Below are positions 1-64,000 of a DNA stretch of 64,000 nt, in pieces; the stretch's first letter is position 1, and each line of letters starts with the position of its first letter. The stretch comes from Betaproteobacteria bacterium (GTDB taxonomy: Bacteria > Pseudomonadota > Gammaproteobacteria > Burkholderiales > Casimicrobiaceae): the NCBI GenBank assembly GCA_013298695.1, contig JAAFIS010000001.1, forward strand, positions 186,001-250,000, read 5' to 3'. A program made the translations under genes and the position numbers. The notes beneath the pieces were generated by a model. The model did no database searches. It saw only the letters and a list, made by a program, of their open reading frames with translations, and was not told the origin of the DNA.

Positions 1-371
1 TCTGCACAACGGATAAATCAAGTTTATGACTTTAACGCCTATTTATATGGGCTTAAGGTTGTATAAAATGAAATATCGAAAATTGCACGAACTATTATGC
101 GCGCCCAATTCGATAGAGCTCATAGCGCGTGAGCTAATGTGAAAATTCAATCGCTGTCATCGCAACTGTCTTGCCCAAATCAACCCGCAGGCGCGAGCCG
201 CGTTGAAAATAAATCAACGATTTCATACACTTAACAACTTGTCACGATTTTGCGCCGGAACTGGCTTGCGTTTGAAGCGGGGATCACTCGGCTTCGATCC
301 ATTTCGTTTCTACGAGCCGCTGCGGCAAAATCTTTAAGTCAAATTCTTGTCACAAACCTGTGGAGGGTTCC
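1..371. other. Non-coding leader region upstream of the TonB-dependent receptor
   Basis: No convincing gene is visible before the receptor start at 372. The stretch is AT-rich and holds one copy of the dispersed paired-palindrome element (35-120). The promoter of the downstream receptor gene probably lies in the remaining 250 bp, but no confident -35/-10 pair was identified. Confidence 0.5.
35..120. repeat. Paired-palindrome element, copy 1
   Basis: The left box ends in GGGC at 49-52 and the right box begins with GCCC at 103, giving an inner spacing of 50 bp. The centre (77/78) reads ATCGAA. It lies upstream of the receptor gene. See the family description in the findings. Confidence 0.75.
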
Positions 372-3098
372 ATGTACGTTAAACAAAAACGGATCGCATT
401 TGCGGTGCTACACGCGGTCGCCGGAATGGCGATTGCTGCTAGCGCATCTGCGCAGACCACTCAGCCTCAAAAGGTTGAGAAAGTTGAAGTCACCGGCTCG
501 AACATTAAGCGGATCGAAGCTGAGTCGGCTAATCCGGTGCAAGTCATCACGCGCCAAGACATTGAGCGCACTGGCGCTGCCACCGTCAATGACGTGTTGC
601 AGCGCATCAGCGGTGCAGGTTACGCAGCCGATGACCGTATCACCAACGGCTTCGCCCCAGGCGGCGGCGCACTCAACCTGCGTGGTTTAGGCTTTAACAG
701 TACGCTGATTTTGATCAACGGACGTCGCCTACCGACCTACCCGTTTGCTCAACAATTCGGCACCTCCCAAGGCTTTAACGACATCAACAGCATCCCGTTG
801 GCAGCTGTTGAGCGTATCGAAGTATTGAAAGACGGCGCATCCGCTATTTACGGCGCTGACGCTGTTGCTGGCGTCGTCAACATTCTGCTCCGCCGCGACT
901 ACACCGGCATGGAAGTTTCTGCAGCGTTCGGTACATCGCAGCGCAGCGACGGTGAAACCTACAACGCAAGCTTTGCTGGCGGCTGGGGCGATCTCGCAAA
1001 AGACCGTTTCAACGTTCTGCTGACCGGCAACATTTCGGGTCGTGACCCGATCGCTGCCAAAGATCGCGACTGGTCGAAAACTGAAGATCTCCGCAATCGC
1101 GGCGGCGCTGATCGCCGTTCCTCATACGGCTACCCCGGCACCATTACCGACTATGAAACAGGTGAAATCGCTTTCGCGGGTGGCGCTTGTGGCCCGACTT
1201 CGCAGCGTGGTGGCTCAAGCGTTCGTGCGGGGTTCTGCCGCTATGATCGTCCGAGCCTCGGCTCGTTGCAGCCGAAGTCTGAAAAAGCGGGCGTTTACAG
1301 CCGCTTGAATTTCGCGATTACACCGGACATCACCGCGTTTGCAGAAGCACTCTTCACGCGTAACAAATTTAAGTCAATTGGCTGGCCTGCAGGCACGACC
1401 GACGACGTCGGTATTGGTACGTTCTACCTGCCCGCTGGCGCACCCAACAACCCGTTCCCGAACGACGCTGATTTGCGCTATCGCTTCTTCGACGTAGGAA
1501 ACCGCGGCGACGACGGCACCACCGACACCACCCGCGCAGTTCTCGGAGTCAAGGGCACCACCGCAGGCTGGGATTGGGAAGGCGCAGCCAACTTCAATCG
1601 CATCAAAATTGACACGTTCGCAACCAACAATACATTGAACTCACGTTTGTTGTGCTTGATGAACCCGCAAGCTGCGGCAAGTTATGCGGCCGGCGGCAAC
1701 CCGCTTGGTTTGGGTACGCTCAATCAAATCTTCGCAGCAAACCCTTCGTATGCTGCCTACTTCCAGCGTGAGCTCGCGAAGTGCGGCGCTGCGTTTGCGC
1801 AGTTCGGCTACTACAACTTCGTTGATCCATCGAAGAACAACGCAGGTGTTGCGGCGTACTTGCGCCACGATTCGCTGCGTCAAGGTCGCTCGAACCTCGA
1901 CGGTTATGATTTCAAAGCCTCGCGCGAGATCATGCAGTTAGCCGGTGGCCCACTTGCGTTCGCGTTCGGTGCTGAAACCCGCAAGGAAAAAGTGTCGGAC
2001 ACGCCTGACATTCAATTGCAAACGGGTGACACGCTCGCGATTAGCGCAGCGCAAGCCTTCGGTTCACGGCGCGTCACCGCTTACTACGGTGAGTTGAATG
2101 CACCGTTGACCAAGTCGCTCGAAGCTAACGTTGCGATCCGCTACGACAAATACTCCGGCAATGGTGACTTTGCGGCAACGTCGCCAAAAGTCGGTTTGCG
2201 TTTCCAGCCAACGTCGCAGCTTCTGTTGCGTGCGACGGCATCGAAAGCGTTCCGTGCGCCATCGTTGTTTGAGACAACGCCTGCACAGCAGACTTCGTTC
2301 TCGTTCGGCATTCGCGACCCGTTGCTCTGTCCAACGGTTGACGAAAATAATCCAAACTGCGGTCTTGATATTCGTCGCGTTCAGTCCGGCAACATCAATT
2401 TGAAAGCTGAGAAATCAACGGCCTACACCGCCGGTATGGTGCTCGAGCCGACGAAGGATCTGTCGCTGTCGTTGGACTTCTGGCAGATTGACCGTAAAGA
2501 CGAAATCACTAGCTTGACCGATCAAGATTTGGTTGATCGCGCGTTCAACAACCCTGCGATCGTCGTTCGCGACACGCAGGGTCGTATCAGCCAGTTGAAT
2601 CAAGTGCCGATCCAGCTTGCGAAAACCAAAGTCAACGGCGTTGATTTCGAGGTTACGCACCGTATGGGTCTTGCCGATGGCAAGCTCACCACGAAGCTTG
2701 GCATGAGCTACGTTGGAACGTTTAAGCAATCCGACCTCGTCACGGGCGAGTTGGTTGAGTTGAACGGTACTTACAACTTGCCACGCTACCGCGGTAACTG
2801 GGACTTCGCGTTCGAGCGCGGTGCTTGGGAATTCTCGGTCGGAGGCTACGGCGTGCATTCGTACGCAGGGTTGAGTTCTTCGCTCAACGATAAAGTCGGC
2901 GCATACGAAGTGTGGAACACATCGTTGACTTACAAAGGTATGAAGAACCTCACCGTTCGCCTTGGCGTTAACAACCTGTTTGATCGCGGAACGCCGTTCA
3001 GCGATGAAACCAGCGGTGCCAATGCAGGCTACAACGTGAGCTTTGCAGAACCTGTCGGCCGCTTCTATACGATCGGCTTGCGCTACCAGTTCCGCTAG
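372..3098 (+). CDS. TonB-dependent outer-membrane receptor
   Basis: This 908-residue protein is an outer-membrane active transporter that takes up a ligand using energy from the TonB-ExbB-ExbD complex. ATG 372 is preferred over GTG 360 because GGAGGG at 362-367 sits just upstream and the protein then begins with a normal signal peptide (about residues 1-28, ending ASAQ). A plug domain follows (the GSNIKRIEAES segment, then RGLGFNSTLILINGRRLP and VERIEVLKDGASAIYGADA), then a long beta-barrel ending in an aromatic-rich strand with terminal Phe-Arg. The GSNIKR-type plug is typical of the large receptors of xanthomonads and caulobacters used for carbohydrates or other organic ligands. The substrate here is unknown. 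The adjacent exbB-exbD-exbD-tonB genes are its likely energisers. Confidence 0.93.
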   Translation: MYVKQKRIAFAVLHAVAGMAIAASASAQTTQPQKVEKVEVTGSNIKRIEAESANPVQVITRQDIERTGAATVNDVLQRISGAGYAADDRITNGFAPGGGALNLRGLGFNSTLILINGRRLPTYPFAQQFGTSQGFNDINSIPLAAVERIEVLKDGASAIYGADAVAGVVNILLRRDYTGMEVSAAFGTSQRSDGETYNASFAGGWGDLAKDRFNVLLTGNISGRDPIAAKDRDWSKTEDLRNRGGADRRSSYGYPGTITDYETGEIAFAGGACGPTSQRGGSSVRAGFCRYDRPSLGSLQPKSEKAGVYSRLNFAITPDITAFAEALFTRNKFKSIGWPAGTTDDVGIGTFYLPAGAPNNPFPNDADLRYRFFDVGNRGDDGTTDTTRAVLGVKGTTAGWDWEGAANFNRIKIDTFATNNTLNSRLLCLMNPQAAASYAAGGNPLGLGTLNQIFAANPSYAAYFQRELAKCGAAFAQFGYYNFVDPSKNNAGVAAYLRHDSLRQGRSNLDGYDFKASREIMQLAGGPLAFAFGAETRKEKVSDTPDIQLQTGDTLAISAAQAFGSRRVTAYYGELNAPLTKSLEANVAIRYDKYSGNGDFAATSPKVGLRFQPTSQLLLRATASKAFRAPSLFETTPAQQTSFSFGIRDPLLCPTVDENNPNCGLDIRRVQSGNINLKAEKSTAYTAGMVLEPTKDLSLSLDFWQIDRKDEITSLTDQDLVDRAFNNPAIVVRDTQGRISQLNQVPIQLAKTKVNGVDFEVTHRMGLADGKLTTKLGMSYVGTFKQSDLVTGELVELNGTYNLPRYRGNWDFAFERGAWEFSVGGYGVHSYAGLSSSLNDKVGAYEVWNTSLTYKGMKNLTVRLGVNNLFDRGTPFSDETSGANAGYNVSFAEPVGRFYTIGLRYQFR

Positions 3099-3104
3099 CA
3101 AAAA

Positions 3105-3160
3105 ACCGGCTTCGGCCGGTCTGAATACAAAACGCGCACCCTGGTGCGCGTTTTGCTTTT
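3105..3160 (+). terminator. Tandem intrinsic terminators after the receptor gene
   Basis: Two hairpins follow the stop codon: a 6-bp stem with a TTCG loop at 3105-3120, then a 12-bp stem (AAAACGCGCACC / GGTGCGCGTTTT, 3129-3154) running into a T-rich tail. The second is A-flanked on the left and T-flanked on the right, so it may act in both directions. Confidence 0.85.
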
Positions 3161-3280
3161 ATTGCATGGCGAGTCGTTTCAACCTGCGCTACAGGGCGCT
3201 AGCGGTTATATTCTCGCCCTTCAAGTGTGGATAGCCCGCACGTCATAATCTAATTAGTTTTTGTTCCAAGGAGTTACCTC

Positions 3281-4153
3281 ATGGGAGTTTTCCAACAGTT
3301 GCGAGCCGGGGTCACGAGCCGCGTACTCGCGGGCGCAGCCGCCGCGATGATTACGATCGCACCGCTTTCAACGGCCATGGCGCAGCCCACCCCTGCACCC
3401 GCAGGAGCCCCCGCTGCTACCGCCGCTCCCGCACCGACGCCAGTCGCTGCACCTGCAGCATCAGCTACCGCACCGAAAAGCGGCACTACCGCCGTTGACA
3501 ATCCGTATGGCCTCAAGGCGATGCTTGAGCATGCCGACGTTGTCACTTGGACGACGTTCACGATCATGGTCATCATGTCGATTGGTACGTGGTACATCAT
3601 GATTTCGAAGCTCGTGGAATTGAGCCGCGTAGCCCGCCAAGCCAAACAGGCTGAACGCGATTTCTGGAGCGCGCCGAATCTGGCGCAAGGCATGGAAGCG
3701 CTTAAAGAGCAAAGCCCATTCCGTTTTGTTGCACAGGCCGGACTCGAAGCAACAAAGAAACATGACGGATTGCTAGCTCACATCGGTTTCTCAGATTGGG
3801 TTACCCAATCCATTCAACGCGCAATCGACAGCGTGCAAAGCAACTTACAAAATGGTCTCGCGTTCCTCGCAACCGTGGGCTCGACTGCGCCGTTCGTAGG
3901 TCTGTTCGGAACGGTTTGGGGCATCTACAACGCGCTGGTAAAAATCGGTGTGTCGGGTCAGGCCTCGATTGACAAAGTGGCAGGTCCGGTCGGCGAAGCG
4001 CTCATCATGACCGCCATCGGTCTCGCGGTTGCGGTGCCTGCGGTGTTGGGATACAACTTTATTGTTCGCCGAAACAAAACTTCGCTCGACAAAATCCGTT
4101 CGTTTGGTTCCGATCTGCACTCAGTGCTGATTGCAACTGGTGCGAAGAAGTAA
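3281..4153 (+). CDS. exbB: ExbB-type proton channel subunit (MotA/TolQ/ExbB family)
   Basis: This inner-membrane subunit of the ExbB-ExbD-TonB motor converts proton motive force into work on outer-membrane receptors. At 290 residues it is longer than classical ExbB because of an N-terminal signal-like segment (ending around residue 35) and an Ala/Pro-rich linker to about residue 70. Three membrane helices follow at about 88-110, 193-215 and 240-262. The last two carry the family signature VGLFGTVWGIYNAL and the EALIMTAIGLAVAVPA segment. A clear AAGGAG ribosome site lies 7 bp before ATG 3281. It is first in a tandem set with two exbD genes and tonB, but a 279-bp structured gap separates it from exbD. 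Confidence 0.94.
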   Translation: MGVFQQLRAGVTSRVLAGAAAAMITIAPLSTAMAQPTPAPAGAPAATAAPAPTPVAAPAASATAPKSGTTAVDNPYGLKAMLEHADVVTWTTFTIMVIMSIGTWYIMISKLVELSRVARQAKQAERDFWSAPNLAQGMEALKEQSPFRFVAQAGLEATKKHDGLLAHIGFSDWVTQSIQRAIDSVQSNLQNGLAFLATVGSTAPFVGLFGTVWGIYNALVKIGVSGQASIDKVAGPVGEALIMTAIGLAVAVPAVLGYNFIVRRNKTSLDKIRSFGSDLHSVLIATGAKK

Positions 4154-4240
4154 TTAACGTCCGTTGGACTGACTAGTGCGCACCTAGCGCTACTAGAACG
4201 CAGCGGATAAGTTCGTCGGAGCACTCGGATCGTTGTATTG

Positions 4241-4301
4241 TCGCGGAGATCGGCCAACATTGGCGCGAGTCTCCCGCGATGAGCGTGAGCCACAAGCTCA
4301 C
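4241..4301 (+). other. Strong hairpins between exbB and exbD
   Basis: An imperfect hairpin of about 16 bp spans 4241-4279: outer arms TCGCGGAGA and TCTCCCGCGA with one bulge, inner arms TCGGCCA and TGGCGCGA with one bulge, and a 4-nt loop. A second hairpin follows (GTGAGC-cacaa-GCTCAC, 4285-4301). Neither has a T-tract, so they look like mRNA processing or stability structures rather than terminators. The rest of the 279-bp gap shows nothing recognisable. Confidence 0.6.
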
Positions 4302-4432
4302 CCGATCAGCCGGAAAGTGAACCTGAGCGTAAACTCAATGTCACACAAGGCAATCGGACCGGTTCGACCTTCGCTTTTTCGAACTTAGCTTACTGCCCTC
4401 TAGCGGTCGGTTCTCCACCAGGAGGAATTTCC

Positions 4433-4864
4433 ATGGGAATGAACGTAGGTTCAGCTTCGGGCGACGAAGACCAAATTAACTCGACCATCAACACTACGCC
4501 GCTAGTCGACGTTATGTTGGTGCTGCTCATCATCTTTCTCATCACAATCCCGGTGGTGACGACTTCGGTGAAACTTGAACTCCCTAAAGAGGAAATTCAG
4601 GTGCGCGTATCGAAACCCGAAAACATCGTGATCTCGGTGAACGCGCAGGGGCAAATGTTTATGTACGACACACCGATTCGAGATATTCGCGATCTCACAG
4701 ATCGGCTCAAAAAGGTTGCACTTATGAAGCCGCAGCCCGAGGTACACATTCGCGGCGATCTCACCGCGACGTACGACGGCGTTGGACGCGTGATCTTCGC
4801 GTGCCGCTCCGCTGGTATCTCGAAAATAGCGTTCCTCACGGAACCGGCGCCGAAAGGAGGCTAA
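4433..4864 (+). CDS. exbD: ExbD-type biopolymer transport protein, first copy
   Basis: This 143-residue partner of ExbB has a short cytoplasmic N-terminus, one membrane helix (about residues 24-44) and a periplasmic domain. The helix starts with NTTPLVDVMLVLLIIF; Asp26 matches the essential proton-carrying aspartate of ExbD. An AGGAGGAATTTCC ribosome site precedes ATG 4433. Its stop is followed 4 bp later by a second exbD, so the two are certainly co-transcribed. Two-exbD systems occur in xanthomonads, where the second copy has a specialised role. Confidence 0.94.
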   Translation: MGMNVGSASGDEDQINSTINTTPLVDVMLVLLIIFLITIPVVTTSVKLELPKEEIQVRVSKPENIVISVNAQGQMFMYDTPIRDIRDLTDRLKKVALMKPQPEVHIRGDLTATYDGVGRVIFACRSAGISKIAFLTEPAPKGG

Positions 4865-4868
4865 GACT

Positions 4869-5294
4869 ATGGGAATGAACGTAGGAAAGTCCGACGGAAG
4901 CGAACCGGAAGTCATGGTGGAGATGAACACCACGCCGTTGATCGACGTGATGCTCGTGCTGCTGATCATGCTCATCATCACAATTCCGATTCAGCTGCAT
5001 TCGGTAAACATGAACATGCCGCCGCCATCGAACATCAAACCGCCGATTGAACCGGAGGTATTAAAGATCGACATTGATCAAAGCAATCAGGTGTTCCTAA
5101 ACGGTGTTGCAGTCGTGGACGCGCAGGAGCTGGAATACAAACTCTCGCTTCTGGCGAAACAGGAAGTACAGCCCGAAATTCATTTGCGACCGAACAAGTC
5201 GGCACGCTATGAGGTGGTCGCACGCGTTATGGCGACGGTCCAGCGCCTTGGGCTCACTAAGATGGGCATCCTCGGTCACGAGCAGTTCTTATAA
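4869..5294 (+). CDS. ExbD-type biopolymer transport protein, second copy
   Basis: This 141-residue ExbD paralogue begins with the same MGMNVG peptide as the preceding copy. It has the membrane helix NTTPLIDVMLVLLIML with the conserved Asp26. The periplasmic part differs substantially from the first copy (about 40% identical by eye), which suggests an old duplication and divided function. It lies between exbD1 and tonB with 4-bp and 14-bp gaps. It may form mixed ExbD dimers within the ExbB pentamer. Confidence 0.93.
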   Translation: MGMNVGKSDGSEPEVMVEMNTTPLIDVMLVLLIMLIITIPIQLHSVNMNMPPPSNIKPPIEPEVLKIDIDQSNQVFLNGVAVVDAQELEYKLSLLAKQEVQPEIHLRPNKSARYEVVARVMATVQRLGLTKMGILGHEQFL

Positions 5295-5308
5295 GGCGAT
5301 GTGACAAG

Positions 5309-6007
5309 ATGGACTACTCATATAAGCCGAATAGCTCAAGCAAGCATATGGTGGCAATTGTCACCGTTGTCGCTCTGCACGCGCTGGTCGTGTGGGCATT
5401 GATGACCGGGCTCGGTAAAAAAATTATTCAAGTGGCGAAAGAAGACATCGTCGCAAAGATCGTTGATTTACCGCCACCGCCACCACCACCGCCGCCACCG
5501 CCGCCTCCACCGCCGCCTCCGCCAACGCCGAATCAGCCGCCGCCACCACCAACTGTTGCGCCGCCCTACGTGCCGCCGGTTGAGGTTGCAGTGCAAGCAC
5601 CTGCTGCGCCATCGATCACAACGACATCTGAACCGCCGGTGAATAGAGAGATCGTGATTGCGCCTCCTGCGCCTATCGCCCCCTCGCCACCGCCGCCAGC
5701 GCCCCCCGCGCCAGCGCGACCACCGGTAACTACGATTTCGCGGTTGCCGAATGGTTGTGCGCCGGATTCGCCGCCGACTCGCGACATGAACAAAGCTGGT
5801 ATTGAACGGGTTGACGGCGCAATTCTCGCAACCGTAAACCCCGACGGCTCGGTCTCAAACATTCGCGTGAAAGACGTCAATCCGGGCAATATGCGTAACC
5901 CGATTTTGCGCACTTTCCAAGGCGCGTTGAGTTCAGGTTCTTGCAAAATCCAATCGAACGGTGATCGCTTCGAAGTGGAGATTCCGTTTCTCATGAAGCT
6001 CGACTAG
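5309..6007 (+). CDS. tonB: TonB energy-transducing protein with an uninterrupted polyproline stretch
   Basis: This 232-residue protein has one N-terminal membrane helix (about residues 11-33), a long Pro-rich periplasmic spacer and a C-terminal domain (about 150-232) that should contact the TonB box of receptors. The spacer starts with 18 consecutive prolines (codons 5471-5524), followed by more Pro-rich blocks. The C-terminal region (ATVNPDGSVSNIRVKDV) resembles TonB family folds. It is the last gene of the exbB-exbD-exbD-tonB set and is followed by an intrinsic terminator. Translation through the proline run probably needs EF-P. Confidence 0.92.
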   Translation: MDYSYKPNSSSKHMVAIVTVVALHALVVWALMTGLGKKIIQVAKEDIVAKIVDLPPPPPPPPPPPPPPPPPPTPNQPPPPPTVAPPYVPPVEVAVQAPAAPSITTTSEPPVNREIVIAPPAPIAPSPPPPAPPAPARPPVTTISRLPNGCAPDSPPTRDMNKAGIERVDGAILATVNPDGSVSNIRVKDVNPGNMRNPILRTFQGALSSGSCKIQSNGDRFEVEIPFLMKLD

Positions 6008-6027
6008 TCGGCGCTTGAAACTGGAAT

Positions 6028-6064
6028 GGCCCCAGCGCTCCGAAACGAGCCTGGGGCCTTTTGT
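6028..6064 (+). terminator. Intrinsic terminator of the tonB operon
   Basis: The stem GGCCCCAG (6028-6035) pairs with CTGGGGCC (6051-6058) and is followed by TTTTGTTTT. Confidence 0.88.
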
Positions 6065-6114
6065 TTTCTGAGAAGCCAAATGCCACTCGGAAAAGAATAG
6101 CCTTTTTCTATAGC

Positions 6115-6200
6115 ACGCCCATTTCTTTGGGGTAGAAGAGAATAAAAATATTGTTTTGATAAATAATAAATAATCGACTAGCGCCCAAGAAAATAGCAGT
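6115..6200. repeat. Paired-palindrome element, copy 2
   Basis: The left box ends in GGGG at 6129-6132 and the right box begins with GCCC at 6183 (inner spacing 50). The centre reads TTTGAT at 6155-6160. It lies between the tonB terminator and the first ABC permease in a markedly AT-rich gap. Confidence 0.7.
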
Positions 6201-6270
6201 CGTAATTAAAAAGCCAATTTGCAACATGATCAATGCGCCCTTACGCAGTCGCCGTGGATAATCGAGTCCT

Positions 6271-7425
6271 GTGCTGTTTCGTCTCATCCTAAAAAACATC
6301 TTTCGCGCCCGTTTGCGCAGTGCGCTGACGCTGCTCGGCCTCGTCATTGCCGTGATCGCCTTCGGGCTGCTGCGCACCGTCGTAGACGCTTGGTACGCGG
6401 GCTCCGACGCCGCGTCAGCTAATCGCTTGATTACTCGGAACGCCATTTCCTTGACGTTCACGCTGCCGACGTACTACCGCGAGCGAGTTAAAGGCATCGA
6501 CGGCGTTCAAAAAATTTCGATGAGCAATTGGTTCGGCGGCATTTATCAAGAACCGAAAAACTTCTTCCCGCAATTCGCAGTGACGTTGCCGTCGCATTTT
6601 GAGATATATCCCGAATACGTGCTGCCGCCAGAGCAAATGGAGGCGATGCTGCGTGATCGCACCGGAACCATTGTTGGTCGCGCCATTGCCGATCAATACG
6701 GGTGGAAGCTTGGCGACCGCATCCCCATTCAAGGCACGATTTACCCCGGCACGTGGGAATTTACGGTGCGCGGAATCTATGAGGGGCGCGACGAGGGAAC
6801 GCTCACACGGCAACTCTATTTTCATTGGGACTACTTAAACGAACGACTGAAGCAATCGTTTCCGCGCGCTGCTGATCGAACCGGCGTGCTGGTCGTCGCC
6901 ATCAACGACGCGCAACGCTCCGCCGAAATTTCGCAAACGATTGACGCCGAATTTAAGAACTCTCTCGCTGAGACATTGACCGAAACCGAAAAGGCATTTC
7001 AGCTCGGTTTCGTCGCGCAATCGGAAGCGATTATTGCGGCGATTCGCGTGGTGAGTTTTGTGGTGATCATCATCATTTTGGCCGTGGTTGCGAACACGAT
7101 GGCGATGGCCGCACGCGAGCGCACCAGCGAATATGCGACGCTCAAGGCGTTGGGCTTTCCGCCCTCGTTTGTGTCGCAGCTCGTGCTTGGAGAATCGCTC
7201 GCGATCACGTTGCTCGGCGGAATTCTGGGTGTGCTGTTGTCGATTCCGGTTGCCGGTGCGTTCAAAGGCTTGGTCGGCGCAATTTTCCCTGTGTTTCGTA
7301 TTTCAGAGGCGACATTTGCCTGGCAATTCGCGGCGATGGTGATCGTCGGTTTGCTCGCCGCGATTGTGCCGGCGGTGCGCAGCGCCCGGATCAAAATCGT
7401 CGATGGCTTGCGCCACGTTGCATGA
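6271..7425 (+). CDS. ABC transporter permease, FtsX/MacB type (first of a pair)
   Basis: This 384-residue inner-membrane protein has the MacB/LolCE layout: an N-terminal helix (about 15-36), a large periplasmic domain (about 40-255), and three C-terminal helices (about 258-285, 303-330, 343-368). The typical segment MAAARERTSEYATLKALGFPPSFV contacts the ATPase. It starts with GTG 6271; no strong ribosome site is visible. Its stop overlaps the start of the second permease (ATGA), so the pair is translationally coupled and probably forms a heterodimer. Family members export lipoproteins, peptides or drugs, or work mechanically on the envelope. The needed ATPase is not in this window. Confidence 0.9.
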   Translation: MLFRLILKNIFRARLRSALTLLGLVIAVIAFGLLRTVVDAWYAGSDAASANRLITRNAISLTFTLPTYYRERVKGIDGVQKISMSNWFGGIYQEPKNFFPQFAVTLPSHFEIYPEYVLPPEQMEAMLRDRTGTIVGRAIADQYGWKLGDRIPIQGTIYPGTWEFTVRGIYEGRDEGTLTRQLYFHWDYLNERLKQSFPRAADRTGVLVVAINDAQRSAEISQTIDAEFKNSLAETLTETEKAFQLGFVAQSEAIIAAIRVVSFVVIIIILAVVANTMAMAARERTSEYATLKALGFPPSFVSQLVLGESLAITLLGGILGVLLSIPVAGAFKGLVGAIFPVFRISEATFAWQFAAMVIVGLLAAIVPAVRSARIKIVDGLRHVA

Positions 7426-8588
7426 AAATTCCGTTCACCTACATTGCCAGAAACCTTTGGAATCGCAGGCTTACCACGGCGCTAACAGCGGGCGGCATGG
7501 CGCTCGTTGTGTTCGTGTTTGCTGCGGTATTGATGCTCGACGCGGGTCTCAAGAAAACGCTCGTTGGCACCGGCAGTTGGGATAACGCGATTCTTTTGCG
7601 GCAGGGCGCTCAAACCGAGATTCAAAGCGGAGTTTCGCGCGACCAAGCGAGTTTGGTGGAAACCTTACCGGAGGTGTCGCGAGACTCCTCTGGTAATCCG
7701 CTGTCTTCAAAAGAAATTGTGGTGTTGATCGGCGCGCCGAAAAAAGGCGACACCAAACCGCAAAACGTAATCGTTCGCGGCATGTCGCCCAACGGCATCT
7801 TGCTTCGGCCGCAGGCAAAGTTAATCGAGGGCCGGTGGATGCAACCCGGTGCCAGTGAAATCGTAGTTGGCAAATCGGTGAACGCGGGCTTCGCCAACAT
7901 GGAGATTGGCGACAGCATCCGTTTTGCGGCGCGCGACTGGCGCATCGTGGGCGTGTTTGACGGGCAATCTTCAGGATTTGATTCTGAAGCGTGGGGCGAT
8001 GTCGAACAACTTAGCCAAGCGTTTCGACGCGTCGCCTATTCATCAATGATCGTGCGAATGGTGGATCCTGGCGCATTGGAGCGGATCCAAAAATCAATCG
8101 AGGGCGATGTGCGATTAAAGCTCGACGTAAAAGCAGAGCCCGCGTTTTACGAAGAACAAAGCAAAGCGCTTTCGACCTTCCTATCCATTCTTGGATTAAC
8201 GTTGTCAATTATTTTTTCAATCGGCGCAATCATCGGGGCAGCGATCACGATGTACTCTGCGGTTGCCAGTCGCATCGGAGAAATTGGAACCCTGCGGGCG
8301 CTGGGGTTCCGACGTGCGTCGATACTCGTGGCATTCTTGGGTGAATCGATGTTGCTGGCAATGGTGGGCGGATTAGTAGGCCTCCTTGCGGCATCGTTTC
8401 TCCAGCTCTTCACGGTGAGCACGCTTAACTTCGCATCGTTCTCGCAGCTCGCGTTTGGCTTCCATCTCACGCCGATCATCGTTGTTCAATCGCTTGTTTT
8501 CGCCTTGGTGATGGGCGTTATCGGCGGTTTTCTGCCTAGTTTCAAAGCTGCGCGAATGGAAATTGTCGACTCGCTTCGCGCCGGATAA
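7422..8588 (+). CDS. ABC transporter permease, FtsX/MacB type (second of a pair)
   Basis: This 388-residue paralogue of the preceding permease has the same layout: helix near the N-terminus (about 18-40), periplasmic domain, then three C-terminal helices (about 258-285, 305-335, 350-375) with the coupling segment SRIGEIGTLRALGFRRASIL. ATG 7422 overlaps the upstream stop codon by 4 bp. An aldolase gene begins 15 bp downstream, so the three genes probably form one transcript. The substrate cannot be told from sequence. Confidence 0.9.
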   Translation: MKIPFTYIARNLWNRRLTTALTAGGMALVVFVFAAVLMLDAGLKKTLVGTGSWDNAILLRQGAQTEIQSGVSRDQASLVETLPEVSRDSSGNPLSSKEIVVLIGAPKKGDTKPQNVIVRGMSPNGILLRPQAKLIEGRWMQPGASEIVVGKSVNAGFANMEIGDSIRFAARDWRIVGVFDGQSSGFDSEAWGDVEQLSQAFRRVAYSSMIVRMVDPGALERIQKSIEGDVRLKLDVKAEPAFYEEQSKALSTFLSILGLTLSIIFSIGAIIGAAITMYSAVASRIGEIGTLRALGFRRASILVAFLGESMLLAMVGGLVGLLAASFLQLFTVSTLNFASFSQLAFGFHLTPIIVVQSLVFALVMGVIGGFLPSFKAARMEIVDSLRAG

Positions 8589-8603
8589 CCAAGAATTTAG
8601 ATC

Positions 8604-9404
8604 ATGAGAAAAAACGAACTCAAACAAAAAATGTTGCGGGGCGAACGCACCACCAACGGCTGGCTCGCGCTCGGGTCAACCTATTCTGCGGAGCTCATGG
8701 GTCACGCGGGATTCGATAGTGTGACGGTTGACTGCCAACACGGTATGTTCGATTTCACGCAAATGCTGCCGATGCTGCAAGCGTTGTCCGCCACACCTTC
8801 AACGCCGATCGTGCGCGCGCCTTGGAACGATCCCGCCATCATCATGCACGCCCTAGATGCCGGGGCGTACGGCATTATTTGTCCCATGATCAACAACGCG
8901 GACGAGGCGGCGAAACTTGTTCAAGCGTGCCGTTACGCGCCGAAGGGCGCGCGCAGTTACGGCCCTGCGCGTGGATTGCTCTACGGCGGCGCCGATTATT
9001 TCGATCATGCTAATGACGAAATCGTTGTGTTCGCGATGATCGAAACGCGTGACGGCATCGCCAATGTCGATGCGATTCTTGCCACCGAGGGCATCGATGG
9101 CGTCTACATCGGCCCCAACGACCTCGCGCTATGTTTGGGTGCGAAACCGGGCAGCGATCTCACTGACGCACGCGTGATTGAAACCATCGCTCACATTTTG
9201 AATCGCGCGCGAGCGCATCACAAATTCATCGGGATTTTTTGCGCCAATGGCGAAGTCGGAGCCACACGCCGACAGCAAGGCTTTGATCTAGTTACGCTCG
9301 GTCATGAGGGGAGCTTGCTTGCGCAAGCCGCGAAGGCCTCTGTCGCGGCAGCGTTGAAAGCGCCCGTTTCAGCGAATGCATCGGATCGCAGCACGGGCTA
9401 CTAG
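8604..9404 (+). CDS. HpcH/HpaI family aldolase
   Basis: This 266-residue class II (metal-dependent) aldolase cleaves or forms 2-keto-3-deoxy or 4-hydroxy-2-oxo acids, releasing pyruvate. Expected active-site positions are visible: His46 in DCQHGMFD, Arg71 in IVRAPWND, Glu147 in AMIETRDG and Asp173 in GPNDLALCLG, with metal ligands presumably Glu147 and Asp173. The exact substrate (4-hydroxy-2-oxoheptanedioate, 2-dehydro-3-deoxyglucarate or a related compound) cannot be assigned, because no aromatic-degradation genes are nearby. It follows the permease pair by 15 bp. Confidence 0.9.
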   Translation: MRKNELKQKMLRGERTTNGWLALGSTYSAELMGHAGFDSVTVDCQHGMFDFTQMLPMLQALSATPSTPIVRAPWNDPAIIMHALDAGAYGIICPMINNADEAAKLVQACRYAPKGARSYGPARGLLYGGADYFDHANDEIVVFAMIETRDGIANVDAILATEGIDGVYIGPNDLALCLGAKPGSDLTDARVIETIAHILNRARAHHKFIGIFCANGEVGATRRQQGFDLVTLGHEGSLLAQAAKASVAAALKAPVSANASDRSTGY

Positions 9405-9591
9405 GCGGTTGATAGTGAACTAACCACGATGTCTGACGGACCGTTTTTACCGCAGTCGTCGTTGTGCTTCTTTTGCACTAGGTTGTGATCGCTTCGAAAG
9501 TGGCACATTGATTGGCGACACAATTGCTGTGTCAATCATTCACTCAAAGTTATGACCAAGCTCTATGTCGATAAACACAAGGACAGATAAC

Positions 9592-10200
9592 GTGTTGGTA
9601 CAAGTTAAATCGATGATGGGTCGCGCCAGCGCGCTCGTCGCGAGCATCGCGCTCATGAGCGTTTGTGCAGGCGTTGCTCACGCAAGCGACGTGAAAGCGG
9701 TCGAAAAGGTTGATCTTGAGCGCTATCAGGGTAAATGGCATGAGATCGCTGCCATCCCACAATTTTTTCAGCGCAAATGCGTTCGCGACACGGTGGCGGA
9801 ATACACAAAGCTTGAGGGCGGTGATATCCGCGTTGAAAACACGTGTACCCGCGCGGATTCAGGCCGCGAACGCGCTGAAGGACGCGCGAGACTCTACGAC
9901 AGCGCAGAGACGTCGAAACTCACCGTGACCTTTCTTGAGCTTTTCGGCGCTTATCGCTATTGGGCGGGTGGCGACTATTGGGTGATCGAGCTCGATCCGA
10001 ATTATCAGTGGGTTGTTGTTGGCCATCCGACCCGAAAATACGGCTGGGTGTTGTCGCGAAACCCAGCGCTCGCGCTGCCTACGCTCGCCGAAATCATTGG
10101 CCGCATCAAAGCCCAGGGTTACGACGCTTGCGAATTTTTGATTACCCCACAAACGGGTGGGCTCACTATTAAACGCCCGCTCTGCAACGCCATTCCCTGA
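9592..10200 (+). CDS. Bacterial lipocalin (Blc-like), secreted
   Basis: This roughly 202-residue lipocalin binds hydrophobic ligands such as fatty acids or lysophospholipids in the envelope. GTG 9592 is favoured over ATG 9565 because AAGGA lies 8 bp before it. A signal peptide runs to about VAHAS (residue 33); the cysteine in it does not sit in a good lipobox, so it is probably soluble. The lipocalin GxW signature is YQGKWHEIAAIPQFF. Further conserved parts are DYWVIELDPNYQWVVVGHPTRKYGWVLSR and the C-terminal helix region. It is monocistronic and convergent with fimV. Confidence 0.9.
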   Translation: MLVQVKSMMGRASALVASIALMSVCAGVAHASDVKAVEKVDLERYQGKWHEIAAIPQFFQRKCVRDTVAEYTKLEGGDIRVENTCTRADSGRERAEGRARLYDSAETSKLTVTFLELFGAYRYWAGGDYWVIELDPNYQWVVVGHPTRKYGWVLSRNPALALPTLAEIIGRIKAQGYDACEFLITPQTGGLTIKRPLCNAIP

Positions 10201-10205
10201 ACACT

Positions 10206-10221
10206 TAAGCGTTCGCGCTTA
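10206..10221. terminator. Short hairpin between convergent genes
   Basis: TAAGCG-TTCG-CGCTTA forms a perfect 6-bp stem with a TTCG tetraloop between the lipocalin stop and the fimV stop, which it overlaps. No T-tract follows on either strand, so terminator function is only a guess. Confidence 0.4.
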
Positions 10222-12219
10222 CGGTCGACCTTTGAGAAAGTCATCGAGTTCGCCTGGCTTGGGCGGCTCGATCATGTCGAGCGACAGATCCCATTTCGGT
10301 GTGCCGTCGGTATGGTCGGCACCGGCTGATTCCCCAGCTCGAGCGCTGCCGAGTTGATTGTCGTGTGCCAATTGGTCGTGCAATTGCAGAAGCAAAAGTA
10401 AGTCACGGTAAGCCGACAAACTAAAGCCTAAACGCGATCCGCCACGGTTGTCATGCAGCAGCTCATCGAGGAGCGCACGTGCGTTTGGCGTGCCCCAATC
10501 ACGCTCAATGCGAGCGATCAAATGCGGAAATGCTTCAAGGCCGTCGTCGAGCGCCAGCGCGTTGCCGTAATCATCCCATTCCGGTAAGCGGCCGTTGAAA
10601 TTTTTGCGGAACAGTGGAGAGAGTCGGTCATAGTCTGCGCGGCGATTGGCTTTGCGGAACAAATCAAACAACATGAGCCAGGGCGCGGGCGATGGGCGGT
10701 CGCTCTCGTGGGTGTCGATGTGGTGCGCAAGAATTTCGATTGCTTCGTTGGTGCGACCTAAATCTGCGTACACCTGTGCCTCATCGGTGATGTGCGAAAG
10801 TTCGCTCACGTCGACGCTGCTTGCAGTTTGGTTTGGGTGGAACAGTGGATTTTCAAGACGCGCTCTGGCGTCGCTTGCCGAGGTCGTCGCTGGCGACATT
10901 TGCGTGATGGTCGGCGGCGAACTGTCGCTTAAATCGAGTGCGTTGACTTGCGCAAACGCTTGCTCATCATCTGTTTCTGCGCGCGCGGCGCGGGCGCGAG
11001 TTTGCGTTTCATCGTCACTTCGTTGAACGATGGTGACCGGCGCAGTCGGCGCCCAAGCTGAGGCCGCTGCGCGCTGCTTTGAGCGCCGTGCAGCAAGCAA
11101 ACCAAGCACGCCGACTAAGAGCAGACCGATCGGCGCAAGAATCCACGGCATCCAGCTAAATGTGGTCCCAGTATTGGCCCCGCCTATGACCGTCTTATTC
11201 GATTGGGCGACGGACGCTTTTGGTGCACTTGTCGCTAACGGCGTTGAATTGGGCGCTTGCCCAGCAGAATCGGGATTTGCCGCGCTTAGTTGCGATTGAA
11301 GCTCGGCAATTCGCTTTTTCGCGACGATGAGATCCGCTTCGAGCCGCGCCGGTAGATCTTCTTCAATCGGTGTATTTGCTAACCGTGCGCGGCGATCTTT
11401 GGCAATTGCAGCGGCCAATTCGTCAAGCGGCGCAACGCCTGCTGGCCCGACAGGTGACTCGCTTGCAGCCCAGCTCGGTAAATCGCCAGAAATCTTGAGC
11501 CGTGGCACGGCAAGCGCTGCGAGTGATGCGTCATCAATCGTGGCGTCGTTCCCTTTGAGCACGAGTCGCGAATCTGGCGCTTTTGCGCTGCGGCGCGGCG
11601 CTTCGCGCTTCGCTGCGCTGGCGGAGCGGCTGCGATCCGTTGCCACCGTGGCACGGTCGCGGCGCAGGGTCTGTGCGCGCTGCGCTGGCGCCGGGGCTGA
11701 ACTCGTTGTCGCTGTCGCACTCGTTGTGGCGTTGGCGGCCGCTGCCGTGGTCGTAGGGGTGGCGGGAGATTCCGTTGTCGGCGCAACGATAGTGGGAATG
11801 TTGATCGGGGCAGGATCGAGTAGTACCGTGAATTCGCGTTTGAGCGGCGCTTCGCAACCCACATCGATAACAAACTTGACCGCTGGATCTTCGATCGCGC
11901 TCACGCTTCGAACCAACAATCGATCTCTGCCGGGTGACAAACTTAACCGGCCATCGCGCAGTGCGAGCACGCCATCGCGCCGCGGCGCAGGCGCAAGCGC
12001 GAAACAGTTCAGATCCCACGATTCGGAAGCACCCGCAGAAATCGGAATTTCGACGCGAAGCGATTGTCCGAGGTAGCTGACAACGCGCTCAGAGCCCAAG
12101 GTTAGCGCTTCGCTTATCGTCGCTGCGGTTCCCAAAATCGACGCGAACAAAATGCTCGCAGTAAGCGCGCTAAGTCGATGTCCGGAAGAAGTCGAGCGGT
12201 TAAAAGTGAGAGATGCCAT
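10219..12219 (-). CDS. fimV: FimV-like pilus assembly / polar organisation protein
   Basis: Read from ATG 12219 the protein has about 666 residues; an upstream in-frame ATG at 12282 exists but would bury the signal peptide. After a signal peptide comes a FimV N-terminal domain (LTLGSERVVSYLGQSLRVEIPISAG...), an Ala/Thr-rich linker, a coiled-coil-prone segment (around LEADLIVAKKRIAELQSQLS), one membrane helix (WMPWILAPIGLLLVGVLGLL), an acidic cytoplasmic stretch and a C-terminal TPR-like region (YADLGRTNEAIEILAHHI, then PWLMLFDLFRKANRRADYDRL). This matches FimV, an inner-membrane peptidoglycan-binding scaffold for type IV pili. It is shorter than Pseudomonas FimV, as is usual in betaproteobacteria. 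Confidence 0.85.
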   Translation of the reverse strand: MASLTFNRSTSSGHRLSALTASILFASILGTAATISEALTLGSERVVSYLGQSLRVEIPISAGASESWDLNCFALAPAPRRDGVLALRDGRLSLSPGRDRLLVRSVSAIEDPAVKFVIDVGCEAPLKREFTVLLDPAPINIPTIVAPTTESPATPTTTAAAANATTSATATTSSAPAPAQRAQTLRRDRATVATDRSRSASAAKREAPRRSAKAPDSRLVLKGNDATIDDASLAALAVPRLKISGDLPSWAASESPVGPAGVAPLDELAAAIAKDRRARLANTPIEEDLPARLEADLIVAKKRIAELQSQLSAANPDSAGQAPNSTPLATSAPKASVAQSNKTVIGGANTGTTFSWMPWILAPIGLLLVGVLGLLAARRSKQRAAASAWAPTAPVTIVQRSDDETQTRARAARAETDDEQAFAQVNALDLSDSSPPTITQMSPATTSASDARARLENPLFHPNQTASSVDVSELSHITDEAQVYADLGRTNEAIEILAHHIDTHESDRPSPAPWLMLFDLFRKANRRADYDRLSPLFRKNFNGRLPEWDDYGNALALDDGLEAFPHLIARIERDWGTPNARALLDELLHDNRGGSRLGFSLSAYRDLLLLLQLHDQLAHDNQLGSARAGESAGADHTDGTPKWDLSLDMIEPPKPGELDDFLKGRP

Positions 12220-12378
12220 TAAATCCGTACGAGCGATCAGCGCTTTTGGAGTCACCGCGGCGGGGACTCTTGAAGCCGTCATTCAGACCGTGCTCGAAGC
12301 AATGCCGATTGCGTTGCGAATATGCGAGTGTATCGTTCTCGCAAGAGCCGCGCCAACGCGGCTTGCAGTCGAATCTTC

Positions 12379-13023
12379 CTATGTCATCGTCATAGAAAAG
12401 AATGCACGTTGACCGCGCATCGCAGCGATGTGCTCTAGCAGCAACGTGAAGTGCGCGGGATCATCGACGAAGTTCAGATCTTGTGTATTGACAAAGAGCA
12501 CCGGCGCGCGATCATAGTGATGGAAATGTTGCACGTAGCGATCCGACAGCGCGCGCAGATACGATGGTTCAATCGTCTTTTCGTAGCGAATGCCACGCCG
12601 CTCGATCCGCGAAAGCAGCGTTTCAATCGGAGCTTGCAATACGAGCAATAAATCAGGCAGGGGCGCTTGCGGACTGAGGTGCTCGTAGATTTTGCTGTAG
12701 AGCGCAAATTCGTCGTCCGCGAGGTTGACTCGCGCGAAGATCGGGTCTTTTTCGATCAAGAAGTCGCTTATGAGTTGTTGGGTGAACAGCCGCTGCTGTG
12801 CGAGCGGCTTTAACTGATCCGCGCGCTGGAACAAAAAGTTAAGTTGCGCCGCCAGCGCATAGCGCGCTCGATCCGAATAAAACCGCTCAATAAATGGGTT
12901 ATCGGAGGCTTGTTCGAGCACGAGTTCTGCGCGCAGATGATCGCCGAGTTTGCGCGCAAGGCTCGTTTTCCCCGAGCCGATGACGCCTTCTACGGCGATG
13001 TAGCGAAGCTGCGTTATGTCCAT
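12379..13023 (-). CDS. Deoxynucleoside kinase (deoxyadenosine/deoxyguanosine kinase family)
   Basis: This 214-residue cytosolic kinase phosphorylates deoxynucleosides in nucleotide salvage. The P-loop GVIGSGKTSLA lies at residues 14-24; an ERF motif (PFIERFYSD) and an arginine-rich lid (SRIERRGIRYEK) follow, as in the dNK family. Its start overlaps the end of folK by 10 bp. The pcnB-folK-dNK order is common in betaproteobacteria, where panB and panC often follow; here fimV follows instead. Base specificity cannot be assigned from sequence. Confidence 0.9.
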   Translation of the reverse strand: MDITQLRYIAVEGVIGSGKTSLARKLGDHLRAELVLEQASDNPFIERFYSDRARYALAAQLNFLFQRADQLKPLAQQRLFTQQLISDFLIEKDPIFARVNLADDEFALYSKIYEHLSPQAPLPDLLLVLQAPIETLLSRIERRGIRYEKTIEPSYLRALSDRYVQHFHHYDRAPVLFVNTQDLNFVDDPAHFTLLLEHIAAMRGQRAFFSMTMT

Positions 13024-13595
13024 TGCGCTCTGCCCTCAAGCCGCGAGATGATTTGTGAAGCCACGGTCGTCGTGAAATGTTGCAGCGACCCTTTTCCGGG
13101 AATCTTGATATCGGGAGCGAGCTCAAGGAGCGGAAACACAACGAACGCGCGCGTTGTGAGCCTTGGATGCGGCACGGTCAGCGCGTCGGTGGCAAGCTCG
13201 ACGTCGCCGTACAGAAGTAAGTCGATATCGATTGTTCGCGCTGCGTTGCGCTCACGGGTGCGCACTCGCCCCAGTGATGCTTCAATTGCGGCAAGTGACT
13301 GCCAAAAAACGGCGCATGGGAGCGTGGTTTCCACCTGCAACACGGCGTTTAGATAATCCGGTTGCGCGACCCACGTGCCGATGGCCTGGCTGCGATACAG
13401 GGACGATCTTTTCACTCGCGTGACGCCATCGAGTGTTTCGATTAAGTCGCTTGCGCGCTTCATCACATTGATTGAGTCACCAAGGTTGCTGCCCAAAGCG
13501 ACGTAGGCCGTGAACGCGTCGCGCGCATTAGGCGCAACTGATGCGCTCGATGCCGCCGCTGTGTGCGCGCTGGTTGCGCAGGGCAACGGCGGCAT
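13014..13595 (-). CDS. folK: 2-amino-4-hydroxy-6-hydroxymethyldihydropteridine pyrophosphokinase
   Basis: This 193-residue enzyme transfers pyrophosphate from ATP to 6-hydroxymethyl-dihydropterin in folate synthesis. The core begins at AYVALGSNLGDS (about residue 29) after a short Ala-rich extension, and the HPPK signature RTIDIDLLLYGD with HPRL is clear. The start ATG overlaps the pcnB stop (TAATG), which implies translational coupling. A shorter internal start is possible, since the first 28 residues are not family-typical. Confidence 0.93.
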   Translation of the reverse strand: MPPLPCATSAHTAAASSASVAPNARDAFTAYVALGSNLGDSINVMKRASDLIETLDGVTRVKRSSLYRSQAIGTWVAQPDYLNAVLQVETTLPCAVFWQSLAAIEASLGRVRTRERNAARTIDIDLLLYGDVELATDALTVPHPRLTTRAFVVFPLLELAPDIKIPGKGSLQHFTTTVASQIISRLEGRAQWT

Positions 13596-15193
13596 TACGG
13601 CGAGCTGGTAGCACGCGCTTCGCTGCGTACTTCGCCGCTATCGTCGCCCGCGTCGCCGGTCGCCAGCGCGAGCAACTCGCTTGTCTTCTTATTACGGTTT
13701 CTACCGCCGCGCCTACGTCTGCGGGGCTTTTCGGCACCTTCAGCTGTGGTCTCGATATCCTGAATTATATCGTCGTTCACCCAATTGGATTGGGCAGAAT
13801 CGTCGATAGTCGTAGTTCTTTGAGCGGCTGCCGTTGGCTCTGCGCGCGCCTGCGAATCACGCGTCGCGCCCTGCCGATCATCGCGCGGCGCACGAGTGCG
13901 TTGGCGCTCAGAATTGCGCGATCCACGTTGTGCAGCACGCAGGCGTTGATCGATCAATTGCTGACGCACTTCGGGGTCAGACTCAATGAATTCCGTCCAC
14001 CAGGTGGCGATTTCCTGATCAATCTCACCTGCCGCTGCGCGCAGCAGCAAAAAGTCGTATGCGGCGCGAAATCTGGCTTGCTCAACCAGTCGCAACGCGG
14101 CGCGCGATGTGCGCTGTTCGAAGCGCGGCTGCATCAGCCAAATTTCTCGCGTGACGCCGGCAAAGCGCTGCGGCAAAGTGATCGTTTCGCGCTGCTCGTC
14201 GAGCACTTGCTCCATGGCAGTGAGCAGCGCCGGGATGCGATGCTCGCCGCGACTGGTGAGCTCGTCCCAGCGCTTGAGCACTTCGTGCCACAACAGCGTT
14301 GCAAACAAAAACGCAGGCGACACCGGTTTGTCTTCGCGAACGCGGCGATCGGTGCCTTCGAGCGCAAGTTGAATAAAACGCTGCCCGCCGGGCTGCGCAT
14401 AGATCAGATCAAGCAGCGGCAGCAAGCCCTCGGCGAGGCCGTGTTCACGCAGCGCCGCTAGCGTGTCAGACGCGTAGCCAGAAAGAAGTAGCTTCTGGAT
14501 CTCATCGAACAGCCTCGCGGTCGGTACGTTTTTGATGAGCGCTGCATTTTTTTTGATCGGCGTCGCGGTGCTTTTTGCGATGGTGCAATTGAGTTTCACC
14601 GACAGCCTAACCGCGCGCAACATGCGCACAGGGTCTTCTCGATAACGCAGCTCAGGTTTGCCGATGCAGCGAAAGGTTCGCGCTTTGATGTCTTTCAGTC
14701 CGTCGACAAAATCGACAACGCGGTCGTGGCTTGGATCGTAGTAGAGCGCATTGATCGAGAAATCGCGGCGCAGCGCATCTTCGCTCTGTGTACCGTATAC
14801 GTTGTCGGAGGTGATGCGACCGGTGGCGTCTGACTCAACCTTTTTTGTACTGTTGCTGCGAAACGTCGACACTTCAATGGTTTCATCACCAAAGATCACA
14901 TGAACTAAGCGAAAGCGTCGGCCGATCACGAAGGCGCGGCGAAAAAGGTTTTTTACTTGTTCAGGTCGCGCGTTGGTGGCGACGTCGAAATCTTTGGGCA
15001 CTGCGCCCAGCAGCGCGTCGCGCACTGCGCCGCCAACAATGTAGGCTTCAAAGCCTTGCTCTTGAAGTCGCTCGCACACGTAGACGGCGTTGCGGCTCAT
15101 GGCATTGGCGGCGATACCGAGCGAAGCACCGCTGACTTCGCGGCGTTTCGGGGCACGCTCAGGAAGAACTCGTTCGAGTAGCGCTCTAATCAT
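13595..15193 (-). CDS. pcnB: Poly(A) polymerase I
   Basis: This 532-residue enzyme adds 3' poly(A) tails that promote RNA decay. The nucleotidyltransferase head is clear: YIVGGAVRDALLGAVPKDFDVAT with the catalytic DxD pair, then RRDFSINALYYDPSHDRVVDF and RYREDPVRMLRAVRLSVKLN. The arginine-rich C-terminal region (after about residue 430) is low-complexity and ends in RRRRRGGRNRNKK followed by a degenerate tail, typical of PcnB RNA-binding extensions. A candidate copy of the dispersed paired-palindrome element lies inside this disordered tail. It is first in the pcnB-folK-dNK run. Confidence 0.94.
   Translation of the reverse strand: MIRALLERVLPERAPKRREVSGASLGIAANAMSRNAVYVCERLQEQGFEAYIVGGAVRDALLGAVPKDFDVATNARPEQVKNLFRRAFVIGRRFRLVHVIFGDETIEVSTFRSNSTKKVESDATGRITSDNVYGTQSEDALRRDFSINALYYDPSHDRVVDFVDGLKDIKARTFRCIGKPELRYREDPVRMLRAVRLSVKLNCTIAKSTATPIKKNAALIKNVPTARLFDEIQKLLLSGYASDTLAALREHGLAEGLLPLLDLIYAQPGGQRFIQLALEGTDRRVREDKPVSPAFLFATLLWHEVLKRWDELTSRGEHRIPALLTAMEQVLDEQRETITLPQRFAGVTREIWLMQPRFEQRTSRAALRLVEQARFRAAYDFLLLRAAAGEIDQEIATWWTEFIESDPEVRQQLIDQRLRAAQRGSRNSERQRTRAPRDDRQGATRDSQARAEPTAAAQRTTTIDDSAQSNWVNDDIIQDIETTAEGAEKPRRRRRGGRNRNKKTSELLALATGDAGDDSGEVRSEARATSSP
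13711..13795. repeat. Candidate paired-palindrome element inside pcnB
   Basis: The right-hand box ACCCAATTGGATTGGGC (13779-13795) is the best 17-bp box match inside a gene. A GC-rich left box (GCC-N10-GGGC, 13711-13727) lies 51 bp away with TCGAT near the centre. The spacing is one base off the family and the left box could be chance, so this is only a candidate. Confidence 0.3.
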
Positions 15194-15466
15194 GGTTTTC
15201 GTCTCTTGGCAGGTTCATCACAGCGCACAAGAAAGGTCGCATGGACGAATGTCGAAGCAAAACCTTGAAGCTCGCTGACGCGTACCGATCCGAAGAGTCG
15301 TCATGTCGCTGCACGCTGGGTCGGCTACCCGCCTCCGAGCGCGCACTGAGATGACCTTGGGCCGGTACTCGCGCCGCGCAGTATAGCCCGCGCCAGCGCG
15401 CCCGAGGCTAGCTTCTAAAATGCGCAGTAACCGTCCGCAAACACGCGGCAATCCATTGGAAACACT

Positions 15467-16003
15467 ATGAGTTTTGACAAATTAGCGTCCGGTCGCGACG
15501 TTCCGAACGACATCAACGTGGTTATTGAAATCCCGATGCATGGGGAGCCAATCAAGTACGAAGTGGACAAAGCCTCGGGCGCGATTTTTGTAGACCGGTT
15601 TATGTCCACTGCCATGCACTATCCATGCAACTATGGCTACATCCCCAAAACGCTCTCCGGAGACGGCGATCCGGCGGACGTCTTGGTGTTGACGCCGATT
15701 CCGTTGATGGCGGGCGTTGTTGTGCGTTGCCGCCCAATCGGCATGCTTAAGATGCAAGATGAGGCTGGGAGTGATGAAAAACTCCTCGCCGTGCCCGTGG
15801 ATAAGCTCACGAGCATCTACCGGAACGTGCAGAGTCCGCGCGATCTACCGCCGCTTGAAATCGACCGTATCACGCACTTCTTCGAGCATTACAAAGACCT
15901 CGAACCCGGCAAATTTGTAAAAGTGATGGGCTGGACTGAGGCCGATGAAGCCAAACGCGAAATTCTCGAAGCGCAGAAGCGCTACGAAGCCGCGATGAAG
16001 TGA
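15467..16003 (+). CDS. ppa: Inorganic pyrophosphatase
   Basis: This 178-residue soluble family I pyrophosphatase hydrolyses PPi to drive biosynthesis. It carries [20 protein letters not shown] and the metal-binding signature [10 protein letters not shown], with the later [14 protein letters not shown] segment. It is monocistronic, and length and motifs are those of the hexameric bacterial enzyme. The region before it (15194-15466) also serves as the divergent pcnB leader. Confidence 0.97.
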
Positions 16004-16065
16004 TCGCTCGCCGCCTGAAGCGGGGCGACACGTGCCGGTCTTGTCTAATCAAACTTATACGTCGA

Positions 16066-16150
16066 AATCCCAATTTATTTGGGGCAAGATCAAATATTAG
16101 TTTGTTAGCGATAAACCTAGTTAGTAGGTGAATCGCCCATCAGAATAGCC
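16066..16150. repeat. Paired-palindrome element, copy 3
   Basis: The left box TCCCAATTTATTTGGGG runs to 16084 (GGGC 16082-16085) and the right box begins with GCCC at 16135 (inner spacing 49). The centre reads GCGAT (CGAT 16109-16112). It lies in the 278-bp gap between ppa and the response regulator gene. Confidence 0.7.
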
Positions 16151-16281
16151 GCTTTAAGCCCGTAGCTGAAGTCGATTTCGAATGGATTCCCTGACATCGG
16201 TTTGGGCAGGGCAGACCTACAATTCTTTGGCAACGCGAAACGGCTGACCACGATCAACTGAGCGCGGCTAAGGAGAGGCGA

Positions 16282-16995
16282 ATGAGGCTGCTTTTGGTGG
16301 AGGATGACCGCGAGCTCGGCAACGCCGTGGCATCGAGCTTACGCAACGAAGGCTACGCCGTTGACTGGTCGATTGATGGCGCAAGCGCAACCGCAGCGCT
16401 CGCTGGCGGGATCTACGATCTGGTGGTGCTTGATCTCGGTTTGCCACGTGAGAGCGGGCTTAACGTGCTGCGCAATTTGCGCGCCAAAAGTGATACCAGT
16501 GCATCGGTGCCCGTGCTTATTGCCACTGCCATGGATTCAGTGCATGACCGCGTGGTCGGTCTCGATGCGGGAGCGGATGACTATTTGGTGAAACCGTTCT
16601 CGCTCGATGAGCTCCACGCTCGGGTGCGTGCTTTGATTCGGCGGCGCAACGCGGTCAGCAGCAATACGATCACTCACGGCGCGCTTGCGTTTGATTTGCG
16701 CGCACGTCAGGCAAGCGTCGACGGCGTTGCACTCGAACTTTCAGCGCGCGAAGCCGCCATTCTTGAAGTGCTCTTGCTGCGCGCGGGGCGAGCGGTCAGC
16801 AAAGAACAGTTGCTTGAATCACTTTTCACTTGGGATCAAGACATCACGCTCAACGCCATTGAGGTCTACGTTCATCGGTTGCGCAAGAAACTCGAAACTG
16901 CACACGTGGTGGTGCGCACATTTCGCGGACTCGGCTACTGCATCGAAAAAGCGGTTGACCCGGCGAGCGCAGCGGCAAACGCGGCGTATCCATGA
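16282..16995 (+). CDS. OmpR-family response regulator (TctD/QseB-like)
   Basis: This 237-residue DNA-binding regulator has a receiver domain with acidic pocket Glu7-Asp8-Asp9, phosphorylatable Asp51 (VVLDLGLPRESG) and Lys104 (DDYLVKPFS). A winged-helix domain follows (LELSAREAAILEVLLLRAGRAVSKEQLLE, VYVHRLRKKLE, VVRTFRGLGYCIE). GGAGAGG lies 6 bp upstream of ATG 16282. The histidine kinase gene overlaps its stop by 4 bp, so they form one operon and one signalling pair. The signal and targets are unknown; no transporter gene is adjacent. Confidence 0.94.
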   Translation: MRLLLVEDDRELGNAVASSLRNEGYAVDWSIDGASATAALAGGIYDLVVLDLGLPRESGLNVLRNLRAKSDTSASVPVLIATAMDSVHDRVVGLDAGADDYLVKPFSLDELHARVRALIRRRNAVSSNTITHGALAFDLRARQASVDGVALELSAREAAILEVLLLRAGRAVSKEQLLESLFTWDQDITLNAIEVYVHRLRKKLETAHVVVRTFRGLGYCIEKAVDPASAAANAAYP

Positions 16996-18428
16996 GTTTT
17001 TCGGCGCGATTGCTCGAATGGCTTCTCGCGCCGCTGCTCTTTTTGTGGCTGTTGAGCCTGGGCATTACATTTCTCGCCTCTAGAAACACCGTCGACTCAG
17101 CGCTCGACGATCACCTTAACCTCGCTGCATCGCTACTCCATGATGAGTGGCGTGCAGCTAACCTCGCGGCCAAGCCGAGCGCGCCCCAGTCGCTGATCGC
17201 GTTTCCTTCGCCCACGCTCAAGCGCGTGCTCGCGGGGGACGAGCGCCACGCAATCGAACACTTAATCGTCAACTCGCGCGACAGGGCGGTTAGCGGCAAC
17301 GAAGAGATGCTTGCGTTGCTGCGCACCAGCGCCATCGAGGGCGAAATGGCGGAGATCGCGCCATCGCGATTGAATACCTCAGCAGGAAGTAACTCGGTGC
17401 TCGATGATGAGTTTGTTCGAGTCGTGCGCTATCACTTTACGCACGAGGACGAGCACTATCGCATGGTCGTTGCGCAATCGCGCGCGCGCCAAGATCAATT
17501 GCTGCGCACCATATTGTTTTCGGAAACGATTCCGCAGTCTGCGGTGTTGATGATCTCGGTGTTTCTTGTGTGGTACGGGCTCGCCTATGTGGTGCGACCG
17601 ATGCAGCGCCTGAAGAGACAGCTCGATACTCGCGATGACAAAAATCTCGCTCCGTTATCGCCGCAGCTTGCGCCGTCTGAGATTGCGCCGTTGATTGACT
17701 CGATCAACGATCTCATTTTCCGATTGCAAACGTCGATCGACGCACAAAAGCGATTCATCGCCAACGCCGCGCATCAACTGCGCACGCCGCTTGCAGCAAT
17801 GCGTGCGCATAGTGAGCTTCTTAAACAAGCGGGTGATGATTCCGCTCGTCGTAGCCACACCATTGAGCAGCTGCTTTCGACGTCGTCCCGCGCGAACCGT
17901 CTTGCCAAACAGCTGCTCTCGATGTTGCGCGCTGAAAGCTCGGCAACTACCGCTCAGTTCGAACCGGTAAAACTCAATCCGATGTGTGAGATCGCTACCC
18001 GTGAATTGCTGCCACTGGCCATCGAAAAATCAATCGACGTGTCGTTTGAACCGTGTGCCACCGAAATCGAGCGCCTCGCGGACGCGACATTGCTCTCAGA
18101 AATGGTGACCAATTTAATCGACAATGCGCTGAAATACACGCCGCGTGGAGGTCACGTATTGGTGAGCACGTATGCCAATCCGACCGCGATTCGGGTTGAA
18201 GACTCCGGGCCTGGCATTGCGGATAACGAACGCGCGCGGATTTTCGCGCCGTTTTCACGCGCAACGCGGTACGACTCGGAGGGTCATCATGTGATTGGCG
18301 GTTCGGGGCTGGGGCTTGCAATCGTGCAAGAGGTGGCGCGTGCGCATGGCGCCACGATTTCGGTCTCACGCTCAAGATGGAATGGTGCTGCGTTTGAGGT
18401 GTGCTTTACCGGCGAATCTGCGCGATAA
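16992..18428 (+). CDS. Sensor histidine kinase (TctE/QseC-like)
   Basis: This 478-residue inner-membrane kinase pairs with the overlapping response regulator gene. Membrane helices lie at about 8-29 and 181-202, enclosing a periplasmic sensor domain of roughly 150 residues. Then come a HAMP-like linker, the phospho-acceptor His261 in NAAHQLRTPLAAM, and the ATPase domain with N box NLIDNALKYTP, G1 VEDSGPGI and G2 GGSGLGLAIV. The sensor domain resembles the two-component N-terminal domain of TctE-type kinases. No ligand can be inferred. Confidence 0.94.
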   Translation: MSFSARLLEWLLAPLLFLWLLSLGITFLASRNTVDSALDDHLNLAASLLHDEWRAANLAAKPSAPQSLIAFPSPTLKRVLAGDERHAIEHLIVNSRDRAVSGNEEMLALLRTSAIEGEMAEIAPSRLNTSAGSNSVLDDEFVRVVRYHFTHEDEHYRMVVAQSRARQDQLLRTILFSETIPQSAVLMISVFLVWYGLAYVVRPMQRLKRQLDTRDDKNLAPLSPQLAPSEIAPLIDSINDLIFRLQTSIDAQKRFIANAAHQLRTPLAAMRAHSELLKQAGDDSARRSHTIEQLLSTSSRANRLAKQLLSMLRAESSATTAQFEPVKLNPMCEIATRELLPLAIEKSIDVSFEPCATEIERLADATLLSEMVTNLIDNALKYTPRGGHVLVSTYANPTAIRVEDSGPGIADNERARIFAPFSRATRYDSEGHHVIGGSGLGLAIVQEVARAHGATISVSRSRWNGAAFEVCFTGESAR

Positions 18429-18451
18429 ATGGAGTGCGTTTTTCGAAGCGC

Positions 18452-19180
18452 TTAGTTCGCTGGCATCGAGACTTCAAATCGTAGTTTTACGCCGATGAGT
18501 TCGATCACATCGCCCGCAGCCAGCGTACGCCGATCAAGAATCGCGTCCCCGTTGATATAAGGCGGCGCTGCGCCGTCCTTAAGCCGAAGCGTCCAGGTGT
18601 TGGCCGCGCTCTTCTCAATTGCGATCACTTGGCGACCCTCGCGGCCCAAAGTGACCTCATCTTTGTCCAGAGGAAAACGCTTTCCCGTGTTGGCGCCGGA
18701 GAGCACTACGACACTACCCGCAAATTCGATGTCCGGCGCGTTGCGAGCGGGCGAATGAACGTGTTGTACAGGAGCAGGATTCGACGCGGGAGGGTCCGCC
18801 GGGGTGCTGGTAGTGACCACGCGTTCAGTCAACGCGCCAGGCTCGGAATACGGCACGTCAGGCTCAGGTTGCGCGAATCGGGAGGCGCTATCGAGTTCCG
18901 CGAAGTACATCAGTCGTTCGCGCCCGATTTCGATCTGATCGCCGTGGCGAAGCGTGTGGCGTTTGATCGTGCGACCGTTTACCCGGGTGCCGTTAGTGCT
19001 GTCTAGATCCTCAATCGTTGCGACGGTATCGGCCATTCGGATTAACGCGTGTTCGCTGCTAATGCCTGGATGCTTGATTCGGATGTCGCTGCGGCTGCCG
19101 CGACCGATCACGTTTTGTTCCGCGGGCAGCGCGAACTCAACAATTGAGTTGTCGGGTTGCAACCAAAAGAGCTTGGCCAT
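18452..19180 (-). CDS. Protein with two FHA domains
   Basis: This 242-residue cytosolic protein probably reads phosphothreonine signals. The first FHA domain (about residues 20-95) has the full motif set: GRGSRSDI, SSEH and NGTRVNG. The second (about 155-238) keeps VTLGREGRQ and a YINGDAIL segment but lacks the Ser-x-x-His core, so it may bind protein without phosphate. The gene starts 15 bp after the stop of a PP2C phosphatase on the same strand, which suggests a joint phospho-signalling unit. No Ser/Thr kinase gene is in the window. Confidence 0.9.
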   Translation of the reverse strand: MAKLFWLQPDNSIVEFALPAEQNVIGRGSRSDIRIKHPGISSEHALIRMADTVATIEDLDSTNGTRVNGRTIKRHTLRHGDQIEIGRERLMYFAELDSASRFAQPEPDVPYSEPGALTERVVTTSTPADPPASNPAPVQHVHSPARNAPDIEFAGSVVVLSGANTGKRFPLDKDEVTLGREGRQVIAIEKSAANTWTLRLKDGAAPPYINGDAILDRRTLAAGDVIELIGVKLRFEVSMPAN

Positions 19181-19195
19181 AAAGTTGATCTCCGA

Positions 19196-20065
19196 CTATT
19201 TTGCAGGCGGTTTCGCCAAGAATTTTTGCCACCACTGGCCGTCTTCGATCGGGGCGCCAACCCTGACTACGATCACTGAAATGTTGTCGCGTCCACCCGC
19301 TTCGTTTGCGGCGTCAACAAGTCGTTTCACCATGGCGTCAAGATCTTCGGTGCGCTCAAGTTCTTTTTTGAGCACATCATTGTCAACCATGTCGGACAGA
19401 CCGTCCGAGCAGAGCAGGTAGACGTCGCCGGTACGGGTGCGAAATTCTTGAGTGTCGGCTTGGGCGAGGGCATCGATGCCGAGCGCGCGCGTGATGAGAT
19501 TTTTTTGCGGCGACGCATGCGCTTCGTTTTCAGTAATCAGGCCCTTTTCGAGCTGCTCTTGGACAAGCGAATGATCGCGCGTGAGCTGTTCGAAGTTGCG
19601 GTCGCGATAGCGATAACAGCGTGAATCGCCGACGTGTGCGATGCCCACTCGACCGTCGTAGAAGCAGGCCGCGACGATCGTCGTGCCCATGCCGTCAAGC
19701 TCTTCGCGTTCACGCGAAACGCTACAAATGCGGTTGTTCGCTTTTTCAATTGCGCTACGAAGCCGTCTCATCGCCACGGAGGTTCCGGTATCAGGATCGA
19801 TCTTTGCGATGTCACGCTCGGTGAGCTTGCTCTCTGAAATCTCGTCGATCAATACGTCGATGGCAATTTTGCTTGCGACCTCGCCGGCCTGATAGCCGCC
19901 CATGCCGTCTGCCAAGGCCACTAACTGCAGCTGCTCGTTGATCGCAATTGAATCTTCATTGTGCGCACGCGCCCGCCCAACGTCGGTTTTCCCCGCATAC
20001 GACCACCCCTCACCGGGTTTCAATACCTTTGCTTTCGCGACCGCTTTTGGCTTCAACAATCCCAT
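19196..20065 (-). CDS. PP2C-family serine/threonine protein phosphatase
   Basis: This 289-residue metal-dependent phosphatase has the bacterial Stp/PppA motifs: DVGRARAHNEDS near residue 28, VALADGMGGYQAGEVAS, IAHVGDSRCYRYRD, LLCSDGLSDMVDNDVL and GGRDNISVIVV, providing the Asp metal ligands. It is cytosolic, without membrane segments. It is the promoter-proximal gene of a two-gene unit with the FHA protein. In other bacteria such pairs counteract a Hanks-type kinase, often linked to type VI secretion; no such genes are seen here. Confidence 0.93.
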   Translation of the reverse strand: MGLLKPKAVAKAKVLKPGEGWSYAGKTDVGRARAHNEDSIAINEQLQLVALADGMGGYQAGEVASKIAIDVLIDEISESKLTERDIAKIDPDTGTSVAMRRLRSAIEKANNRICSVSREREELDGMGTTIVAACFYDGRVGIAHVGDSRCYRYRDRNFEQLTRDHSLVQEQLEKGLITENEAHASPQKNLITRALGIDALAQADTQEFRTRTGDVYLLCSDGLSDMVDNDVLKKELERTEDLDAMVKRLVDAANEAGGRDNISVIVVRVGAPIEDGQWWQKFLAKPPAK

Positions 20066-20176
20066 GGTTTCAAATGTACTAGGAAAGACGAGAGTTAACA
20101 GCCGAGCGGATGCGCGTTTACCGCACGAGTTGCATTTACGCCGCGCGAGCGTCGCAGCCGCTGCAATGCGCTCATC

Positions 20177-20662
20177 CTACGCTGCAGCTGCATCGACCAG
20201 TGTGGGCGCAAGCACTCGCACCAACTCGGCCGGCGGCATCGACACCAAAAAGCCACGCTTGCCGCCATTAACGTAGAGGCACGGCAGTGTGGTGATAGAT
20301 CGCTCAAGAAAAGTTGGGATCGCTTTGCGAGTACCAAAAGGTGATGTTCCGCCGACAAGATAACCGGTGTGGCGAGTGGCGACTTCGGGACTGCACGGCA
20401 CGACGGACTTCACACCAAGCAATCGCGCAAGCGATTTCGTCGATACATCACGGTCGCCGTGTTGCAGACAAATGAGCGGTTGCTTGCGGTCATCTTCTAG
20501 AACGATTGTCTTGACCACGCAGTGTTCATCGACACCCAGCGAAGCTGCAGAATGCGCGGTTCCGCCACGATCAACATAGTCGTATAAGTGCCCACCGAAC
20601 TCCACGTTGTGCGCACGCAGAAAACGTACGGCGGTCGTCACAGGGAAATCAGTGTTTTTCAA
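20177..20662 (-). CDS. ybaK: YbaK/EbsC-type Cys-tRNA(Pro)/Cys-tRNA(Cys) deacylase
   Basis: This 161-residue trans-editing enzyme of the INS/YbaK superfamily hydrolyses mischarged aminoacyl-tRNA, chiefly Cys-tRNA(Pro). Typical elements are VVKTIVLEDD, the catalytic-region lysine in DRDVSTKSLARLLG, GYLVGGTSPFGTRKAIPTF and the C-terminal GGKRGFLVSM. Length and motif spacing fit YbaK rather than ProX. It is monocistronic; 111 bp separate its end from the PP2C gene start. Confidence 0.92.
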   Translation of the reverse strand: MKNTDFPVTTAVRFLRAHNVEFGGHLYDYVDRGGTAHSAASLGVDEHCVVKTIVLEDDRKQPLICLQHGDRDVSTKSLARLLGVKSVVPCSPEVATRHTGYLVGGTSPFGTRKAIPTFLERSITTLPCLYVNGGKRGFLVSMPPAELVRVLAPTLVDAAAA

Positions 20663-21030
20663 GGCTTTTGTACCTAATTAAGCGCAAAAGTTTAGCGTTT
20701 GCTGCTTACGTATTGATCTTGTCGCCCTAGGTCTAGCGCTGGCCTACATGACGCGCATGTGCTGTGTGGATCTTTTGGCGAAAAGGCCAGAACGCCTAAT
20801 TTGATGGGTGAACTGCTAAATTGTACCGTCTACCGAATATGCATGATAAATAGGTTTCGCCCCATTAAAACTGACGCTATGGGCGTAATGTTATTACCGT
20901 ACTTGAGCGATGTCGACATGCAATGTATGCGGACTCGCCGCGGTGCGGCTCGAAAGTGGAGCGACGGCAAACTCGCTCTCGAACATCGTAGTGACGCTAG
21001 ACGCGAATAAGCGAAGAAACTCAACCGAGA
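20663..21030. other. Gene-free gap between ybaK and the tRNA terminator
   Basis: No supported gene. The stretch holds one paired-palindrome element (20791-20876) and presumably the ybaK promoter near 20690. A short open frame on the plus strand (20759-21010) has no ribosome site or recognisable protein content and is dismissed. Confidence 0.5.
20791..20876. repeat. Paired-palindrome element, copy 4
   Basis: The left box ACGCCTAATTTGATGGGT ends at 20808 and the right box GCCCCATTAAAACTGACGC starts at 20858 (inner spacing 49, or 50 to the CCCC). The centre reads ACCGAA with CGAA at 20833-20836. Confidence 0.7.
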
Positions 21031-21061
21031 AAAGAAAAAAGCGACCCGTGTGAGTGGTCGC
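21031..21061 (-). terminator. Intrinsic terminator of tRNA-Leu
   Basis: Read on the minus strand, GCGACC and GGTCGC (21041-21046 and 21056-21061) form a stem followed by a run of six T (opposite 21035-21040). It lies 25 bp beyond the tRNA 3' end. Confidence 0.88.
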
Positions 21062-21085
21062 TTTCTTTCAAAGCCCTAATGGGCG

Positions 21086-21172
21086 TGGTGCCGAGGGCGG
21101 GACTCGAACCCGCACGATATCACTAACGGCGGATTTTGAATCCGCTGCGTCTACCAATTCCGCCACCCCGGC
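21086..21172 (-). tRNA. tRNA-Leu (CAA anticodon)
   Basis: This 87-nt class II tRNA carries an encoded CCA end. The acceptor stem GCCGGGG pairs with CCTCGGC (one G-T wobble). The anticodon stem GCGGA/TCCGC encloses TTCAAAA, giving anticodon CAA that reads TTG. A long variable arm follows (CGTTAGTGATATCG), and the T-loop is GTTCGAGTC. An intrinsic terminator follows. It sits 57 bp past the soxB stop on the same strand and may have its own promoter. Confidence 0.97.
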
Positions 21173-21229
21173 AACAGAGTGAATCGAAAATTATAGCGGG
21201 AATCGACGCAACTTAACTCGCTGCGCTGG

Positions 21230-22948
21230 CTAGGCGATGCCTTGGTTTCCTTGGGTATTCAGAATTTTCGGTTGGTTCACACGTCGTGCGGTAACGCGCT
21301 TTTTTGATTTGAGCCACGTTTCGACTACATCCCACACAGGTTCAGTTTTCGCGTCGCGCGCCGCTTCCGAAACTGGAGCCCAGCCTGCGACCTTGTAGAT
21401 TTTGGCGGCATCAATCGGTTGACCTTTGAGCCGCATGTCAGAGATTCGCCGACCTTGAGCGCCGAGCGGATCGATTGCGTACTGCAAACCGCCCACGCGC
21501 ACCATGTCGCCGCCTTGTTGGTAGTACGGGTCGGGATTAAACAAGTTGTCCGCGATGTCTTCGAGCACCGTCTTAATCATCTCGCCGCTCATCTCGCTGA
21601 CGGTGGTGTACGAGTAGGTCGTCGCGGTTTGATCCATCACGTGTTCGCGGGTGATTGCTTGGCCTGAGCGCAGCGACGTGCCCCAGCGGAAACCTGGCGA
21701 GAACGCGATTTCGGTTTGCTTGGTTTCCATCAAGGCGTCAAGGATCAGTTGGTCAAACGTGCCGTTGAAATTGCCACGGCGGTAGAGCATCGCATCGGTG
21801 GTAGCCAGTGTCTCGCTGAGCTTTGATTCAAACGGCGCGCGGATTTTCGTGATGAGAGCATCCATCGCCGGATCTGCTGCGAGTAGGTTTGAGAAAACCG
21901 GCAACAGCTTGTAACGGAAGTCCGCAATCTTGCCGTTGTTTACGTCGAAATCGAGGACGCCGAGGAATTTACTGTTCGAGCCGGCATTAGTGACGAGCGT
22001 TGTGCCGCCCGCGTTTTTCACCGGGATTGCACCGGGCACGCCGTCATGCGTGTGCCCGCCCAAAATCGCGTCGAGTCCGCGCACCCGTGAGGCGAGTTTC
22101 AGATCAACGTCCATGCCGTTGTGTGAAAGTAAGACGACGACTTGCGCGCCCTTACTGCGCACTTCATTAATCGTCTTCTGCATGTCGTCTTCGCGAATAC
22201 CAAAGCTCCATTCGGGCGTGAAGTACCGAGGGTTTGCAATCGGTGTGTACGGAAACGCTTGACCGATGATTGCAATCGGAACGCCGTTCATTTCGCGCAG
22301 CGTATAAGGCTTGAATACGAGATCTTCGAAGTCCGTCGTCTTCACGTTTTGCGCGATGAAATCGACTTTGCCTTTGAAATCCTTTTCGATAATTTCTTGT
22401 ACGCGTTTTGCGCCGAGTGTGAACTCCCAATGCGCCGTCATCACATCAACGCCGAGTGCGAGGCAGGCGTCGACCATGTCTTGCCCGTTGGTCCACAATG
22501 CTGTTGCCGAGCCTTGCCAGGTATCGCCGCCGTCGAGCAGAAGCGCGCCGGGACGCGAAGCTTTCATTTGTTTGACTAACGTTGCAAGGTGCGCGAAACC
22601 ACCCACTTTGCCGTAGGTTTTTGCTGCCGCTTCGAAATCGAGAAACGTAAACGCATGCGCCTCGCGCGAACCGCGGCGCACACCGAATTCGCGCAATAAA
22701 TGTTCGCCCACCAAATGCGGCGCTTTGTTGAACGCGCTTCCAAAACCCAAGTTCACATTGGGCTCGCGGAAGTAAATCGGTTTCAACTGCGCATGACAAT
22801 CCGTCATGTGCAAAAAATGCACGTTGCCGAAGCGCGGCAAATCGTACATGCGCTGTGCGTTAGTTGCGGCGAGCAGATCGCGTGAATTGAGCGCCGCACC
22901 CGACGCAGAGGCGATCGCGAGGAGATTTAGAAATTCACGACGTTGCAT
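21230..22948 (-). CDS. soxB: SoxB thiosulfohydrolase
   Basis: This 572-residue periplasmic dimanganese enzyme hydrolyses sulfate from the cysteine S-thiosulfonate carried on SoxY. The N-terminus MQRREFLNLLAIASASGAAL looks like a Tat signal. Metal-binding motifs of the 5'-nucleotidase fold are present: HMTDCHAQ near residue 47, LDGGDTWQGSA, the LSHNGMDVDLKLA segment and GGHTHDGVPG. It is the last sox gene on the transcript, separated from soxX by 248 bp that hold a paired-palindrome element. Confidence 0.97.
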   Translation of the reverse strand: MQRREFLNLLAIASASGAALNSRDLLAATNAQRMYDLPRFGNVHFLHMTDCHAQLKPIYFREPNVNLGFGSAFNKAPHLVGEHLLREFGVRRGSREAHAFTFLDFEAAAKTYGKVGGFAHLATLVKQMKASRPGALLLDGGDTWQGSATALWTNGQDMVDACLALGVDVMTAHWEFTLGAKRVQEIIEKDFKGKVDFIAQNVKTTDFEDLVFKPYTLREMNGVPIAIIGQAFPYTPIANPRYFTPEWSFGIREDDMQKTINEVRSKGAQVVVLLSHNGMDVDLKLASRVRGLDAILGGHTHDGVPGAIPVKNAGGTTLVTNAGSNSKFLGVLDFDVNNGKIADFRYKLLPVFSNLLAADPAMDALITKIRAPFESKLSETLATTDAMLYRRGNFNGTFDQLILDALMETKQTEIAFSPGFRWGTSLRSGQAITREHVMDQTATTYSYTTVSEMSGEMIKTVLEDIADNLFNPDPYYQQGGDMVRVGGLQYAIDPLGAQGRRISDMRLKGQPIDAAKIYKVAGWAPVSEAARDAKTEPVWDVVETWLKSKKRVTARRVNQPKILNTQGNQGIA

Positions 22949-23045
22949 GGGGTGAGCACCTTTGATTTCATGCGAAGACGGTTGCGTATCGATGAGAAAA
23001 ACGAAAGCGAACGGTTTCGTAACAACGTATCAACAACTTAAGTCA

Positions 23046-23133
23046 ACGCTCAATTAAACTGGGCGAACGGACATAAATTAGTGTTTTTCGAAGCGTACGC
23101 TTTTCGAAGGTAACGCCCAATAAATTCGGGCGG
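23046..23133. repeat. Paired-palindrome element, copy 5 (inside the sox cluster)
   Basis: The left box GCTCAATTAAACTGGGC ends at 23064 and the right box GCCCAATAAATTCGGGC starts at 23115 (inner spacing 50). TTCGAA lies exactly at the centre (23087-23092). Of all copies this one has the most complete right-hand palindrome. It lies between soxX and soxB. Confidence 0.8.
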
Positions 23134-23196
23134 TAGCGCCTTAAGCAGCCACGCAATCGCTCGCATCTCGTACGGAGCGCGGCGCACCGTTTTAAC

Positions 23197-23832
23197 CTAC
23201 TTGTTTACCGGACTTTCGGGATCGAGCAAGAGCGCCATCACGTCTTTGATTTGCGCTTCGGTCAAGATGCCCGCGTCACCGAAGCGCGGCATGTTGGCGC
23301 AGGCGTTGAATGCGTGTGAATTCCAGACGCGTGCCCAGGTGTATTTCACGATCGCTTCGGAATTGCCGCGCAGCTTGCCGTAATTCCAAAGCGTAGGTCC
23401 GATATTGCCGTGCGAAATCTCTGCTTTATCGACTTGATGACACGCATAGCAATTGCCTCCTGCGGCTGCGCCCGGCGCATCGCTGAATTGCAAACCGCGA
23501 CCGCTCTGCGCGATCGCTTCACCGCGCTTCCAATCACCGAGATATTTTCCGTCGGCCGGATACTTCACACTAGCGAGCGATTTTGCTTGCAATGCCTCGC
23601 GCACTTTCGGATCAAGATCTTTGCCGGTTTCAGAAGCAACCGAACATGCGCGCTGCAACTCGCTTTGATCGAGGCGATCAATCTTTGCTGACGCGGTTTC
23701 TTTGAACGACGCTTTCAACGCTGCCGTAACCTCTGCATCGGAAGGCGCTTTAGGTGACGTCGCAACTGTTGCGCAGCTCGCAATCACAATCGAGGCGAGA
23801 AGCGTGAGCAGTAATTTTGTTTTCATCATCAT
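23197..23832 (-). CDS. soxX: SoxX, monohaem cytochrome c subunit of SoxAX
   Basis: This 211-residue c-type cytochrome partners SoxA in oxidatively joining thiosulfate to SoxY. One haem site, CYACHQ, lies at about residue 129, and the distal Met is probably in NACANMPRFGDAG. The N-terminus has a short hydrophobic stretch ending IASC, which fits a lipobox, so it may be a lipoprotein rather than soluble. An N-terminal domain of about 90 residues precedes the haem domain, as in the longer SoxX type. It starts 5 bp after soxA; ATG 23832 or one of the next two ATG codons is used. Confidence 0.94.
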   Translation of the reverse strand: MMMKTKLLLTLLASIVIASCATVATSPKAPSDAEVTAALKASFKETASAKIDRLDQSELQRACSVASETGKDLDPKVREALQAKSLASVKYPADGKYLGDWKRGEAIAQSGRGLQFSDAPGAAAGGNCYACHQVDKAEISHGNIGPTLWNYGKLRGNSEAIVKYTWARVWNSHAFNACANMPRFGDAGILTEAQIKDVMALLLDPESPVNK

Positions 23833-23837
23833 CCCTC

Positions 23838-24653
23838 TTATCGCTTAATCGCTGGTGAATCCATCGTGCCGCCTTGCGCTTTCACACCCATGTAGGTGAT
23901 GAGATCAACCGATGCGGGCGAGAGGAACGCAAGCTCAGGGAAGCGTTGCTGACGAAAACAGTCGTACAGTCGCCATTGCATCGTGCGCACTGCGCCTTGG
24001 CTCACGCGATAGGCCGGCCACGTAGTGAATGCACGTTGTGCGTTGTCTGCTTTTTGGAAATTCGGTAAGTCTTGCAAGCGAATGCGCTGCCCGTCCACGC
24101 CGTGACAAGTTGCACAAGCGAAGTCATACGGACCGCCTTTGAAGAAGAACATTTTTTCGCCACGCAAATACGATTCTTTTTCTTTAGGATGCGCTTGCGG
24201 CAGCGCAACTTTTGCGCCGCGCGACAGACCGACAACATACGCGGTTAGCGCTTCGTGATCGGTTTGCCGCTCACCTTGCGTGAGCGAATAGGGGCGCTTG
24301 CTCAGTTCATCTTTACTGAAACCCTGCAACGCGATCTGGCAATGCACGATGCGAGATTCCGCATCCATCACGCGATCAACATCGGCGAAATAGCGGGGCA
24401 GCTGCGCGTATGCGCCTTCAAGTTTTCCTGCGCCCAGACCGAGATCGCATTGCTCGAGTGACGCATTCTTGGGGCCACGCTTTTCTTTCCAAAGTGCCTC
24501 GCCGCGCATCTCAACAAGCTCTGCGGGATTGCCATCCGCGAGCAGTTGCCGATACCGCTCGATTTCTTTTTGAGCGTCTTGCTGCGCACCAAGCATCGAT
24601 GCAGCGGGCAGCGTCGCGATAGCAACGACAAAAGTTGCGAATTTGTATTTCAC
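23838..24653 (-). CDS. soxA: SoxA, L-cysteine S-thiosulfotransferase subunit
   Basis: This 271-residue periplasmic cytochrome is the catalytic half of SoxAX, which attaches thiosulfate to the SoxY cysteine. One CxxCH site (CATCHG, about residue 179) is present. Cysteines in LEQCDLG and RIVHCQIAL probably form the disulfide seen in monohaem SoxA, and the conserved persulfide-type cysteine lies in RLYDCFRQQRFPE. A signal peptide ends at about MLGAQ. It begins a second transcription segment: an intrinsic terminator lies between soxZ and this gene. Confidence 0.95.
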   Translation of the reverse strand: MKYKFATFVVAIATLPAASMLGAQQDAQKEIERYRQLLADGNPAELVEMRGEALWKEKRGPKNASLEQCDLGLGAGKLEGAYAQLPRYFADVDRVMDAESRIVHCQIALQGFSKDELSKRPYSLTQGERQTDHEALTAYVVGLSRGAKVALPQAHPKEKESYLRGEKMFFFKGGPYDFACATCHGVDGQRIRLQDLPNFQKADNAQRAFTTWPAYRVSQGAVRTMQWRLYDCFRQQRFPELAFLSPASVDLITYMGVKAQGGTMDSPAIKR

Positions 24654-24680
24654 TAGCGTCCTCCTTTTTTGTACGCGTAA

Positions 24681-24710
24681 AACAAAAAACGGCGGTGGTG
24701 CCGCCGCTTT
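24681..24710 (-). terminator. Intrinsic terminator between soxZ and soxA
   Basis: On the minus strand the stem CGGCGG-CACCA-CCGCCG (24690-24706) is followed by TTTTTTGTTTT. It lies inside the sox gene order, so it probably reduces soxAXB transcription relative to soxCDYZ unless a second promoter exists. Confidence 0.8.
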
Positions 24711-24727
24711 TCCACTATGCGAAAACG

Positions 24728-25039
24728 TTACGCGATCGCTGTTTCATCCGTTCGCTTGTCGCCTTTGTTGTCGGTCCAGGTGATCACAACTTTGTCACCC
24801 TTCGCGCCGCCTTTGAAACTGAAATTCATCACTGGGTTTTGCGAGACGGCTGGGCCGAAATAGGCGCTGAGCACAGATTTTCCGTTGTGCGTGGCACTGA
24901 CGTTTTGAATGTAGTGCGCTGGAATCGTAGCGCCAGCAGCGTCTTTACGTTGCCCGGTTTCCATCACGTGCGCCATCAACACACGCACTTCTGTCGTGTC
25001 GCCTTTGAGTTGTGCGCGAATGCGCATTGGATCTGCCAT
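24728..25039 (-). CDS. soxZ: SoxZ, sulfur carrier complex subunit
   Basis: This 103-residue periplasmic partner of SoxY is without its own signal peptide, so it should be exported with SoxY by the Tat route. The immunoglobulin-like fold is typical: RIRAQLKGDTTEVRVLMAHVMETG, IPAHYIQNVSATHNGKSVL and GDKVVITWTDNKGDKR. GGAGATACAAA before ATG 25039 is a good ribosome site. A 145-bp structured gap separates it from soxY, unusual for genes whose products act as a 1:1 heterodimer. Confidence 0.96.
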   Translation of the reverse strand: MADPMRIRAQLKGDTTEVRVLMAHVMETGQRKDAAGATIPAHYIQNVSATHNGKSVLSAYFGPAVSQNPVMNFSFKGGAKGDKVVITWTDNKGDKRTDETAIA

Positions 25040-25093
25040 TTTGTATCTCCGTTTCGACGATCTGTCATCGAGAAAAATTAAGAAGCGCGCGAA

Positions 25094-25171
25094 AGGCTGT
25101 CAGGCAAGGAAACCGTTCGCGCCGTGTGCCTCTGAACACAAGCGGACGGTTGACGAAGCGTCACAGCCTTG
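25094..25171 (-). other. Branched RNA structure between soxY and soxZ
   Basis: Outer arms AAGGCTGT (25094-25101) and ACAGCCTT (25164-25171) pair perfectly. An inner stem pairs AACCGTTCGC (25112-25121) with GCGGACGGTT (25143-25152), one mismatch in the transcript orientation. GTGT (25125-25128) and ACAC (25137-25140) extend it, and a side hairpin GACG-AAG-CGTC (25153-25163) makes a three-way junction. No T-tract follows, so this is more likely an mRNA processing or stability element than a terminator. Confidence 0.5.
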
Positions 25172-25184
25172 CAGCCGCTTCGAC

Positions 25185-25643
25185 TTAACCGCCGCATCCG
25201 CCAAGAGTGACCTTGACTTCTTTAGTTGCAACGTAATACTTGCCGCCCGCTTTCACAACTGCGTGAACGTTGGAGCTTTGCCCCATCTTTACACGCGTGC
25301 CAACGTTGGCTTCCGTGCCGCCCGGAATGTCAAATTGTGCCGCTAAGCTGCTCGGGTTTTTCTCCACCAGAATCGCGATGCTCTCGGTGTTTGCGAGTTT
25401 GCTTGCGACTGCGATCGGCACGACAGCGCCGTTCTCAGCGATGTCAGGCGCGGTGATCGCGATATCACCTGACTTTTCAGCCGTTGAGCCGCCCATCGCC
25501 TTCACGACGTCGTTCAAATTCTTCGCGTCAAACGCGTTTTTATTCCAGGACGCAAATGCGCTTTGTGGCAATACGCCAGCACTGATGGCCGCTGCGATCA
25601 TCGCGAGCGAGCCGCCCGTTTTGATGACTACTCTTCGTTGCAT
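25185..25643 (-). CDS. soxY: SoxY, covalent sulfur carrier protein
   Basis: This 152-residue periplasmic carrier binds sulfur intermediates on the cysteine of its C-terminal GGCGG swinging arm, which is present at the very end (TLGGCGG). The start is set at ATG 25643: GGAGGA lies 8 bp upstream and the protein then begins MQRRVVIKTGG with a Tat-like signal ending PQSAFA. Core segments such as NGAVVPIAVAS and KMGQSSNVHAVVKAGGKYY fit the family. SoxY is the hub on which SoxAX, SoxB and SoxCD act in turn. Confidence 0.96.
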   Translation of the reverse strand: MQRRVVIKTGGSLAMIAAAISAGVLPQSAFASWNKNAFDAKNLNDVVKAMGGSTAEKSGDIAITAPDIAENGAVVPIAVASKLANTESIAILVEKNPSSLAAQFDIPGGTEANVGTRVKMGQSSNVHAVVKAGGKYYVATKEVKVTLGGCGG

Positions 25644-25760
25644 CTGTGTGATCCTCCAGATTTCTAAATATGCCCAAATTTTAGGCGCGTGAGCTGTCAC
25701 GCCTTGCTGGTAACTACTTAATATTGTCTCGTTTAATAACGTTTCAACACCTGCCTTGGC

Positions 25761-26912
25761 TTACTTGAAATCGCCGTTTGCGATCCATTCGGCGATAGCG
25801 CGAATGTCCGCATCGGGCACATGGCCTTGCGCGGGCATGGCAATCGCGCCCCACACACCGCTGCCGCCCGCTTTGATCTTTCCGGCAAGCAGAGCAACGG
25901 AATCTTTGGCATCGCGGTATTTCGCGTGAATGTCTTTCAACGAAGGCCCAAGCAATTTGTTGGCAACACCGTGACACGCCGTACAAGCGTGTTGCGCGGC
26001 AAGCTTCGCCGGATCGGGTTTTGCGCTGATCGCAATTGCGGGAGTGCTCGCTTGCGAATTAGCGATCGGCCGAGGCGTTGTGAATGTGACCGGAGCGGCT
26101 TGCGTGGTGTCCGCGCCGCGCACGCCGCCAACTAGTCGCATTTGCGATGCGAGATTGCCATGCGCGTTGCGTGCATAGTCCGGTAAGCGGCTCGTAATGT
26201 CTACCTTCGCGTCACAATTGTTGCGGCACGTTGATCCCTGCACATCCGGCTTATCGCTCACATTCCACATCCCGTGCTCGCGCGTTTTTCCATCGCGGTT
26301 TGGCAACATCGCTTGCACTTCGCGGATGTTTTTGTCGGAAAGCACAAACTCGTTGGGCACGATTCCGCCAAGATTGAGCACGTACGCAGTGACTGCGTAA
26401 ACCTCGTCAGTTGTGAGTGTTTTCGGCGCGTTCCAGGGCATCGCGCGGTTGATGTAATCCCAGAGCGTTGATAGCTGCGAGAGCTTCATCATCGTCGTGC
26501 GTTGCGGCACGGTGTCGCCGGTGAGTTTCGCAACCCGCCCGGTTTTCATGTCTTGTTGGGTCGTATAGCCGATGATCGGTGTGAACACTTCATTGGATTC
26601 GCCAAACGCGCCGTGGCAGTTTTCGCATTTTGCCTCCCACACTTCCTGCCCTTTGGCAACGCTTCCGCTGCCGGGTGGCAATCCTTTGAAATCGGCGCGC
26701 ACGTCGATGTCCCAGGCTTTGATTTCGACGGGAGTGGCCGGGCGACCCGGTGTCTGAGCGCTCGTCGTCAAAGCATTTGCAAAGATTACAAAAAGCAGCG
26801 TGCGAGACGCGATGGATGCGAGGCGCGCGAACGCGACGTGTACTAAACGTACACGAGCGATTGCGCAACGAAGCAGCCGCGCGTCGCAGCCGCTGCTAAG
26901 CGACTTGTACAT
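25761..26912 (-). CDS. soxD: SoxD, dihaem cytochrome subunit of sulfane dehydrogenase
   Basis: This 383-residue c-type cytochrome takes electrons from SoxC during oxidation of the SoxY-bound sulfane sulfur. Two haem sites are visible: CENCHG at about residue 96 and CTACHG at about residue 317, joined by a low-complexity linker. A hydrophobic signal (about residues 28-50) is preceded by an unusually long basic N-terminus, so an internal start is possible. The start overlaps the soxC end by 17 bp. Having soxCD implies complete oxidation to sulfate without sulfur globules. Confidence 0.93.
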   Translation of the reverse strand: MYKSLSSGCDARLLRCAIARVRLVHVAFARLASIASRTLLFVIFANALTTSAQTPGRPATPVEIKAWDIDVRADFKGLPPGSGSVAKGQEVWEAKCENCHGAFGESNEVFTPIIGYTTQQDMKTGRVAKLTGDTVPQRTTMMKLSQLSTLWDYINRAMPWNAPKTLTTDEVYAVTAYVLNLGGIVPNEFVLSDKNIREVQAMLPNRDGKTREHGMWNVSDKPDVQGSTCRNNCDAKVDITSRLPDYARNAHGNLASQMRLVGGVRGADTTQAAPVTFTTPRPIANSQASTPAIAISAKPDPAKLAAQHACTACHGVANKLLGPSLKDIHAKYRDAKDSVALLAGKIKAGGSGVWGAIAMPAQGHVPDADIRAIAEWIANGDFK

Positions 26913-28242
26913 TGCTCACCTCCCCATTCGCGCCAACGAGCCAACTCTGAATCGCGTTGTTGTGATAAATCGAGCGTGTGCCTCGTTTCGCGCGGAGCTG
27001 AGTCATGGTCGGTTGCACGTGGCCGGTCGAATCCGTAGCGCGCGATTGCAAAATCGCGTCGCTGCCGTTCCACGTCCAATCCATATTGAAACGCGTTAAG
27101 CATTTGTCGAGCACGGGTGTTTCCAGTCGTGCATCTTTCCAATTCTTGCCACCGTCGGCAGACACTTCAACGCGACGAATCTTGCCGCGACCGCTCCACG
27201 CGATCCCAGTCACGTTATAGAAACCTTTATCTAGCAGCACTTGCCCGCCACTCGGCGTGGTGATCACACTTTTCACCTCCTGGATGCTGGTGTATTGCCG
27301 ATGTTTTCCATCGGGCATCAAATCGGTGTAATGCAAATTTTCATCTTTGCTGTCATAAGGCATATCGCCGACTTCGATGCGGCGCAAATACTTGATCCAC
27401 GACACGCCTTGCACGCCAGGCACCACGAGGCGCAACGGATAGCCATTCTCAGGACGCAGCATTTCGCCATTCATTCCATACGCGACCATCACATCATCAA
27501 GCGCGTTTTTCAAGTTGATGGTGCGCGTCATTCCGCTGCCATCGGCACCTTCAGCGAGGATGTATTTCGCTTTTTTTAAGTCGATGCCGCAGTCATCGAG
27601 CAACCATTTAAGCGGCACGCCGGTGTATTCGCAACACGAGAGCATGCCGTGCGTGTATTGCACCGTTGGCACGGCGACATTGCCCCATTCCATACCGGTG
27701 TTTGCGCCGCATTCGATGAAGTGCATCCGCGACATTGACGGCAGGCGCATCAGATCGTCCATCGTATAAACCTTCGGGTTTTTTACGAGGCCGTTAATCA
27801 TGAATCGATGCTGCGTGGGGTCGATGTCCCAGAAGCCTTGATGATGGCGCTCGAAATGCAAACCACTTGGCGTGATGATGCCGAAGAAGCCCTGAAGCGG
27901 CGCAAAGCTCACGCTCGCTGCGCCGACGCGTGTGAGGCCGGGGCTTTCACGGCGCTGGAGGTTTTCTTCGAATTTCGACGGTGTGCCGTAGCCTTTCGCC
28001 GCAACCGGCGCGCCGAGACCCGTGCTGTGCGCGGGAAGATTCAAAATCGCCGGATCACCGACGCTATCAGTCTGCGCGAGGAGGCTGCCTGATGCCGCCG
28101 CGCCTGCGACGCCGCTCGCTGCGAGAAACGCTTTGCGCAGAAACGAGCGCCGATCATCGCCATGCAAGTCGAGCGCTTCGCGCGAGAGGAAAAACTCGGG
28201 CGCTTTTTGCAATCGGCCGATTGAGAATTTGCTGGACTTCAT
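26896..28242 (-). CDS. soxC: SoxC, molybdenum subunit of sulfane dehydrogenase
   Basis: This 448-residue sulfite-oxidase-family protein binds molybdopterin and oxidises sulfane sulfur on SoxY together with SoxD. A twin-arginine signal is present (DDRRSFLRKAFLAASGVAG). The Mo-ligand cysteine is in HFIECGANTGMEW. The C-terminal dimerisation region carries GIAWSGRGKIRRVEVSADGG and MDWTWNG. It is the first structural sox gene, 14 bp after soxR, and its presence defines the complete Kelly-Friedrich pathway. Confidence 0.96.
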   Translation of the reverse strand: MKSSKFSIGRLQKAPEFFLSREALDLHGDDRRSFLRKAFLAASGVAGAAASGSLLAQTDSVGDPAILNLPAHSTGLGAPVAAKGYGTPSKFEENLQRRESPGLTRVGAASVSFAPLQGFFGIITPSGLHFERHHQGFWDIDPTQHRFMINGLVKNPKVYTMDDLMRLPSMSRMHFIECGANTGMEWGNVAVPTVQYTHGMLSCCEYTGVPLKWLLDDCGIDLKKAKYILAEGADGSGMTRTINLKNALDDVMVAYGMNGEMLRPENGYPLRLVVPGVQGVSWIKYLRRIEVGDMPYDSKDENLHYTDLMPDGKHRQYTSIQEVKSVITTPSGGQVLLDKGFYNVTGIAWSGRGKIRRVEVSADGGKNWKDARLETPVLDKCLTRFNMDWTWNGSDAILQSRATDSTGHVQPTMTQLRAKRGTRSIYHNNAIQSWLVGANGEVSNVQVA

Positions 28243-28256
28243 TCTTGTTTTATCGA

Positions 28257-28682
28257 TTAATGACGTTTTTTACGAGCGCTTGATGTTGCGATCGTCGCAG
28301 TAGTAACGCTTGCATTCGCATCATTGGCCGCGCCGCCCATGAAGTGCGCGATCTGCTCGCGCATTGGCTCCACCCGCGTGGCTTGCTCTTCCTCGCGCGC
28401 AACAAGGCTCACGCACGCGGTGCGGCAAATGTCGGTGAGCGTTTGATCAGAAATCACATAGAGCGCTTGCGCGCCGCTTTTGCGACGTGATGCCACCTGC
28501 GACGAGTGCAAACTCGAGAGATGACGCGATACCGCGCTCTGCGATAGTCCGGTTTCGACAACCACATCATTGACGCTGCGCTCAACGCTACAAATCGCGT
28601 GGATCACTTTCAATCGCGATGCGTCGGAGAGTAGCGAAAAATAGCGCGCCACTTTTTCAAAAACAGGATCGAGTTCTTCCAT
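28257..28682 (-). CDS. soxR: ArsR-family regulator of the sox genes (SoxR type)
   Basis: This 141-residue winged-helix repressor carries a helix-turn-helix in VETGLSQSAVSRHLSSLHSSQVASRRKSG. Cysteines at HAICSV and in DICRTACVS could sense sulfur oxidation state or persulfide, as known for SoxR/SqrR-like ArsR proteins. It is first on the sox transcript, and an ATAT-rich dyad lies about 45 bp upstream of its start, consistent with autoregulation. The C-terminal 25 residues are low-complexity and basic. Confidence 0.88.
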   Translation of the reverse strand: MEELDPVFEKVARYFSLLSDASRLKVIHAICSVERSVNDVVVETGLSQSAVSRHLSSLHSSQVASRRKSGAQALYVISDQTLTDICRTACVSLVAREEEQATRVEPMREQIAHFMGGAANDANASVTTATIATSSARKKRH

Positions 28683-28724
28683 GCGAGTGGGCGAGGGGAA
28701 TTCAGAAATTGCAATAGAGCGAAG

Positions 28725-28746
28725 AATATGCGTATATGCGCATATG
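28725..28746. promoter_or_regulatory. Probable SoxR/ArsR operator
   Basis: AATATGCGTATATGCGCATA followed by TG contains a perfect 12-bp palindrome (ATATGCGCATAT, 28734-28745) and an overlapping ATATGCG repeat. It lies 43-64 bp upstream of the soxR start, where a repressor would overlap the promoter. ATAT-rich dyads are typical ArsR-family targets; binding is inferred. Confidence 0.6.
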
Positions 28747-28788
28747 TGATACTAGGGGAAACGTTAGGTGAAGAACTACGCTGATAAA

Positions 28789-28875
28789 TGCTCAAAAAAA
28801 CACGGGCGAAGGAGCGCAAAAAATATAAACACGAGTTAGCACGTTTAACGCACTATAGCCCAATAGAAAAGGTCT
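28789..28875. repeat. Paired-palindrome element, copy 6
   Basis: The left box GCTCAAAAAAACACGGGC ends at 28807 and the right box starts with GCCC at 28858 (inner spacing 50). The centre reads ACGAG (28831-28835). It lies in the divergent gap between soxR and ligE. Confidence 0.7.
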
Positions 28876-28969
28876 AATAGCGAACTAGTTGATTCTGAAA
28901 TATTCGAGCTTTTCCGGCGAAACCACCGCGCTAGACTCGCGGCACTCGCCAATTCTGGATCGCCTCGTC

Positions 28970-29842
28970 ATGCGCCACGCGTCTCGTTACCTCCAATCGC
29001 TGCGCCTCCTACTGGTCGCGGTGTTAATTCCGTTTGCATCAATTGCGTTCGCGCAAGACGCGCCGAAGTTGCTGCTTGCCAACGTGCTCGCGCCGCACAT
29101 CGATGTCACGAAGTATTTGGTGAGCGAGAAGTACGACGGTGTTCGCGCGGTGTGGGACGGCAGCGCGCTCAAATTTCGCAGCGGCCGAACGATTGCCGCG
29201 CCTTCGTGGTTTCTCGAAAAATTGCCGAAGCAAGCGCTTGATGGTGAGCTCTGGATCGCGCGCGGCAAGTTCGACGAAGTGTCCGGCATCGTGCGCAAAG
29301 AAGTTCCGATCGATGAGGAATGGCGGCGCGTGACTTACATGATTTTTGAGCTGCCACAACCTGCCGAAAATCAGGGCCTCACGTTTATTGAGCGCGTTAA
29401 GCAAATTGAATTGCTGGTTGCGCAAACCAATTTTTCGCAGCTACGCGCAGTGCGGCAGTCCCCAGTGAAAGATCGCCCAGCGCTCAAACGAGAGCTCGAT
29501 CGAATCGTCAAAGCAGGCGCAGAAGGCTTGATGTTGCATTTGGCAGACGCAGCCTACGTTACGGGAAGGAGCGATGTGTTGCTCAAACTCAAACCGCTCT
29601 TAGATACTGAAGCCAGAGTGGTTGCGCACGTTCCCGGCAAGGGCAAGCACGCAGGGCGAATGGGCGCGCTCATCGTCGAGACAAAGGCAGGTTTGCAGTT
29701 CAAGCTTGGTACGGGATTTACGGACGCGGTGCGCGAAAAACCGCCTGCAGTTGGCGCGACTGTGACCTATACCTATCGCGATATCACGCCCTCAGGCAAG
29801 CCTCGGTTTGCTAGTTTCTTGCGCGTGCGTGACGATCCTTGA
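28970..29842 (+). CDS. ligE: Periplasmic ATP-dependent DNA ligase (LigE-type)
   Basis: This protein of about 290 residues seals DNA nicks using ATP. ATG 28970 gives a signal peptide (residues 1-27, ending IAFAQ), so the enzyme is exported, as known for Lig E proteins. The adenylation motif with nucleophile Lys is SEKYDGVRAVWDG. Other ligase motifs are ALDGELWI, EGLMLHLADAAY and LLKLKPLLDTEARVV. A compact OB domain ends the protein (TVTYTYRDITPSGKPRFASFLRVR). Lig E enzymes are linked to competence or extracellular DNA in other Gram-negatives. It is divergent from soxR with no competence genes nearby. Confidence 0.9.
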   Translation: MRHASRYLQSLRLLLVAVLIPFASIAFAQDAPKLLLANVLAPHIDVTKYLVSEKYDGVRAVWDGSALKFRSGRTIAAPSWFLEKLPKQALDGELWIARGKFDEVSGIVRKEVPIDEEWRRVTYMIFELPQPAENQGLTFIERVKQIELLVAQTNFSQLRAVRQSPVKDRPALKRELDRIVKAGAEGLMLHLADAAYVTGRSDVLLKLKPLLDTEARVVAHVPGKGKHAGRMGALIVETKAGLQFKLGTGFTDAVREKPPAVGATVTYTYRDITPSGKPRFASFLRVRDDP

Positions 29843-29939
29843 CACTGGGCTGCGGAGACGTGGGTCTGCGTGTTTGACCGTCGGTAGGCCGAGAGCGATT
29901 GATCACCGCTCTCTTGTGGGTGAAACGCAAACGCCGAGG

Positions 29940-31283
29940 TTACGAGTCCGCGAGCTTCAATTCAATCGTTGCGCGGTCACGTACTTCGCGCAGCCACGCT
30001 TGATAGGCCTCATCGCTCTTCCGCTCGCGCAGTGCAGAGCGAGCCGCTTGGCGGGATTTCTCAGCTGTCACATCTTGGTTCCGGCGCTCGGTCACTTCGA
30101 TCAAGTGGAAACCGAACTGGGTTCGCACCGGGCCTACAACGCTGTTGGGTTTCGCAGCTTTGGTTGCAGCTTCGAACTCAGCAACGGTGTCGCCAGGCGA
30201 AACCCATCCGAGTTCGCCGCCCCGTGCAGCGCTCGTGTCCTCACTGTTGAGCTTCGCGATATCTTCAAATTTAGCGCCACTTGCGATGCGTTCTTTGAGC
30301 CGCTCAATCTTGGTACGCGCCTCGTTTTCGCCAACCAGTTCATTCACGCGAACGAGAATGTGCCGCACTTTGTTTTGCTCTACGACTGATTTTTCACTTT
30401 CGCCAGTCTTCTTATCGAGCACCCGCAAAATGTGAAAACCATTGGCAGAGCGGAGCACTTCGCTGGTGCCGCCAACCGGCAGCTTTCCCGCAGCCTCGGC
30501 GTAAATTGTGGGCAGGCGATCTGCTTTACGCCACCCGAGAGCGCCGCCTTGCGCCGCGTCATTGGTATCGGAAAAAAGGGCGGCAACCTGGCTGAACGCA
30601 GTGCCCGCCTTGACTTGCTTTAAAGCTTCCTCAGCGCGTTTTTTTCGCGTTTCAACTTGGTCAGGCGTAGCCTGCTCGGGCACCAACACTAAGATGTGGG
30701 CCAGCTGATATTCGGCTTGCAGCGCTCCCTGCAGTTTCGACGTCGCGAGGTATGCGTCGATCTCGCCGTCGGTCACGATCACGCGCGAATCAACTTCGCG
30801 ATCACGAACGCGGTTCAAGATAATTTCGTTTTTGAGCTCATCGCGAAACTGTTCGACGCTTAAGCCATCTTTCTTGAGCGCTTCGCTAAATTGCTGCATC
30901 GACATCTTGTTTTGCTGTGCGATGTTTTGCAATGCTGCGGTCACCGTCTCATCGTCGGCGCGGATGCCATTTTCTTTAGCGTGTTGAAGCTGAACGCGTT
31001 CGTTGATAAAGCGCTCAAGCACTTGTGAATCCAGCTCAGACTCAGCAGGCGGTTTGACGCCTTGACGCTGTAGCTGCGAAAGAATCGCACGCTTTTGATT
31101 GTTGAGTTCAAAGCGCGTAATCACCTCGTCGTTCACCACCGCGACGACGCGATCAACGAGCTGGACGCGTGACTGAGCGAATGCCGCAAGCGGCACGAGT
31201 GCACTTACAGCTACCAAGCTAATCACGCCATAACTTTGGGCGATGCACAGTTTTTTACGGATAAACGAAGACACTAATTTCAT
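29940..31283 (-). CDS. surA: SurA periplasmic chaperone / peptidyl-prolyl isomerase
   Basis: This 447-residue protein escorts outer-membrane proteins to the BAM complex. Layout: signal peptide (ending AAFAQ near residue 37), SurA N-terminal domain (about 42-180), two parvulin domains (about 190-290, YQLAHILVLVPEQ; about 308-405, VRHILVRVNELVGENEA), and a C-terminal helix. The first 19 codons coincide with one half of a paired-palindrome element, which gives an unusually long basic n-region. It lies 39 bp downstream of lptD and is co-oriented with it, the conserved lptD-surA arrangement. Confidence 0.96.
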   Translation of the reverse strand: MKLVSSFIRKKLCIAQSYGVISLVAVSALVPLAAFAQSRVQLVDRVVAVVNDEVITRFELNNQKRAILSQLQRQGVKPPAESELDSQVLERFINERVQLQHAKENGIRADDETVTAALQNIAQQNKMSMQQFSEALKKDGLSVEQFRDELKNEIILNRVRDREVDSRVIVTDGEIDAYLATSKLQGALQAEYQLAHILVLVPEQATPDQVETRKKRAEEALKQVKAGTAFSQVAALFSDTNDAAQGGALGWRKADRLPTIYAEAAGKLPVGGTSEVLRSANGFHILRVLDKKTGESEKSVVEQNKVRHILVRVNELVGENEARTKIERLKERIASGAKFEDIAKLNSEDTSAARGGELGWVSPGDTVAEFEAATKAAKPNSVVGPVRTQFGFHLIEVTERRNQDVTAEKSRQAARSALRERKSDEAYQAWLREVRDRATIELKLADS

Positions 31284-31309
31284 AACCTATCGCCCTAAAT
31301 TCTATGGAT
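31225..31309. repeat. Paired-palindrome element, copy 7 (overlaps the surA start)
   Basis: The left box ACGCCATAACTTTGGGC ends at 31241 inside surA codons 14-19, and the right box starts with GCCC at 31292 in the lptD-surA gap (inner spacing 50). The centre reads AACGAA (31264-31269). The surA start codon (31281-31283) lies between the centre and the right box. Confidence 0.7.
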
Positions 31310-31322
31310 TACCGCAGAGTTT

Positions 31323-33728
31323 CTAGTTAGGAACCCACGGTGTAAATGTTGCACTGTCCGAATTATCTACGCGGCGGCGCGTTGGGTTTTCGTAGAGCAC
31401 GGAATAGCCCGGAATGTTCCGGCGCAGTACGTCGAGCGGGTTCGACCCAATTCTTGCGAGTCCGTTCAGTTCGAGCTGTAGGAAAAACGCTGTCGTTGAT
31501 GTGGTGGTTGATGTCGCGAGGCGCTGCGCGACGGCGCGAACTACGTAGCAACATCCGTCGTATTCAATGCCGATCACGCCCTCGGTAAGGCGGCGTTCGC
31601 CGATCGAATAGTTAAGCCGGCCAACGCCATAAATGTTTCGGTAAATTGGCCACTGTGCTGAGGCATCGATTTGCTTCACGCGAACGCTGCCGTTGAGCGT
31701 GGAGAGTTCACGGATAGAGCGATAGTTCAGGTTCAACGTACGCGTACGATCAGGTGAGTAGCGAAACCCGAACGACAGGCGCTCGTTGCGACCCTTATCC
31801 GCATCGTATTGACTGTTGGCTTCAACGTAGAGCTCATCGGTGACGCGACCCTGCGCCGACAACAGAAGGTCGGTCGCGTTGCTGTCGCGCGGCGTTTCGC
31901 CGGTCAAAGTTACTCGTTGACGGTTGAAATAGATCCGGTTTCCCACCGTGAAGCGAAGCCGCTCTTTTTGCGAGTCAGCGTCGAACCATCGTGACGTCAA
32001 ACCAATCGACAACTGAGAGGTGTCGCCGATTCGATCTTGTCCGACATATCGGTTTTCATTGAAAAGCTGCAAATAATTGAAGTCGGCAACAGCGGTATCG
32101 AAATTTGGGAACTCGGATTGATCGCGATAGGGGATGTGAGTGAACATCGCTCGCGGCTCAAACGATTGTCTGAACGAACGACCGAAGAGCGACGTATCGC
32201 GATCAAAAAACAATCCCGTATCAAAACTAGCAATCGGCAGCACCCGGTTGCCGCCGCGCGCATCATCAAACTCACCACTGAGCTTGTACCGCGTTGCGTG
32301 CACGGAAACGCGAGGAATGGCGAAAAAACCGGGCGTTTCGTAGCGATACGCTAGAGAGGTTAAGTTGTAAGCGCGATAACCCGATGGCGCTGTGGCGTTC
32401 GGATATTCAAAGCGAGCAAGCTGCGCGGTCGTGTTGAGCTCAACGCGTTTGTCGGCACCGAATCGATACGTTGGCGACACCGCTTCGAGCTGTGGAACGC
32501 GATCATACGGCGGCAGCACCAACGCGTTCGGATCCTGAAGCGTCTGGAATTTCTGCGCGCGAGCGCTGAACGTCCAATCAAAATTTCGATACGTTAACGT
32601 CGCTTCGCGGGGCAACGTGGTGATCGAAGTAATCGACACGAAATCGGCGAGATCGATGAAGTAGCGAGAATCAGATACTCGATTGAACGCGAGCAGCAGC
32701 GTCAAATTGGGCGAGAAAATCTGTGTGTGTTTCAGATTCAGCGCAGTGCGGGTGAGTCCTGCTTCACGATCATTGGGTAGATATTCGCCGGTCCATTCGC
32801 CGCTGCTCACGCCCAGCGGTGAATTTTCGACATAGCGGAATTGGCCGTTGATTAAAACGCCCCGCTTCGTCATTAGACGCGGCGTGAGTGTTGCGTCGTA
32901 GTTCGGCGCGAGATTTAAATAGTAAGGCAGTTGAATCTCGAATCCACGCGCTTCACTCGTTGCGTACGTCGGCGCTAGAAAGCCTGACTTCCGATCATTT
33001 TTCAGCGGAAAGCTGAACTGCGGAAGCCATGCAATGGGTACGCCGCCGATGTAGACGCGTGCGTCTTTTGCCGTGCCAACACCGGTTGCGTCGTTGACGT
33101 CTAACGTGCCGACGTCGAGCCGCCAGGCTGGGCTTGGATCATTGCACGTTGAATACGTGCCCTTGATCACGCGGTACTGGTCTTCGCCGGTAAACAAAAG
33201 CCGGTCTGCTTTACCGCGCCCTTTGTAGAGTCCGAGCACAAACTCCGGTGCGGCCATAAATCCGGTGGCGGTGTCTCGCTTGTATTCGAGTTCGGGCCCG
33301 GAAATGAGATCCTGCCAAGATCGAATGGAGACGTTTCCTTTGGCGCGGATCGTGTCTACAGGTAGGTCGTAATACACATAGTCGGCGAGCACTTCGCGCG
33401 ACGGTGAGCGCACTTCTACGTTCCCGGTAGCCTCAAAAAATTTCTCGGTCTCACCGCGCGATTCAACAGCCGTGATCGTGGTGATCTCTTTTTCTGCGGG
33501 CACATCGCGCACCACGCTGAGCGGAGAGGCTTGCGCGCTGCGGGTCGGGCGAGCTAGGGCGCTAGGTAGAGGCGTTGCGTTAACCGGTTCACACGCGCTG
33601 GGATTGGAAACCGCACGGGCCAGCGCGCTTGAAAACTGCGCATGCGTGTTGGCGCAAGCCAGTGATACTGCGCCTGCAATGACTGCAACACGTAAGCGTT
33701 TTGGCGTTGAGCGGCATACAAAAATCAC
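31323..33728 (-). CDS. lptD: LptD, LPS-assembly outer-membrane protein
   Basis: This protein of about 801 residues places lipopolysaccharide in the outer leaflet together with LptE. GTG 33728 is preferred (GGAG 9 bp upstream; signal peptide RLRVAVIAGAVSLACANTHA follows directly), although the frame stays open to an ATG at 33932. An OstA/LptA-like jellyroll domain (about residues 90-210) is followed by a 26-strand barrel with IGGVPIAWLPQFSFPLKNDRKSGFLAP, a conserved LptD segment. The expected cysteines are present (STCNDPS near residue 210 and GCCYVV near the end). surA follows. Confidence 0.94.
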   Translation of the reverse strand: MIFVCRSTPKRLRVAVIAGAVSLACANTHAQFSSALARAVSNPSACEPVNATPLPSALARPTRSAQASPLSVVRDVPAEKEITTITAVESRGETEKFFEATGNVEVRSPSREVLADYVYYDLPVDTIRAKGNVSIRSWQDLISGPELEYKRDTATGFMAAPEFVLGLYKGRGKADRLLFTGEDQYRVIKGTYSTCNDPSPAWRLDVGTLDVNDATGVGTAKDARVYIGGVPIAWLPQFSFPLKNDRKSGFLAPTYATSEARGFEIQLPYYLNLAPNYDATLTPRLMTKRGVLINGQFRYVENSPLGVSSGEWTGEYLPNDREAGLTRTALNLKHTQIFSPNLTLLLAFNRVSDSRYFIDLADFVSITSITTLPREATLTYRNFDWTFSARAQKFQTLQDPNALVLPPYDRVPQLEAVSPTYRFGADKRVELNTTAQLARFEYPNATAPSGYRAYNLTSLAYRYETPGFFAIPRVSVHATRYKLSGEFDDARGGNRVLPIASFDTGLFFDRDTSLFGRSFRQSFEPRAMFTHIPYRDQSEFPNFDTAVADFNYLQLFNENRYVGQDRIGDTSQLSIGLTSRWFDADSQKERLRFTVGNRIYFNRQRVTLTGETPRDSNATDLLLSAQGRVTDELYVEANSQYDADKGRNERLSFGFRYSPDRTRTLNLNYRSIRELSTLNGSVRVKQIDASAQWPIYRNIYGVGRLNYSIGERRLTEGVIGIEYDGCCYVVRAVAQRLATSTTTSTTAFFLQLELNGLARIGSNPLDVLRRNIPGYSVLYENPTRRRVDNSDSATFTPWVPN

Positions 33729-33990
33729 CAACCGTATCTCCGAACCTGCGCGTTTGTTGGGCGAGCATTGCTGTGTGAACCTGCGCAGCAGCGAAAACAC
33801 GTAGGTTGACGACGACTTGCACCGAGCCGATGGAGTTTGCCGGTCGACCTCATCATTGCCTCGCTTTCGGTGTTTTCTGCAATACGTGCATGAAGGGAGC
33901 GCTCGCCGTAAAATCGAGAGTTTATCCGACAAATCAACGCATTAGCGCTTCGGAGCACCGCAGCGCGGCGGCGCAGACACGAGAACAACG

Positions 33991-35067
33991 ATGGAGAGAA
34001 TTGACTTAGCGCCTGCGTCGGAAGATGCGCGTTTAGACGCTGCGGTAGCTTGGCTCGCCGCGACGAATGCACGCGACTGGACCACGATTGCTCCGGCGTC
34101 AGAAGATGCGAGTTTTCGACGCTACTTTCGCGTGACCGATGCATCTGGGCTCTCGGCGATCGTGATGGACGCGCCGCCATCGCTTGAAAACACACAGCCG
34201 TTTGTCAACGCTTTGGAGCTACTCGCGAGCGGCAACGTGGTTGTGCCAAAGCTCATGGCAAACGATGCCGAACAGGGGTTTCTGCTGCTGCAGGATCTCG
34301 GGCGCGTGACGTACCTCCACGCGTTTCATGCGTTTGAACAGACGTCGTCTGCTGGCGACCCAACTGCAGTGGACGCGCTCATGCAAGACGCGATCACCAT
34401 GCTCGTACGCCTGCAGAAGATTGATCCCGCGGGTGCAAAAACCAAAATCCAGAACTACGATGGGGCAATTCTTCGCAGAGAAATTGATCTATTTCCAACC
34501 TGGTATCTTGATCGACATTTGGGGATCGAGCTCAGCGCCTCAGAAGCCAGTGGACTCGAACGCGTTTACGCAACACTGATTGCAAGCGCACTGTCGCAGC
34601 CGACCGTGCTTTGCCACCGCGATTACATGCCGCGAAACTTGATGGTGAACGCCATCCGCGAGCAGAATCCTGGGGTGATTGATTTTCAAGACGCGGCGAT
34701 TGGTCCAATCAGCTACGACATCGCTTCGCTCATGCGAGACGCTTTTGTGTCTTGGGATGAAGCGCGTGTTATCGACTGGACGGCGCGCTACTGGGACCAA
34801 GCGCGCAAAGCTCGCCTACCGGTGCGCGCCGATTTCTCAGAGTTTTATCGTGAGGTTGAATGGATGGGACTGCAGCGACATTTGAAAATCCTCGGCATTT
34901 TTGCGCGCATTAATTATCGTGACGGAAAACCTAAATATTTAGGGGACGCGCCACGATTTGTTGCGTATGTCCGCGCAGCGGCTTCGCGCTACGAGGTGTT
35001 CGCGCCACTGCTGCGTCTGTTTGATCGCATCGAGCAGCGTGAGCGCGCCGTTGGCTACACGTTTTAA
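33991..35067 (+). CDS. amgK: AmgK, N-acetylmuramate/N-acetylglucosamine anomeric kinase
   Basis: This 358-residue aminoglycoside-phosphotransferase-fold enzyme phosphorylates the anomeric hydroxyl of MurNAc or GlcNAc during cell-wall recycling. Catalytic motifs are LCHRDYMPRNLMV (HxDxxxxN) and the Mg-binding VIDFQDAAIGP. It sits 18 bp before murU and is divergent from lptD-surA, the classical arrangement in Pseudomonas and betaproteobacteria. The pathway bypasses de novo UDP-MurNAc synthesis and confers intrinsic fosfomycin tolerance in pseudomonads. Confidence 0.94.
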   Translation: MERIDLAPASEDARLDAAVAWLAATNARDWTTIAPASEDASFRRYFRVTDASGLSAIVMDAPPSLENTQPFVNALELLASGNVVVPKLMANDAEQGFLLLQDLGRVTYLHAFHAFEQTSSAGDPTAVDALMQDAITMLVRLQKIDPAGAKTKIQNYDGAILRREIDLFPTWYLDRHLGIELSASEASGLERVYATLIASALSQPTVLCHRDYMPRNLMVNAIREQNPGVIDFQDAAIGPISYDIASLMRDAFVSWDEARVIDWTARYWDQARKARLPVRADFSEFYREVEWMGLQRHLKILGIFARINYRDGKPKYLGDAPRFVAYVRAAASRYEVFAPLLRLFDRIEQRERAVGYTF

Positions 35068-35085
35068 GCTGCGTCAGGCGGGCGT

Positions 35086-35778
35086 ATGACGATCAATGTG
35101 TGCGCGATGATTCTTGCTGCGGGGCGGGGCGAGCGGATGCGTCCGCTCACCGATCAAACACCGAAACCACTGATCGAAATTCGCGGAAAACCGCTTATCG
35201 TGCATCACATCGAAAAGCTTGTGGCTATCGGCGTCGAACGTATTGTGATTAACGTGTCGTATCGCGCGGAGCAAATCCAAGCGACGCTCGGCGATGGCAG
35301 CCGATTCGGGTGCGAGCTCTGTTACTCAGTTGAAGACACGCCATTGGAGACGGGCGGCGGCGTCGCAAGAGCTTCAGCTTACTTTGATAAACCTCAATTT
35401 ATATTGGCGAGCGCGGATGTTTATTGCGAATATGACTTTCAACGATTTCTTGTGTATCGCCCAATAGAAGCTAACGGTACGAAGAATTCTCGCAACGCAC
35501 ATTTCGTGATGGTCCATCCAATTTCTGGGCAGCCTGGCGGCGAGTTTGCAATCGATGAAAATGGCCGCTTAAACCGTGGGCATCCGCGCCTCACGCTGGC
35601 CAACATCGGAATTATCAAAACATCTGCAGTACAACACTGGCCGCGCGGTGAACGATTCCCGCTGCTACCGTTCTATAGCGAATGGGTGGCGGCAGGACAG
35701 GTAACAGGCGAGCGATATGACGGGTTGTGGTGCAACGTAACAACACCCGACGACGTCCTATTTTTGAATCAAAACTAG
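35086..35778 (+). CDS. murU: MurU, N-acetylmuramate alpha-1-phosphate uridylyltransferase
   Basis: This 230-residue nucleotidyltransferase makes UDP-MurNAc from MurNAc-1-phosphate, the step after AmgK. The sugar-nucleotidyltransferase signature AMILAAGRGERMRPLTDQTPKPLIEI contains the GxGxRxxPxT-K loop. Further motifs are ETGGGVARA and LASADVYCEYDF. A region around residues 125-135 (YRPIEANGTKNSR) appears to be an insertion relative to the Pseudomonas enzyme and coincides with the right half of a paired-palindrome element. Its stop is separated by one base from the next start. Confidence 0.94.
   Translation: MTINVCAMILAAGRGERMRPLTDQTPKPLIEIRGKPLIVHHIEKLVAIGVERIVINVSYRAEQIQATLGDGSRFGCELCYSVEDTPLETGGGVARASAYFDKPQFILASADVYCEYDFQRFLVYRPIEANGTKNSRNAHFVMVHPISGQPGGEFAIDENGRLNRGHPRLTLANIGIIKTSAVQHWPRGERFPLLPFYSEWVAAGQVTGERYDGLWCNVTTPDDVLFLNQN
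35391..35475. repeat. Paired-palindrome element, copy 13 (inside murU)
   Basis: The left box CCTCAATTTATATTGGC ends at 35408, the right box GCCCAATAGAAGCTAAC starts at 35459, and the inner spacing is exactly 50. The central motif is weak (ATGACT). The reading frame is open throughout (residues 102-130 of MurU). The left half encodes a family-conserved peptide, so this copy could be partly coincidental. Confidence 0.45.
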
Positions 35779-35779
35779 A

Positions 35780-37855
35780 GTGAATGCAGTGAAAAACCCT
35801 TTGTTAAATTTTGATGGTTTGCCCGATTACGCAGCGATCAAGCCTGAGCACGTCGGCCCCGCAATAGAGACGTTGATCCAATCCGCGAGTGCCGCAGTCG
35901 CGCATGCTGAAAAAACGGAGTCCGTGAGCTGGGAAACGCTGGTTGAGCCACTGCAAGATGCCACCGAAAAGCTGAGTCGCGCTTGGGGCGCCGTTGCGCA
36001 CATGAATGCCGTGGTGAGTACACCCGAGCTTCGCGAGGCGCACAATGCCGCCGAGCCGAAAGTCACGCAGTTTTGGACCTCGCTCGGACTCAACCGCGCG
36101 CTCTACGAACGCTACAAAACGCTATCCGAACATTCAGCGGTGTTGCTCGACGAACAACGCGCGTTGTTGCGGCACGAAGTTCGTGATTTTGAATTGAGTG
36201 GTGTGGCGCTGGAAGGCGAAGCGCGCGACCGCTACGCAGCCATTCAAGAAACGCTTGCCGCGCTGGCTACGAAGTTTGAAGATCACGTGCTCGACGCCAC
36301 CAACGCCTTCACCCTCGACGTGCATGCTGCTGAGCTCGACGGCGTGCCGAGCGACGTTCTGCAAACCGCGACGGAAAAAGCAAAGGCCGCCGGTCTCGGC
36401 GAGGGGATGGCGCGACTGACGTTGCATGCACCGTGTTATCTGCCGGTGTTGCAGTACGCAAAATCGCGAACGTTGCGAGAGACGATTTATCGCGCCTATG
36501 CAACTAAGGCAAGTGAACTAGGTGACGCAAGTTTCGACAATTCAGAAATCATTGAGCAGGTGATGGCGCTACGTCACGAAGAGGCAAAACTGCTGGGTTT
36601 CGAATCGTTCGCGGCGCTTTCGCTGGTAACAAAAATGGCCGATTCGCCAAAACAAGTGATTGACTTCATTCGCGACATGGCGCACCGGGCTAAACCCTTC
36701 GCGCAGCGTGACTTGCGAGAGCTACGCGAGTTTGCGGGCGTTGAGCTGCAGATCGAAGATTTGCAAGCGTGGGATGCGATGTATGCATCCGAAAAACTAC
36801 GCGAAAAACGCTACGCATTTAGCGACGAAGAGGTGCGCCAATATTTTCCAGAGGATCGGGTGCTCGCCGGCTTGTTTCGCGTTGTCGAAACCATCTACTC
36901 CGTTCGTATCGTTGAAGGCAAAGCGAGCGCCTGGCATCCAGACGTGCGCTATTTTGAGGTTCTGAGCCAAAGCGCTGATTCGCAAACTAATAGCAAACGG
37001 ATCGGCGAATTTTTCCTTGATCTCTATGCGCGTGAAGGCAAGCGTCCCGGCGCTTGGGCCGACACCGCGCGAGCGCGCCGTGTGGTTGCCGGACGCGTGC
37101 AAACGCCAGTTGCGTACATGACGTGTAATTTCCCATCGCCCGTTGGCGGGAAAGCGGCACTGTTTTCACATGACGACGTGATCACCATGTTCCATGAGTT
37201 TGGACATGGCCTGCATCTGCTGCTAACTGCCGTTGGCACGTTAGGTGTGTCTGGCTTCGGGCATGTTGAATGGGATGCGGTCGAGTTACCGAGCCAGTTC
37301 ATGGAAAACTACTGTTGGGAGTGGGACGTGCTTGCTCATATGACGCAGCATGTCGATACCGGCGAAGCGCTCCCGCGCGCACTATTTGAGAAGATGATCG
37401 CCGCGAAAAACTTCCAGTCTGGAATGGCGGCAGTGCGGCAAATGGAATTTGCGCTGTTTGACATGCGGCTTCATACCGAGCAGCTCACCGTCAACCGCCA
37501 AGAATTGCTGCGCGTTTTACGGGAAGTTCGAAACGAAGTTACCGTGTTGCATCCGCCGGAATACAACCGAATGCCGTGGTCGTTCGCTCACATTTTTGCG
37601 GGCGGTTACGCAGCAGGCTATTACAGCTACAAGTGGGCGGAAGTGCTGTCAGCAGACGCGTTTAGTCGATTCGAGGAAGAAGGCGTGTTTTCGCCCACTG
37701 CGGGCGCAGCGTTCCGGCAAGAGGTGCTCGGTCGCGGCGGGAGTCGCGATGCGATGACAAATTTCGTCGCTTTTCGTGGCCGACCCCCTTCCGTTGACGC
37801 GCTTTTGCGGCACAATGGGATGGTTTCAGAGGCGACGCGCAGCGCTGCAACCTAG
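35780..37855 (+). CDS. prlC: Oligopeptidase A (M3 metallopeptidase)
   Basis: This 691-residue cytosolic zinc peptidase degrades small peptides, including cleaved signal peptides. The zinc motif is HEFGHGLH, with the second-sphere EWDAVELPSQFMENYCWE and the C-terminal FAHIFAGGYAAGYYSYKWAEVLSADAF segment, all diagnostic of M3A oligopeptidase A. It starts with GTG 35780, one base after the murU stop; a second GTG at 35789 is possible. It probably reads through from amgK-murU. Confidence 0.95.
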   Translation: MNAVKNPLLNFDGLPDYAAIKPEHVGPAIETLIQSASAAVAHAEKTESVSWETLVEPLQDATEKLSRAWGAVAHMNAVVSTPELREAHNAAEPKVTQFWTSLGLNRALYERYKTLSEHSAVLLDEQRALLRHEVRDFELSGVALEGEARDRYAAIQETLAALATKFEDHVLDATNAFTLDVHAAELDGVPSDVLQTATEKAKAAGLGEGMARLTLHAPCYLPVLQYAKSRTLRETIYRAYATKASELGDASFDNSEIIEQVMALRHEEAKLLGFESFAALSLVTKMADSPKQVIDFIRDMAHRAKPFAQRDLRELREFAGVELQIEDLQAWDAMYASEKLREKRYAFSDEEVRQYFPEDRVLAGLFRVVETIYSVRIVEGKASAWHPDVRYFEVLSQSADSQTNSKRIGEFFLDLYAREGKRPGAWADTARARRVVAGRVQTPVAYMTCNFPSPVGGKAALFSHDDVITMFHEFGHGLHLLLTAVGTLGVSGFGHVEWDAVELPSQFMENYCWEWDVLAHMTQHVDTGEALPRALFEKMIAAKNFQSGMAAVRQMEFALFDMRLHTEQLTVNRQELLRVLREVRNEVTVLHPPEYNRMPWSFAHIFAGGYAAGYYSYKWAEVLSADAFSRFEEEGVFSPTAGAAFRQEVLGRGGSRDAMTNFVAFRGRPPSVDALLRHNGMVSEATRSAAT

Positions 37856-37883
37856 TCTGAAACTGTTATTGGGAGAAATCGTA

Positions 37884-38447
37884 ATGAGTGTTCAAAAAAT
37901 CGCCTTGGCGATCGGGCTTGCAGTTGTTTCAGCCGCAGTGTGCGCACAGGCCGTATACCGCTGGACAGACGCCAATGGTCGCGTGATCTATTCGGATCAG
38001 CCGCCGCCGCCCGGAGCAAAAGACGCATCGGAGCGCAACGTCAAAGGCAATTCGATACAGAACAACGAAGCCTCGCTCGCTGCCGCCGACGCTCAGAAAA
38101 AATCGCCCGTCACGCTTTATGTCAGCGAGTGCGGTGAGAGTTGCGACCAAGCCAAAGGCTACTTGAACAAGCGCGGAATTCCGCACAGCGTCATTGACCC
38201 GACGCGCAGCGCCGAGCTCAACAAAAAGTTCAAAGACGAAACCGGCGGTTCGGTCGTGCCAGTGCTCAAAATTGGCGAGCGGCGACTCTCAGGCTGGAGC
38301 GAATCGAATTGGGCATCCGCGTTAGACACCGCGGGCTACCCCAAAACGCCACCGTTTGCCAAGCCAAAACCGCTTGAAGATCTAACCGGAACTGAAGCTG
38401 GGAAAAAAGATGCGGCCAAAAAGGACGCACCGAAAGCAAATTCCTAA
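37884..38447 (+). CDS. Periplasmic DUF4124 / glutaredoxin-like protein
   Basis: This 187-residue exported protein starts at ATG 37884 (GGGAGA ribosome site; signal peptide ending VCAQA). Residues about 22-60 form a DUF4124 domain (YRWTDANGRVIYSDQPPPPGAKD). Residues about 75-150 form a thioredoxin-fold domain like glutaredoxin (VTLYVSECGESCDQAKGYLNKRGIPH, GGSVVPVLKIGERRLSGWSE). The cysteines are spaced CxxxC instead of the usual CxxC, so redox activity is uncertain. The tail is Lys/Asp/Ala-rich. An intrinsic terminator follows. Function is unknown; similar fusions are common in betaproteobacteria. Confidence 0.85.
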   Translation: MSVQKIALAIGLAVVSAAVCAQAVYRWTDANGRVIYSDQPPPPGAKDASERNVKGNSIQNNEASLAAADAQKKSPVTLYVSECGESCDQAKGYLNKRGIPHSVIDPTRSAELNKKFKDETGGSVVPVLKIGERRLSGWSESNWASALDTAGYPKTPPFAKPKPLEDLTGTEAGKKDAAKKDAPKANS

Positions 38448-38473
38448 TCGGCAGCCTACTTGCATCTCAAAAC

Positions 38474-38500
38474 AAACGCGAGCTGAGTCTCGCGTTTTTT
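38474..38500 (+). terminator. Intrinsic terminator before xth
   Basis: AAACGCGAG (38474-38482) pairs with CTCGCGTTT (38489-38497) and runs into TTTTTT. It ends the glutaredoxin-like gene transcript and makes xth a separate unit. Confidence 0.88.
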
Positions 38501-38525
38501 GTTTCTCTTTTCTCGACATCAGGCC

Positions 38526-39302
38526 ATGAAAATCACCACTTGGAACGTCAACTCGCTGACCGCTCGACTCACTCGCGCTGAAAATTGGCTGCGCGCTAAT
38601 CCCGTCGATGTTCTTTGTCTACAAGAGCTAAAAATGGAGACTGAAAAGTTTCCGCACGACACTTTCGCGGCGCTTGGATACCGAGCGGAAGTCTCGGGTC
38701 AGAAAACGTACAACGGCGTAGCGATCATCAGCAAACAAGAGCTTGGCGCGCCCACTGACATAGTTCACGCGATCCCGAATTTTGAGGACGAACAACGCCG
38801 AGTGCTTGCGGCAACCATTAGCGACACCCGGGTCATTTGTCTCTACGTGGTGAACGGACAAAGTGTGGACTCCGATAAATTTCAGTACAAACTTCGCTGG
38901 TTGGACGCATGCACCAAATGGTTAACGGAAGAGCGCGCGCGCCACGGAAAGTTGGTCGTAGTCGGTGATTTCAACATCGCACCCGCAGACGCCGATGTAC
39001 ATGATCCAAAAGCCTGGGAAGGCCAGGTGCTTTGCACCGATCAGGAACGGGCGTGTTTCCAGCAGTGGATCAGCTTAGGGTTGGTCGATACCTTCCGCAA
39101 ATTCGATCAGCCCGCAAAGACGTTTAGCTGGTGGGACTACCGCATGCTTGGTTTTCAGAAGAACAAAGGACTGCGCATCGACCACATTCTCGCGTCAACT
39201 GAGCTTGCCGAAAAATGTACTGAATGCGTCATTGATCGCAACGAACGCAAAGGCGAGAAGCCCTCTGATCATGCGCCGGTGACGGCGCATTTTGAGCTTT
39301 AG
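38526..39302 (+). CDS. xth: Exodeoxyribonuclease III
   Basis: This 258-residue Mg-dependent endonuclease/exonuclease/phosphatase-fold enzyme cuts at abasic sites in base-excision repair. ATG 38526 is chosen because the upstream in-frame start lies within the preceding terminator. Motifs: ITTWNVNSLTARL, CLQELKMETEKFP (metal Glu), VVVGDFNIAPADADVHDP, KGLRIDHILAS and EKPSDHAPVTAHFEL. Length is that of the shorter bacterial XthA type. Confidence 0.95.
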   Translation: MKITTWNVNSLTARLTRAENWLRANPVDVLCLQELKMETEKFPHDTFAALGYRAEVSGQKTYNGVAIISKQELGAPTDIVHAIPNFEDEQRRVLAATISDTRVICLYVVNGQSVDSDKFQYKLRWLDACTKWLTEERARHGKLVVVGDFNIAPADADVHDPKAWEGQVLCTDQERACFQQWISLGLVDTFRKFDQPAKTFSWWDYRMLGFQKNKGLRIDHILASTELAEKCTECVIDRNERKGEKPSDHAPVTAHFEL

Positions 39303-39371
39303 TCGCGTTCGCTTGTCAGCACGTAACGCTGGCTTCGCGCTATTTGCAAAAAGCGAGAAACGTGGCGATCG

Positions 39372-40019
39372 TTAGTCCTTGCGCTGGATACGGCTGCGAG
39401 CCGCACCGAACATCAGGAGCGCTAACAAAGCTGAGGCAGCAACCGGCATGACAGGCACTGACTGATTCGCAGTAAGCCCCGCGGTGCCGATAACCTCAAA
39501 TTTCAGGTCGGCAGTGTCAGTGCCATCCCAGCTCCCGGTCACGTTGTCGCCGTACGCTGAGAGCGGCGGCATCGTTGCGCCTTGCGTGCTGGGATCGACT
39601 ACGACGGAATTTGTGAAGGTGTACGCGACTTCGGAGTCGTCGATAATATCTACGACCATCCAATAGGTTGTGTTCGGCAACAATGTCGCGGAACCCGTGT
39701 AGGTGATTGTCCCAACAGTCGTTACGGCTGGATTGGTAAAAAACGTGCCCACTTGTGTGGTGCTCGGTATGCCGCCGTTATCGGTATAAAAACCGACGCG
39801 ATTTACACCCGGCGTAGAACCCAAACCCGCCCAAACGACGCGCACCGCAGTCACGTTCATTGATACAGCACCGGTTCGCACTTGATCTGCCGAATCAGGA
39901 GCGCCACCGTAATCTCCGTCGGTAACGCTGCCAAGGTTAGAGATGAGCGCCTGCGCTCCCGCGACCGACATCATCAAGCCAAGAACGGCCGCAGTAACGA
40001 ATCGAAACAGTGTTTTCAT
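39372..40019 (-). CDS. Secreted protein with C-terminal membrane-anchor sorting signal
   Basis: This 215-residue protein has an N-terminal signal peptide (ending SVAGAQA), a beta-rich body with many Thr/Gly/Val (choice-of-anchor-R-like, with GVNRVGFYTDNGGIPSTTQVGTFF) and a C-terminal tripartite tail: a short PVMP motif, a hydrophobic helix (VAASALLALLMFGAA) and a basic end RSRIQRKD. This arrangement matches IPTL/PEP-CTERM-type sorting signals processed by exosortase-like or rhombosortase-like enzymes. It is monocistronic and the function is unknown. Confidence 0.7.
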   Translation of the reverse strand: MKTLFRFVTAAVLGLMMSVAGAQALISNLGSVTDGDYGGAPDSADQVRTGAVSMNVTAVRVVWAGLGSTPGVNRVGFYTDNGGIPSTTQVGTFFTNPAVTTVGTITYTGSATLLPNTTYWMVVDIIDDSEVAYTFTNSVVVDPSTQGATMPPLSAYGDNVTGSWDGTDTADLKFEVIGTAGLTANQSVPVMPVAASALLALLMFGAARSRIQRKD

Positions 40020-40282
40020 GGTGAACCCCTCAGTAAAACTCGTATGAACGTTAGTAGGATCAGATGAGTCTTGTCAAGGAGAACGCGGCACGTCGTTGCT
40101 CTGCGCCGCCGCCTGTTGCACTCGCGACCTAATGCGGTGCTGCAACGTGCGCCTCTATTTGGTAAAGGTCTTGGCGAAGTCTGCACTTGTAAACCGAGTT
40201 TCAGCGAGCGTGTTTTGTTTTCACGACTAAGCTGCGGTGCATCGAATCTCGTGAGGCGACCGAAGCGGTGTCGGGCGATACC

Positions 40283-41278
40283 CTACGATTTGACGATCGT
40301 CACTTGCGCCTCTATGCCACATTTTTCCGTGCTCGTCGGGTGAAAATCTTTCGTTGTTTCGATCTGAATCGTTGCATGATCGATGGCGAATTTTTCGTGC
40401 AATTCGTGGCTTAGCGCTGCGAGCCAAGCATCACCCGGGTGGCCCCGCGGACACACGACGTGAGCGGTCAGCGCAACCGCTTCGGTAGACAGTGCCCAGA
40501 CGTGCAAATCATGCACTTCTGCAACTTCTGGCTTCTGCGTCATGTGCGACAGCAGCGCCGGTACGTTGATGTGCGCGGGAACGCCGTCCAACGATAGACG
40601 CAACGATTGCCGAAGCAAACCGAACGTTCCCCAGGCGATAACTGCTGCAATGACGATTGACGTCGCCGGATCAAGCCAGAACCACCCGGTCGCTGCGATG
40701 ATGATCGCGCTGACCACGACGCCGAACGACACCAAAGCATCGGCCGCCATGTGCAGATAAGCGCCGCGCACGTTGAGATCGGTTTGCGAACCTCGCATAA
40801 AAAGCCACGCGGTGAACCCGTTAACCGCGATGCCGATTGAGGCGATGATGATTACCGGCGTTGTTGACACCGGGTGCGGTGCGGCGAATCGGTGGAGCGC
40901 TTCCCAAACGATAATGCCGACCGCTACCAAAAGGAGCGCGGCGTTTGCCAGCGCCGCGAGGATCGAGCTTCTTCCGAGGCCATACGAATGCGTCTCGGTG
41001 GGCGCGCGCCGCGACAGCCAAACTGCGCCCCAAGCAAGGAGTAAACCGAGAACGTCAGAAAGGTTGTGCCCGGCATCGGCGATGAGCGCAAGCGAACCCA
41101 GCCAAAGGCCCGCGACCGCTTCGGCAACGCAGTACAGCAGGTTGAGCGACACGCCGACGGCAAAAGCGCGATCATAGGATGCTGGCGCATGAGAATGACC
41201 GGGCACGTGCGCGTGCTGATCTGCTCCCGTCGCAGTGGCTGCGCGTTCAGTGTGGTGGTGCGTGTGATGACCTTGCAT
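40283..41278 (-). CDS. Cation diffusion facilitator metal exporter (CzcD/ZitB-like)
   Basis: This 331-residue inner-membrane antiporter exports Zn2+, Co2+ or Cd2+ for protons. ATG 41278 is preferred over TTG 41296. A His-rich N-terminus (QGHHTHHH, VPGHSHAP) precedes six predicted helices. The metal site residues are in ADAGHNLSDVLG (helix 2) and HMAADALVSFG (helix 5), a HxxxD pair typical of zinc CDFs. A cytosolic ferredoxin-like domain follows (EVAEVHDLHVWALSTEAVALTAHVV). It is divergent from dadA. Confidence 0.93.
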   Translation of the reverse strand: MQGHHTHHHTERAATATGADQHAHVPGHSHAPASYDRAFAVGVSLNLLYCVAEAVAGLWLGSLALIADAGHNLSDVLGLLLAWGAVWLSRRAPTETHSYGLGRSSILAALANAALLLVAVGIIVWEALHRFAAPHPVSTTPVIIIASIGIAVNGFTAWLFMRGSQTDLNVRGAYLHMAADALVSFGVVVSAIIIAATGWFWLDPATSIVIAAVIAWGTFGLLRQSLRLSLDGVPAHINVPALLSHMTQKPEVAEVHDLHVWALSTEAVALTAHVVCPRGHPGDAWLAALSHELHEKFAIDHATIQIETTKDFHPTSTEKCGIEAQVTIVKS

Positions 41279-41348
41279 CTGCACATTCTCGCGCAAACCA
41301 ACCCGCGTTGTCGCTCCTTCAGGGTGAGTAACGCGCTATTCTCACGGC

Positions 41349-42608
41349 ATGAAGGTAACGGTACTCGGTGCGGGACTCATTGGTGTTGCGACTGCCTACT
41401 ATTTGTGGCGCGACGGGTATGACGTCGAGGTGCTCGAACGCAATGACGATGCGGCATGTGAAACAAGCTATGCGAATGCAGGTTTAGTTTCAGCGTCACG
41501 CGCCTTGCCGTGGCCAACTCCGAGTGCGCACAGAACGATTTGGCGCGCACTGACGGACATCAACGCGTCGATGCGCATCATCAAACCACTTGATCCTCGG
41601 TTGTGGAAATGGGGCGGAGAGTTTCTCTCCTACGCCACTGAATCGGAATTCGAACGCTTGGCGCGTGCAAAGCTCGCGTTCGCGAAGTTTTGCCAAGACC
41701 AATTGCAGGCAACACTTGCGCAAACGGGTGTTGAGTGTGGCTATCGGCAAAACGGATTGCTCTACGTGTGCAAAAGTATCGCGGCCTTTGAAGCGGCGCG
41801 AGCAAGGGCAAAACTAGTTGCGAGCCACGGCTACGAGGTGCGCATGCTCTCACGCGCAGAGGCAATCGCGCTTGAGCCATCGCTGAGAAACAGTGATTTC
41901 GTGGGCGCGAGTTTCGCTGTATCCGATGCGCAGGGCGATTCACGCGCCTTCACGCGCGCTCTTGTGCGTTACTTGCAAGCGCGCGGTGTGAAATTTCGTT
42001 TTGGCGTTCAGATTGATGCCGCGCTCTCCGTAGTTGATCGCGGCTACACGATCTACGCGAACAGCGAAGAGCAACACGCTGACAAATTCGTTGTCGCACT
42101 CGGGCCGCGCAGTTATCACTTTGCGAAGCAAATGAGTTTGAAGCTGCCGCTGTATCCGGTGAAGGGTTTCTCGCTCACCGTGCCGATCAAAGATCGTTCG
42201 CGCGCACCGACGCGCGGTGGCATTTGCGAAGATACGCTCGTTGCTTATTGCCCGCTAGGCGACACCATGCGGCTCACCACCGGCGCGCATTTTGCAGGCG
42301 ACGATACGACGTTTACCGACCACGATTTCATCGCGCATCATGAGAGTTTCGAATCGCTCTTTCCCGGCGCGCTCGACTGGAGTGATGAATCGAAGATCGA
42401 GAGATGGGCGTGCTTGCGACCCATGACGCCGTCGTCGCTGCCCATCATCACAACGACCGTTGACCGATTCGGCGACGGCACGCTCATTTGGAATTGCGGC
42501 CACGGCCACATCGGCTGGACGATGTGCTGCGGGTCTGGAAAAGTTGCCGCGGATTTAGTCGCTGAACGTTCGCCCGAGTTCGCACTCAATCAACTTCAGA
42601 AAGCGTAA
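41349..42608 (+). CDS. dadA: D-amino acid dehydrogenase, small subunit type
   Basis: This 419-residue FAD enzyme of the inner membrane deaminates D-amino acids such as D-Ala and passes electrons to quinone. The dinucleotide-binding motif is VLGAGLIGVATAYYLWRDG near the N-terminus with VEVLERND. Substrate-domain segments GYRQNGLLYVC and YPVKGFSLTVPI, and the C-terminal WACLRPMTPSSLPII and GHGHIGWTMCCGSGKVAADL are all DadA-like. No alr/dadX racemase is adjacent. Confidence 0.93.
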   Translation: MKVTVLGAGLIGVATAYYLWRDGYDVEVLERNDDAACETSYANAGLVSASRALPWPTPSAHRTIWRALTDINASMRIIKPLDPRLWKWGGEFLSYATESEFERLARAKLAFAKFCQDQLQATLAQTGVECGYRQNGLLYVCKSIAAFEAARARAKLVASHGYEVRMLSRAEAIALEPSLRNSDFVGASFAVSDAQGDSRAFTRALVRYLQARGVKFRFGVQIDAALSVVDRGYTIYANSEEQHADKFVVALGPRSYHFAKQMSLKLPLYPVKGFSLTVPIKDRSRAPTRGGICEDTLVAYCPLGDTMRLTTGAHFAGDDTTFTDHDFIAHHESFESLFPGALDWSDESKIERWACLRPMTPSSLPIITTTVDRFGDGTLIWNCGHGHIGWTMCCGSGKVAADLVAERSPEFALNQLQKA

Positions 42609-42623
42609 TAGCTTTGTAATCTC

Positions 42624-42708
42624 CAGCCCAATAAATACGGGCGATAGCTATATTTTATGTTGATTTCGAAAATATGTGCGAATTACGCTTTCGCCCAATT
42701 TTGCGGGA
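42624..42708. repeat. Paired-palindrome element, copy 8
   Basis: The left box GCCCAATAAATACGGGC ends at 42642, the right box starts with GCCC at 42693, and the inner spacing is 50. TTCGAA lies exactly at the centre (42665-42670). It fills most of the gap between two convergent genes. Confidence 0.8.
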
Positions 42709-42728
42709 AGACTAGGACAAAAGCCAAA

Positions 42729-43871
42729 CTACTTTTCAATGACTTCAAACGCCAAAAATTGCGTGATCTGGCGACGATTGAAGTTGTCGTCGCTGACGAC
42801 GATGAGCGTGCGATTTCCGTTCGCCAAACGTGGTCCGAAGGTCATGGCTTCCGTGTTATCGAGGCGCTGCAAATTGAGCGAATCGAAGTTGATGATGAGG
42901 GTTTTTTTCACGACGCGGTGATTGTCGGGGTTGAGTGCTGCGATGTTTTTGGTGTCGCTGCCATCGCGGGTGTCGATGAGATAAATGCGCAGCGAATTGC
43001 CAACGCCTACTGAGAAACTTCGCTCTAACACCAGCATGCGATGCTCGTCGAACATGAGCACCTCAGGGACGCCGTTATCTGCATACGCAGTGGGCGGCAT
43101 CGGGCGATGTGGAATTGCATCGGATTGATAGGCGATTTGGCGCAGCGCTTTGCCGCTTGCGATTTCGTATTGCGTGATGCGCAGGGGTGCGCCGCCGCTC
43201 GCCACGCTCGGCGTTGCGCCATCTTCATAAATCGGCCCTTCCATGGCGACCCACACGCTTTTGCCGTCGCGAGCGATTGTCATGCCTTCAAAGGTTGTGT
43301 TGTCGCGCGAACCAGTGTCGCCTGGCTTCATTGCAAACATCGGCGAGGTTGGGATTTCGCGAATGAAACTGCCATCGATTCTCATTTCGCGCAGGAACGG
43401 TGAGAGGTTTAACTTTTTGTCGCCCTCACTCGTCCAGAGCAGCGTGTCGGTTTCGGCGCGGTAGCGAATGGCTTCGGGATCGGGCACGTTGAGCGGATCG
43501 GTTTTCTGACTGCCAAACGAACTACCGTCGGGTTTTTTGAGCAAGGTCACAGCGGTGAACACGGGCTTAGCAAACTCGGTGCTGGTGATGTTTAGTTTGG
43601 CCGTATAAAAGCGCGCAGGATCATTGTCTGAGCGATCATCTGAGAGCAGATAAAACACGTTGCGCGCAACGTCATAGTCGATGCCCGAGATACCACCGAA
43701 GACGGTGTTGTCTACTTGCGACCGGTGCTCGATAGTTTGCTCGCCGATAAGCCGTAAGCTCAGCGCCGAAATCTTTGCGGTCGCCGAAGTCGATGGCGGT
43801 GCAACCGAACAACCCGACGCGACAAACCCGAACAAACAAGCGAGGGCGAATTGAGCAAAGATCTTGAACAT
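42729..43871 (-). CDS. Esterase-like / phytase-like beta-propeller lipoprotein
   Basis: This 380-residue protein has a signal peptide ending at lipobox VASGC from ATG 43871, so it should be a lipoprotein. The body matches the phytase-like domain family (esterase-like activity of phytase): GGISGIDYDVARNVFYLLSDDRSD, DPEAIRYRAETDTLLWTSEGD, FEGMTIARDGKSVWVAMEGP, NTEAMTFGPRLANGNRTLIVVSDDNF. Such proteins are predicted propellers that release phosphate or hydrolyse esters, but the substrate is not established. Confidence 0.85.
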   Translation of the reverse strand: MFKIFAQFALACLFGFVASGCSVAPPSTSATAKISALSLRLIGEQTIEHRSQVDNTVFGGISGIDYDVARNVFYLLSDDRSDNDPARFYTAKLNITSTEFAKPVFTAVTLLKKPDGSSFGSQKTDPLNVPDPEAIRYRAETDTLLWTSEGDKKLNLSPFLREMRIDGSFIREIPTSPMFAMKPGDTGSRDNTTFEGMTIARDGKSVWVAMEGPIYEDGATPSVASGGAPLRITQYEIASGKALRQIAYQSDAIPHRPMPPTAYADNGVPEVLMFDEHRMLVLERSFSVGVGNSLRIYLIDTRDGSDTKNIAALNPDNHRVVKKTLIINFDSLNLQRLDNTEAMTFGPRLANGNRTLIVVSDDNFNRRQITQFLAFEVIEK

Positions 43872-43908
43872 GTTATGGAACGATTTGTGTGTGTAAAGGA
43901 TAACTACC

Positions 43909-44805
43909 TTATGCGCGCGGCGCCTTCGCAGCAAGAAGTCGATTCCGCCACCAATTCAACGCTCTGCCGCGAGAGCTCGTGCGCCAAGCCAGTACGAGAG
44001 AAGCCTGCGGCTTTGGCGCGTCAACAATTTTCTCGACCAATTGTTTCTGTTTAATGTGCGCTTTCGCGGACCAGACTGGCAAGTACCCGCCACCGAGCCC
44101 CGCAATTTGCGCGTCTATTTTCGCCCGAATCGAGGGCACGACGAGCCTATCTTGTCCTGAAAGAAGCCCTGTCGTACGTAGCGGCAGGTTTCTCGACGTA
44201 TCGGCGACAGTGATTGCACGAAACTGGCGCACGTCATTTTGTGAAATGGGTTCAGTAGCTCGAGCGAGTGGATGCGAGGGCGCAACGCAATAGGCAAACT
44301 TCACATCAAACAAAGCTTGGGTCGAGAAAAGCGCGCTGTTGGGGATGTCACCAGTCGCGCCAATCACCAGATCGACTCGACGGTCGGTCAGCGCGTCCCA
44401 CGACCCCGCAAGCGTTTCTTCGCTAAACCTCAGCCGCGCGGGGCAAGCTTCTCGAAAATACGCAGCAATGTGTGGCTCGACCCATTGCCACGGCAATATC
44501 GCATCCAGTGCGATCCGAAGCTCGAGCTCCCAGCCTTTCGCCGTTTGCGCGATTTCGGCTTGCAACTGCGCAGCGCGTTCCAACAACACCCGGCCTTCTT
44601 CAAGCAACAATTTTCCTGCGGGAGTGAGTGTTGCGCGGTATCCGCGTCGGTCAAAAATCAAAACGTCTAAATCGTCTTCCAGTTTTCGAATGGAGTAGGT
44701 CAACGCCGAGGGGACTTTTCCAAGCGCATTTGCTGCCCGCGCGAAGCTCCCCAACCGGTCAATGGCGTCGATCAATTCAAGCGATTCCAATGTAAGTTTA
44801 AGCAT
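43909..44805 (-). CDS. LysR-family transcriptional regulator
   Basis: This 298-residue regulator has an N-terminal helix-turn-helix (IDRLGSFARAANALGKVPSALTYSIRKLEDDL) and a substrate-binding domain from about residue 90. ATG 44805 is preferred to TTG 44811. It is divergent from the pirin gene, the usual position of an autoregulated LysR regulator beside its targets. TTGAATAAGTGCATCAA (44816-44832) in the shared gap is an imperfect T-N11-A dyad and a plausible binding site. Related regulators control pirin/quinone reductase units under oxidative or quinone stress. Confidence 0.92.
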   Translation of the reverse strand: MLKLTLESLELIDAIDRLGSFARAANALGKVPSALTYSIRKLEDDLDVLIFDRRGYRATLTPAGKLLLEEGRVLLERAAQLQAEIAQTAKGWELELRIALDAILPWQWVEPHIAAYFREACPARLRFSEETLAGSWDALTDRRVDLVIGATGDIPNSALFSTQALFDVKFAYCVAPSHPLARATEPISQNDVRQFRAITVADTSRNLPLRTTGLLSGQDRLVVPSIRAKIDAQIAGLGGGYLPVWSAKAHIKQKQLVEKIVDAPKPQASLVLAWRTSSRGRALNWWRNRLLAAKAPRA

Positions 44806-44896
44806 GTACAAAAAATTTGAATAAGTGCATCAATTCTGCCTGCTTTTGTTCGCGCGTAGTAATCACCAAAATTAGAGCGGTCGAAAGGAGATTTTT

Positions 44897-45607
44897 ATGT
44901 TGACACTGCGCAAATCAGATGAACGAGGTTACGCCAACCACGGTTGGCTGGAGAGTCGTTTTAGTTTCTCGTTCGCAGAATACCAAGATCCGAACCATGT
45001 TCACTTCGGTCCGCTTCGTGTGATCAATGACGACTACATCGAAGCCGGAAAAGGCTTTGGTACCCACGGGCACCGCGACATGGAGATCGTGACCTACGTG
45101 CTTGAAGGCGCGGTGGCACATAAAGATTCGCTCGGGAATGCGGGCGAAATTGTTCCCGGAGAAGTGCAGCGGATGAGCGCCGGGCGCGGCATCATGCATA
45201 GCGAGTTCAACCCGCGCGCAAACGAGCGCACGCATCTGCTGCAAATTTGGATCATTCCAGACCGTACTGGTGGAAGCGCGTCTTACGAACAAAAAGCGTA
45301 TTCCGCTGAGGAAAAGCGCGGGAAATTGCGATTGGTTGCATCGCCCGATGGCGCGCTGGATTCAGTAACGATTCAACAAAACGCGCGGATGTATGCAGGT
45401 TTGTTTGATGGTGACGAATCGGCTGTACACCCGCTGGAGAAAGGTCGTCTCGCCTATGTGCATGTTGCGCGCGGCGAGGTATCGGTCAACGGTATTACGC
45501 TCGCAACGGGTGATGCCGCGAAAATCGAAAACGAAAGTGAGGTTCGCATTGACTCTGGCGACCAATCAGAGGTGCTGCTGTTTGATTTGGCACCTCTCAA
45601 TTCATGA
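44897..45607 (+). CDS. Pirin-family protein (bicupin)
   Basis: This 236-residue cytosolic bicupin resembles YhaK/YhhW. Metal-binding cupin motif 1 is FGTHGHRDMEIVTYVLEGAVAHKDSLGN, and HSEFNPR carries further ligand positions. Pirins of this type can show quercetin dioxygenase activity or act as redox sensors. An excellent ribosome site (AAAGGAGA) precedes ATG 44897. Next come DUF2798 and WrbA-like genes, a module seen repeatedly beside LysR regulators in proteobacteria. Confidence 0.92.
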   Translation: MLTLRKSDERGYANHGWLESRFSFSFAEYQDPNHVHFGPLRVINDDYIEAGKGFGTHGHRDMEIVTYVLEGAVAHKDSLGNAGEIVPGEVQRMSAGRGIMHSEFNPRANERTHLLQIWIIPDRTGGSASYEQKAYSAEEKRGKLRLVASPDGALDSVTIQQNARMYAGLFDGDESAVHPLEKGRLAYVHVARGEVSVNGITLATGDAAKIENESEVRIDSGDQSEVLLFDLAPLNS

Positions 45608-45651
45608 ACGCTGCGCAACGAGCCTTCGTTCCGATTGAGCGAAAGGTATCG

Positions 45652-45891
45652 ATGAAGTTTCACCCAAGGTACACGCCGGTGTTGATCGCCTTTTTCATCT
45701 CGCTGTTCATGAGCGTGCTGATGTCGGGCGTGGTGACGGCGATCAACTTGGGGCTCGAAGGGTTTGTTTCTCATTGGGCCCGCGCCTGGATTCGGGTGTG
45801 GCCCATTGCGTTTGTTGCGGCACTGATCGCGGGGCCGCTTGCGCGCGCTTTAGTGTCACGGATCGTGTTTTCTATTCCGCCGCGAAGCTAG
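45652..45891 (+). CDS. Small DUF2798 membrane protein
   Basis: This 79-residue protein has two predicted membrane helices (about residues 8-30 and 45-68). It matches the DUF2798 pattern: HPRYTPVLIAFFISLFMSVLMSGVVTAIN, followed by WIRVWPIAFVAALIAGPLARALVSRIV. ATG 45652 is preferred; the frame is open to an upstream ATG at 45604 that overlaps the pirin stop, which would add 16 residues. The function is unknown. Confidence 0.8.
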   Translation: MKFHPRYTPVLIAFFISLFMSVLMSGVVTAINLGLEGFVSHWARAWIRVWPIAFVAALIAGPLARALVSRIVFSIPPRS

Positions 45892-45950
45892 GTTCGCAGC
45901 GCGTTTTTCCTAAGAGGTTCAACGCCTCAGTTTCATCAAGAAAGTTCACT

Positions 45951-46505
45951 ATGACTACAGTTTCCATCGTCTATCACTCAGGTTACGGACACACGAAAGC
46001 AATCGCTGAGGCGGTGCAGAAAGGCGCGGCTGCGGCTGGCGCACAGGTTCACTTGATGGCCGTTGACGCGATCAACTGGGACACACTGAATGGGTCGCAC
46101 GCGATCATCTTCGGTTCACCCACTTACATGGGCGGCCCATCGGGTCAGTTCAAAATGTTTGCCGACGCCACGAGCAAGGTTTGGTTTACCTACGGCTGGA
46201 AAGACAAGATCGCAGCGGGCTTCACCGTCTCGTCCTCACGCAACGGCGACAAAGCGTCCACGCTTTCGTATTTCCAAACACTCGCGATGCAGCATCACAT
46301 GGTTTGGGTGGGTAACGACGTGCCACCGGGCAACAAAGACAGCAAAGGCACCGAAGGCGACATGAATCGCTTGGGCGCAGCTGCGGGTCTTATGGCGCAA
46401 GGTAATGCGGACCAAGGCGTTGAAGGGATTCACGAGAGTGATTTCCGCACTGCTGAGGCGTTTGGCAAACGTGTCGCCAACGCGACAGCACGCTGGAACA
46501 AGTAA
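45951..46505 (+). CDS. Flavodoxin-like NAD(P)H:quinone oxidoreductase (WrbA-like)
   Basis: This 184-residue cytosolic flavoprotein has an FMN-binding loop SIVYHSGYGHTKAIAEAV, then GSPTYMGGPSGQFKMFADATSKVW and GFTVSSSRNGDKASTL. It reduces quinones by two electrons to avoid semiquinone radicals. ATG 45951 starts the conserved MTTVSIVYHS; the upstream open frame overlaps DUF2798 and is not coding. It is the last gene of the pirin module. Confidence 0.92.
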   Translation: MTTVSIVYHSGYGHTKAIAEAVQKGAAAAGAQVHLMAVDAINWDTLNGSHAIIFGSPTYMGGPSGQFKMFADATSKVWFTYGWKDKIAAGFTVSSSRNGDKASTLSYFQTLAMQHHMVWVGNDVPPGNKDSKGTEGDMNRLGAAAGLMAQGNADQGVEGIHESDFRTAEAFGKRVANATARWNK

Positions 46506-46521
46506 ACAGCATATTCGCGCG

Positions 46522-46606
46522 TCGCCCAGTTGAATTGGGCAAACGGATAGATTATGCGATTTAACGAATAACTATTGGAATGCGACGTTAGCCTATTAAA
46601 TGCGGC
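46522..46606. repeat. Paired-palindrome element, copy 9
   Basis: The left box GCCCAGTTGAATTGGGC ends at 46540 and is a near-perfect 17-bp palindrome. The right box GCCTATTAAATGCGGC starts at 46591 (inner spacing 50), and the centre reads AACGAA (46563-46568). It lies between convergent genes. Confidence 0.8.
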
Positions 46607-46637
46607 ATTACATATCGATAGTTGGTGACCTTGATCT

Positions 46638-47549
46638 TCACCACAACCAAGCGGCGCCGCGCACGCCGCTCGAATCGCCGTGAACGTTTTTTCGAATCGG
46701 CGTTTCAACATAGTCGCTAAACACATACTTAGAAAGTAATCGCGGAACGTTGTCGTAGATTCGCGAAACGTTTGAGACGCCGCCGCCGAGCACGATAACG
46801 TCTGGGTCAAACAGATTGATGACGCTTGCGAGCGATCGAGCCATTCGATCTTCGACCTGCTGAAGATAATATTCCGCCTGATCGTCTCCGGTCGCTGCTA
46901 GCGACACGACGTCTTGTGTTTTCAATTTTCCGTCGCGGAAATGTCGTGAAATACCAGTGCCCGAAAGCCAGGTCTCGATGCAGCCGTGCTTTCCGCAATA
47001 GCATTGATGTGCGCCAGAGCCTTCAAGCTCATCGGCTTTCGGCCACGGCAACGGGTTGTGTCCCCATTCGCCTGCGATGCCATGTAGCCCCGCGTGAACA
47101 GCGCGGTTAACGACGAGTCCGCCGCCGCATCCGGTGCCAAAGATAACGCCGAACACGCTTTGTGCGCCGTGTCCCGCGCCATCAACGGCCTCGGAAAGGG
47201 CAAAGCAGTTCGCGTCGTTGGCGATGCGGACTTCTCGAGCAAGCACCTTTTCGAGCATTTGCTTGATCGGTTGGCCATTGAGCGCGACGGTATTGGAGCC
47301 ACGCAGCAATTGTGTTCGCGGCGATATTGATCCCGGCGTCCCGACGCCAACGCTGCACGGCGCGCCTGCGGCTGCTTCAGCTTTCAACACGAGCAGCGCG
47401 ATTGCTTGCACGATTTCTCCCGCGCCAGATTGCGGCGTTGGCATACGCTCGCGCCAAACGAGGTCACCGCTCGGCGAGATCACGACCGCTTCGATTTTCG
47501 TGCCGCCGAGATCGACACCGATACGCCAAGGGTTGCTTTGCGCGTTCAT
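46638..47549 (-). CDS. ROK-family fructokinase
   Basis: This 303-residue sugar kinase has the ATP loop IGVDLGGTKIEAVV, the catalytic region NDANCFALSEAVDGAGHG, the ROK zinc cluster HQCYCGKHGCIETWLSG and VIVLGGGVSNV. It resembles Mak-type fructokinases and would phosphorylate the fructose released when sucrose phosphorylase splits sucrose. It follows the LacI gene with a 4-bp overlap. Fructose as substrate is inferred from the locus; glucose or mannose cannot be ruled out. Confidence 0.9.
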   Translation of the reverse strand: MNAQSNPWRIGVDLGGTKIEAVVISPSGDLVWRERMPTPQSGAGEIVQAIALLVLKAEAAAGAPCSVGVGTPGSISPRTQLLRGSNTVALNGQPIKQMLEKVLAREVRIANDANCFALSEAVDGAGHGAQSVFGVIFGTGCGGGLVVNRAVHAGLHGIAGEWGHNPLPWPKADELEGSGAHQCYCGKHGCIETWLSGTGISRHFRDGKLKTQDVVSLAATGDDQAEYYLQQVEDRMARSLASVINLFDPDVIVLGGGVSNVSRIYDNVPRLLSKYVFSDYVETPIRKNVHGDSSGVRGAAWLW

Positions 47550-48622
47550 CGTTGTTTTTTAGTGGTAGCACTCGGCGACGTTTTTTTCTTTGCAGTCTGA
47601 ACGGTGTGTGTCGATTCTCGTTTGACCAGCGTTGTGTTCAAAACGGTCATCGTCGGGGCATTGCCGTCTTTGGCCTGGAGTACGCCTTCAACTAGGGCGC
47701 GCGCTGCCTCAGCGAGCGGCTGCCGGACGCTGGTCAATGTCGGATGCACCTGGCTGGCAAGCGCCAAATCGTCATAGCCGACCACTTTGATGTCCTCCGG
47801 CACGCGCACACCACGAGCACTCAGCAGCGCGTTTGCGGTCATTGCCATCAAATCAGAACAAGCAAACAGCGCGTCAAAGTCGGTAGTGTGTGCAAACAAA
47901 TCATCGAGCGCAGCACGTGCAGCTTGCGCTTCAAAGGGGATTGCTGCCGTGAGTCCGGGGTTCACCATCTTGCCGTTAGCGATCAACGCATCGCGGTAAC
48001 CCTCAAAGCGCAGCGCAACTTCCGGCAGGCGCGTATCGCCAAGAAACATTATTTTTCGGCAACCGCACGCGATGAGATGCTCGGTCGCGAGACGACCGCC
48101 AATGCGATTGTCACTACCCACGATAAAGTAGTTGGAACCCGGTAGCGCGGCGCCCCACACTGCAATAGGTACGCCGCGACCAGCAAGCGCGGTGAGCGCG
48201 TAGTGGTGTAGCCACTGACCGATCACAACAATGCCGAGCGCACGCCCCGAGCTTGCCAAGCCTTCAATGTCGTCGATCCGAGCTTCATCAACCCGAGTGA
48301 GCAACATGTCATAGCCTTGCGACGTTAATGCGTCCGCGAGTTCTCCGAGCAGGGCAATAAAGAACGGATCCGACACCGGCTGCTGATCAGAAGTTGATTT
48401 TGGTAGCACTACTGCAATCGTTTGCGATTGGCCGCGACGAAGGTTTTGCGCGCCCACATTTGCGCTAAAGCGTAGCGACCGCGCTAGGTCGGTAATCCGC
48501 TTGCGCGTCTCCTCGTTAACCAAGCTGCTTCCAGCAAGTGCACGTGAAACGGTGGAGACCGATACGCCCGCTATACGGGCAATATCCACCATTTGCGTCT
48601 TGTTAGCTTGCGTTTTTTTCAT
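47546..48622 (-). CDS. LacI-family repressor of the sucrose locus
   Basis: This 358-residue regulator has a LacI helix-turn-helix and hinge (MVDIARIAGVSVSTVSRALAGSSLVNEETRKRI) and a periplasmic-binding-protein-like effector domain (VVLPKSTSDQQPVSDPFFIALL, FLGDTRLPEVALRFEGYRDAL, DDLALASQVHPTLTSVRQPL). The C-terminal tail is Lys/Thr-rich. Two palindromes with the core TGCAAACGTTTGCA, a classic LacI-family target, lie upstream of the TonB-dependent receptor and between sucrose phosphorylase and the permease. It is translationally coupled to the kinase gene. The effector is probably sucrose or a derived sugar. Confidence 0.93.
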   Translation of the reverse strand: MKKTQANKTQMVDIARIAGVSVSTVSRALAGSSLVNEETRKRITDLARSLRFSANVGAQNLRRGQSQTIAVVLPKSTSDQQPVSDPFFIALLGELADALTSQGYDMLLTRVDEARIDDIEGLASSGRALGIVVIGQWLHHYALTALAGRGVPIAVWGAALPGSNYFIVGSDNRIGGRLATEHLIACGCRKIMFLGDTRLPEVALRFEGYRDALIANGKMVNPGLTAAIPFEAQAARAALDDLFAHTTDFDALFACSDLMAMTANALLSARGVRVPEDIKVVGYDDLALASQVHPTLTSVRQPLAEAARALVEGVLQAKDGNAPTMTVLNTTLVKRESTHTVQTAKKKTSPSATTKKQR

Positions 48623-49001
48623 GGGGATTAGTTTGTATAGACACGTTGCTAAGGCTAAGAATTATGAAGGAACCGCGCAGCCCTGCAGTTTACTTGTAGG
48701 AGTAAAACAAGTTGAGAGCGCGTAGCTCCCGACGAGCAAATGTGGTGTTCCTGCAACAATTTTCATTGCTGCAACGCAGCATGAATGGAAATGCAAGATG
48801 TTGTTTTGTAAAGGTAATTCTGCTAATTTGTCGCCAGAGAATTGATCGACTTACAAAATAATGCAAACGTTTGCATAAATTCAGATAACGTGTGATTACA
48901 CTCACGTCCGACGCTTGAAATACACAATAATCCATCCGGAACCCGGTGTGGATCACGCGGAAAACAACACTCATACGCACCCATTGAGGAGAGAGATCAT
49001 C
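48623..49001. other. Divergent regulatory gap between lacI and the receptor gene
   Basis: No gene is supported in this 379-bp stretch. It contains the LacI-type operator at 48861-48876 and should carry promoters for both directions. A 30-codon upstream extension of the receptor frame is open but lacks a ribosome site. Confidence 0.6.
48861..48876. promoter_or_regulatory. LacI-family operator upstream of the receptor gene
   Basis: ATGCAAACGTTTGCAT is a perfect 16-bp palindrome with the central CG typical of LacI-family sites. Its 14-bp core is identical to that of the second site at 53178-53191. It lies 126 bp before the receptor start. Confidence 0.88.
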
Positions 49002-51320
49002 ATGACGCAGTCCATTCACCGTTCAAAGTCGCCGCAGAAAAAAGCAATCGCACTAGCAATTTCGGCGCTGCTTGCAGGACATGCTGTAGCTCAGAGCACG
49101 ACCGACGCGGCCGCCACCGCGAGCGACAAAAAAGCACTCGATCTTGAGCGCGTGGTCGTTACCGCGACCGCATCCCAAGGCTCGAAGATGAAACAAAGCT
49201 TGTCAGTGTCAACACTCGACACGGAGCAAATCCAAGCCACTCAAGCCACCAGCGCGGCTGAAGTGTTGCGCTCAATTCCAGGGATCCGTTCGGAATCTTC
49301 GGGCGGCGAAGGCAACACCAACATTACCGTCCGCGGCGCACCCATTTCAGCTGGCGGCTCTCGCTACGTTCAACTGCAGGAAAACGGCCTGCCTGTGATG
49401 CTCTTTGGCGACGTTGCGTTTGCGACCTCCGACATGTTCCTGCGCATCGACAATAGCCTAGATCAACTCCAGGTGGTACGCGGCGGTTCAGCGTCAACGC
49501 TTGCAACAAACTCACCGGGCGGCGTGATTAACTTCATCACGAAAACTGGGCTTGACAAAGGCGGCAGCATTGGACTTGGGCTAGGTGTTGACTTCAACCA
49601 ACAACGGCTCGACTTTGATTACGGCTCAGGCGTAAACGGCGGATCCAGCTGGCACATCGGAGGTCATCTGCGCAGCGGCGAGGGTGCGCATCCTTCAGGT
49701 GTTCGTCAAGAAAAAGGCGGACAACTGCAGGCAAGTTTTTCACAGAATTTCAGCGGAGGCTCTTTCCGCGTCTACGCGAAATATCTGGATGACAAAACCC
49801 CGACGTTCTTGCCAGTTCCAGTGCGAACTATCAACGGAAAAATCACTGAAGTGCCTGGTGTTGATCCGCGCACCTACACGCCGTACGGTTCAAACTGGGG
49901 CCCGGATTCGGTATTGAATAAAGACAATTCACGCTCAAACACTAACGTCAATGATGGTTTGTCGGTCAAGAACGCGGCCATCGGCGGTGAGCTCATGTTT
50001 GATTTGGGCAACGGCTTTAAGCTCGAAAATCGCGCGCGTTTTTCCGATATCTCGGGGCGCTTTACCGGTGTGTTTCCCTACGGCGACTTAGTACAGGGTA
50101 CCTACGTAATTCAGTCAGGTCCAGATAAAGGAAAGAGCTGGACGGGGCTTGCAACCAATGCCGCGATCTTCAATACGGCGATCGATGACATGGGTAGTTT
50201 CACCAATGATCTGAAGATAAGCAAATCAATTGCTTTGGCTGACAAAGCACGCCTTGACCTAACAGGTGGCCTGTTCTACAGCCAACAAAAGGTTGCGCTT
50301 ACTTGGAACTTCAATCAATACGTGATTCAAGTGGTCAACGAGAATCCCGCGCTCTTGGGCACCACGAAATTTCCAACTGGCGTGATCGGTTTAGCCGCGC
50401 CCGACTTCGGCTTCTGCTGCCAGCGTGCGATCGACGCGAAATACACCACAGTGTCTCCGTATGCTGCAGTGGCCTACGAAGCAGGCCCGTTAAATCTTGA
50501 TGCGAGCGTTCGTTTCGACCGTCAGAGCGCGAGCGGATCGCGCAATCGCGCAGTCGACAACGGTACGCGCTACGTTGCCGCCAATGCGGCTGCGATTGAT
50601 TACGACAAAAACAACACGTCGTTCTCGATGGGGGCAAACTTCCGCTTGGATCGCGATCTGGCGCTTTTTGCACGCTACAGCGACGGTGCCGCTTTCAAAG
50701 CGGATCGCCTGTGGGGTGATGATTATTCGTCGCGAATCAACGGCGAGGTTGCGATCGACAAGTTAAAGCAAGCGGAGGTCGGCGTCAAAGTTCGTAGCGG
50801 CAATTTGAGCGCATTCGTGACGCTGTTTAACGCACGCACCAACGAGTCAAACTACGAAGCCACCACGCAAATCAGCACGACCCGCAGCTACCGCGCTAAT
50901 GGTGTTGAAGTCGAGGCGGCCTTTTTGATGGGTGACTTCCGTCTTGCAGGTGGCCTCACCATCACCGACGCAAAAATAACGGCCGCCAACGATGCATCGG
51001 TTGTTGGCAATACGCCACGCCGGCAAGCGAAAGTTGTCTACCAACTGACGCCGAGTTACTCGTTTGGTAAGTTAAACATTGGCGCGTCTTTAGTTGGCAC
51101 GGGCAAAGCGTTTGGCGATGATGGCAACACGATTACCCAAAAGGGCTTTACGGTCATCAACGCGTTCGCGAACTACGAGGTTATGAAGAATTTGACGCTC
51201 GGGTTAGGGGTTAACAATCTCGGCAACGTCATCGGATACACCGAAGTGGAAGGCGATGGACATGCGGCGCGCTCGATCAACGGGCGTACGGTTAAAGCAA
51301 CACTTCGCTATACGTTCTAG
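49002..51320 (+). CDS. TonB-dependent receptor of the sucrose locus
   Basis: This outer-membrane transporter of about 772 residues has a signal peptide ending GHAVAQ, a plug domain (ERVVVTATASQGSKMKQ, AAEVLRSIPGIRSE, ITVRGAPISAGGSRYVQLQENGLPV, NSPGGVINFITKTG) and a beta-barrel ending in VKATLRYTF. ATG 49002 with GAGGAGAG upstream is the supported start. Position, the LacI operator and neighbouring sucrose genes suggest that sucrose (or a related saccharide) is the ligand, as for SuxA of Xanthomonas. A strong intrinsic terminator follows. Confidence 0.92.
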   Translation: MTQSIHRSKSPQKKAIALAISALLAGHAVAQSTTDAAATASDKKALDLERVVVTATASQGSKMKQSLSVSTLDTEQIQATQATSAAEVLRSIPGIRSESSGGEGNTNITVRGAPISAGGSRYVQLQENGLPVMLFGDVAFATSDMFLRIDNSLDQLQVVRGGSASTLATNSPGGVINFITKTGLDKGGSIGLGLGVDFNQQRLDFDYGSGVNGGSSWHIGGHLRSGEGAHPSGVRQEKGGQLQASFSQNFSGGSFRVYAKYLDDKTPTFLPVPVRTINGKITEVPGVDPRTYTPYGSNWGPDSVLNKDNSRSNTNVNDGLSVKNAAIGGELMFDLGNGFKLENRARFSDISGRFTGVFPYGDLVQGTYVIQSGPDKGKSWTGLATNAAIFNTAIDDMGSFTNDLKISKSIALADKARLDLTGGLFYSQQKVALTWNFNQYVIQVVNENPALLGTTKFPTGVIGLAAPDFGFCCQRAIDAKYTTVSPYAAVAYEAGPLNLDASVRFDRQSASGSRNRAVDNGTRYVAANAAAIDYDKNNTSFSMGANFRLDRDLALFARYSDGAAFKADRLWGDDYSSRINGEVAIDKLKQAEVGVKVRSGNLSAFVTLFNARTNESNYEATTQISTTRSYRANGVEVEAAFLMGDFRLAGGLTITDAKITAANDASVVGNTPRRQAKVVYQLTPSYSFGKLNIGASLVGTGKAFGDDGNTITQKGFTVINAFANYEVMKNLTLGLGVNNLGNVIGYTEVEGDGHAARSINGRTVKATLRYTF

Positions 51321-51411
51321 TCTCAACAAATCGGCACATAAGAAGAAGAGGCGCGCGTCGGGAAGTCCCTCCATCGCCTGGCCGCGCCCAGTCTTGTCTC
51401 TCCACGCTAAC

Positions 51412-51443
51412 GGCGCTCAACTCTTCGAGTTGAGCGCCTTTTT
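51412..51443 (+). terminator. Intrinsic terminator after the receptor gene
   Basis: GGCGCTCAACTC (51412-51423) pairs perfectly with GAGTTGAGCGCC (51427-51438), followed by TTTTT. Its 3' arm forms the left edge of a paired-palindrome element. Confidence 0.92.
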
Positions 51444-51519
51444 AATTGGGCGACAGTCGACTTTATGGCGCTGCGCGGAAAATTAATAAAGCGCGACTGA
51501 CGCCCAGCTAAATTGAGCA
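51434..51519. repeat. Paired-palindrome element, copy 10 (fused to a terminator)
   Basis: The left box GCGCCTTTTTAATTGGGC ends at 51451 and shares its GCGCC and T-run with the preceding terminator. The right box GCCCAGCTAAATTGAGC starts at 51502 (inner spacing 50). The centre reads GCGGAA (51475-51480). It lies between convergent genes. Confidence 0.7.
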
Positions 51520-51571
51520 CTCGCGAATGAGGTGTAGAGGTTTAGCGGACGCGCTGGCGCGGTGCGTAGCG

Positions 51572-53074
51572 CTACTGGGCGACGGCTGTCGAGTGGTTGT
51601 CCGACGACATAAGCAATTGCGATGAAGTGTTGTCCTGCGAGGCTGTAATCGCCCACGCAGCGTCGCTGACATCCGCGACCAGTGCAATGCTTGCGTCGCC
51701 GTTGCGCCAGCGGATTTCAAGCGTTGAGCCGTTACTCGCTGAGACGTCGCACTTGCCGTTAAACGCGGCATGCGTATTTCGCAGTTGAATCAACGTGATG
51801 AGTTTTTGCACGACGGGTCGACGAAGTGCCGCTTCTAGTTCATTACTCGAAAAACGGTGACGGTTGATATCGCGCCCGACTTGGGTCTGGCGTAGTAGCA
51901 CCATGTCATTAGTTTCGGCAAGTAAACCCACGTAGTACACCTGCGGCACGCCGGGCACAAAGAACTGGATCGCACGAGCTAGAAGGTATAAATTCTCGTC
52001 GCGACCGAGCGCGTCGAAGTAGGTGCTGTTCACCTGATACAGATCTAGATTTGATGCTGCAGCGCCAGTTGCCTCGCGACTCTCGCCGTTGCAATTTAGG
52101 TGAATGCGCTCAACGAGTTGATCAAGTTCCTCGGGTGAGACGAGTCCCGGTCGCAGCGCGCGATCCGTAGCATCGGCGCCGATATCAATGATCCCGATAC
52201 CGTCGTGGGTGTCGAGCACGGTGATTGCGTTGTGAGGGCGGATATCGAGCCAACGCGTTAATGCATCAATGCGCTTAAAAAGAAGCGCGTGCAATACAAG
52301 CGGTGGGAGCGCGAAGTCATAGACCCAATCTACGCGCTTGGCAATATCGATTTGGCGCTGATAGTACGAGTGAATCTCGACGAGCACTTCCAAGCCCAGT
52401 GCCCGCGCTTTGCTCGCGAAAGCGTCGATAAATTCAAACGTCTCTGGCAGCATGAAGCAGCTCGTGCCCGCGCGCTTGATTGCGTAACCCACTGCATCGA
52501 GCCGCACCATACTGACACCGCTCGCTGCAAGCCGCGACAGGATCGAGTCGAGATACGCCGCACCTTCGGAATGCTCAACGTCGATATCGATTTGCTTGGG
52601 CGTGAACGTTGTCCACAGTACTTGTTCCTCGCCGGTGTCGAGCTTGACCCGCGTAAACGGTGAGCCTGGGCGCGGCCTGTAGATCGCGAGCAGTTGCGAT
52701 TCTGATGCGCCGTTCGGAAACACTGTGTTCATTGAGAGAAACAGTCCGCGATAGCGCGACTCATTGCCCCTCGAGAGATAGTCTTTAAACTGAGGCGAAT
52801 CTGAGGACACGTGATTGACGATCACATCGGCCATGACCGGTGTCGATTGCGCGAGTGTTGCAACGTCATCCCACGTGCCGAGACGAGGATCGACGAGTGT
52901 GTGATCGATGGGATCGAATCCAGCGTCCGCACCGTCAATCGGATGAAAAAATGGAAGCAAATGAACACCACCAAATACATTGCTGAGTTGAGTGTTTAGC
53001 AATGCCGTTAGGTCAGCGACCGTGCCACCACCCAATCGGTCAACATAGGTGATGAGTTGCACCTGATTTTTCAT
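51572..53074 (-). CDS. Sucrose phosphorylase (GH13_18)
   Basis: This 500-residue cytosolic enzyme splits sucrose with phosphate to alpha-glucose-1-phosphate and fructose. Catalytic residues are visible near the positions known for the Bifidobacterium enzyme: nucleophile Asp193 (MVRLDAVGY), acid/base Glu233 (VLVEIHSYY) and Asp291 (VLDTHDGIGI). The N-terminus NQVQLITYVDRLGG and GVHLLPFFHPIDGADAGFDP are hallmark segments. Related GH13_18 enzymes act on sucrose 6-phosphate or glucosylglycerate; with no PTS permease in the locus, sucrose is the best guess. It is divergent from the MFS permease across a LacI operator. Confidence 0.9.
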   Translation of the reverse strand: MKNQVQLITYVDRLGGGTVADLTALLNTQLSNVFGGVHLLPFFHPIDGADAGFDPIDHTLVDPRLGTWDDVATLAQSTPVMADVIVNHVSSDSPQFKDYLSRGNESRYRGLFLSMNTVFPNGASESQLLAIYRPRPGSPFTRVKLDTGEEQVLWTTFTPKQIDIDVEHSEGAAYLDSILSRLAASGVSMVRLDAVGYAIKRAGTSCFMLPETFEFIDAFASKARALGLEVLVEIHSYYQRQIDIAKRVDWVYDFALPPLVLHALLFKRIDALTRWLDIRPHNAITVLDTHDGIGIIDIGADATDRALRPGLVSPEELDQLVERIHLNCNGESREATGAAASNLDLYQVNSTYFDALGRDENLYLLARAIQFFVPGVPQVYYVGLLAETNDMVLLRQTQVGRDINRHRFSSNELEAALRRPVVQKLITLIQLRNTHAAFNGKCDVSASNGSTLEIRWRNGDASIALVADVSDAAWAITASQDNTSSQLLMSSDNHSTAVAQ

Positions 53075-53174
53075 GATGGCGTGTTGTTCTACTTGTGATT
53101 CGTGTCGGAAAAGCTGGAACGGCCTACCGCTTTTTTTGCTGGGTCCGTACCTATCAGTGCTACATTATCACAGT

Positions 53175-53194
53175 CTTTGCAAACGTTTGCAAAG
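53175..53194. promoter_or_regulatory. LacI-family operator between sucrose phosphorylase and permease
   Basis: CTTTGCAAACGTTTGCAAAG is a perfect 20-bp palindrome sharing its 14-bp core with the site at 48861-48876. It sits in the 175-bp divergent gap and can control both genes. Confidence 0.92.
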
Positions 53195-53249
53195 AATTGC
53201 AATTAGCACCACCAACGAGTGCTAAAAGATCGAAAAGGAGGGCGCTGTC

Positions 53250-54557
53250 ATGGCCGCAATGAAGCCACGGATGTCACTGTCGCAGATCATTAACATGAAC
53301 TTTGGGTTTCTCGGAATTCAGTTCAGCTTTGGTTTGCAGCAAGCCAACATGAGCCCGATTTACAACTATCTTGGTGCAGACGAAGCCAGTTTGCCGCTTC
53401 TATGGCTCGCAGGGCCAATGACAGGCCTAATCGTGCAGCCGATCATCGGCGCACTATCTGACCGCACGACCTCGCGATTGGGTCGTCGCACGCCTTACTT
53501 TTTGATCGGCGCAATTTTGTGCAGCTTGTGTCTGCTCGCGATGCCATATAGCCCGACGCTCTGGATGGCGGCGAGTTTGCTCTGGATTCTGGACGCCGCG
53601 AACAACGTAACCATGGAGCCTTACCGCGCCTTTGTCAGCGATAAGCTCAATAAAGATCAGCATGCGCTGGGTTTCCTGACGCAAAGCGCGTTCACCGGTC
53701 TCGCGCAAACGCTTGCCTATCTTGCGCCGTCGCTTTTGGTCTGGTTCGGGATGAACAAAGACGCGGTGGGCACCAACAATATCCCGCAAATCGTGTTTGT
53801 TGCGTTCGTGATCGGCGCAATTTTGTCGTCAGCCACTGTTTTATGGTCGGTGTTTACCACGCGGGAAGAGCCGCTGCCAGCGGCAACGCTTGCCGAGATG
53901 AAGGCGAAACCATTTGGGTTGATTCCCGCGCTCAAAGAAGTGTGGGATGCATCGAAAGATATGCCCTCAACGATGAAGCAACTCGCGGTTGTCTATCTAT
54001 TTCAGTGGTACGCGCTGTTTTGCTATTGGCAATACATCACGCTCGCGGTGTCGAAATCGCTGTACGGCACGACCGATGGCACGACCACTGCGTTTCGCGA
54101 CGCAGGTTTGCTCACGGGGCAAATGGGCGCGTTCTACAACTTCATCGCGTTTATTTCAGCGTTTGCGATGGTGCCGCTTGCGAGGCGCTTTGGGTCGAAG
54201 GGCTTGCACATGGTGTGCTTGTTTGCGGCAGGCGTTGGAATGTTGGCGATTCCCGAGATCAAAAATCAATCGATGCTATTTGTTGCCATGATCGGCATGG
54301 GGCTCGCATGGGGCAGCATCATGGGCAATCCGTATGTGATGCTCGCGGGCAGCATCCCGCCTGAGCGCACCGGTGTGTACATGGGCATCTTCAATATGTT
54401 CATTGTGATCCCGATGATGATTCAGATTTTCACGCTGCCGCTGTATTACAAATCGCTGTTGGGCGGTGATCCACAAAACGCAATTCGATTGGGCGGCGCT
54501 CTGATGATTTGCGCAGCGATTGCGACGATTTGGGTGAAGCTAGAGAAGGATAAATAA
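53250..54557 (+). CDS. MFS sugar transporter (sucrose permease type)
   Basis: This 435-residue inner-membrane carrier has twelve predicted helices and the SLC45/SuxC-like features [24 protein letters not shown] near the N-terminus and [18 protein letters not shown] in the first cytoplasmic loop. AAAAGGAGGG lies just before ATG 53250. It shares the LacI operator with sucrose phosphorylase. Proton-coupled import of sucrose or maltose-type disaccharides is the likely role. Confidence 0.9.
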
Positions 54558-54578
54558 TCCTTCAGCTATACGCGCTCA

Positions 54579-54664
54579 TTGCCATTTAAAGTGGGCGGCA
54601 CGTGGTGTCAACGAAATAGTTGAAGTAGCTCCAATAAAGCGATTAGCCCAATTAAATAGGCGTC
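54579..54664. repeat. Paired-palindrome element, copy 11
   Basis: The left box GCCATTTAAAGTGGGC ends at 54596 and the right box GCCCAATTAAATAGGC starts at 54646 (inner spacing 49). The centre reads GTTGAA with TGAA at 54621-54624. It lies between the convergent MFS and metW genes. Confidence 0.75.
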
Positions 54665-54732
54665 TAAGCGATAGAGCCGATTGACTCAATAGCGCGCCAT
54701 GTGCTCGCTGGCGATGCGGACAGTGTTAGGGC

Positions 54733-55341
54733 TTACTTCTGTCTGCGAATCTGGTATACGGCCGTTTCGCCGCGCACGTTAGGCAGAAGCTTCACCTCTT
54801 TGCCGCCGGAAAGCACCATTTTTTTCTCCATCACTATGCCCTTTTGCTCGCAAAAGCGGTCAAAGTCCAGCACGGTGGAAAAGTGCACGTTAGGCGTGTC
54901 GTACCACTGATAGGGCATCCGCGCCGAAACCGGCATCCGTCCGCCCACCCCGAGCTGCCAGCGCACTTGCCAGTGTCCAAAGTTTGGCAACGTAATGATT
55001 GCGCTCTTGCCGATGGTTAACACGTCGTTGATGAGCGCTTCGGTGTGACGCGTCGCTTGCAGCGTTTGCGAAAGGATCACGATGTCGAAGCTGCGATTCT
55101 TAAAAAAAGCGAGCCCGCCTTCGATATTGCTTTGAATGACATTCACGCCGTTTTGCATCGCTGCAAGCACTGCGTCGTCGTCTATCTCCACACCATAGCC
55201 ACGACACTGACGCTCACGCTCAAGCCGCGCGAGTAAGCTGCCGTCACCACAGCCGAGATCGAGCACGCGAGCACCGGCGGGCACCCATGCGCTCACCACA
55301 TCAAAATCGGCACGACGCTCCTGCGGACGCGCGTTATTCAT
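54733..55341 (-). CDS. metW: MetW methionine biosynthesis protein
   Basis: This 202-residue protein of the SAM-methyltransferase fold has [17 protein letters not shown] and [19 protein letters not shown]. MetW is needed with MetX for homoserine acylation in proteobacteria, probably by activating MetX. Its start overlaps the metX stop by 4 bp. A true methyl-transfer reaction has not been established for the family. Confidence 0.94.
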
Positions 55342-56477
55342 ACGGAAATCCTCGAGAACACATTGCTAAGCAACGCGTGATAGCGCGGAATCGGTAGCAG
55401 GAAGGAATCGTGTCCCGCGCTTGATTCGATCTCCGCATAACTTACGTTGATGCGATTGGCGACGAGCGCGCGAACGATTTCTTTCGAACGCTTTGGCGAG
55501 AAGCGCCAATCACTGGTGAATGCGGCGATAAAAAAGTTGGCCTTCGCTTTACGAAACGCGTCCTCCAGATCGCCGCCGAAAGGGCGCGCTGGATCGAAAT
55601 AATCAAGCGCTTTGGTCATTAAAAGATAGGTATTGGCGTCGAAGTGTCCGGCAAATTTGTCACCCTGATGGCGCAAATAGTTCTCCACTTCAAATTCCAC
55701 GTCAAAGCCGAATTGATATTCATCGCCCGATTCATCGGTGAGTTCACGCCCAAATTTCTCGCCCATGAGGTCATCAGAAAGATAGGTAAGATGCCCGAGC
55801 ATTCGTGACAGCCGCAACCCACGCTGCGGAATGGTGTTGTGTGCGTAAAAATTCCCGCCATGGAATTCCGGATCAGTCATGATGGCTTGCCGCGCCACTT
55901 CGTTAAAACCTATGTTCTCCGCCGAGAGTTTCGGTGCCGCAGCAATCGCGAGCACGTTGCGAACGCGCTCAGGGAAATTGATTGACCATTGCAGCGCTTG
56001 CATGCCGCCCAAAGAACCGCCGATAACGGCAGCGAACGAGTCAATCCCCAAACGATCCGCAAGCAAGTGCTGCGCGTTGACCCAGTCGTTTACCGTGACC
56101 ACCGGGAACTCACTGCCCCACGGACGTTTGGTCGCTGGGTTAACGCTGCGTGGGCCGGTGGAGCCGTGGCAGCCGCCCAAGTTGTTAAGCCCGATCACAA
56201 AAAACTTGCGTGTATCTAACGGGCGTCCAGGCCCGATCAGGTTGTCCCACCAGCCCTCGGATCGCATTTGGTCTTTGTAATAGCCAGCGACATGATGATG
56301 TCCCGAAAGCGCGTGGCACACCAGCACTGCGTTACTACGGCTTGCGTTGAGTTCGCCGTAAGTCTCAACCATGAGTTCGAAGCCGTCGAGGGTTGCGCCG
56401 GAAGCAAGCGGCAACAGCTCGTCAAACTTGAGCTTCGCTGGGGTTACGAAACCGACTGAATCGGAAGGAAAAATCAT
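55338..56477 (-). CDS. metX: MetX homoserine O-acyltransferase
   Basis: This 379-residue alpha/beta-hydrolase-fold enzyme acylates homoserine in methionine synthesis. The nucleophile Ser is in [14 protein letters not shown], the catalytic Asp in [10 protein letters not shown] and His in [25 protein letters not shown] is a further signature. Many betaproteobacterial MetX enzymes are homoserine O-succinyltransferases despite the name, so the acyl donor is left open. It is translationally coupled to metW. Confidence 0.94.
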
Positions 56478-56490
56478 GGCTCACAAACGA

Positions 56491-56525
56491 AATAAAAAAG
56501 CCCGCACTAGACAGTTGCGGGCTTT
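56491..56525 (-). terminator. Intrinsic terminator downstream of ptsI
   Basis: On the minus strand AAGCCCGCA and TGCGGGCTT (arms at 56498-56506 and 56516-56524) form a 9-bp stem that ends in a T-run. It lies about 190 bp past the ptsI stop and just upstream of metX, isolating the two transcripts. No other feature was seen at 56526-56715. Confidence 0.85.
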
Positions 56526-56715
56526 CAGTGTTTGCGTCGAGAGAGCTCTTACGGGGCGTCTCGGATCGCTTTAGCCGTTTTGAAATCAGCACATGAAACA
56601 TGTTTTCTGAAATCTCGCCCGCAAGCTGTCAACTCAAATCGGCGAATCACATAAGCATAACAAAATCGCCTGCGAGCGAGCCTTTGCGGTGTCGATTGCT
56701 CAGCTGCCGAGTGAG

Positions 56716-58476
56716 TTACAGCGCGTTAAGTTTGGCCAACGTTCCGCGAATCTTCACCGGGTCATCGGTTTTCAAGATCTTGTTTGCAGCGGCTTCGCAG
56801 TCGCTTAGCGACGACGTCAAAATGCGCTGCTTGATCGTGAGCAATTGTTTCGGGTGCATCGAAAAATTTCGCAATCCGAATCCGAGCAGCATTCGAGTAA
56901 GGCGCAATTCGCCTGCCATCTCGCCGCACACCGCAATCGGCGTGTCTGCCTTTTGCGCGGCTTTGATCGCCATCGCCACCAGTTTAACTACGGCGGGGTG
57001 AAGCGAGTCGTACATGTGAGCCACGGCGTCGTCGGTGCGATCAATGGCAAGCGTGTACTGGATCAAATCGTTGGTACCGATTGAGAGGAAATCGAGTTGC
57101 TCCGCGAAGTACGGCAATGAAATCACTGCGGCCGGAATTTCAACCATTCCTCCCACTGGCACGTACTGGTCGTACGCAACCCCTTGCGCCGTAAGCTCAG
57201 CCTTCGCGCGCGCAATGAACGCGAGTGTCTGCGTTACTTCGTGCGCGTTTGCAATCATCGGCACCAGGATACGGATCGAGCCAAAGGCGCTAGCCCGCAA
57301 GATCGCGCGAAGCTGAGTCATGAATAGCTTGGGCTCAGCCAGACACAAGCGAATCGCGCGCAAGCCGAGCGCTGGATTTTCGCTCGGGCGATCGCCCAAG
57401 CCGGGCATGCGTTTGTCTGCGCCGAGATCGAAGGTGCGGATCGTTACCGGGCGGCCATTCATGCCTTCAACAACGGTTCGATACGCTTCGAATTGCTCGT
57501 CTTCAGTAGGCAAATCTTCGCGATGCAAAAACAAAAATTCCGAACGGAAGAGACCAATGCCATCGGCACCGTTTTCGAGGCAACCCGCGAGATCGGTAGG
57601 CAACTCGATATTCGCGTTGAGGTCCACCGCTGTACCATCGATCGTCACCGCGCGCGTTGAAACGAGACGCTTGAGTTTTTGTTGTTCGAGTCGCTGCGAT
57701 TCTTGTTTGAGCTTGTATTCAGCGAGCACGTGCGCGTCTGGATTGACAATCACTAATCCGCTGTCGCCGTCAACAATTAAGAGCTCTGCCTCGCGCACCA
57801 ACGATCGCGCGTTATGTAGCGCGACGACTGCGGGAATGCCGAGCGAGCGCGCAACAATTGCTGTGTGTGAGGTTGCGCCTCCGGCGTCGGTCACAAACGC
57901 AGCGAACGCGTTTTCTTTGAAATGGATGACGTCCGCGGGTGACAAATCATGCGCTACAAGCGCACTGGTGTGCAGGGCGTCGCCCTTCGGCAAATCAGCA
58001 GCCTTGCCCATGAGGGCTTTTACGATGCGCTCGACGACTTGCACGACGTCGTTCGCACGCTCGCGCAAATACGTGTCTTCGAATTGCTTGAACTGTTCCA
58101 CCAGCGTGTTCATTTGCTGGGTGACCGCCCACTCTGCGTTGCAGCGCTGCTCTTCGATGATTCGCTTGGGTTCTTGTGCGAGTTGCGTGTCGGTGAGAAT
58201 CATCCAATGCACGTCAAGAAAGGCTGCGAACTCCGCTGGCGCATCGTCGCTTTTCATGCGCTCGTGAATATCTTCGAACTGCACGCGAACCGCGGCAATC
58301 GCGTTATCGAAACGGGCCTTTTCAGCCTCAACTTTGTCGTCGGCAATGTCGTAGTGCGCCACTTCAAGCGTCGCGTTCGAAACCAGCTGCGCGCGAGCAA
58401 TCGCGATGCCTGGCGCAGCAGCAACACCATGCAGCGCGAAAGAGATTTTGTGCGAGGGTTCAGCGAGGGCGTTCAC
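56716..58476 (-). CDS. ptsI: Phosphoenolpyruvate-protein phosphotransferase (PTS enzyme I)
   Basis: This 586-residue cytosolic enzyme transfers phosphate from PEP to HPr. The phospho-acceptor histidine is in GGATSHTAIVARSLGIPAVV, and the PEP-binding barrel has GLFRSEFLFLHREDLPTEDEQ, RTFDLGADKRMPG and DFLSIGTNDLIQYTLAIDR with AVCGEMAGE. It starts with GTG 58476. In betaproteobacteria it usually follows an EIIA-Man gene and ptsH; neither is here, so it stands alone. It probably serves a regulatory PTS. Confidence 0.95.
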   Translation of the reverse strand: MNALAEPSHKISFALHGVAAAPGIAIARAQLVSNATLEVAHYDIADDKVEAEKARFDNAIAAVRVQFEDIHERMKSDDAPAEFAAFLDVHWMILTDTQLAQEPKRIIEEQRCNAEWAVTQQMNTLVEQFKQFEDTYLRERANDVVQVVERIVKALMGKAADLPKGDALHTSALVAHDLSPADVIHFKENAFAAFVTDAGGATSHTAIVARSLGIPAVVALHNARSLVREAELLIVDGDSGLVIVNPDAHVLAEYKLKQESQRLEQQKLKRLVSTRAVTIDGTAVDLNANIELPTDLAGCLENGADGIGLFRSEFLFLHREDLPTEDEQFEAYRTVVEGMNGRPVTIRTFDLGADKRMPGLGDRPSENPALGLRAIRLCLAEPKLFMTQLRAILRASAFGSIRILVPMIANAHEVTQTLAFIARAKAELTAQGVAYDQYVPVGGMVEIPAAVISLPYFAEQLDFLSIGTNDLIQYTLAIDRTDDAVAHMYDSLHPAVVKLVAMAIKAAQKADTPIAVCGEMAGELRLTRMLLGFGLRNFSMHPKQLLTIKQRILTSSLSDCEAAANKILKTDDPVKIRGTLAKLNAL

Positions 58477-58575
58477 ACGAATGATGGTAGCGGGTTTGTG
58501 TGAAGTTTGGGTGAACGACTAGGTTTTCGCAAACGGAAGAACGTTTTGTATTGTGGATACAGCTTATAGACGATA

Positions 58576-58659
58576 ACGCCATTATTGCTGGGCGAAGAGC
58601 TCAGTAGAGATTTAATTCAATAGAATGAAGGAATAGGGCGTCTGCCCAATCAATACGGA
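58576..58659. repeat. Paired-palindrome element, copy 12
   Basis: The left box GCCATTATTGCTGGGC ends at 58593 and the right box GCCCAATCAATACGGAT starts at 58644 (inner spacing 50). The centre reads TTCAAT (58616-58621). It lies between ptsI and tgt, both on the minus strand. Confidence 0.75.
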
Positions 58660-58702
58660 TTATTTGCGAAGAAGCTGATAGGTTGATTTAGCTCACGGTG
58701 GG

Positions 58703-59890
<1,188 letters not shown>

Positions 59891-59904
59891 TTAAGGAGAC
59901 GTAG

Positions 59905-60684
59905 ATGGATTGGAATCATTTTCTCAGGAAACACGCAAAGTGCGCGTCGAGCGCATTACTTGCGCCGTTGGTGCTCGCGTCGTCGTTCACACTCGCACAA
60001 ACCGCGGACAAAACCAAAAGCTGTCGCGCCGAAAGCGCCGCCACGGTGCCTGCCATCGTCGAGCTCTACACCTCTGAGGGCTGCAACAGCTGTCCGCCCG
60101 CTGACAAATGGCTGTCGCGCCTGGTAGCAAGCGGAGTGACGAATGTGATTCCGCTCGCGTTTCACGTTGACTATTGGGATTACATCGGCTGGAAGGATGC
60201 TTACGCGAAAGCGGCATATGGCGAACGGCAAGGGCAACTCGTTCGCGCGGGCGGCACCACGACGTCTTACACGCCGCAAGTCTTCGTCAACGGCCGCGAT
60301 GATCGCAGCTGGTATGCGGTGGCCGCGCCGAACGCGACTGCGCCCTCGCGCGCAAAGCTCACTGCGGAAGCCGATTGGAGCGCAGGGAAAATCGCAATCA
60401 CCGGCGTTGTGAAAGACAGCAAAGAAACCTTGCGCGTTCGCTACGCGCTTACGGAAAACGGTATCACCACGGCAGTGAAAGCAGGCGAGAATCGTGGAGA
60501 GACCTTAGCGCATGATGCAGTGGTTCGCGAACATGCGATTACTGCGGTGAATGCGGCAGGCGCGTTTTCTATCGACGCGAAGTTGCCAGCGAATCTCAAG
60601 CGCGAGCGCAGTCAATTGCATGTGATCGCGGAGACGTTGCGGGGTGAGGCGGTAGCGGCGGTGACGCTTAAATGTGGCGTTTGA
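59905..60684 (+). CDS. Secreted DUF1223 thioredoxin-fold protein
   Basis: This 259-residue exported protein has a signal peptide (ending SSFTLAQ at about residue 32) and a DUF1223 domain. The thioredoxin-like part has the CxxC motif VELYTSEGCNSCPPADKWLSRL, then FHVDYWDYIGWKDAYAKAAYGERQ and TSYTPQVFVNGRDD. The C-terminal part is beta-rich. It is divergent from tgt and sits in reverse orientation between tgt and queA. The function is unknown; a periplasmic thiol role is plausible. Confidence 0.88.
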   Translation: MDWNHFLRKHAKCASSALLAPLVLASSFTLAQTADKTKSCRAESAATVPAIVELYTSEGCNSCPPADKWLSRLVASGVTNVIPLAFHVDYWDYIGWKDAYAKAAYGERQGQLVRAGGTTTSYTPQVFVNGRDDRSWYAVAAPNATAPSRAKLTAEADWSAGKIAITGVVKDSKETLRVRYALTENGITTAVKAGENRGETLAHDAVVREHAITAVNAAGAFSIDAKLPANLKRERSQLHVIAETLRGEAVAAVTLKCGV

Positions 60685-60698
60685 TTTGGTGGACCGTC

Positions 60699-60915
60699 CA
60701 TGGTTCGATCCTTCGACAAGCTCAGGATGAACGTAAGCCATTACAAATGGGGAAAGACCGGAGCATTGCAAGCACTTACCGCACGTAGGAGTTTGCTGGG
60801 AGTTTCGGTGTGTAGTTTGTTTCGAGCAGGAGCGATTCCGTCTGCCGTCGCTGCTCTAGGTCTCCGTTCGTGGTGAGCTAAGTTCATCCTGAGCTTGTCG
60901 AAGGATCGAACCATG
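60699..60915. repeat. 34-bp inverted repeat bracketing a 149-bp segment
   Basis: The arm at 60699-60732 (starting CATGGTTCGATCCTTCGACA) is a perfect reverse complement of 60882-60915. A further partial copy of the same motif family, GTTCGTGGTGAGCT, sits at 60865-60878 inside the right edge. Sequences with the core CTTCGACAAGCTCAGGATGAAC are widespread intergenic repeats in proteobacteria, so this is probably a known repeat class in paired form. Confidence 0.9.
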
Positions 60916-60944
60916 AACTCACTTTGATCGCCAAACATACAAAA

Positions 60945-62000
60945 TCAACTCGTGCTTTTCGCAAGCAACATCGCATCACCATAGCTAAAAAATCGATAAC
61001 GCTGGTCGACCGCATGTCGATAAATTGATCGAATGTGATCGTAGCCCGCGAACGCGGAGACTAGCATCATCAGTGTTGATTTCGGTAGATGAAAATTCGT
61101 GATCATCAGATCGACGACTTTGAATTCGAAACCTGGTGTGATGAAAATTTCTGTTTCGCTTTCAAACGCTCGCAGATCTCCGCATTCGAGAGCGCAGCCC
61201 TCGAGCGTGCGTACGCTCGTCGTACCAACTGCGATCACGCGTCCGCCGCGCGCTTTGCACGCTGCAATCGCGTCAACCGTTGATTGAGGCAGCACGTAGC
61301 GCTCTTTGTGCATGCGGTGCTCGGCAATATTTTCTGTTTTCACCGGGAGAAACGTGCCTGCGCCGACATGCAGCGTGACATACGCCAAATCAATACCACG
61401 TGCTTTGCAGGCGGCGAGCGTTCCATCATCAAAATGCAATCCCGCAGTCGGCGCAGCGACTGCGCCCGCATGTTTCGCGTAGACCGTTTGATAGCGCTCG
61501 CCATCGACTTTTTCAGCATGGCGATGCATGTAAGGTGGCAGAGGCAGCTCGCCCGCTTCGCGCATGAGTGTTTCAAAATCAGGTGAAGCCGTTTTGAGAG
61601 CGAGGGTGAAGAAACGATCATCGCGCGATTCGACCGTTGCCGAAGCACGTTGTTTCTGAGGCGCGATGATGATGTTGCTTCCGGGCTTCGGCGCGTGGCT
61701 TGCGCGCAGTTGCACGAGCGCCCGCGTAGGCGAGATCAGTCGCTCGATCATGATCTCCACTGCACCGCCAGAGGGTTTGATCGCGTTCAATCTCGCGTTA
61801 ATCACTCTCGTGTCGTTGAACACGAGCAGATCGCCAGGTTGCAGCAAGCTGGGCAATTCGGAGAACACGCGATCTACGGGCGCGGCGTCGCGTGCATCGA
61901 GCAAACGTGAGGAAGAACGCACCGCAAGCGGATGCTGAGCGATGAGTTCAGTGGGGAGTTTGTAATCGAAATCGGAGAGCGTGTAATTGGTGCGTGGCAT
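60945..62000 (-). CDS. queA: S-adenosylmethionine:tRNA ribosyltransferase-isomerase
   Basis: This 351-residue enzyme converts preQ1 in tRNA to epoxyqueuosine using the ribosyl part of SAM. Typical segments are FDYKLPTELIAQHPL at the start, DLLVFNDTRVINARL, HAGAVAAPTAGLHFDDGTLAAC, LHVGAGTFLPVKTENIAEHRMHKERY and TNFHLPKSTLMMLVSAFAG. It works after tgt in queuosine synthesis. Confidence 0.96.
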   Translation of the reverse strand: MPRTNYTLSDFDYKLPTELIAQHPLAVRSSSRLLDARDAAPVDRVFSELPSLLQPGDLLVFNDTRVINARLNAIKPSGGAVEIMIERLISPTRALVQLRASHAPKPGSNIIIAPQKQRASATVESRDDRFFTLALKTASPDFETLMREAGELPLPPYMHRHAEKVDGERYQTVYAKHAGAVAAPTAGLHFDDGTLAACKARGIDLAYVTLHVGAGTFLPVKTENIAEHRMHKERYVLPQSTVDAIAACKARGGRVIAVGTTSVRTLEGCALECGDLRAFESETEIFITPGFEFKVVDLMITNFHLPKSTLMMLVSAFAGYDHIRSIYRHAVDQRYRFFSYGDAMLLAKSTS

Positions 62001-62053
62001 TGGTAAATTTTAGCGTCGCCGTAAGCCTCTCTTTTGACGCAGATTTATTTCGA

Positions 62054-62800
62054 TTACTTTTTTCGGAGTGGGCGAAAGACTTGAAGGTCGTCATAGCAGC
62101 TTTCGCTTTTGTTTTCATCGAACCAGCCCGGAACTCCAAGCAGCGGGAGTGGAACTCTTCTTTCGTTATCCGTAAGCAATGTGTCGCGTTGGATTTGCGA
62201 TGCAAGATGATCGTCGAGTGCATCCAAAGAAGTTTCGCTTGATAATTCAATCCACATCGCTTTTACGGTGAGTCCGCGATGGAACTGAGTGACAAGTTGT
62301 TCCATCGCGCCGTGCCCGAAGAGGATCGGTTTGACTTGAGTAACGAATTCGTCGCGATGTTCAACGAACAGCTTTCGCCATTGATGATGCTCATTCATCT
62401 CGCGAAAATCGCTGCGCTCGCTCACCATCAACATCCCTGATTCGTCGAATAGCGTGAGCACGTCCCGTCGGCGCGGGCGTTGATTGTTCTCACCGCTCCC
62501 TAAAGACACATGCAAATCGGAAATCGTGCGCTTCGTTTTTGGGAATGTTAGCCAGATACACGCATTAAAAATATCGTGCCAGTTGTCGTTCACGATTAAC
62601 TCGCGTTGATGAACGATACGCGTTTCGTATTCGACAGCACTGAGCTTTTGCGATGGTGAGGGAATAAATGAAAGCGCAATCTCGCGCTCGCGACCTAGCG
62701 CGTTGAGCGATTGAATTAGCTCAGAGCGGTCGATGCGTTCCAGCAGTGAACCAACGAAATCAAGCGCGGGATGCACCGAGTAAATTTCGTCGTTCTTCAT
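62054..62800 (-). CDS. DUF3025 domain protein
   Basis: This 248-residue cytosolic protein of unknown function matches the DUF3025 pattern common in betaproteobacteria: HPALDFVGSLLERID, YETRIVHQRELIVNDNWHDIFNACIWLTFPKTKRTISDLH, RRDVLTLFDESGMLM, KPILFGHGAMEQL and the end PLPLLGVPGWFDEN. It is in tandem with the zinc-ribbon gene, 33 bp after it. Confidence 0.8.
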   Translation of the reverse strand: MKNDEIYSVHPALDFVGSLLERIDRSELIQSLNALGREREIALSFIPSPSQKLSAVEYETRIVHQRELIVNDNWHDIFNACIWLTFPKTKRTISDLHVSLGSGENNQRPRRRDVLTLFDESGMLMVSERSDFREMNEHHQWRKLFVEHRDEFVTQVKPILFGHGAMEQLVTQFHRGLTVKAMWIELSSETSLDALDDHLASQIQRDTLLTDNERRVPLPLLGVPGWFDENKSESCYDDLQVFRPLRKK

Positions 62801-62833
62801 TCGTCATTCGTCACGCGCAGGAACGCCGCGCAA

Positions 62834-63997
62834 TCAACGCTTGCCGCTTGCACCGAAAATGATGAGCACCACGATGATGACTATGAGTACGGCGAACGTG
62901 ATCTTCACCCAGCTCTTTGGATACTCGCCATCAATTTTTCCGGTGACAGCGTTGATGATGACTTGAAAATCTTTCGCGCCGTAGGTGTAGGTCATGAGCC
63001 ATATCGGTGCGAGGATATGTTTAAACGTTTGCCGGGAAAAGTCTGCGTTCACTTTGAGATTGCGATACGTGTCGCCCGGCACTTGATTGCCGCAAAGTTG
63101 CTCGGTTGCGCCCAACATTCGTTCGCGCGACGTTTTTGCAGCGCCGATTAAATCGATTTGATAGCGCTCGACCGTCCAGCCGCTCACGTACGCCGGGTCG
63201 TAAGGTTTCAGGGCACCGACGCCTTTGTCAGTGGTGGGAAACGGCTCCACCGAGCGCAGCAACGTCTGATGAACGCCCTTGGATCCACACACGAGCGTGT
63301 CGTCAAAAAAGTGATTGAGCGCGCCGCTCGTCCATTCCCAGCGCGTGCGCTGCACTTGGCGAGTGCGCTGCTGACCGTTGTCCCAATACGACTCGGTTTC
63401 GTAATAATGATAGCCAGCCTCGGCCTGCCACTGCGCGTCGACAAACGCGTCGAAAGTCCAGTAGGGGAGATAAATTCCCTTGGCGGTGTCGGTCATTGCG
63501 CGCTTCTTAAGCGCGTTCGGAGCCCACCATAACTTGCCGTACCACGCGCGGATCACGTCGCGAGCTTTCGGTTCACTCACCTGAATTGGCAAAATGCCTT
63601 CAGGTCGGATCACGTCGTCCGTTTCATCGTATTCAACAATTGCCGATGCGCCGCAAAACTCGCAGCCCTTGGCCTGTTTCGCCGCATCGAACACGCTGAT
63701 CGCTTGACACTGTTTGCACTTGATCATGCGCGAGGTGCGTGCCCAGCCGCGTTGCTCGCCTTGTAGATTCTTGATCGCCGCAACCAAATCATGCTCGATG
63801 ATGTCGGTGGACTGCAAACCCGCGGGTACGTCCTTCCCGACTGGCATCGGCGCTTCAGTGCCGCAAAACGCACAGACAAGTTTCTGCTTCGTTGGATTCC
63901 ACACCGCTTCGCCGCCGCAAGCGACGCAGGAATATTTGCTGCGCGCGGCTTTCTCAGGCGCAGTGGCTGAAGTGTGGGTTGCGGTTTCTTTATTCAT
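62834..63997 (-). CDS. Zinc-ribbon protein with C-terminal membrane helix
   Basis: This protein has about 387 residues from ATG 63997; an in-frame GTG at the last window base means the true start could lie outside. Three Cys4-type zinc-binding segments are seen: YSCVACGG...KLVCAFCGTE (about 22-45), then IKCKQCQ...GCEFCGAS (about 93-118). A middle region with aromatic-rich GIYLPYWTFDAFVDAQW and a terminal membrane helix (ITFAVLIVIIVVLIIFGA) follow. Similar proteins are often labelled TFIIB-type zinc-finger or primosomal-N'-like; no enzymatic motif is visible and the function is unknown. Confidence 0.75.
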   Translation of the reverse strand: MNKETATHTSATAPEKAARSKYSCVACGGEAVWNPTKQKLVCAFCGTEAPMPVGKDVPAGLQSTDIIEHDLVAAIKNLQGEQRGWARTSRMIKCKQCQAISVFDAAKQAKGCEFCGASAIVEYDETDDVIRPEGILPIQVSEPKARDVIRAWYGKLWWAPNALKKRAMTDTAKGIYLPYWTFDAFVDAQWQAEAGYHYYETESYWDNGQQRTRQVQRTRWEWTSGALNHFFDDTLVCGSKGVHQTLLRSVEPFPTTDKGVGALKPYDPAYVSGWTVERYQIDLIGAAKTSRERMLGATEQLCGNQVPGDTYRNLKVNADFSRQTFKHILAPIWLMTYTYGAKDFQVIINAVTGKIDGEYPKSWVKITFAVLIVIIVVLIIFGASGKR

Positions 63998-64000
63998 CAC

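Follow-up and report, generated by a model that had tools for sequence, protein, structure and literature searches.

Dispersed chromosome-maintenance sites such as matS, KOPS and the SlmA and Noc sites are short motifs of 8–24 bp. The element studied here resembles them in consisting of many dispersed sites under selection as protein targets, a role that is predicted in its case, and shares the class trait of genome-wide occurrence at positions maintained by selection, whereas it is about 125 bp long and information-rich. The E. coli gyrase motif covers 130 bp and is symmetric about the cut, and the G/C content of its flanks varies in phase (PMC6379681). The gyrases of three species have in common a palindromic region of ~120 nt with a 10–11 bp GC periodicity, cleavage-core preferences being given as −4G/+8C, −2A/+6T and +1G/+4C (PMC12324340). 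The element is similar to the E. coli motif and the strong gyrase site of phage Mu in its length of about 130 bp, dyad symmetry, A/T–G/C phased arms and bias downstream of genes, and differs from them in having letter-specific boxes at four distances, an occurrence so far seen in a single genus, copies that number in the hundreds and are rich in information, and a centre that departs from the cleavage-core preferences. BIME-2/REP sequences (PMC6379681) are likewise intergenic, present in hundreds per genome and of possible domain function; unlike them, the element has copies that are not alike through descent, lacks clear hairpin covariation and occupies positions also used in a related species. 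The motif pairs GCTTAT(N)5AAGCG of Acidovorax ebreus and ATAGCT(N)22CAAAAG of Polaromonas (Tong et al., 2017; PMC5217627) are also intergenic, common between convergent genes, mostly near genes and without assigned function. Sets of 14 and 8 copies of the Acidovorax pair were inspected in two genomes (G126 and G234), and the pair was rejected as the same element; it lies within a shorter palindrome containing AGCGCTT..AAGCGCT and ATAGCT arms, and not in the 125-bp plan. Its hits concentrate in two genomes of the same order, which was taken to be Burkholderiales, the order of Acidovorax. The initial annotation had suspected an undescribed family, and among the matches listed, no matching description was found in the literature on the element or on dispersed gyrase-type sites.

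Sites in the window, the whole 64-kb stretch of DNA analyzed, were scored in bits with an ungapped ±72 bp model, and genes were taken from our own gene calls and Pfam. In total, 14 strong sites were obtained (Table 1), including all 13 listed initially, each of which has the paired boxes and scores 38.7–72.6 bits; a fifteenth peak at 13692–13815 was weak (19.0 bits) and left out of the count. Each element is one dyad-symmetric unit of about 124–136 bp, with outer boxes CAGCTTTT at ±52–59 from the dyad, locally palindromic mid boxes at ±26–42 (predicted letter contacts at ±26–29 and ±39–42), A/T runs at ±14 and a TCGA centre, which in the species G5 reads AAGTCGACTT. The two boxes first described as a paired palindrome are thus indeed a pair, but one that forms the middle of a larger site, which has a centre and outer boxes of its own. 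The length of 84–88 bp was an underestimate: the symmetric signal extends to about ±62 and continues weakly, as A/T bands, to ±69. For the inner spacing, reported as 49–50, exact GGGC-N-GCCC pairs in the window peaked at 50 (9 pairs) among spacings of 30–70; 49, with 3 pairs, is no peak alone, since 32 and 59 also gave 3 and all others fewer. Our gene calls put two of the window sites within genes (dyads 11233, absent from the first list, and 35433), and that at 31266 overlaps a predicted gene start.

Table 1. Strong sites in the 64-kb window; no element has an assigned strand. "Site" in the last column marks an orthologous gap of the related genome G002 that also holds a site.
Feature	Coordinates	Dyad	Score (bits)	Context	Sequence detail	G002 gap
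Element 1	16..139	77/78	72.6	upstream of TonB receptor gene (Pfam)	TGGGC/GCCCA, centre ATATCGAAAA	
Element	6096..6219	6157/6158	72.2	tandem gap	outer AGCCTTTT / AAAAGCCA	site
Element missed initially	11172..11295	11233/11234	47.0	within ORF 10219-12282		
Element	16048..16171	16109/16110	72.2	pyrophosphatase gene / response regulator gene gap		site
Element	20773..20896	20834/20835	56.2	tandem gap close to tRNA-Leu		
Element	23028..23151	23089/23090	67.7	tandem gap		site
Element	28771..28894	28832/28833	41.1	gap called divergent		site
Element	31205..31328	31266/31267	47.8	lptD (Pfam LptD) / next gene, over latter's predicted 5′ end		
Element	35372..35495	35433/35434	45.6	within nucleotidyltransferase gene (Pfam)		
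Element	42606..42729	42667/42668	68.2	fills 120-bp convergent gap, stop codon to stop codon	outer TAGCTTTG / AAAAGCCA	site
Element	46504..46627	46565/46566	66.5	convergent gap		site
Element	51415..51538	51476/51477	51.3	convergent gap		site
Element, net spacing −1	54560..54683	near 54621	38.7 ungapped, 44.4 flexible spacing	convergent gap		site
Element	58557..58680	58618/58619	69.7	behind tgt, ahead of PtsI-like gene	outer CAGCTTAT / AGAAGCTG	

A 464-kb stretch of the contig that contains the window yielded 70 sites above 25 bits, and three shuffles gave 0, 0 and 0. The recurrence of about every 5 kb first noted agrees with the window, whose 64 kb hold 14 sites; across the 464 kb there is one site per 6.4 kb. 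Above 18 bits, 83 hits were found, including a few overlapping partial hits, and net spacing was exact in 61; 9 hits deviated by −1, 7 by +1 and 6 in some other way. Genome-wide, TGGGCN{49,50}GCCCAAT gave 106 + 118 strand hits against 1 + 1 for the reversed control. Further, a 24-position pattern derived from the 70 sites, which recovers 47 of them without extras, matched 393 places in the whole genome and 0 in the control, so about 585 sites are implied.

The sites lie mostly in gaps just behind gene ends, close to stop codons. Among gaps of at least 110 bp, 40/80 convergent, 80/316 tandem and 18/107 divergent ones were occupied; in tandem gaps, 61 of the 80 sites were nearer the upstream stop, and the dyad was never less than 55 bp from it. 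Neither half of the element was biased relative to transcription (35 sites of the window genome, hereafter G0; p 0.6). Mean site spacing was 6–14 kb, and in three stretches out of five (G2a, G2b and G10) its coefficient of variation (CV) was below that of randomly chosen gaps, and marginally so in G5; operon structure could yield part of this evenness outside G0. In G0 itself, the spacing CV was not below random (1.08 vs 0.90, p 0.93), because 63.8 kb separates two occupied gaps, and inter-site distances below 2.5 kb were avoided.

Comparison with relatives, which the initial annotation had proposed for orthologous positions, found that 14 of the 16 comparable sites occur in the same gap of G002 (74% protein identity): among 61 syntenic gaps, 14 had a site in both genomes, 2 in the window genome only, 0 in G002 only and 45 in neither. 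The plan of the element was present in 15 of the 17 genomes of the genus, G008 and G016 being without sites, and was at chance level only in 47 genomes of other family members. The mid box varies by clade, GGGC, AAGG and GGTCGTT types being distinguished, with a switch in G003, G007 and G012, the last being of the GGTCGTT type. A site stands 120–167 bp after rplQ in 12/13 bearers, leaving about 60 bp between the rplQ stop and the element, and 63–165 bp after gyrA in 10/14 bearers, GGTCGTT-type G012 included, while no site was found near gyrA in G003, G007 and G014. Just behind tgt, a site was seen in only 4 of 16 genomes examined (the window genome, G002, G011 and, weakly, G009). Site positions, as at tgt and gyrA, thus turn over at larger evolutionary distance.

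That palindromic units occur in hundreds and are mostly intergenic would suit a repeat that moved or was copied (REP/BIME, MITE or integron-like site) and whose copies then decayed, and the initial annotation had considered a repeat family. As copied sequence, this did not hold: at 14 motif-neutral positions copies were 26.4% identical against 25.3% expected, the best pair among 70 copies reached 58.9% over 124 bp, and orthologous sites in the window genome and G002 shared no more letters than unrelated ones. Moreover, mobile ends would vary between near relatives, and the strict 20-base version of the pattern had no exact match in viral contigs. Copying is thus extremely improbable, and the positions shared with G002, together with an identity between copies close to that expected, led us to reject a mobile repeat. 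An RNA structure, that is, a 3′ UTR stabilizer or terminator hairpins built by the locally palindromic mid boxes, would agree with the location in 3′ regions and with pairing that is slightly in excess in G0 (dyad 41.0% vs 39.5%, z 2.6; mid box 49.4% vs 47.3%, z 2.4), but in G2, G5 and G10 mid-box and dyad pairs covaried no more than column composition predicts, which favors a site for a protein over a hairpin. With no asymmetry relative to transcription, and no Rfam match in the window at the gathering score except one tRNA, we consider an RNA role very improbable; a hairpin or cruciform is unsupported, three of four species having no clear pairing covariation and G0 a weak excess. A protein roadblock ending transcription from both sides, in place of hairpin terminators at gene ends, is unlikely, though symmetric elements that abut stop codons and occupy half of the convergent gaps would suit it. 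So would the rarity of hairpin terminators at site-bearing gene ends (13/160 vs 47/316, p 0.04; random places 24/400), which was counted against an architectural reading; this difference is small and rests on a home-made detector. Against a roadblock, the rplQ sites sit about 60 bp past the stop, some sites are inside called genes (12/70 in G0, 7/30 in G2), and termination alone does not predict the avoidance of short site-to-site distances in G0.

The main rival is that the elements are strong DNA gyrase sites, on which evidence is mixed and which we hold to be possible rather than probable. About 130 bp of DNA are wrapped by gyrase, with the cleavage point as the centre of symmetry. Like the Mu strong site and E. 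coli BIME-2, the elements would then be high-affinity sites that selection has built downstream of genes, where they would relieve positive supercoiling or hold domains in place. The 3′-end and convergent location suits this, as do size and symmetry, the E. coli motif spanning −63 to 66 (PMC6379681). The arm phasing of 10.75 bp given there departs from the best-fit A/T period of 9.35–10.3, although on flanks alone the bootstrap ranges of 5/6 species include 10.75 (for G0, 9.7–9.95 over 0–70 and 9.8–13.0 on flanks 16–66). When A/T profiles were run over 10 kb of phage Mu, the Mu gyrase region came top and its annotated dyad ranked 16th (G0), 18th (G2), 20th (G10), 31st (mean) and 304th (G5) of 9862, but the top hit of the unshifted profiles was 19–20 bp away from the dyad, and 12 of 300 block-permuted profiles equaled the result at the dyad. 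With flanks shifted outward by 2 bp, the dyad ranked 1st, and shifts of +4, +5 and −1 to −5 gave ranks of 477–3492, the shifted and stretched profiles having been tried after the fact. Position 990 of pBR322, which we take to be a gyrase site, was not recovered, and on pSC101 the top hit of 6/8 profiles fell in the A/T-rich gap that precedes the replication gene, where par and composition are indistinguishable. The G0 centre shows none of the cleavage-core preferences and the G5 centre −2A/+6T only, and of the 14 rRNA loci of bearers for which 1.5 kb of sequence was available, just 2 have a site behind 5S. Further, the sites are genus-restricted even though the GyrA CTD is 85–97% identical across the genus, with identities to that of the window genome of 90% and 85% in the site-free G008 and G016, and none of the CTD residues follows the mid-box change in G003, G007 and G012; both points argue for a reader other than gyrase. 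Eight CTD positions do separate G008 and G016 from all bearers, so a gyrase difference may still contribute.

We tentatively favor a lineage-specific chromosome-architecture site read by a putative DNA-wrapping protein. The initial suggestion of a chromosome-organising site is the best available reading, given genus-wide occurrence, in-place retention, mostly even spacing and 3′-end location. Each element would be one centre-symmetric binding site for a protein complex, with predicted contacts at the TCGA centre, the mid boxes and CAGCTTTT. The A/T bands, roughly each 10 bp between the boxes, would be expected if about 125–136 bp were bent or wrapped; since a single sinusoid accounts for only 12–26% of A/T-profile variance, the wrapping is a guess. 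The sites would probably act as fixed anchor or barrier points of supercoil or loop domains and not as switches of single genes, and the reader would most likely be a lineage-specific architectural protein with a mid-box specificity that changed between clades. A bolder version, which we hold to be possible rather than probable, has ~600 positioned nucleosome-like particles: at fixed positions, regularly spaced and downstream of genes, a dedicated protein would wrap about 130 bp each time and split the chromosome into defined domains, protein and site having co-evolved with species-specific inner boxes on the same frame.

How bacterial chromosomes set supercoil-domain borders is an old open question, and in well-studied species such borders are apparently mostly movable. 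The 125-bp composite site keeps its position although its letters are replaced, and the inner-box change between clades implies a co-evolving putative DNA-binding protein. If the architectural reading is true, this genus would have hundreds of strong, fixed and mostly even sites, so that the sequence would predict where domain borders lie, and removing or relocating individual sites would put this to the test.

The paired AT-cored boxes described in the initial annotation were present at all 13 places listed for them in the window. A symmetric weight matrix was trained on 464 kb, comprising the window and a further 400 kb of its contig. A flexible-spacing scan with this matrix found 70 sites of >25 bits compared with 0 in three first-order shuffles, which supports the recurrence initially noted. 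Site numbers reached a plateau (75, 71 and 70 at thresholds of 20, 22 and 25 bits), while at 10 bits there were 125 matches vs 14–21 in the shuffles. The simple box pattern, for which a genome search had been proposed, likewise gave 106 and 118 matches on the two strands of the complete genome, with 1 and 1 for the reversed control. A longer pattern gave 393 matches genome-wide (control, 0) and recovered 47 of the 70 sites that had served for its derivation; based on this calibration, approximately 585 sites are estimated in 4.08 Mb.

Alignment of the exact-spacing sites on their dyad showed that the 84–88 bp length first assigned is too short, as conserved positions extend well past it. The symmetrised element contains 57 bits of information.

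Conserved parts of the element in 55 dyad-aligned sites of exact spacing (right-hand reading)
Part	Position from dyad	Conserved feature
Centre	directly right of dyad	GA, within TTATCGATAA
Inner A/T positions	±12–15 and ±24	A/T
Mid box, inner part	±26–29	GCCC; position 25 before it also conserved
Mid box, middle	±30–38	AATTAAATT
Mid box, outer part	±39–42	GG(G/C)
A/T positions beyond mid box	±44–45	A/T
Outer box	±52–59	AAAAGCTG
Weak A/T bands	±60–62 and ±66–69	A/T

Identity between copies at 14 motif-neutral positions was 26.4% (expected, 25.3%), and the best pair among the 70 shared no more than 58.9% over 124 bp, which indicates that the elements are independent sites rather than copies. In the window's own genome (G000 or G0; its congeners are G001–G016, or G1, G2 and so on), a weak pairing excess was observed, with 41.0% vs 39.5% across the dyad (z 2.6) and a z of 2.4 within the mid box, while in G2, G5 and G10 no pairing covariation beyond column composition was found across the dyad or within the mid box.

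The genus was searched with a probe of outer boxes and core only (AGCTTT-N50-TCGA-N50-AAAGCT, at most 2 mismatches), with the reversed pattern as control. Matches numbered 9–257 in 15 of the 17 genomes (control 0–6), with at least 51 in nine, and 1 and 0 in the two non-bearers, G008 and G016. Counts were low, 9–24 (control 2–6), in G000, G001, G002, G004, G009 and G015, where sites were shown by other means: models in G000, G002, G001 and G015, a single site of 46 bits in G004, and a site at rplQ in G009. The probe gave 0–3 matches both in 47 other genomes of the family (control 0–2) and in 24 genomes of the order that lie outside this family (control 0–3). Expectation-maximisation species by species found a common frame with clade-specific letters: the centre is TTATCGATAA in G0, AAGTCGACTT in G5, G11, G12, G13 and G1, and TTTTCGAAAA in G10, and the mid box is GCC..GGGC in G0, G2 and G5, GCC.wAT.AAATAAGG in G10, and CGAC..GGTCGTT in G12 and, more weakly, G3 and G7. 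The models of G1, G3, G7, G11, G12, G13 and G15 are rough, each built on 4 to 10 sites with some chance peaks included.

Orthologous positions, a comparison also proposed initially, were compared between G000 and G002, for which 139 reciprocal best hits average 73.7% identity. Among 61 comparable syntenic gaps, 14 had a site in both genomes, 2 in G000 only, 0 in G002 only and 45 in neither. Orthologous minus unrelated site identity ranged from −0.05 to +0.05, being higher in six and lower in six of 12 distance bands (ungapped from the dyad). Between G002 and G010, 20 syntenic gaps gave one site in both and one in G010 only; the remaining pairs had just 0–1 comparable gaps each. A site lies 120–136 bp downstream of rplQ (167 bp in G010) in 12 of 13 bearers with rplQ found, and is absent there in G004 and both non-bearers. 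Downstream of gyrA, a site of at least 48 bits was found at 63–165 bp in 10 of 14 bearers and a weak one (17 bits) in G009, with none near gyrA in G003, G007 and G014 or in the two non-bearers (195 bases covered). Directly downstream of tgt, early models found a site in 4 of 16 genomes checked (G000, G002, G011 and, weakly, G009). Together, these comparisons indicate that sites persist long, yet with turnover.

Gene context was surveyed with a home-made gene caller in five stretches (1.26 Mb; G0, G2a, G2b, G5, G10). Among gaps of at least 110 bp, sites occupied 40/80 convergent, 80/316 tandem and 18/107 divergent ones (convergent vs divergent, p 2.4e-6; tandem vs divergent, p 0.085). Most sites in tandem gaps of this size (61 of 80) were closer to the upstream stop (median 81 vs 167.5 bp), with a minimum dyad-to-stop distance of 55 bp; in convergent gaps, two G2 sites lie nearer, at 50 bp, and another site, whose gap measures 109 bp, lies at 35 bp. 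No score bias was found between upstream- and downstream-facing halves (p 0.6, 35 G0 sites). A symmetric transcription roadblock at the elements is possible. Sites within called genes numbered 12/70 in G0, 7/30 in G2 and 0/13 in G5. Compared with random picks among the same gaps (2000 draws), spacing was more even in G2a, G2b and G10 (CV 0.58, 0.54 and 0.44 vs 0.85–0.88; p 0.014, 0.005 and 0/2000) and marginally so in G5 (CV 0.59, p 0.05). G0 was not more even (CV 1.08 vs 0.90), with 63.8 kb separating two occupied gaps; its distances <2.5 kb numbered 3 vs 12.3 expected (0/2000 draws).

About 55 kb of the window's contig (~574–629 kb, L025–L027) has no above-threshold element, with a GC of 0.551 vs 0.555 elsewhere; seven large proteins from this stretch were scanned against Pfam, and three of them belong with PhoX, PhoD and UvrD-like families, while nothing matched the other four at 1e-8. 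In the window, a 687-aa protein (10219–12282), whose reading frame contains an element, and a 500-aa protein (51572–53074) have no Pfam match at 1e-10. A 435-aa protein adjoining an element (53250–54557) has, among the matches listed, its nearest named relatives in Oxalobacteraceae (~72%), and others at 64–70% labelled Bacteroidetes, Gemmatimonadaceae and Sphingomonas, which may reflect wide horizontal transfer or mislabelled bins.

Among the papers listed by literature searches aimed at the element or at dispersed gyrase-type sites, there was no description of it. Long hairpins of TGTAGGAGCGG..CCGCTCCTACA type on the 5′ side of tgt in G001 (L146) and G010 (L147) resemble ordinary REP-like palindromes. 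Comparable unexplained intergenic motif pairs have been published for Acidovorax and Polaromonas (PMC5217627). The Acidovorax pair was rejected as the same element, being part of a different, shorter palindrome: this palindromic element has GCTTAT(N)5AAGCG at its centre and the arms AGCGCTT..AAGCGCT and ATAGCT/AGCTAT (mostly intergenic-looking; 14 copies inspected in G126, L246–L257, and 8 in G234, L258–L265, both outside the family). It is a separate dispersed element, carried by a different family within the order.

The length, symmetry, location and phased composition of the elements point to gyrase, whose sites are described in PMC6379681 and PMC12324340. The cleavage-core preferences given in PMC12324340 are mostly not seen at the element centres. 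When the A/T profile of the sites was run along a 10-kb region of Mu that surrounds the annotated gyrase cut, the Mu dyad was a local maximum, ranking 16 (G0), 18 (G2), 20 (G10), 31 (mean) and 304 (G5) of 9862; however, the top match sits 19–20 bp away, and 12 of 300 block-permuted profiles did equally well. Moving the profile arms outward by 1, 2 and 3 bp gave ranks of 7, 1 and 23, and inward or 4–5 bp shifts gave 477–3492. The pBR322 gyrase site was not recovered, and the pSC101 scan was uninformative on gyrase. Fitted A/T periods were shorter than 10.75 bp, not decisively. Sites downstream of rRNA operons are few: of 14 bearer loci, each covered over 1.5 kb, two have one, at distances of 466 and 473 bp. 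These sites, ~470 bp after 5S, occur at one locus each in G002 (L239) and G000 (L245), and the other 12 loci have none. The GyrA CTD differs little between species with and without sites; eight of its positions set both non-bearers apart from all bearers, and none follows the mid-box switch. Gyrase may act at the sites, but on present evidence is unlikely to be their sole reader.

Our tentative reading is that the sites are recognised by a putative lineage-specific, letter-reading, probably DNA-wrapping architectural protein with about 600 fixed sites.
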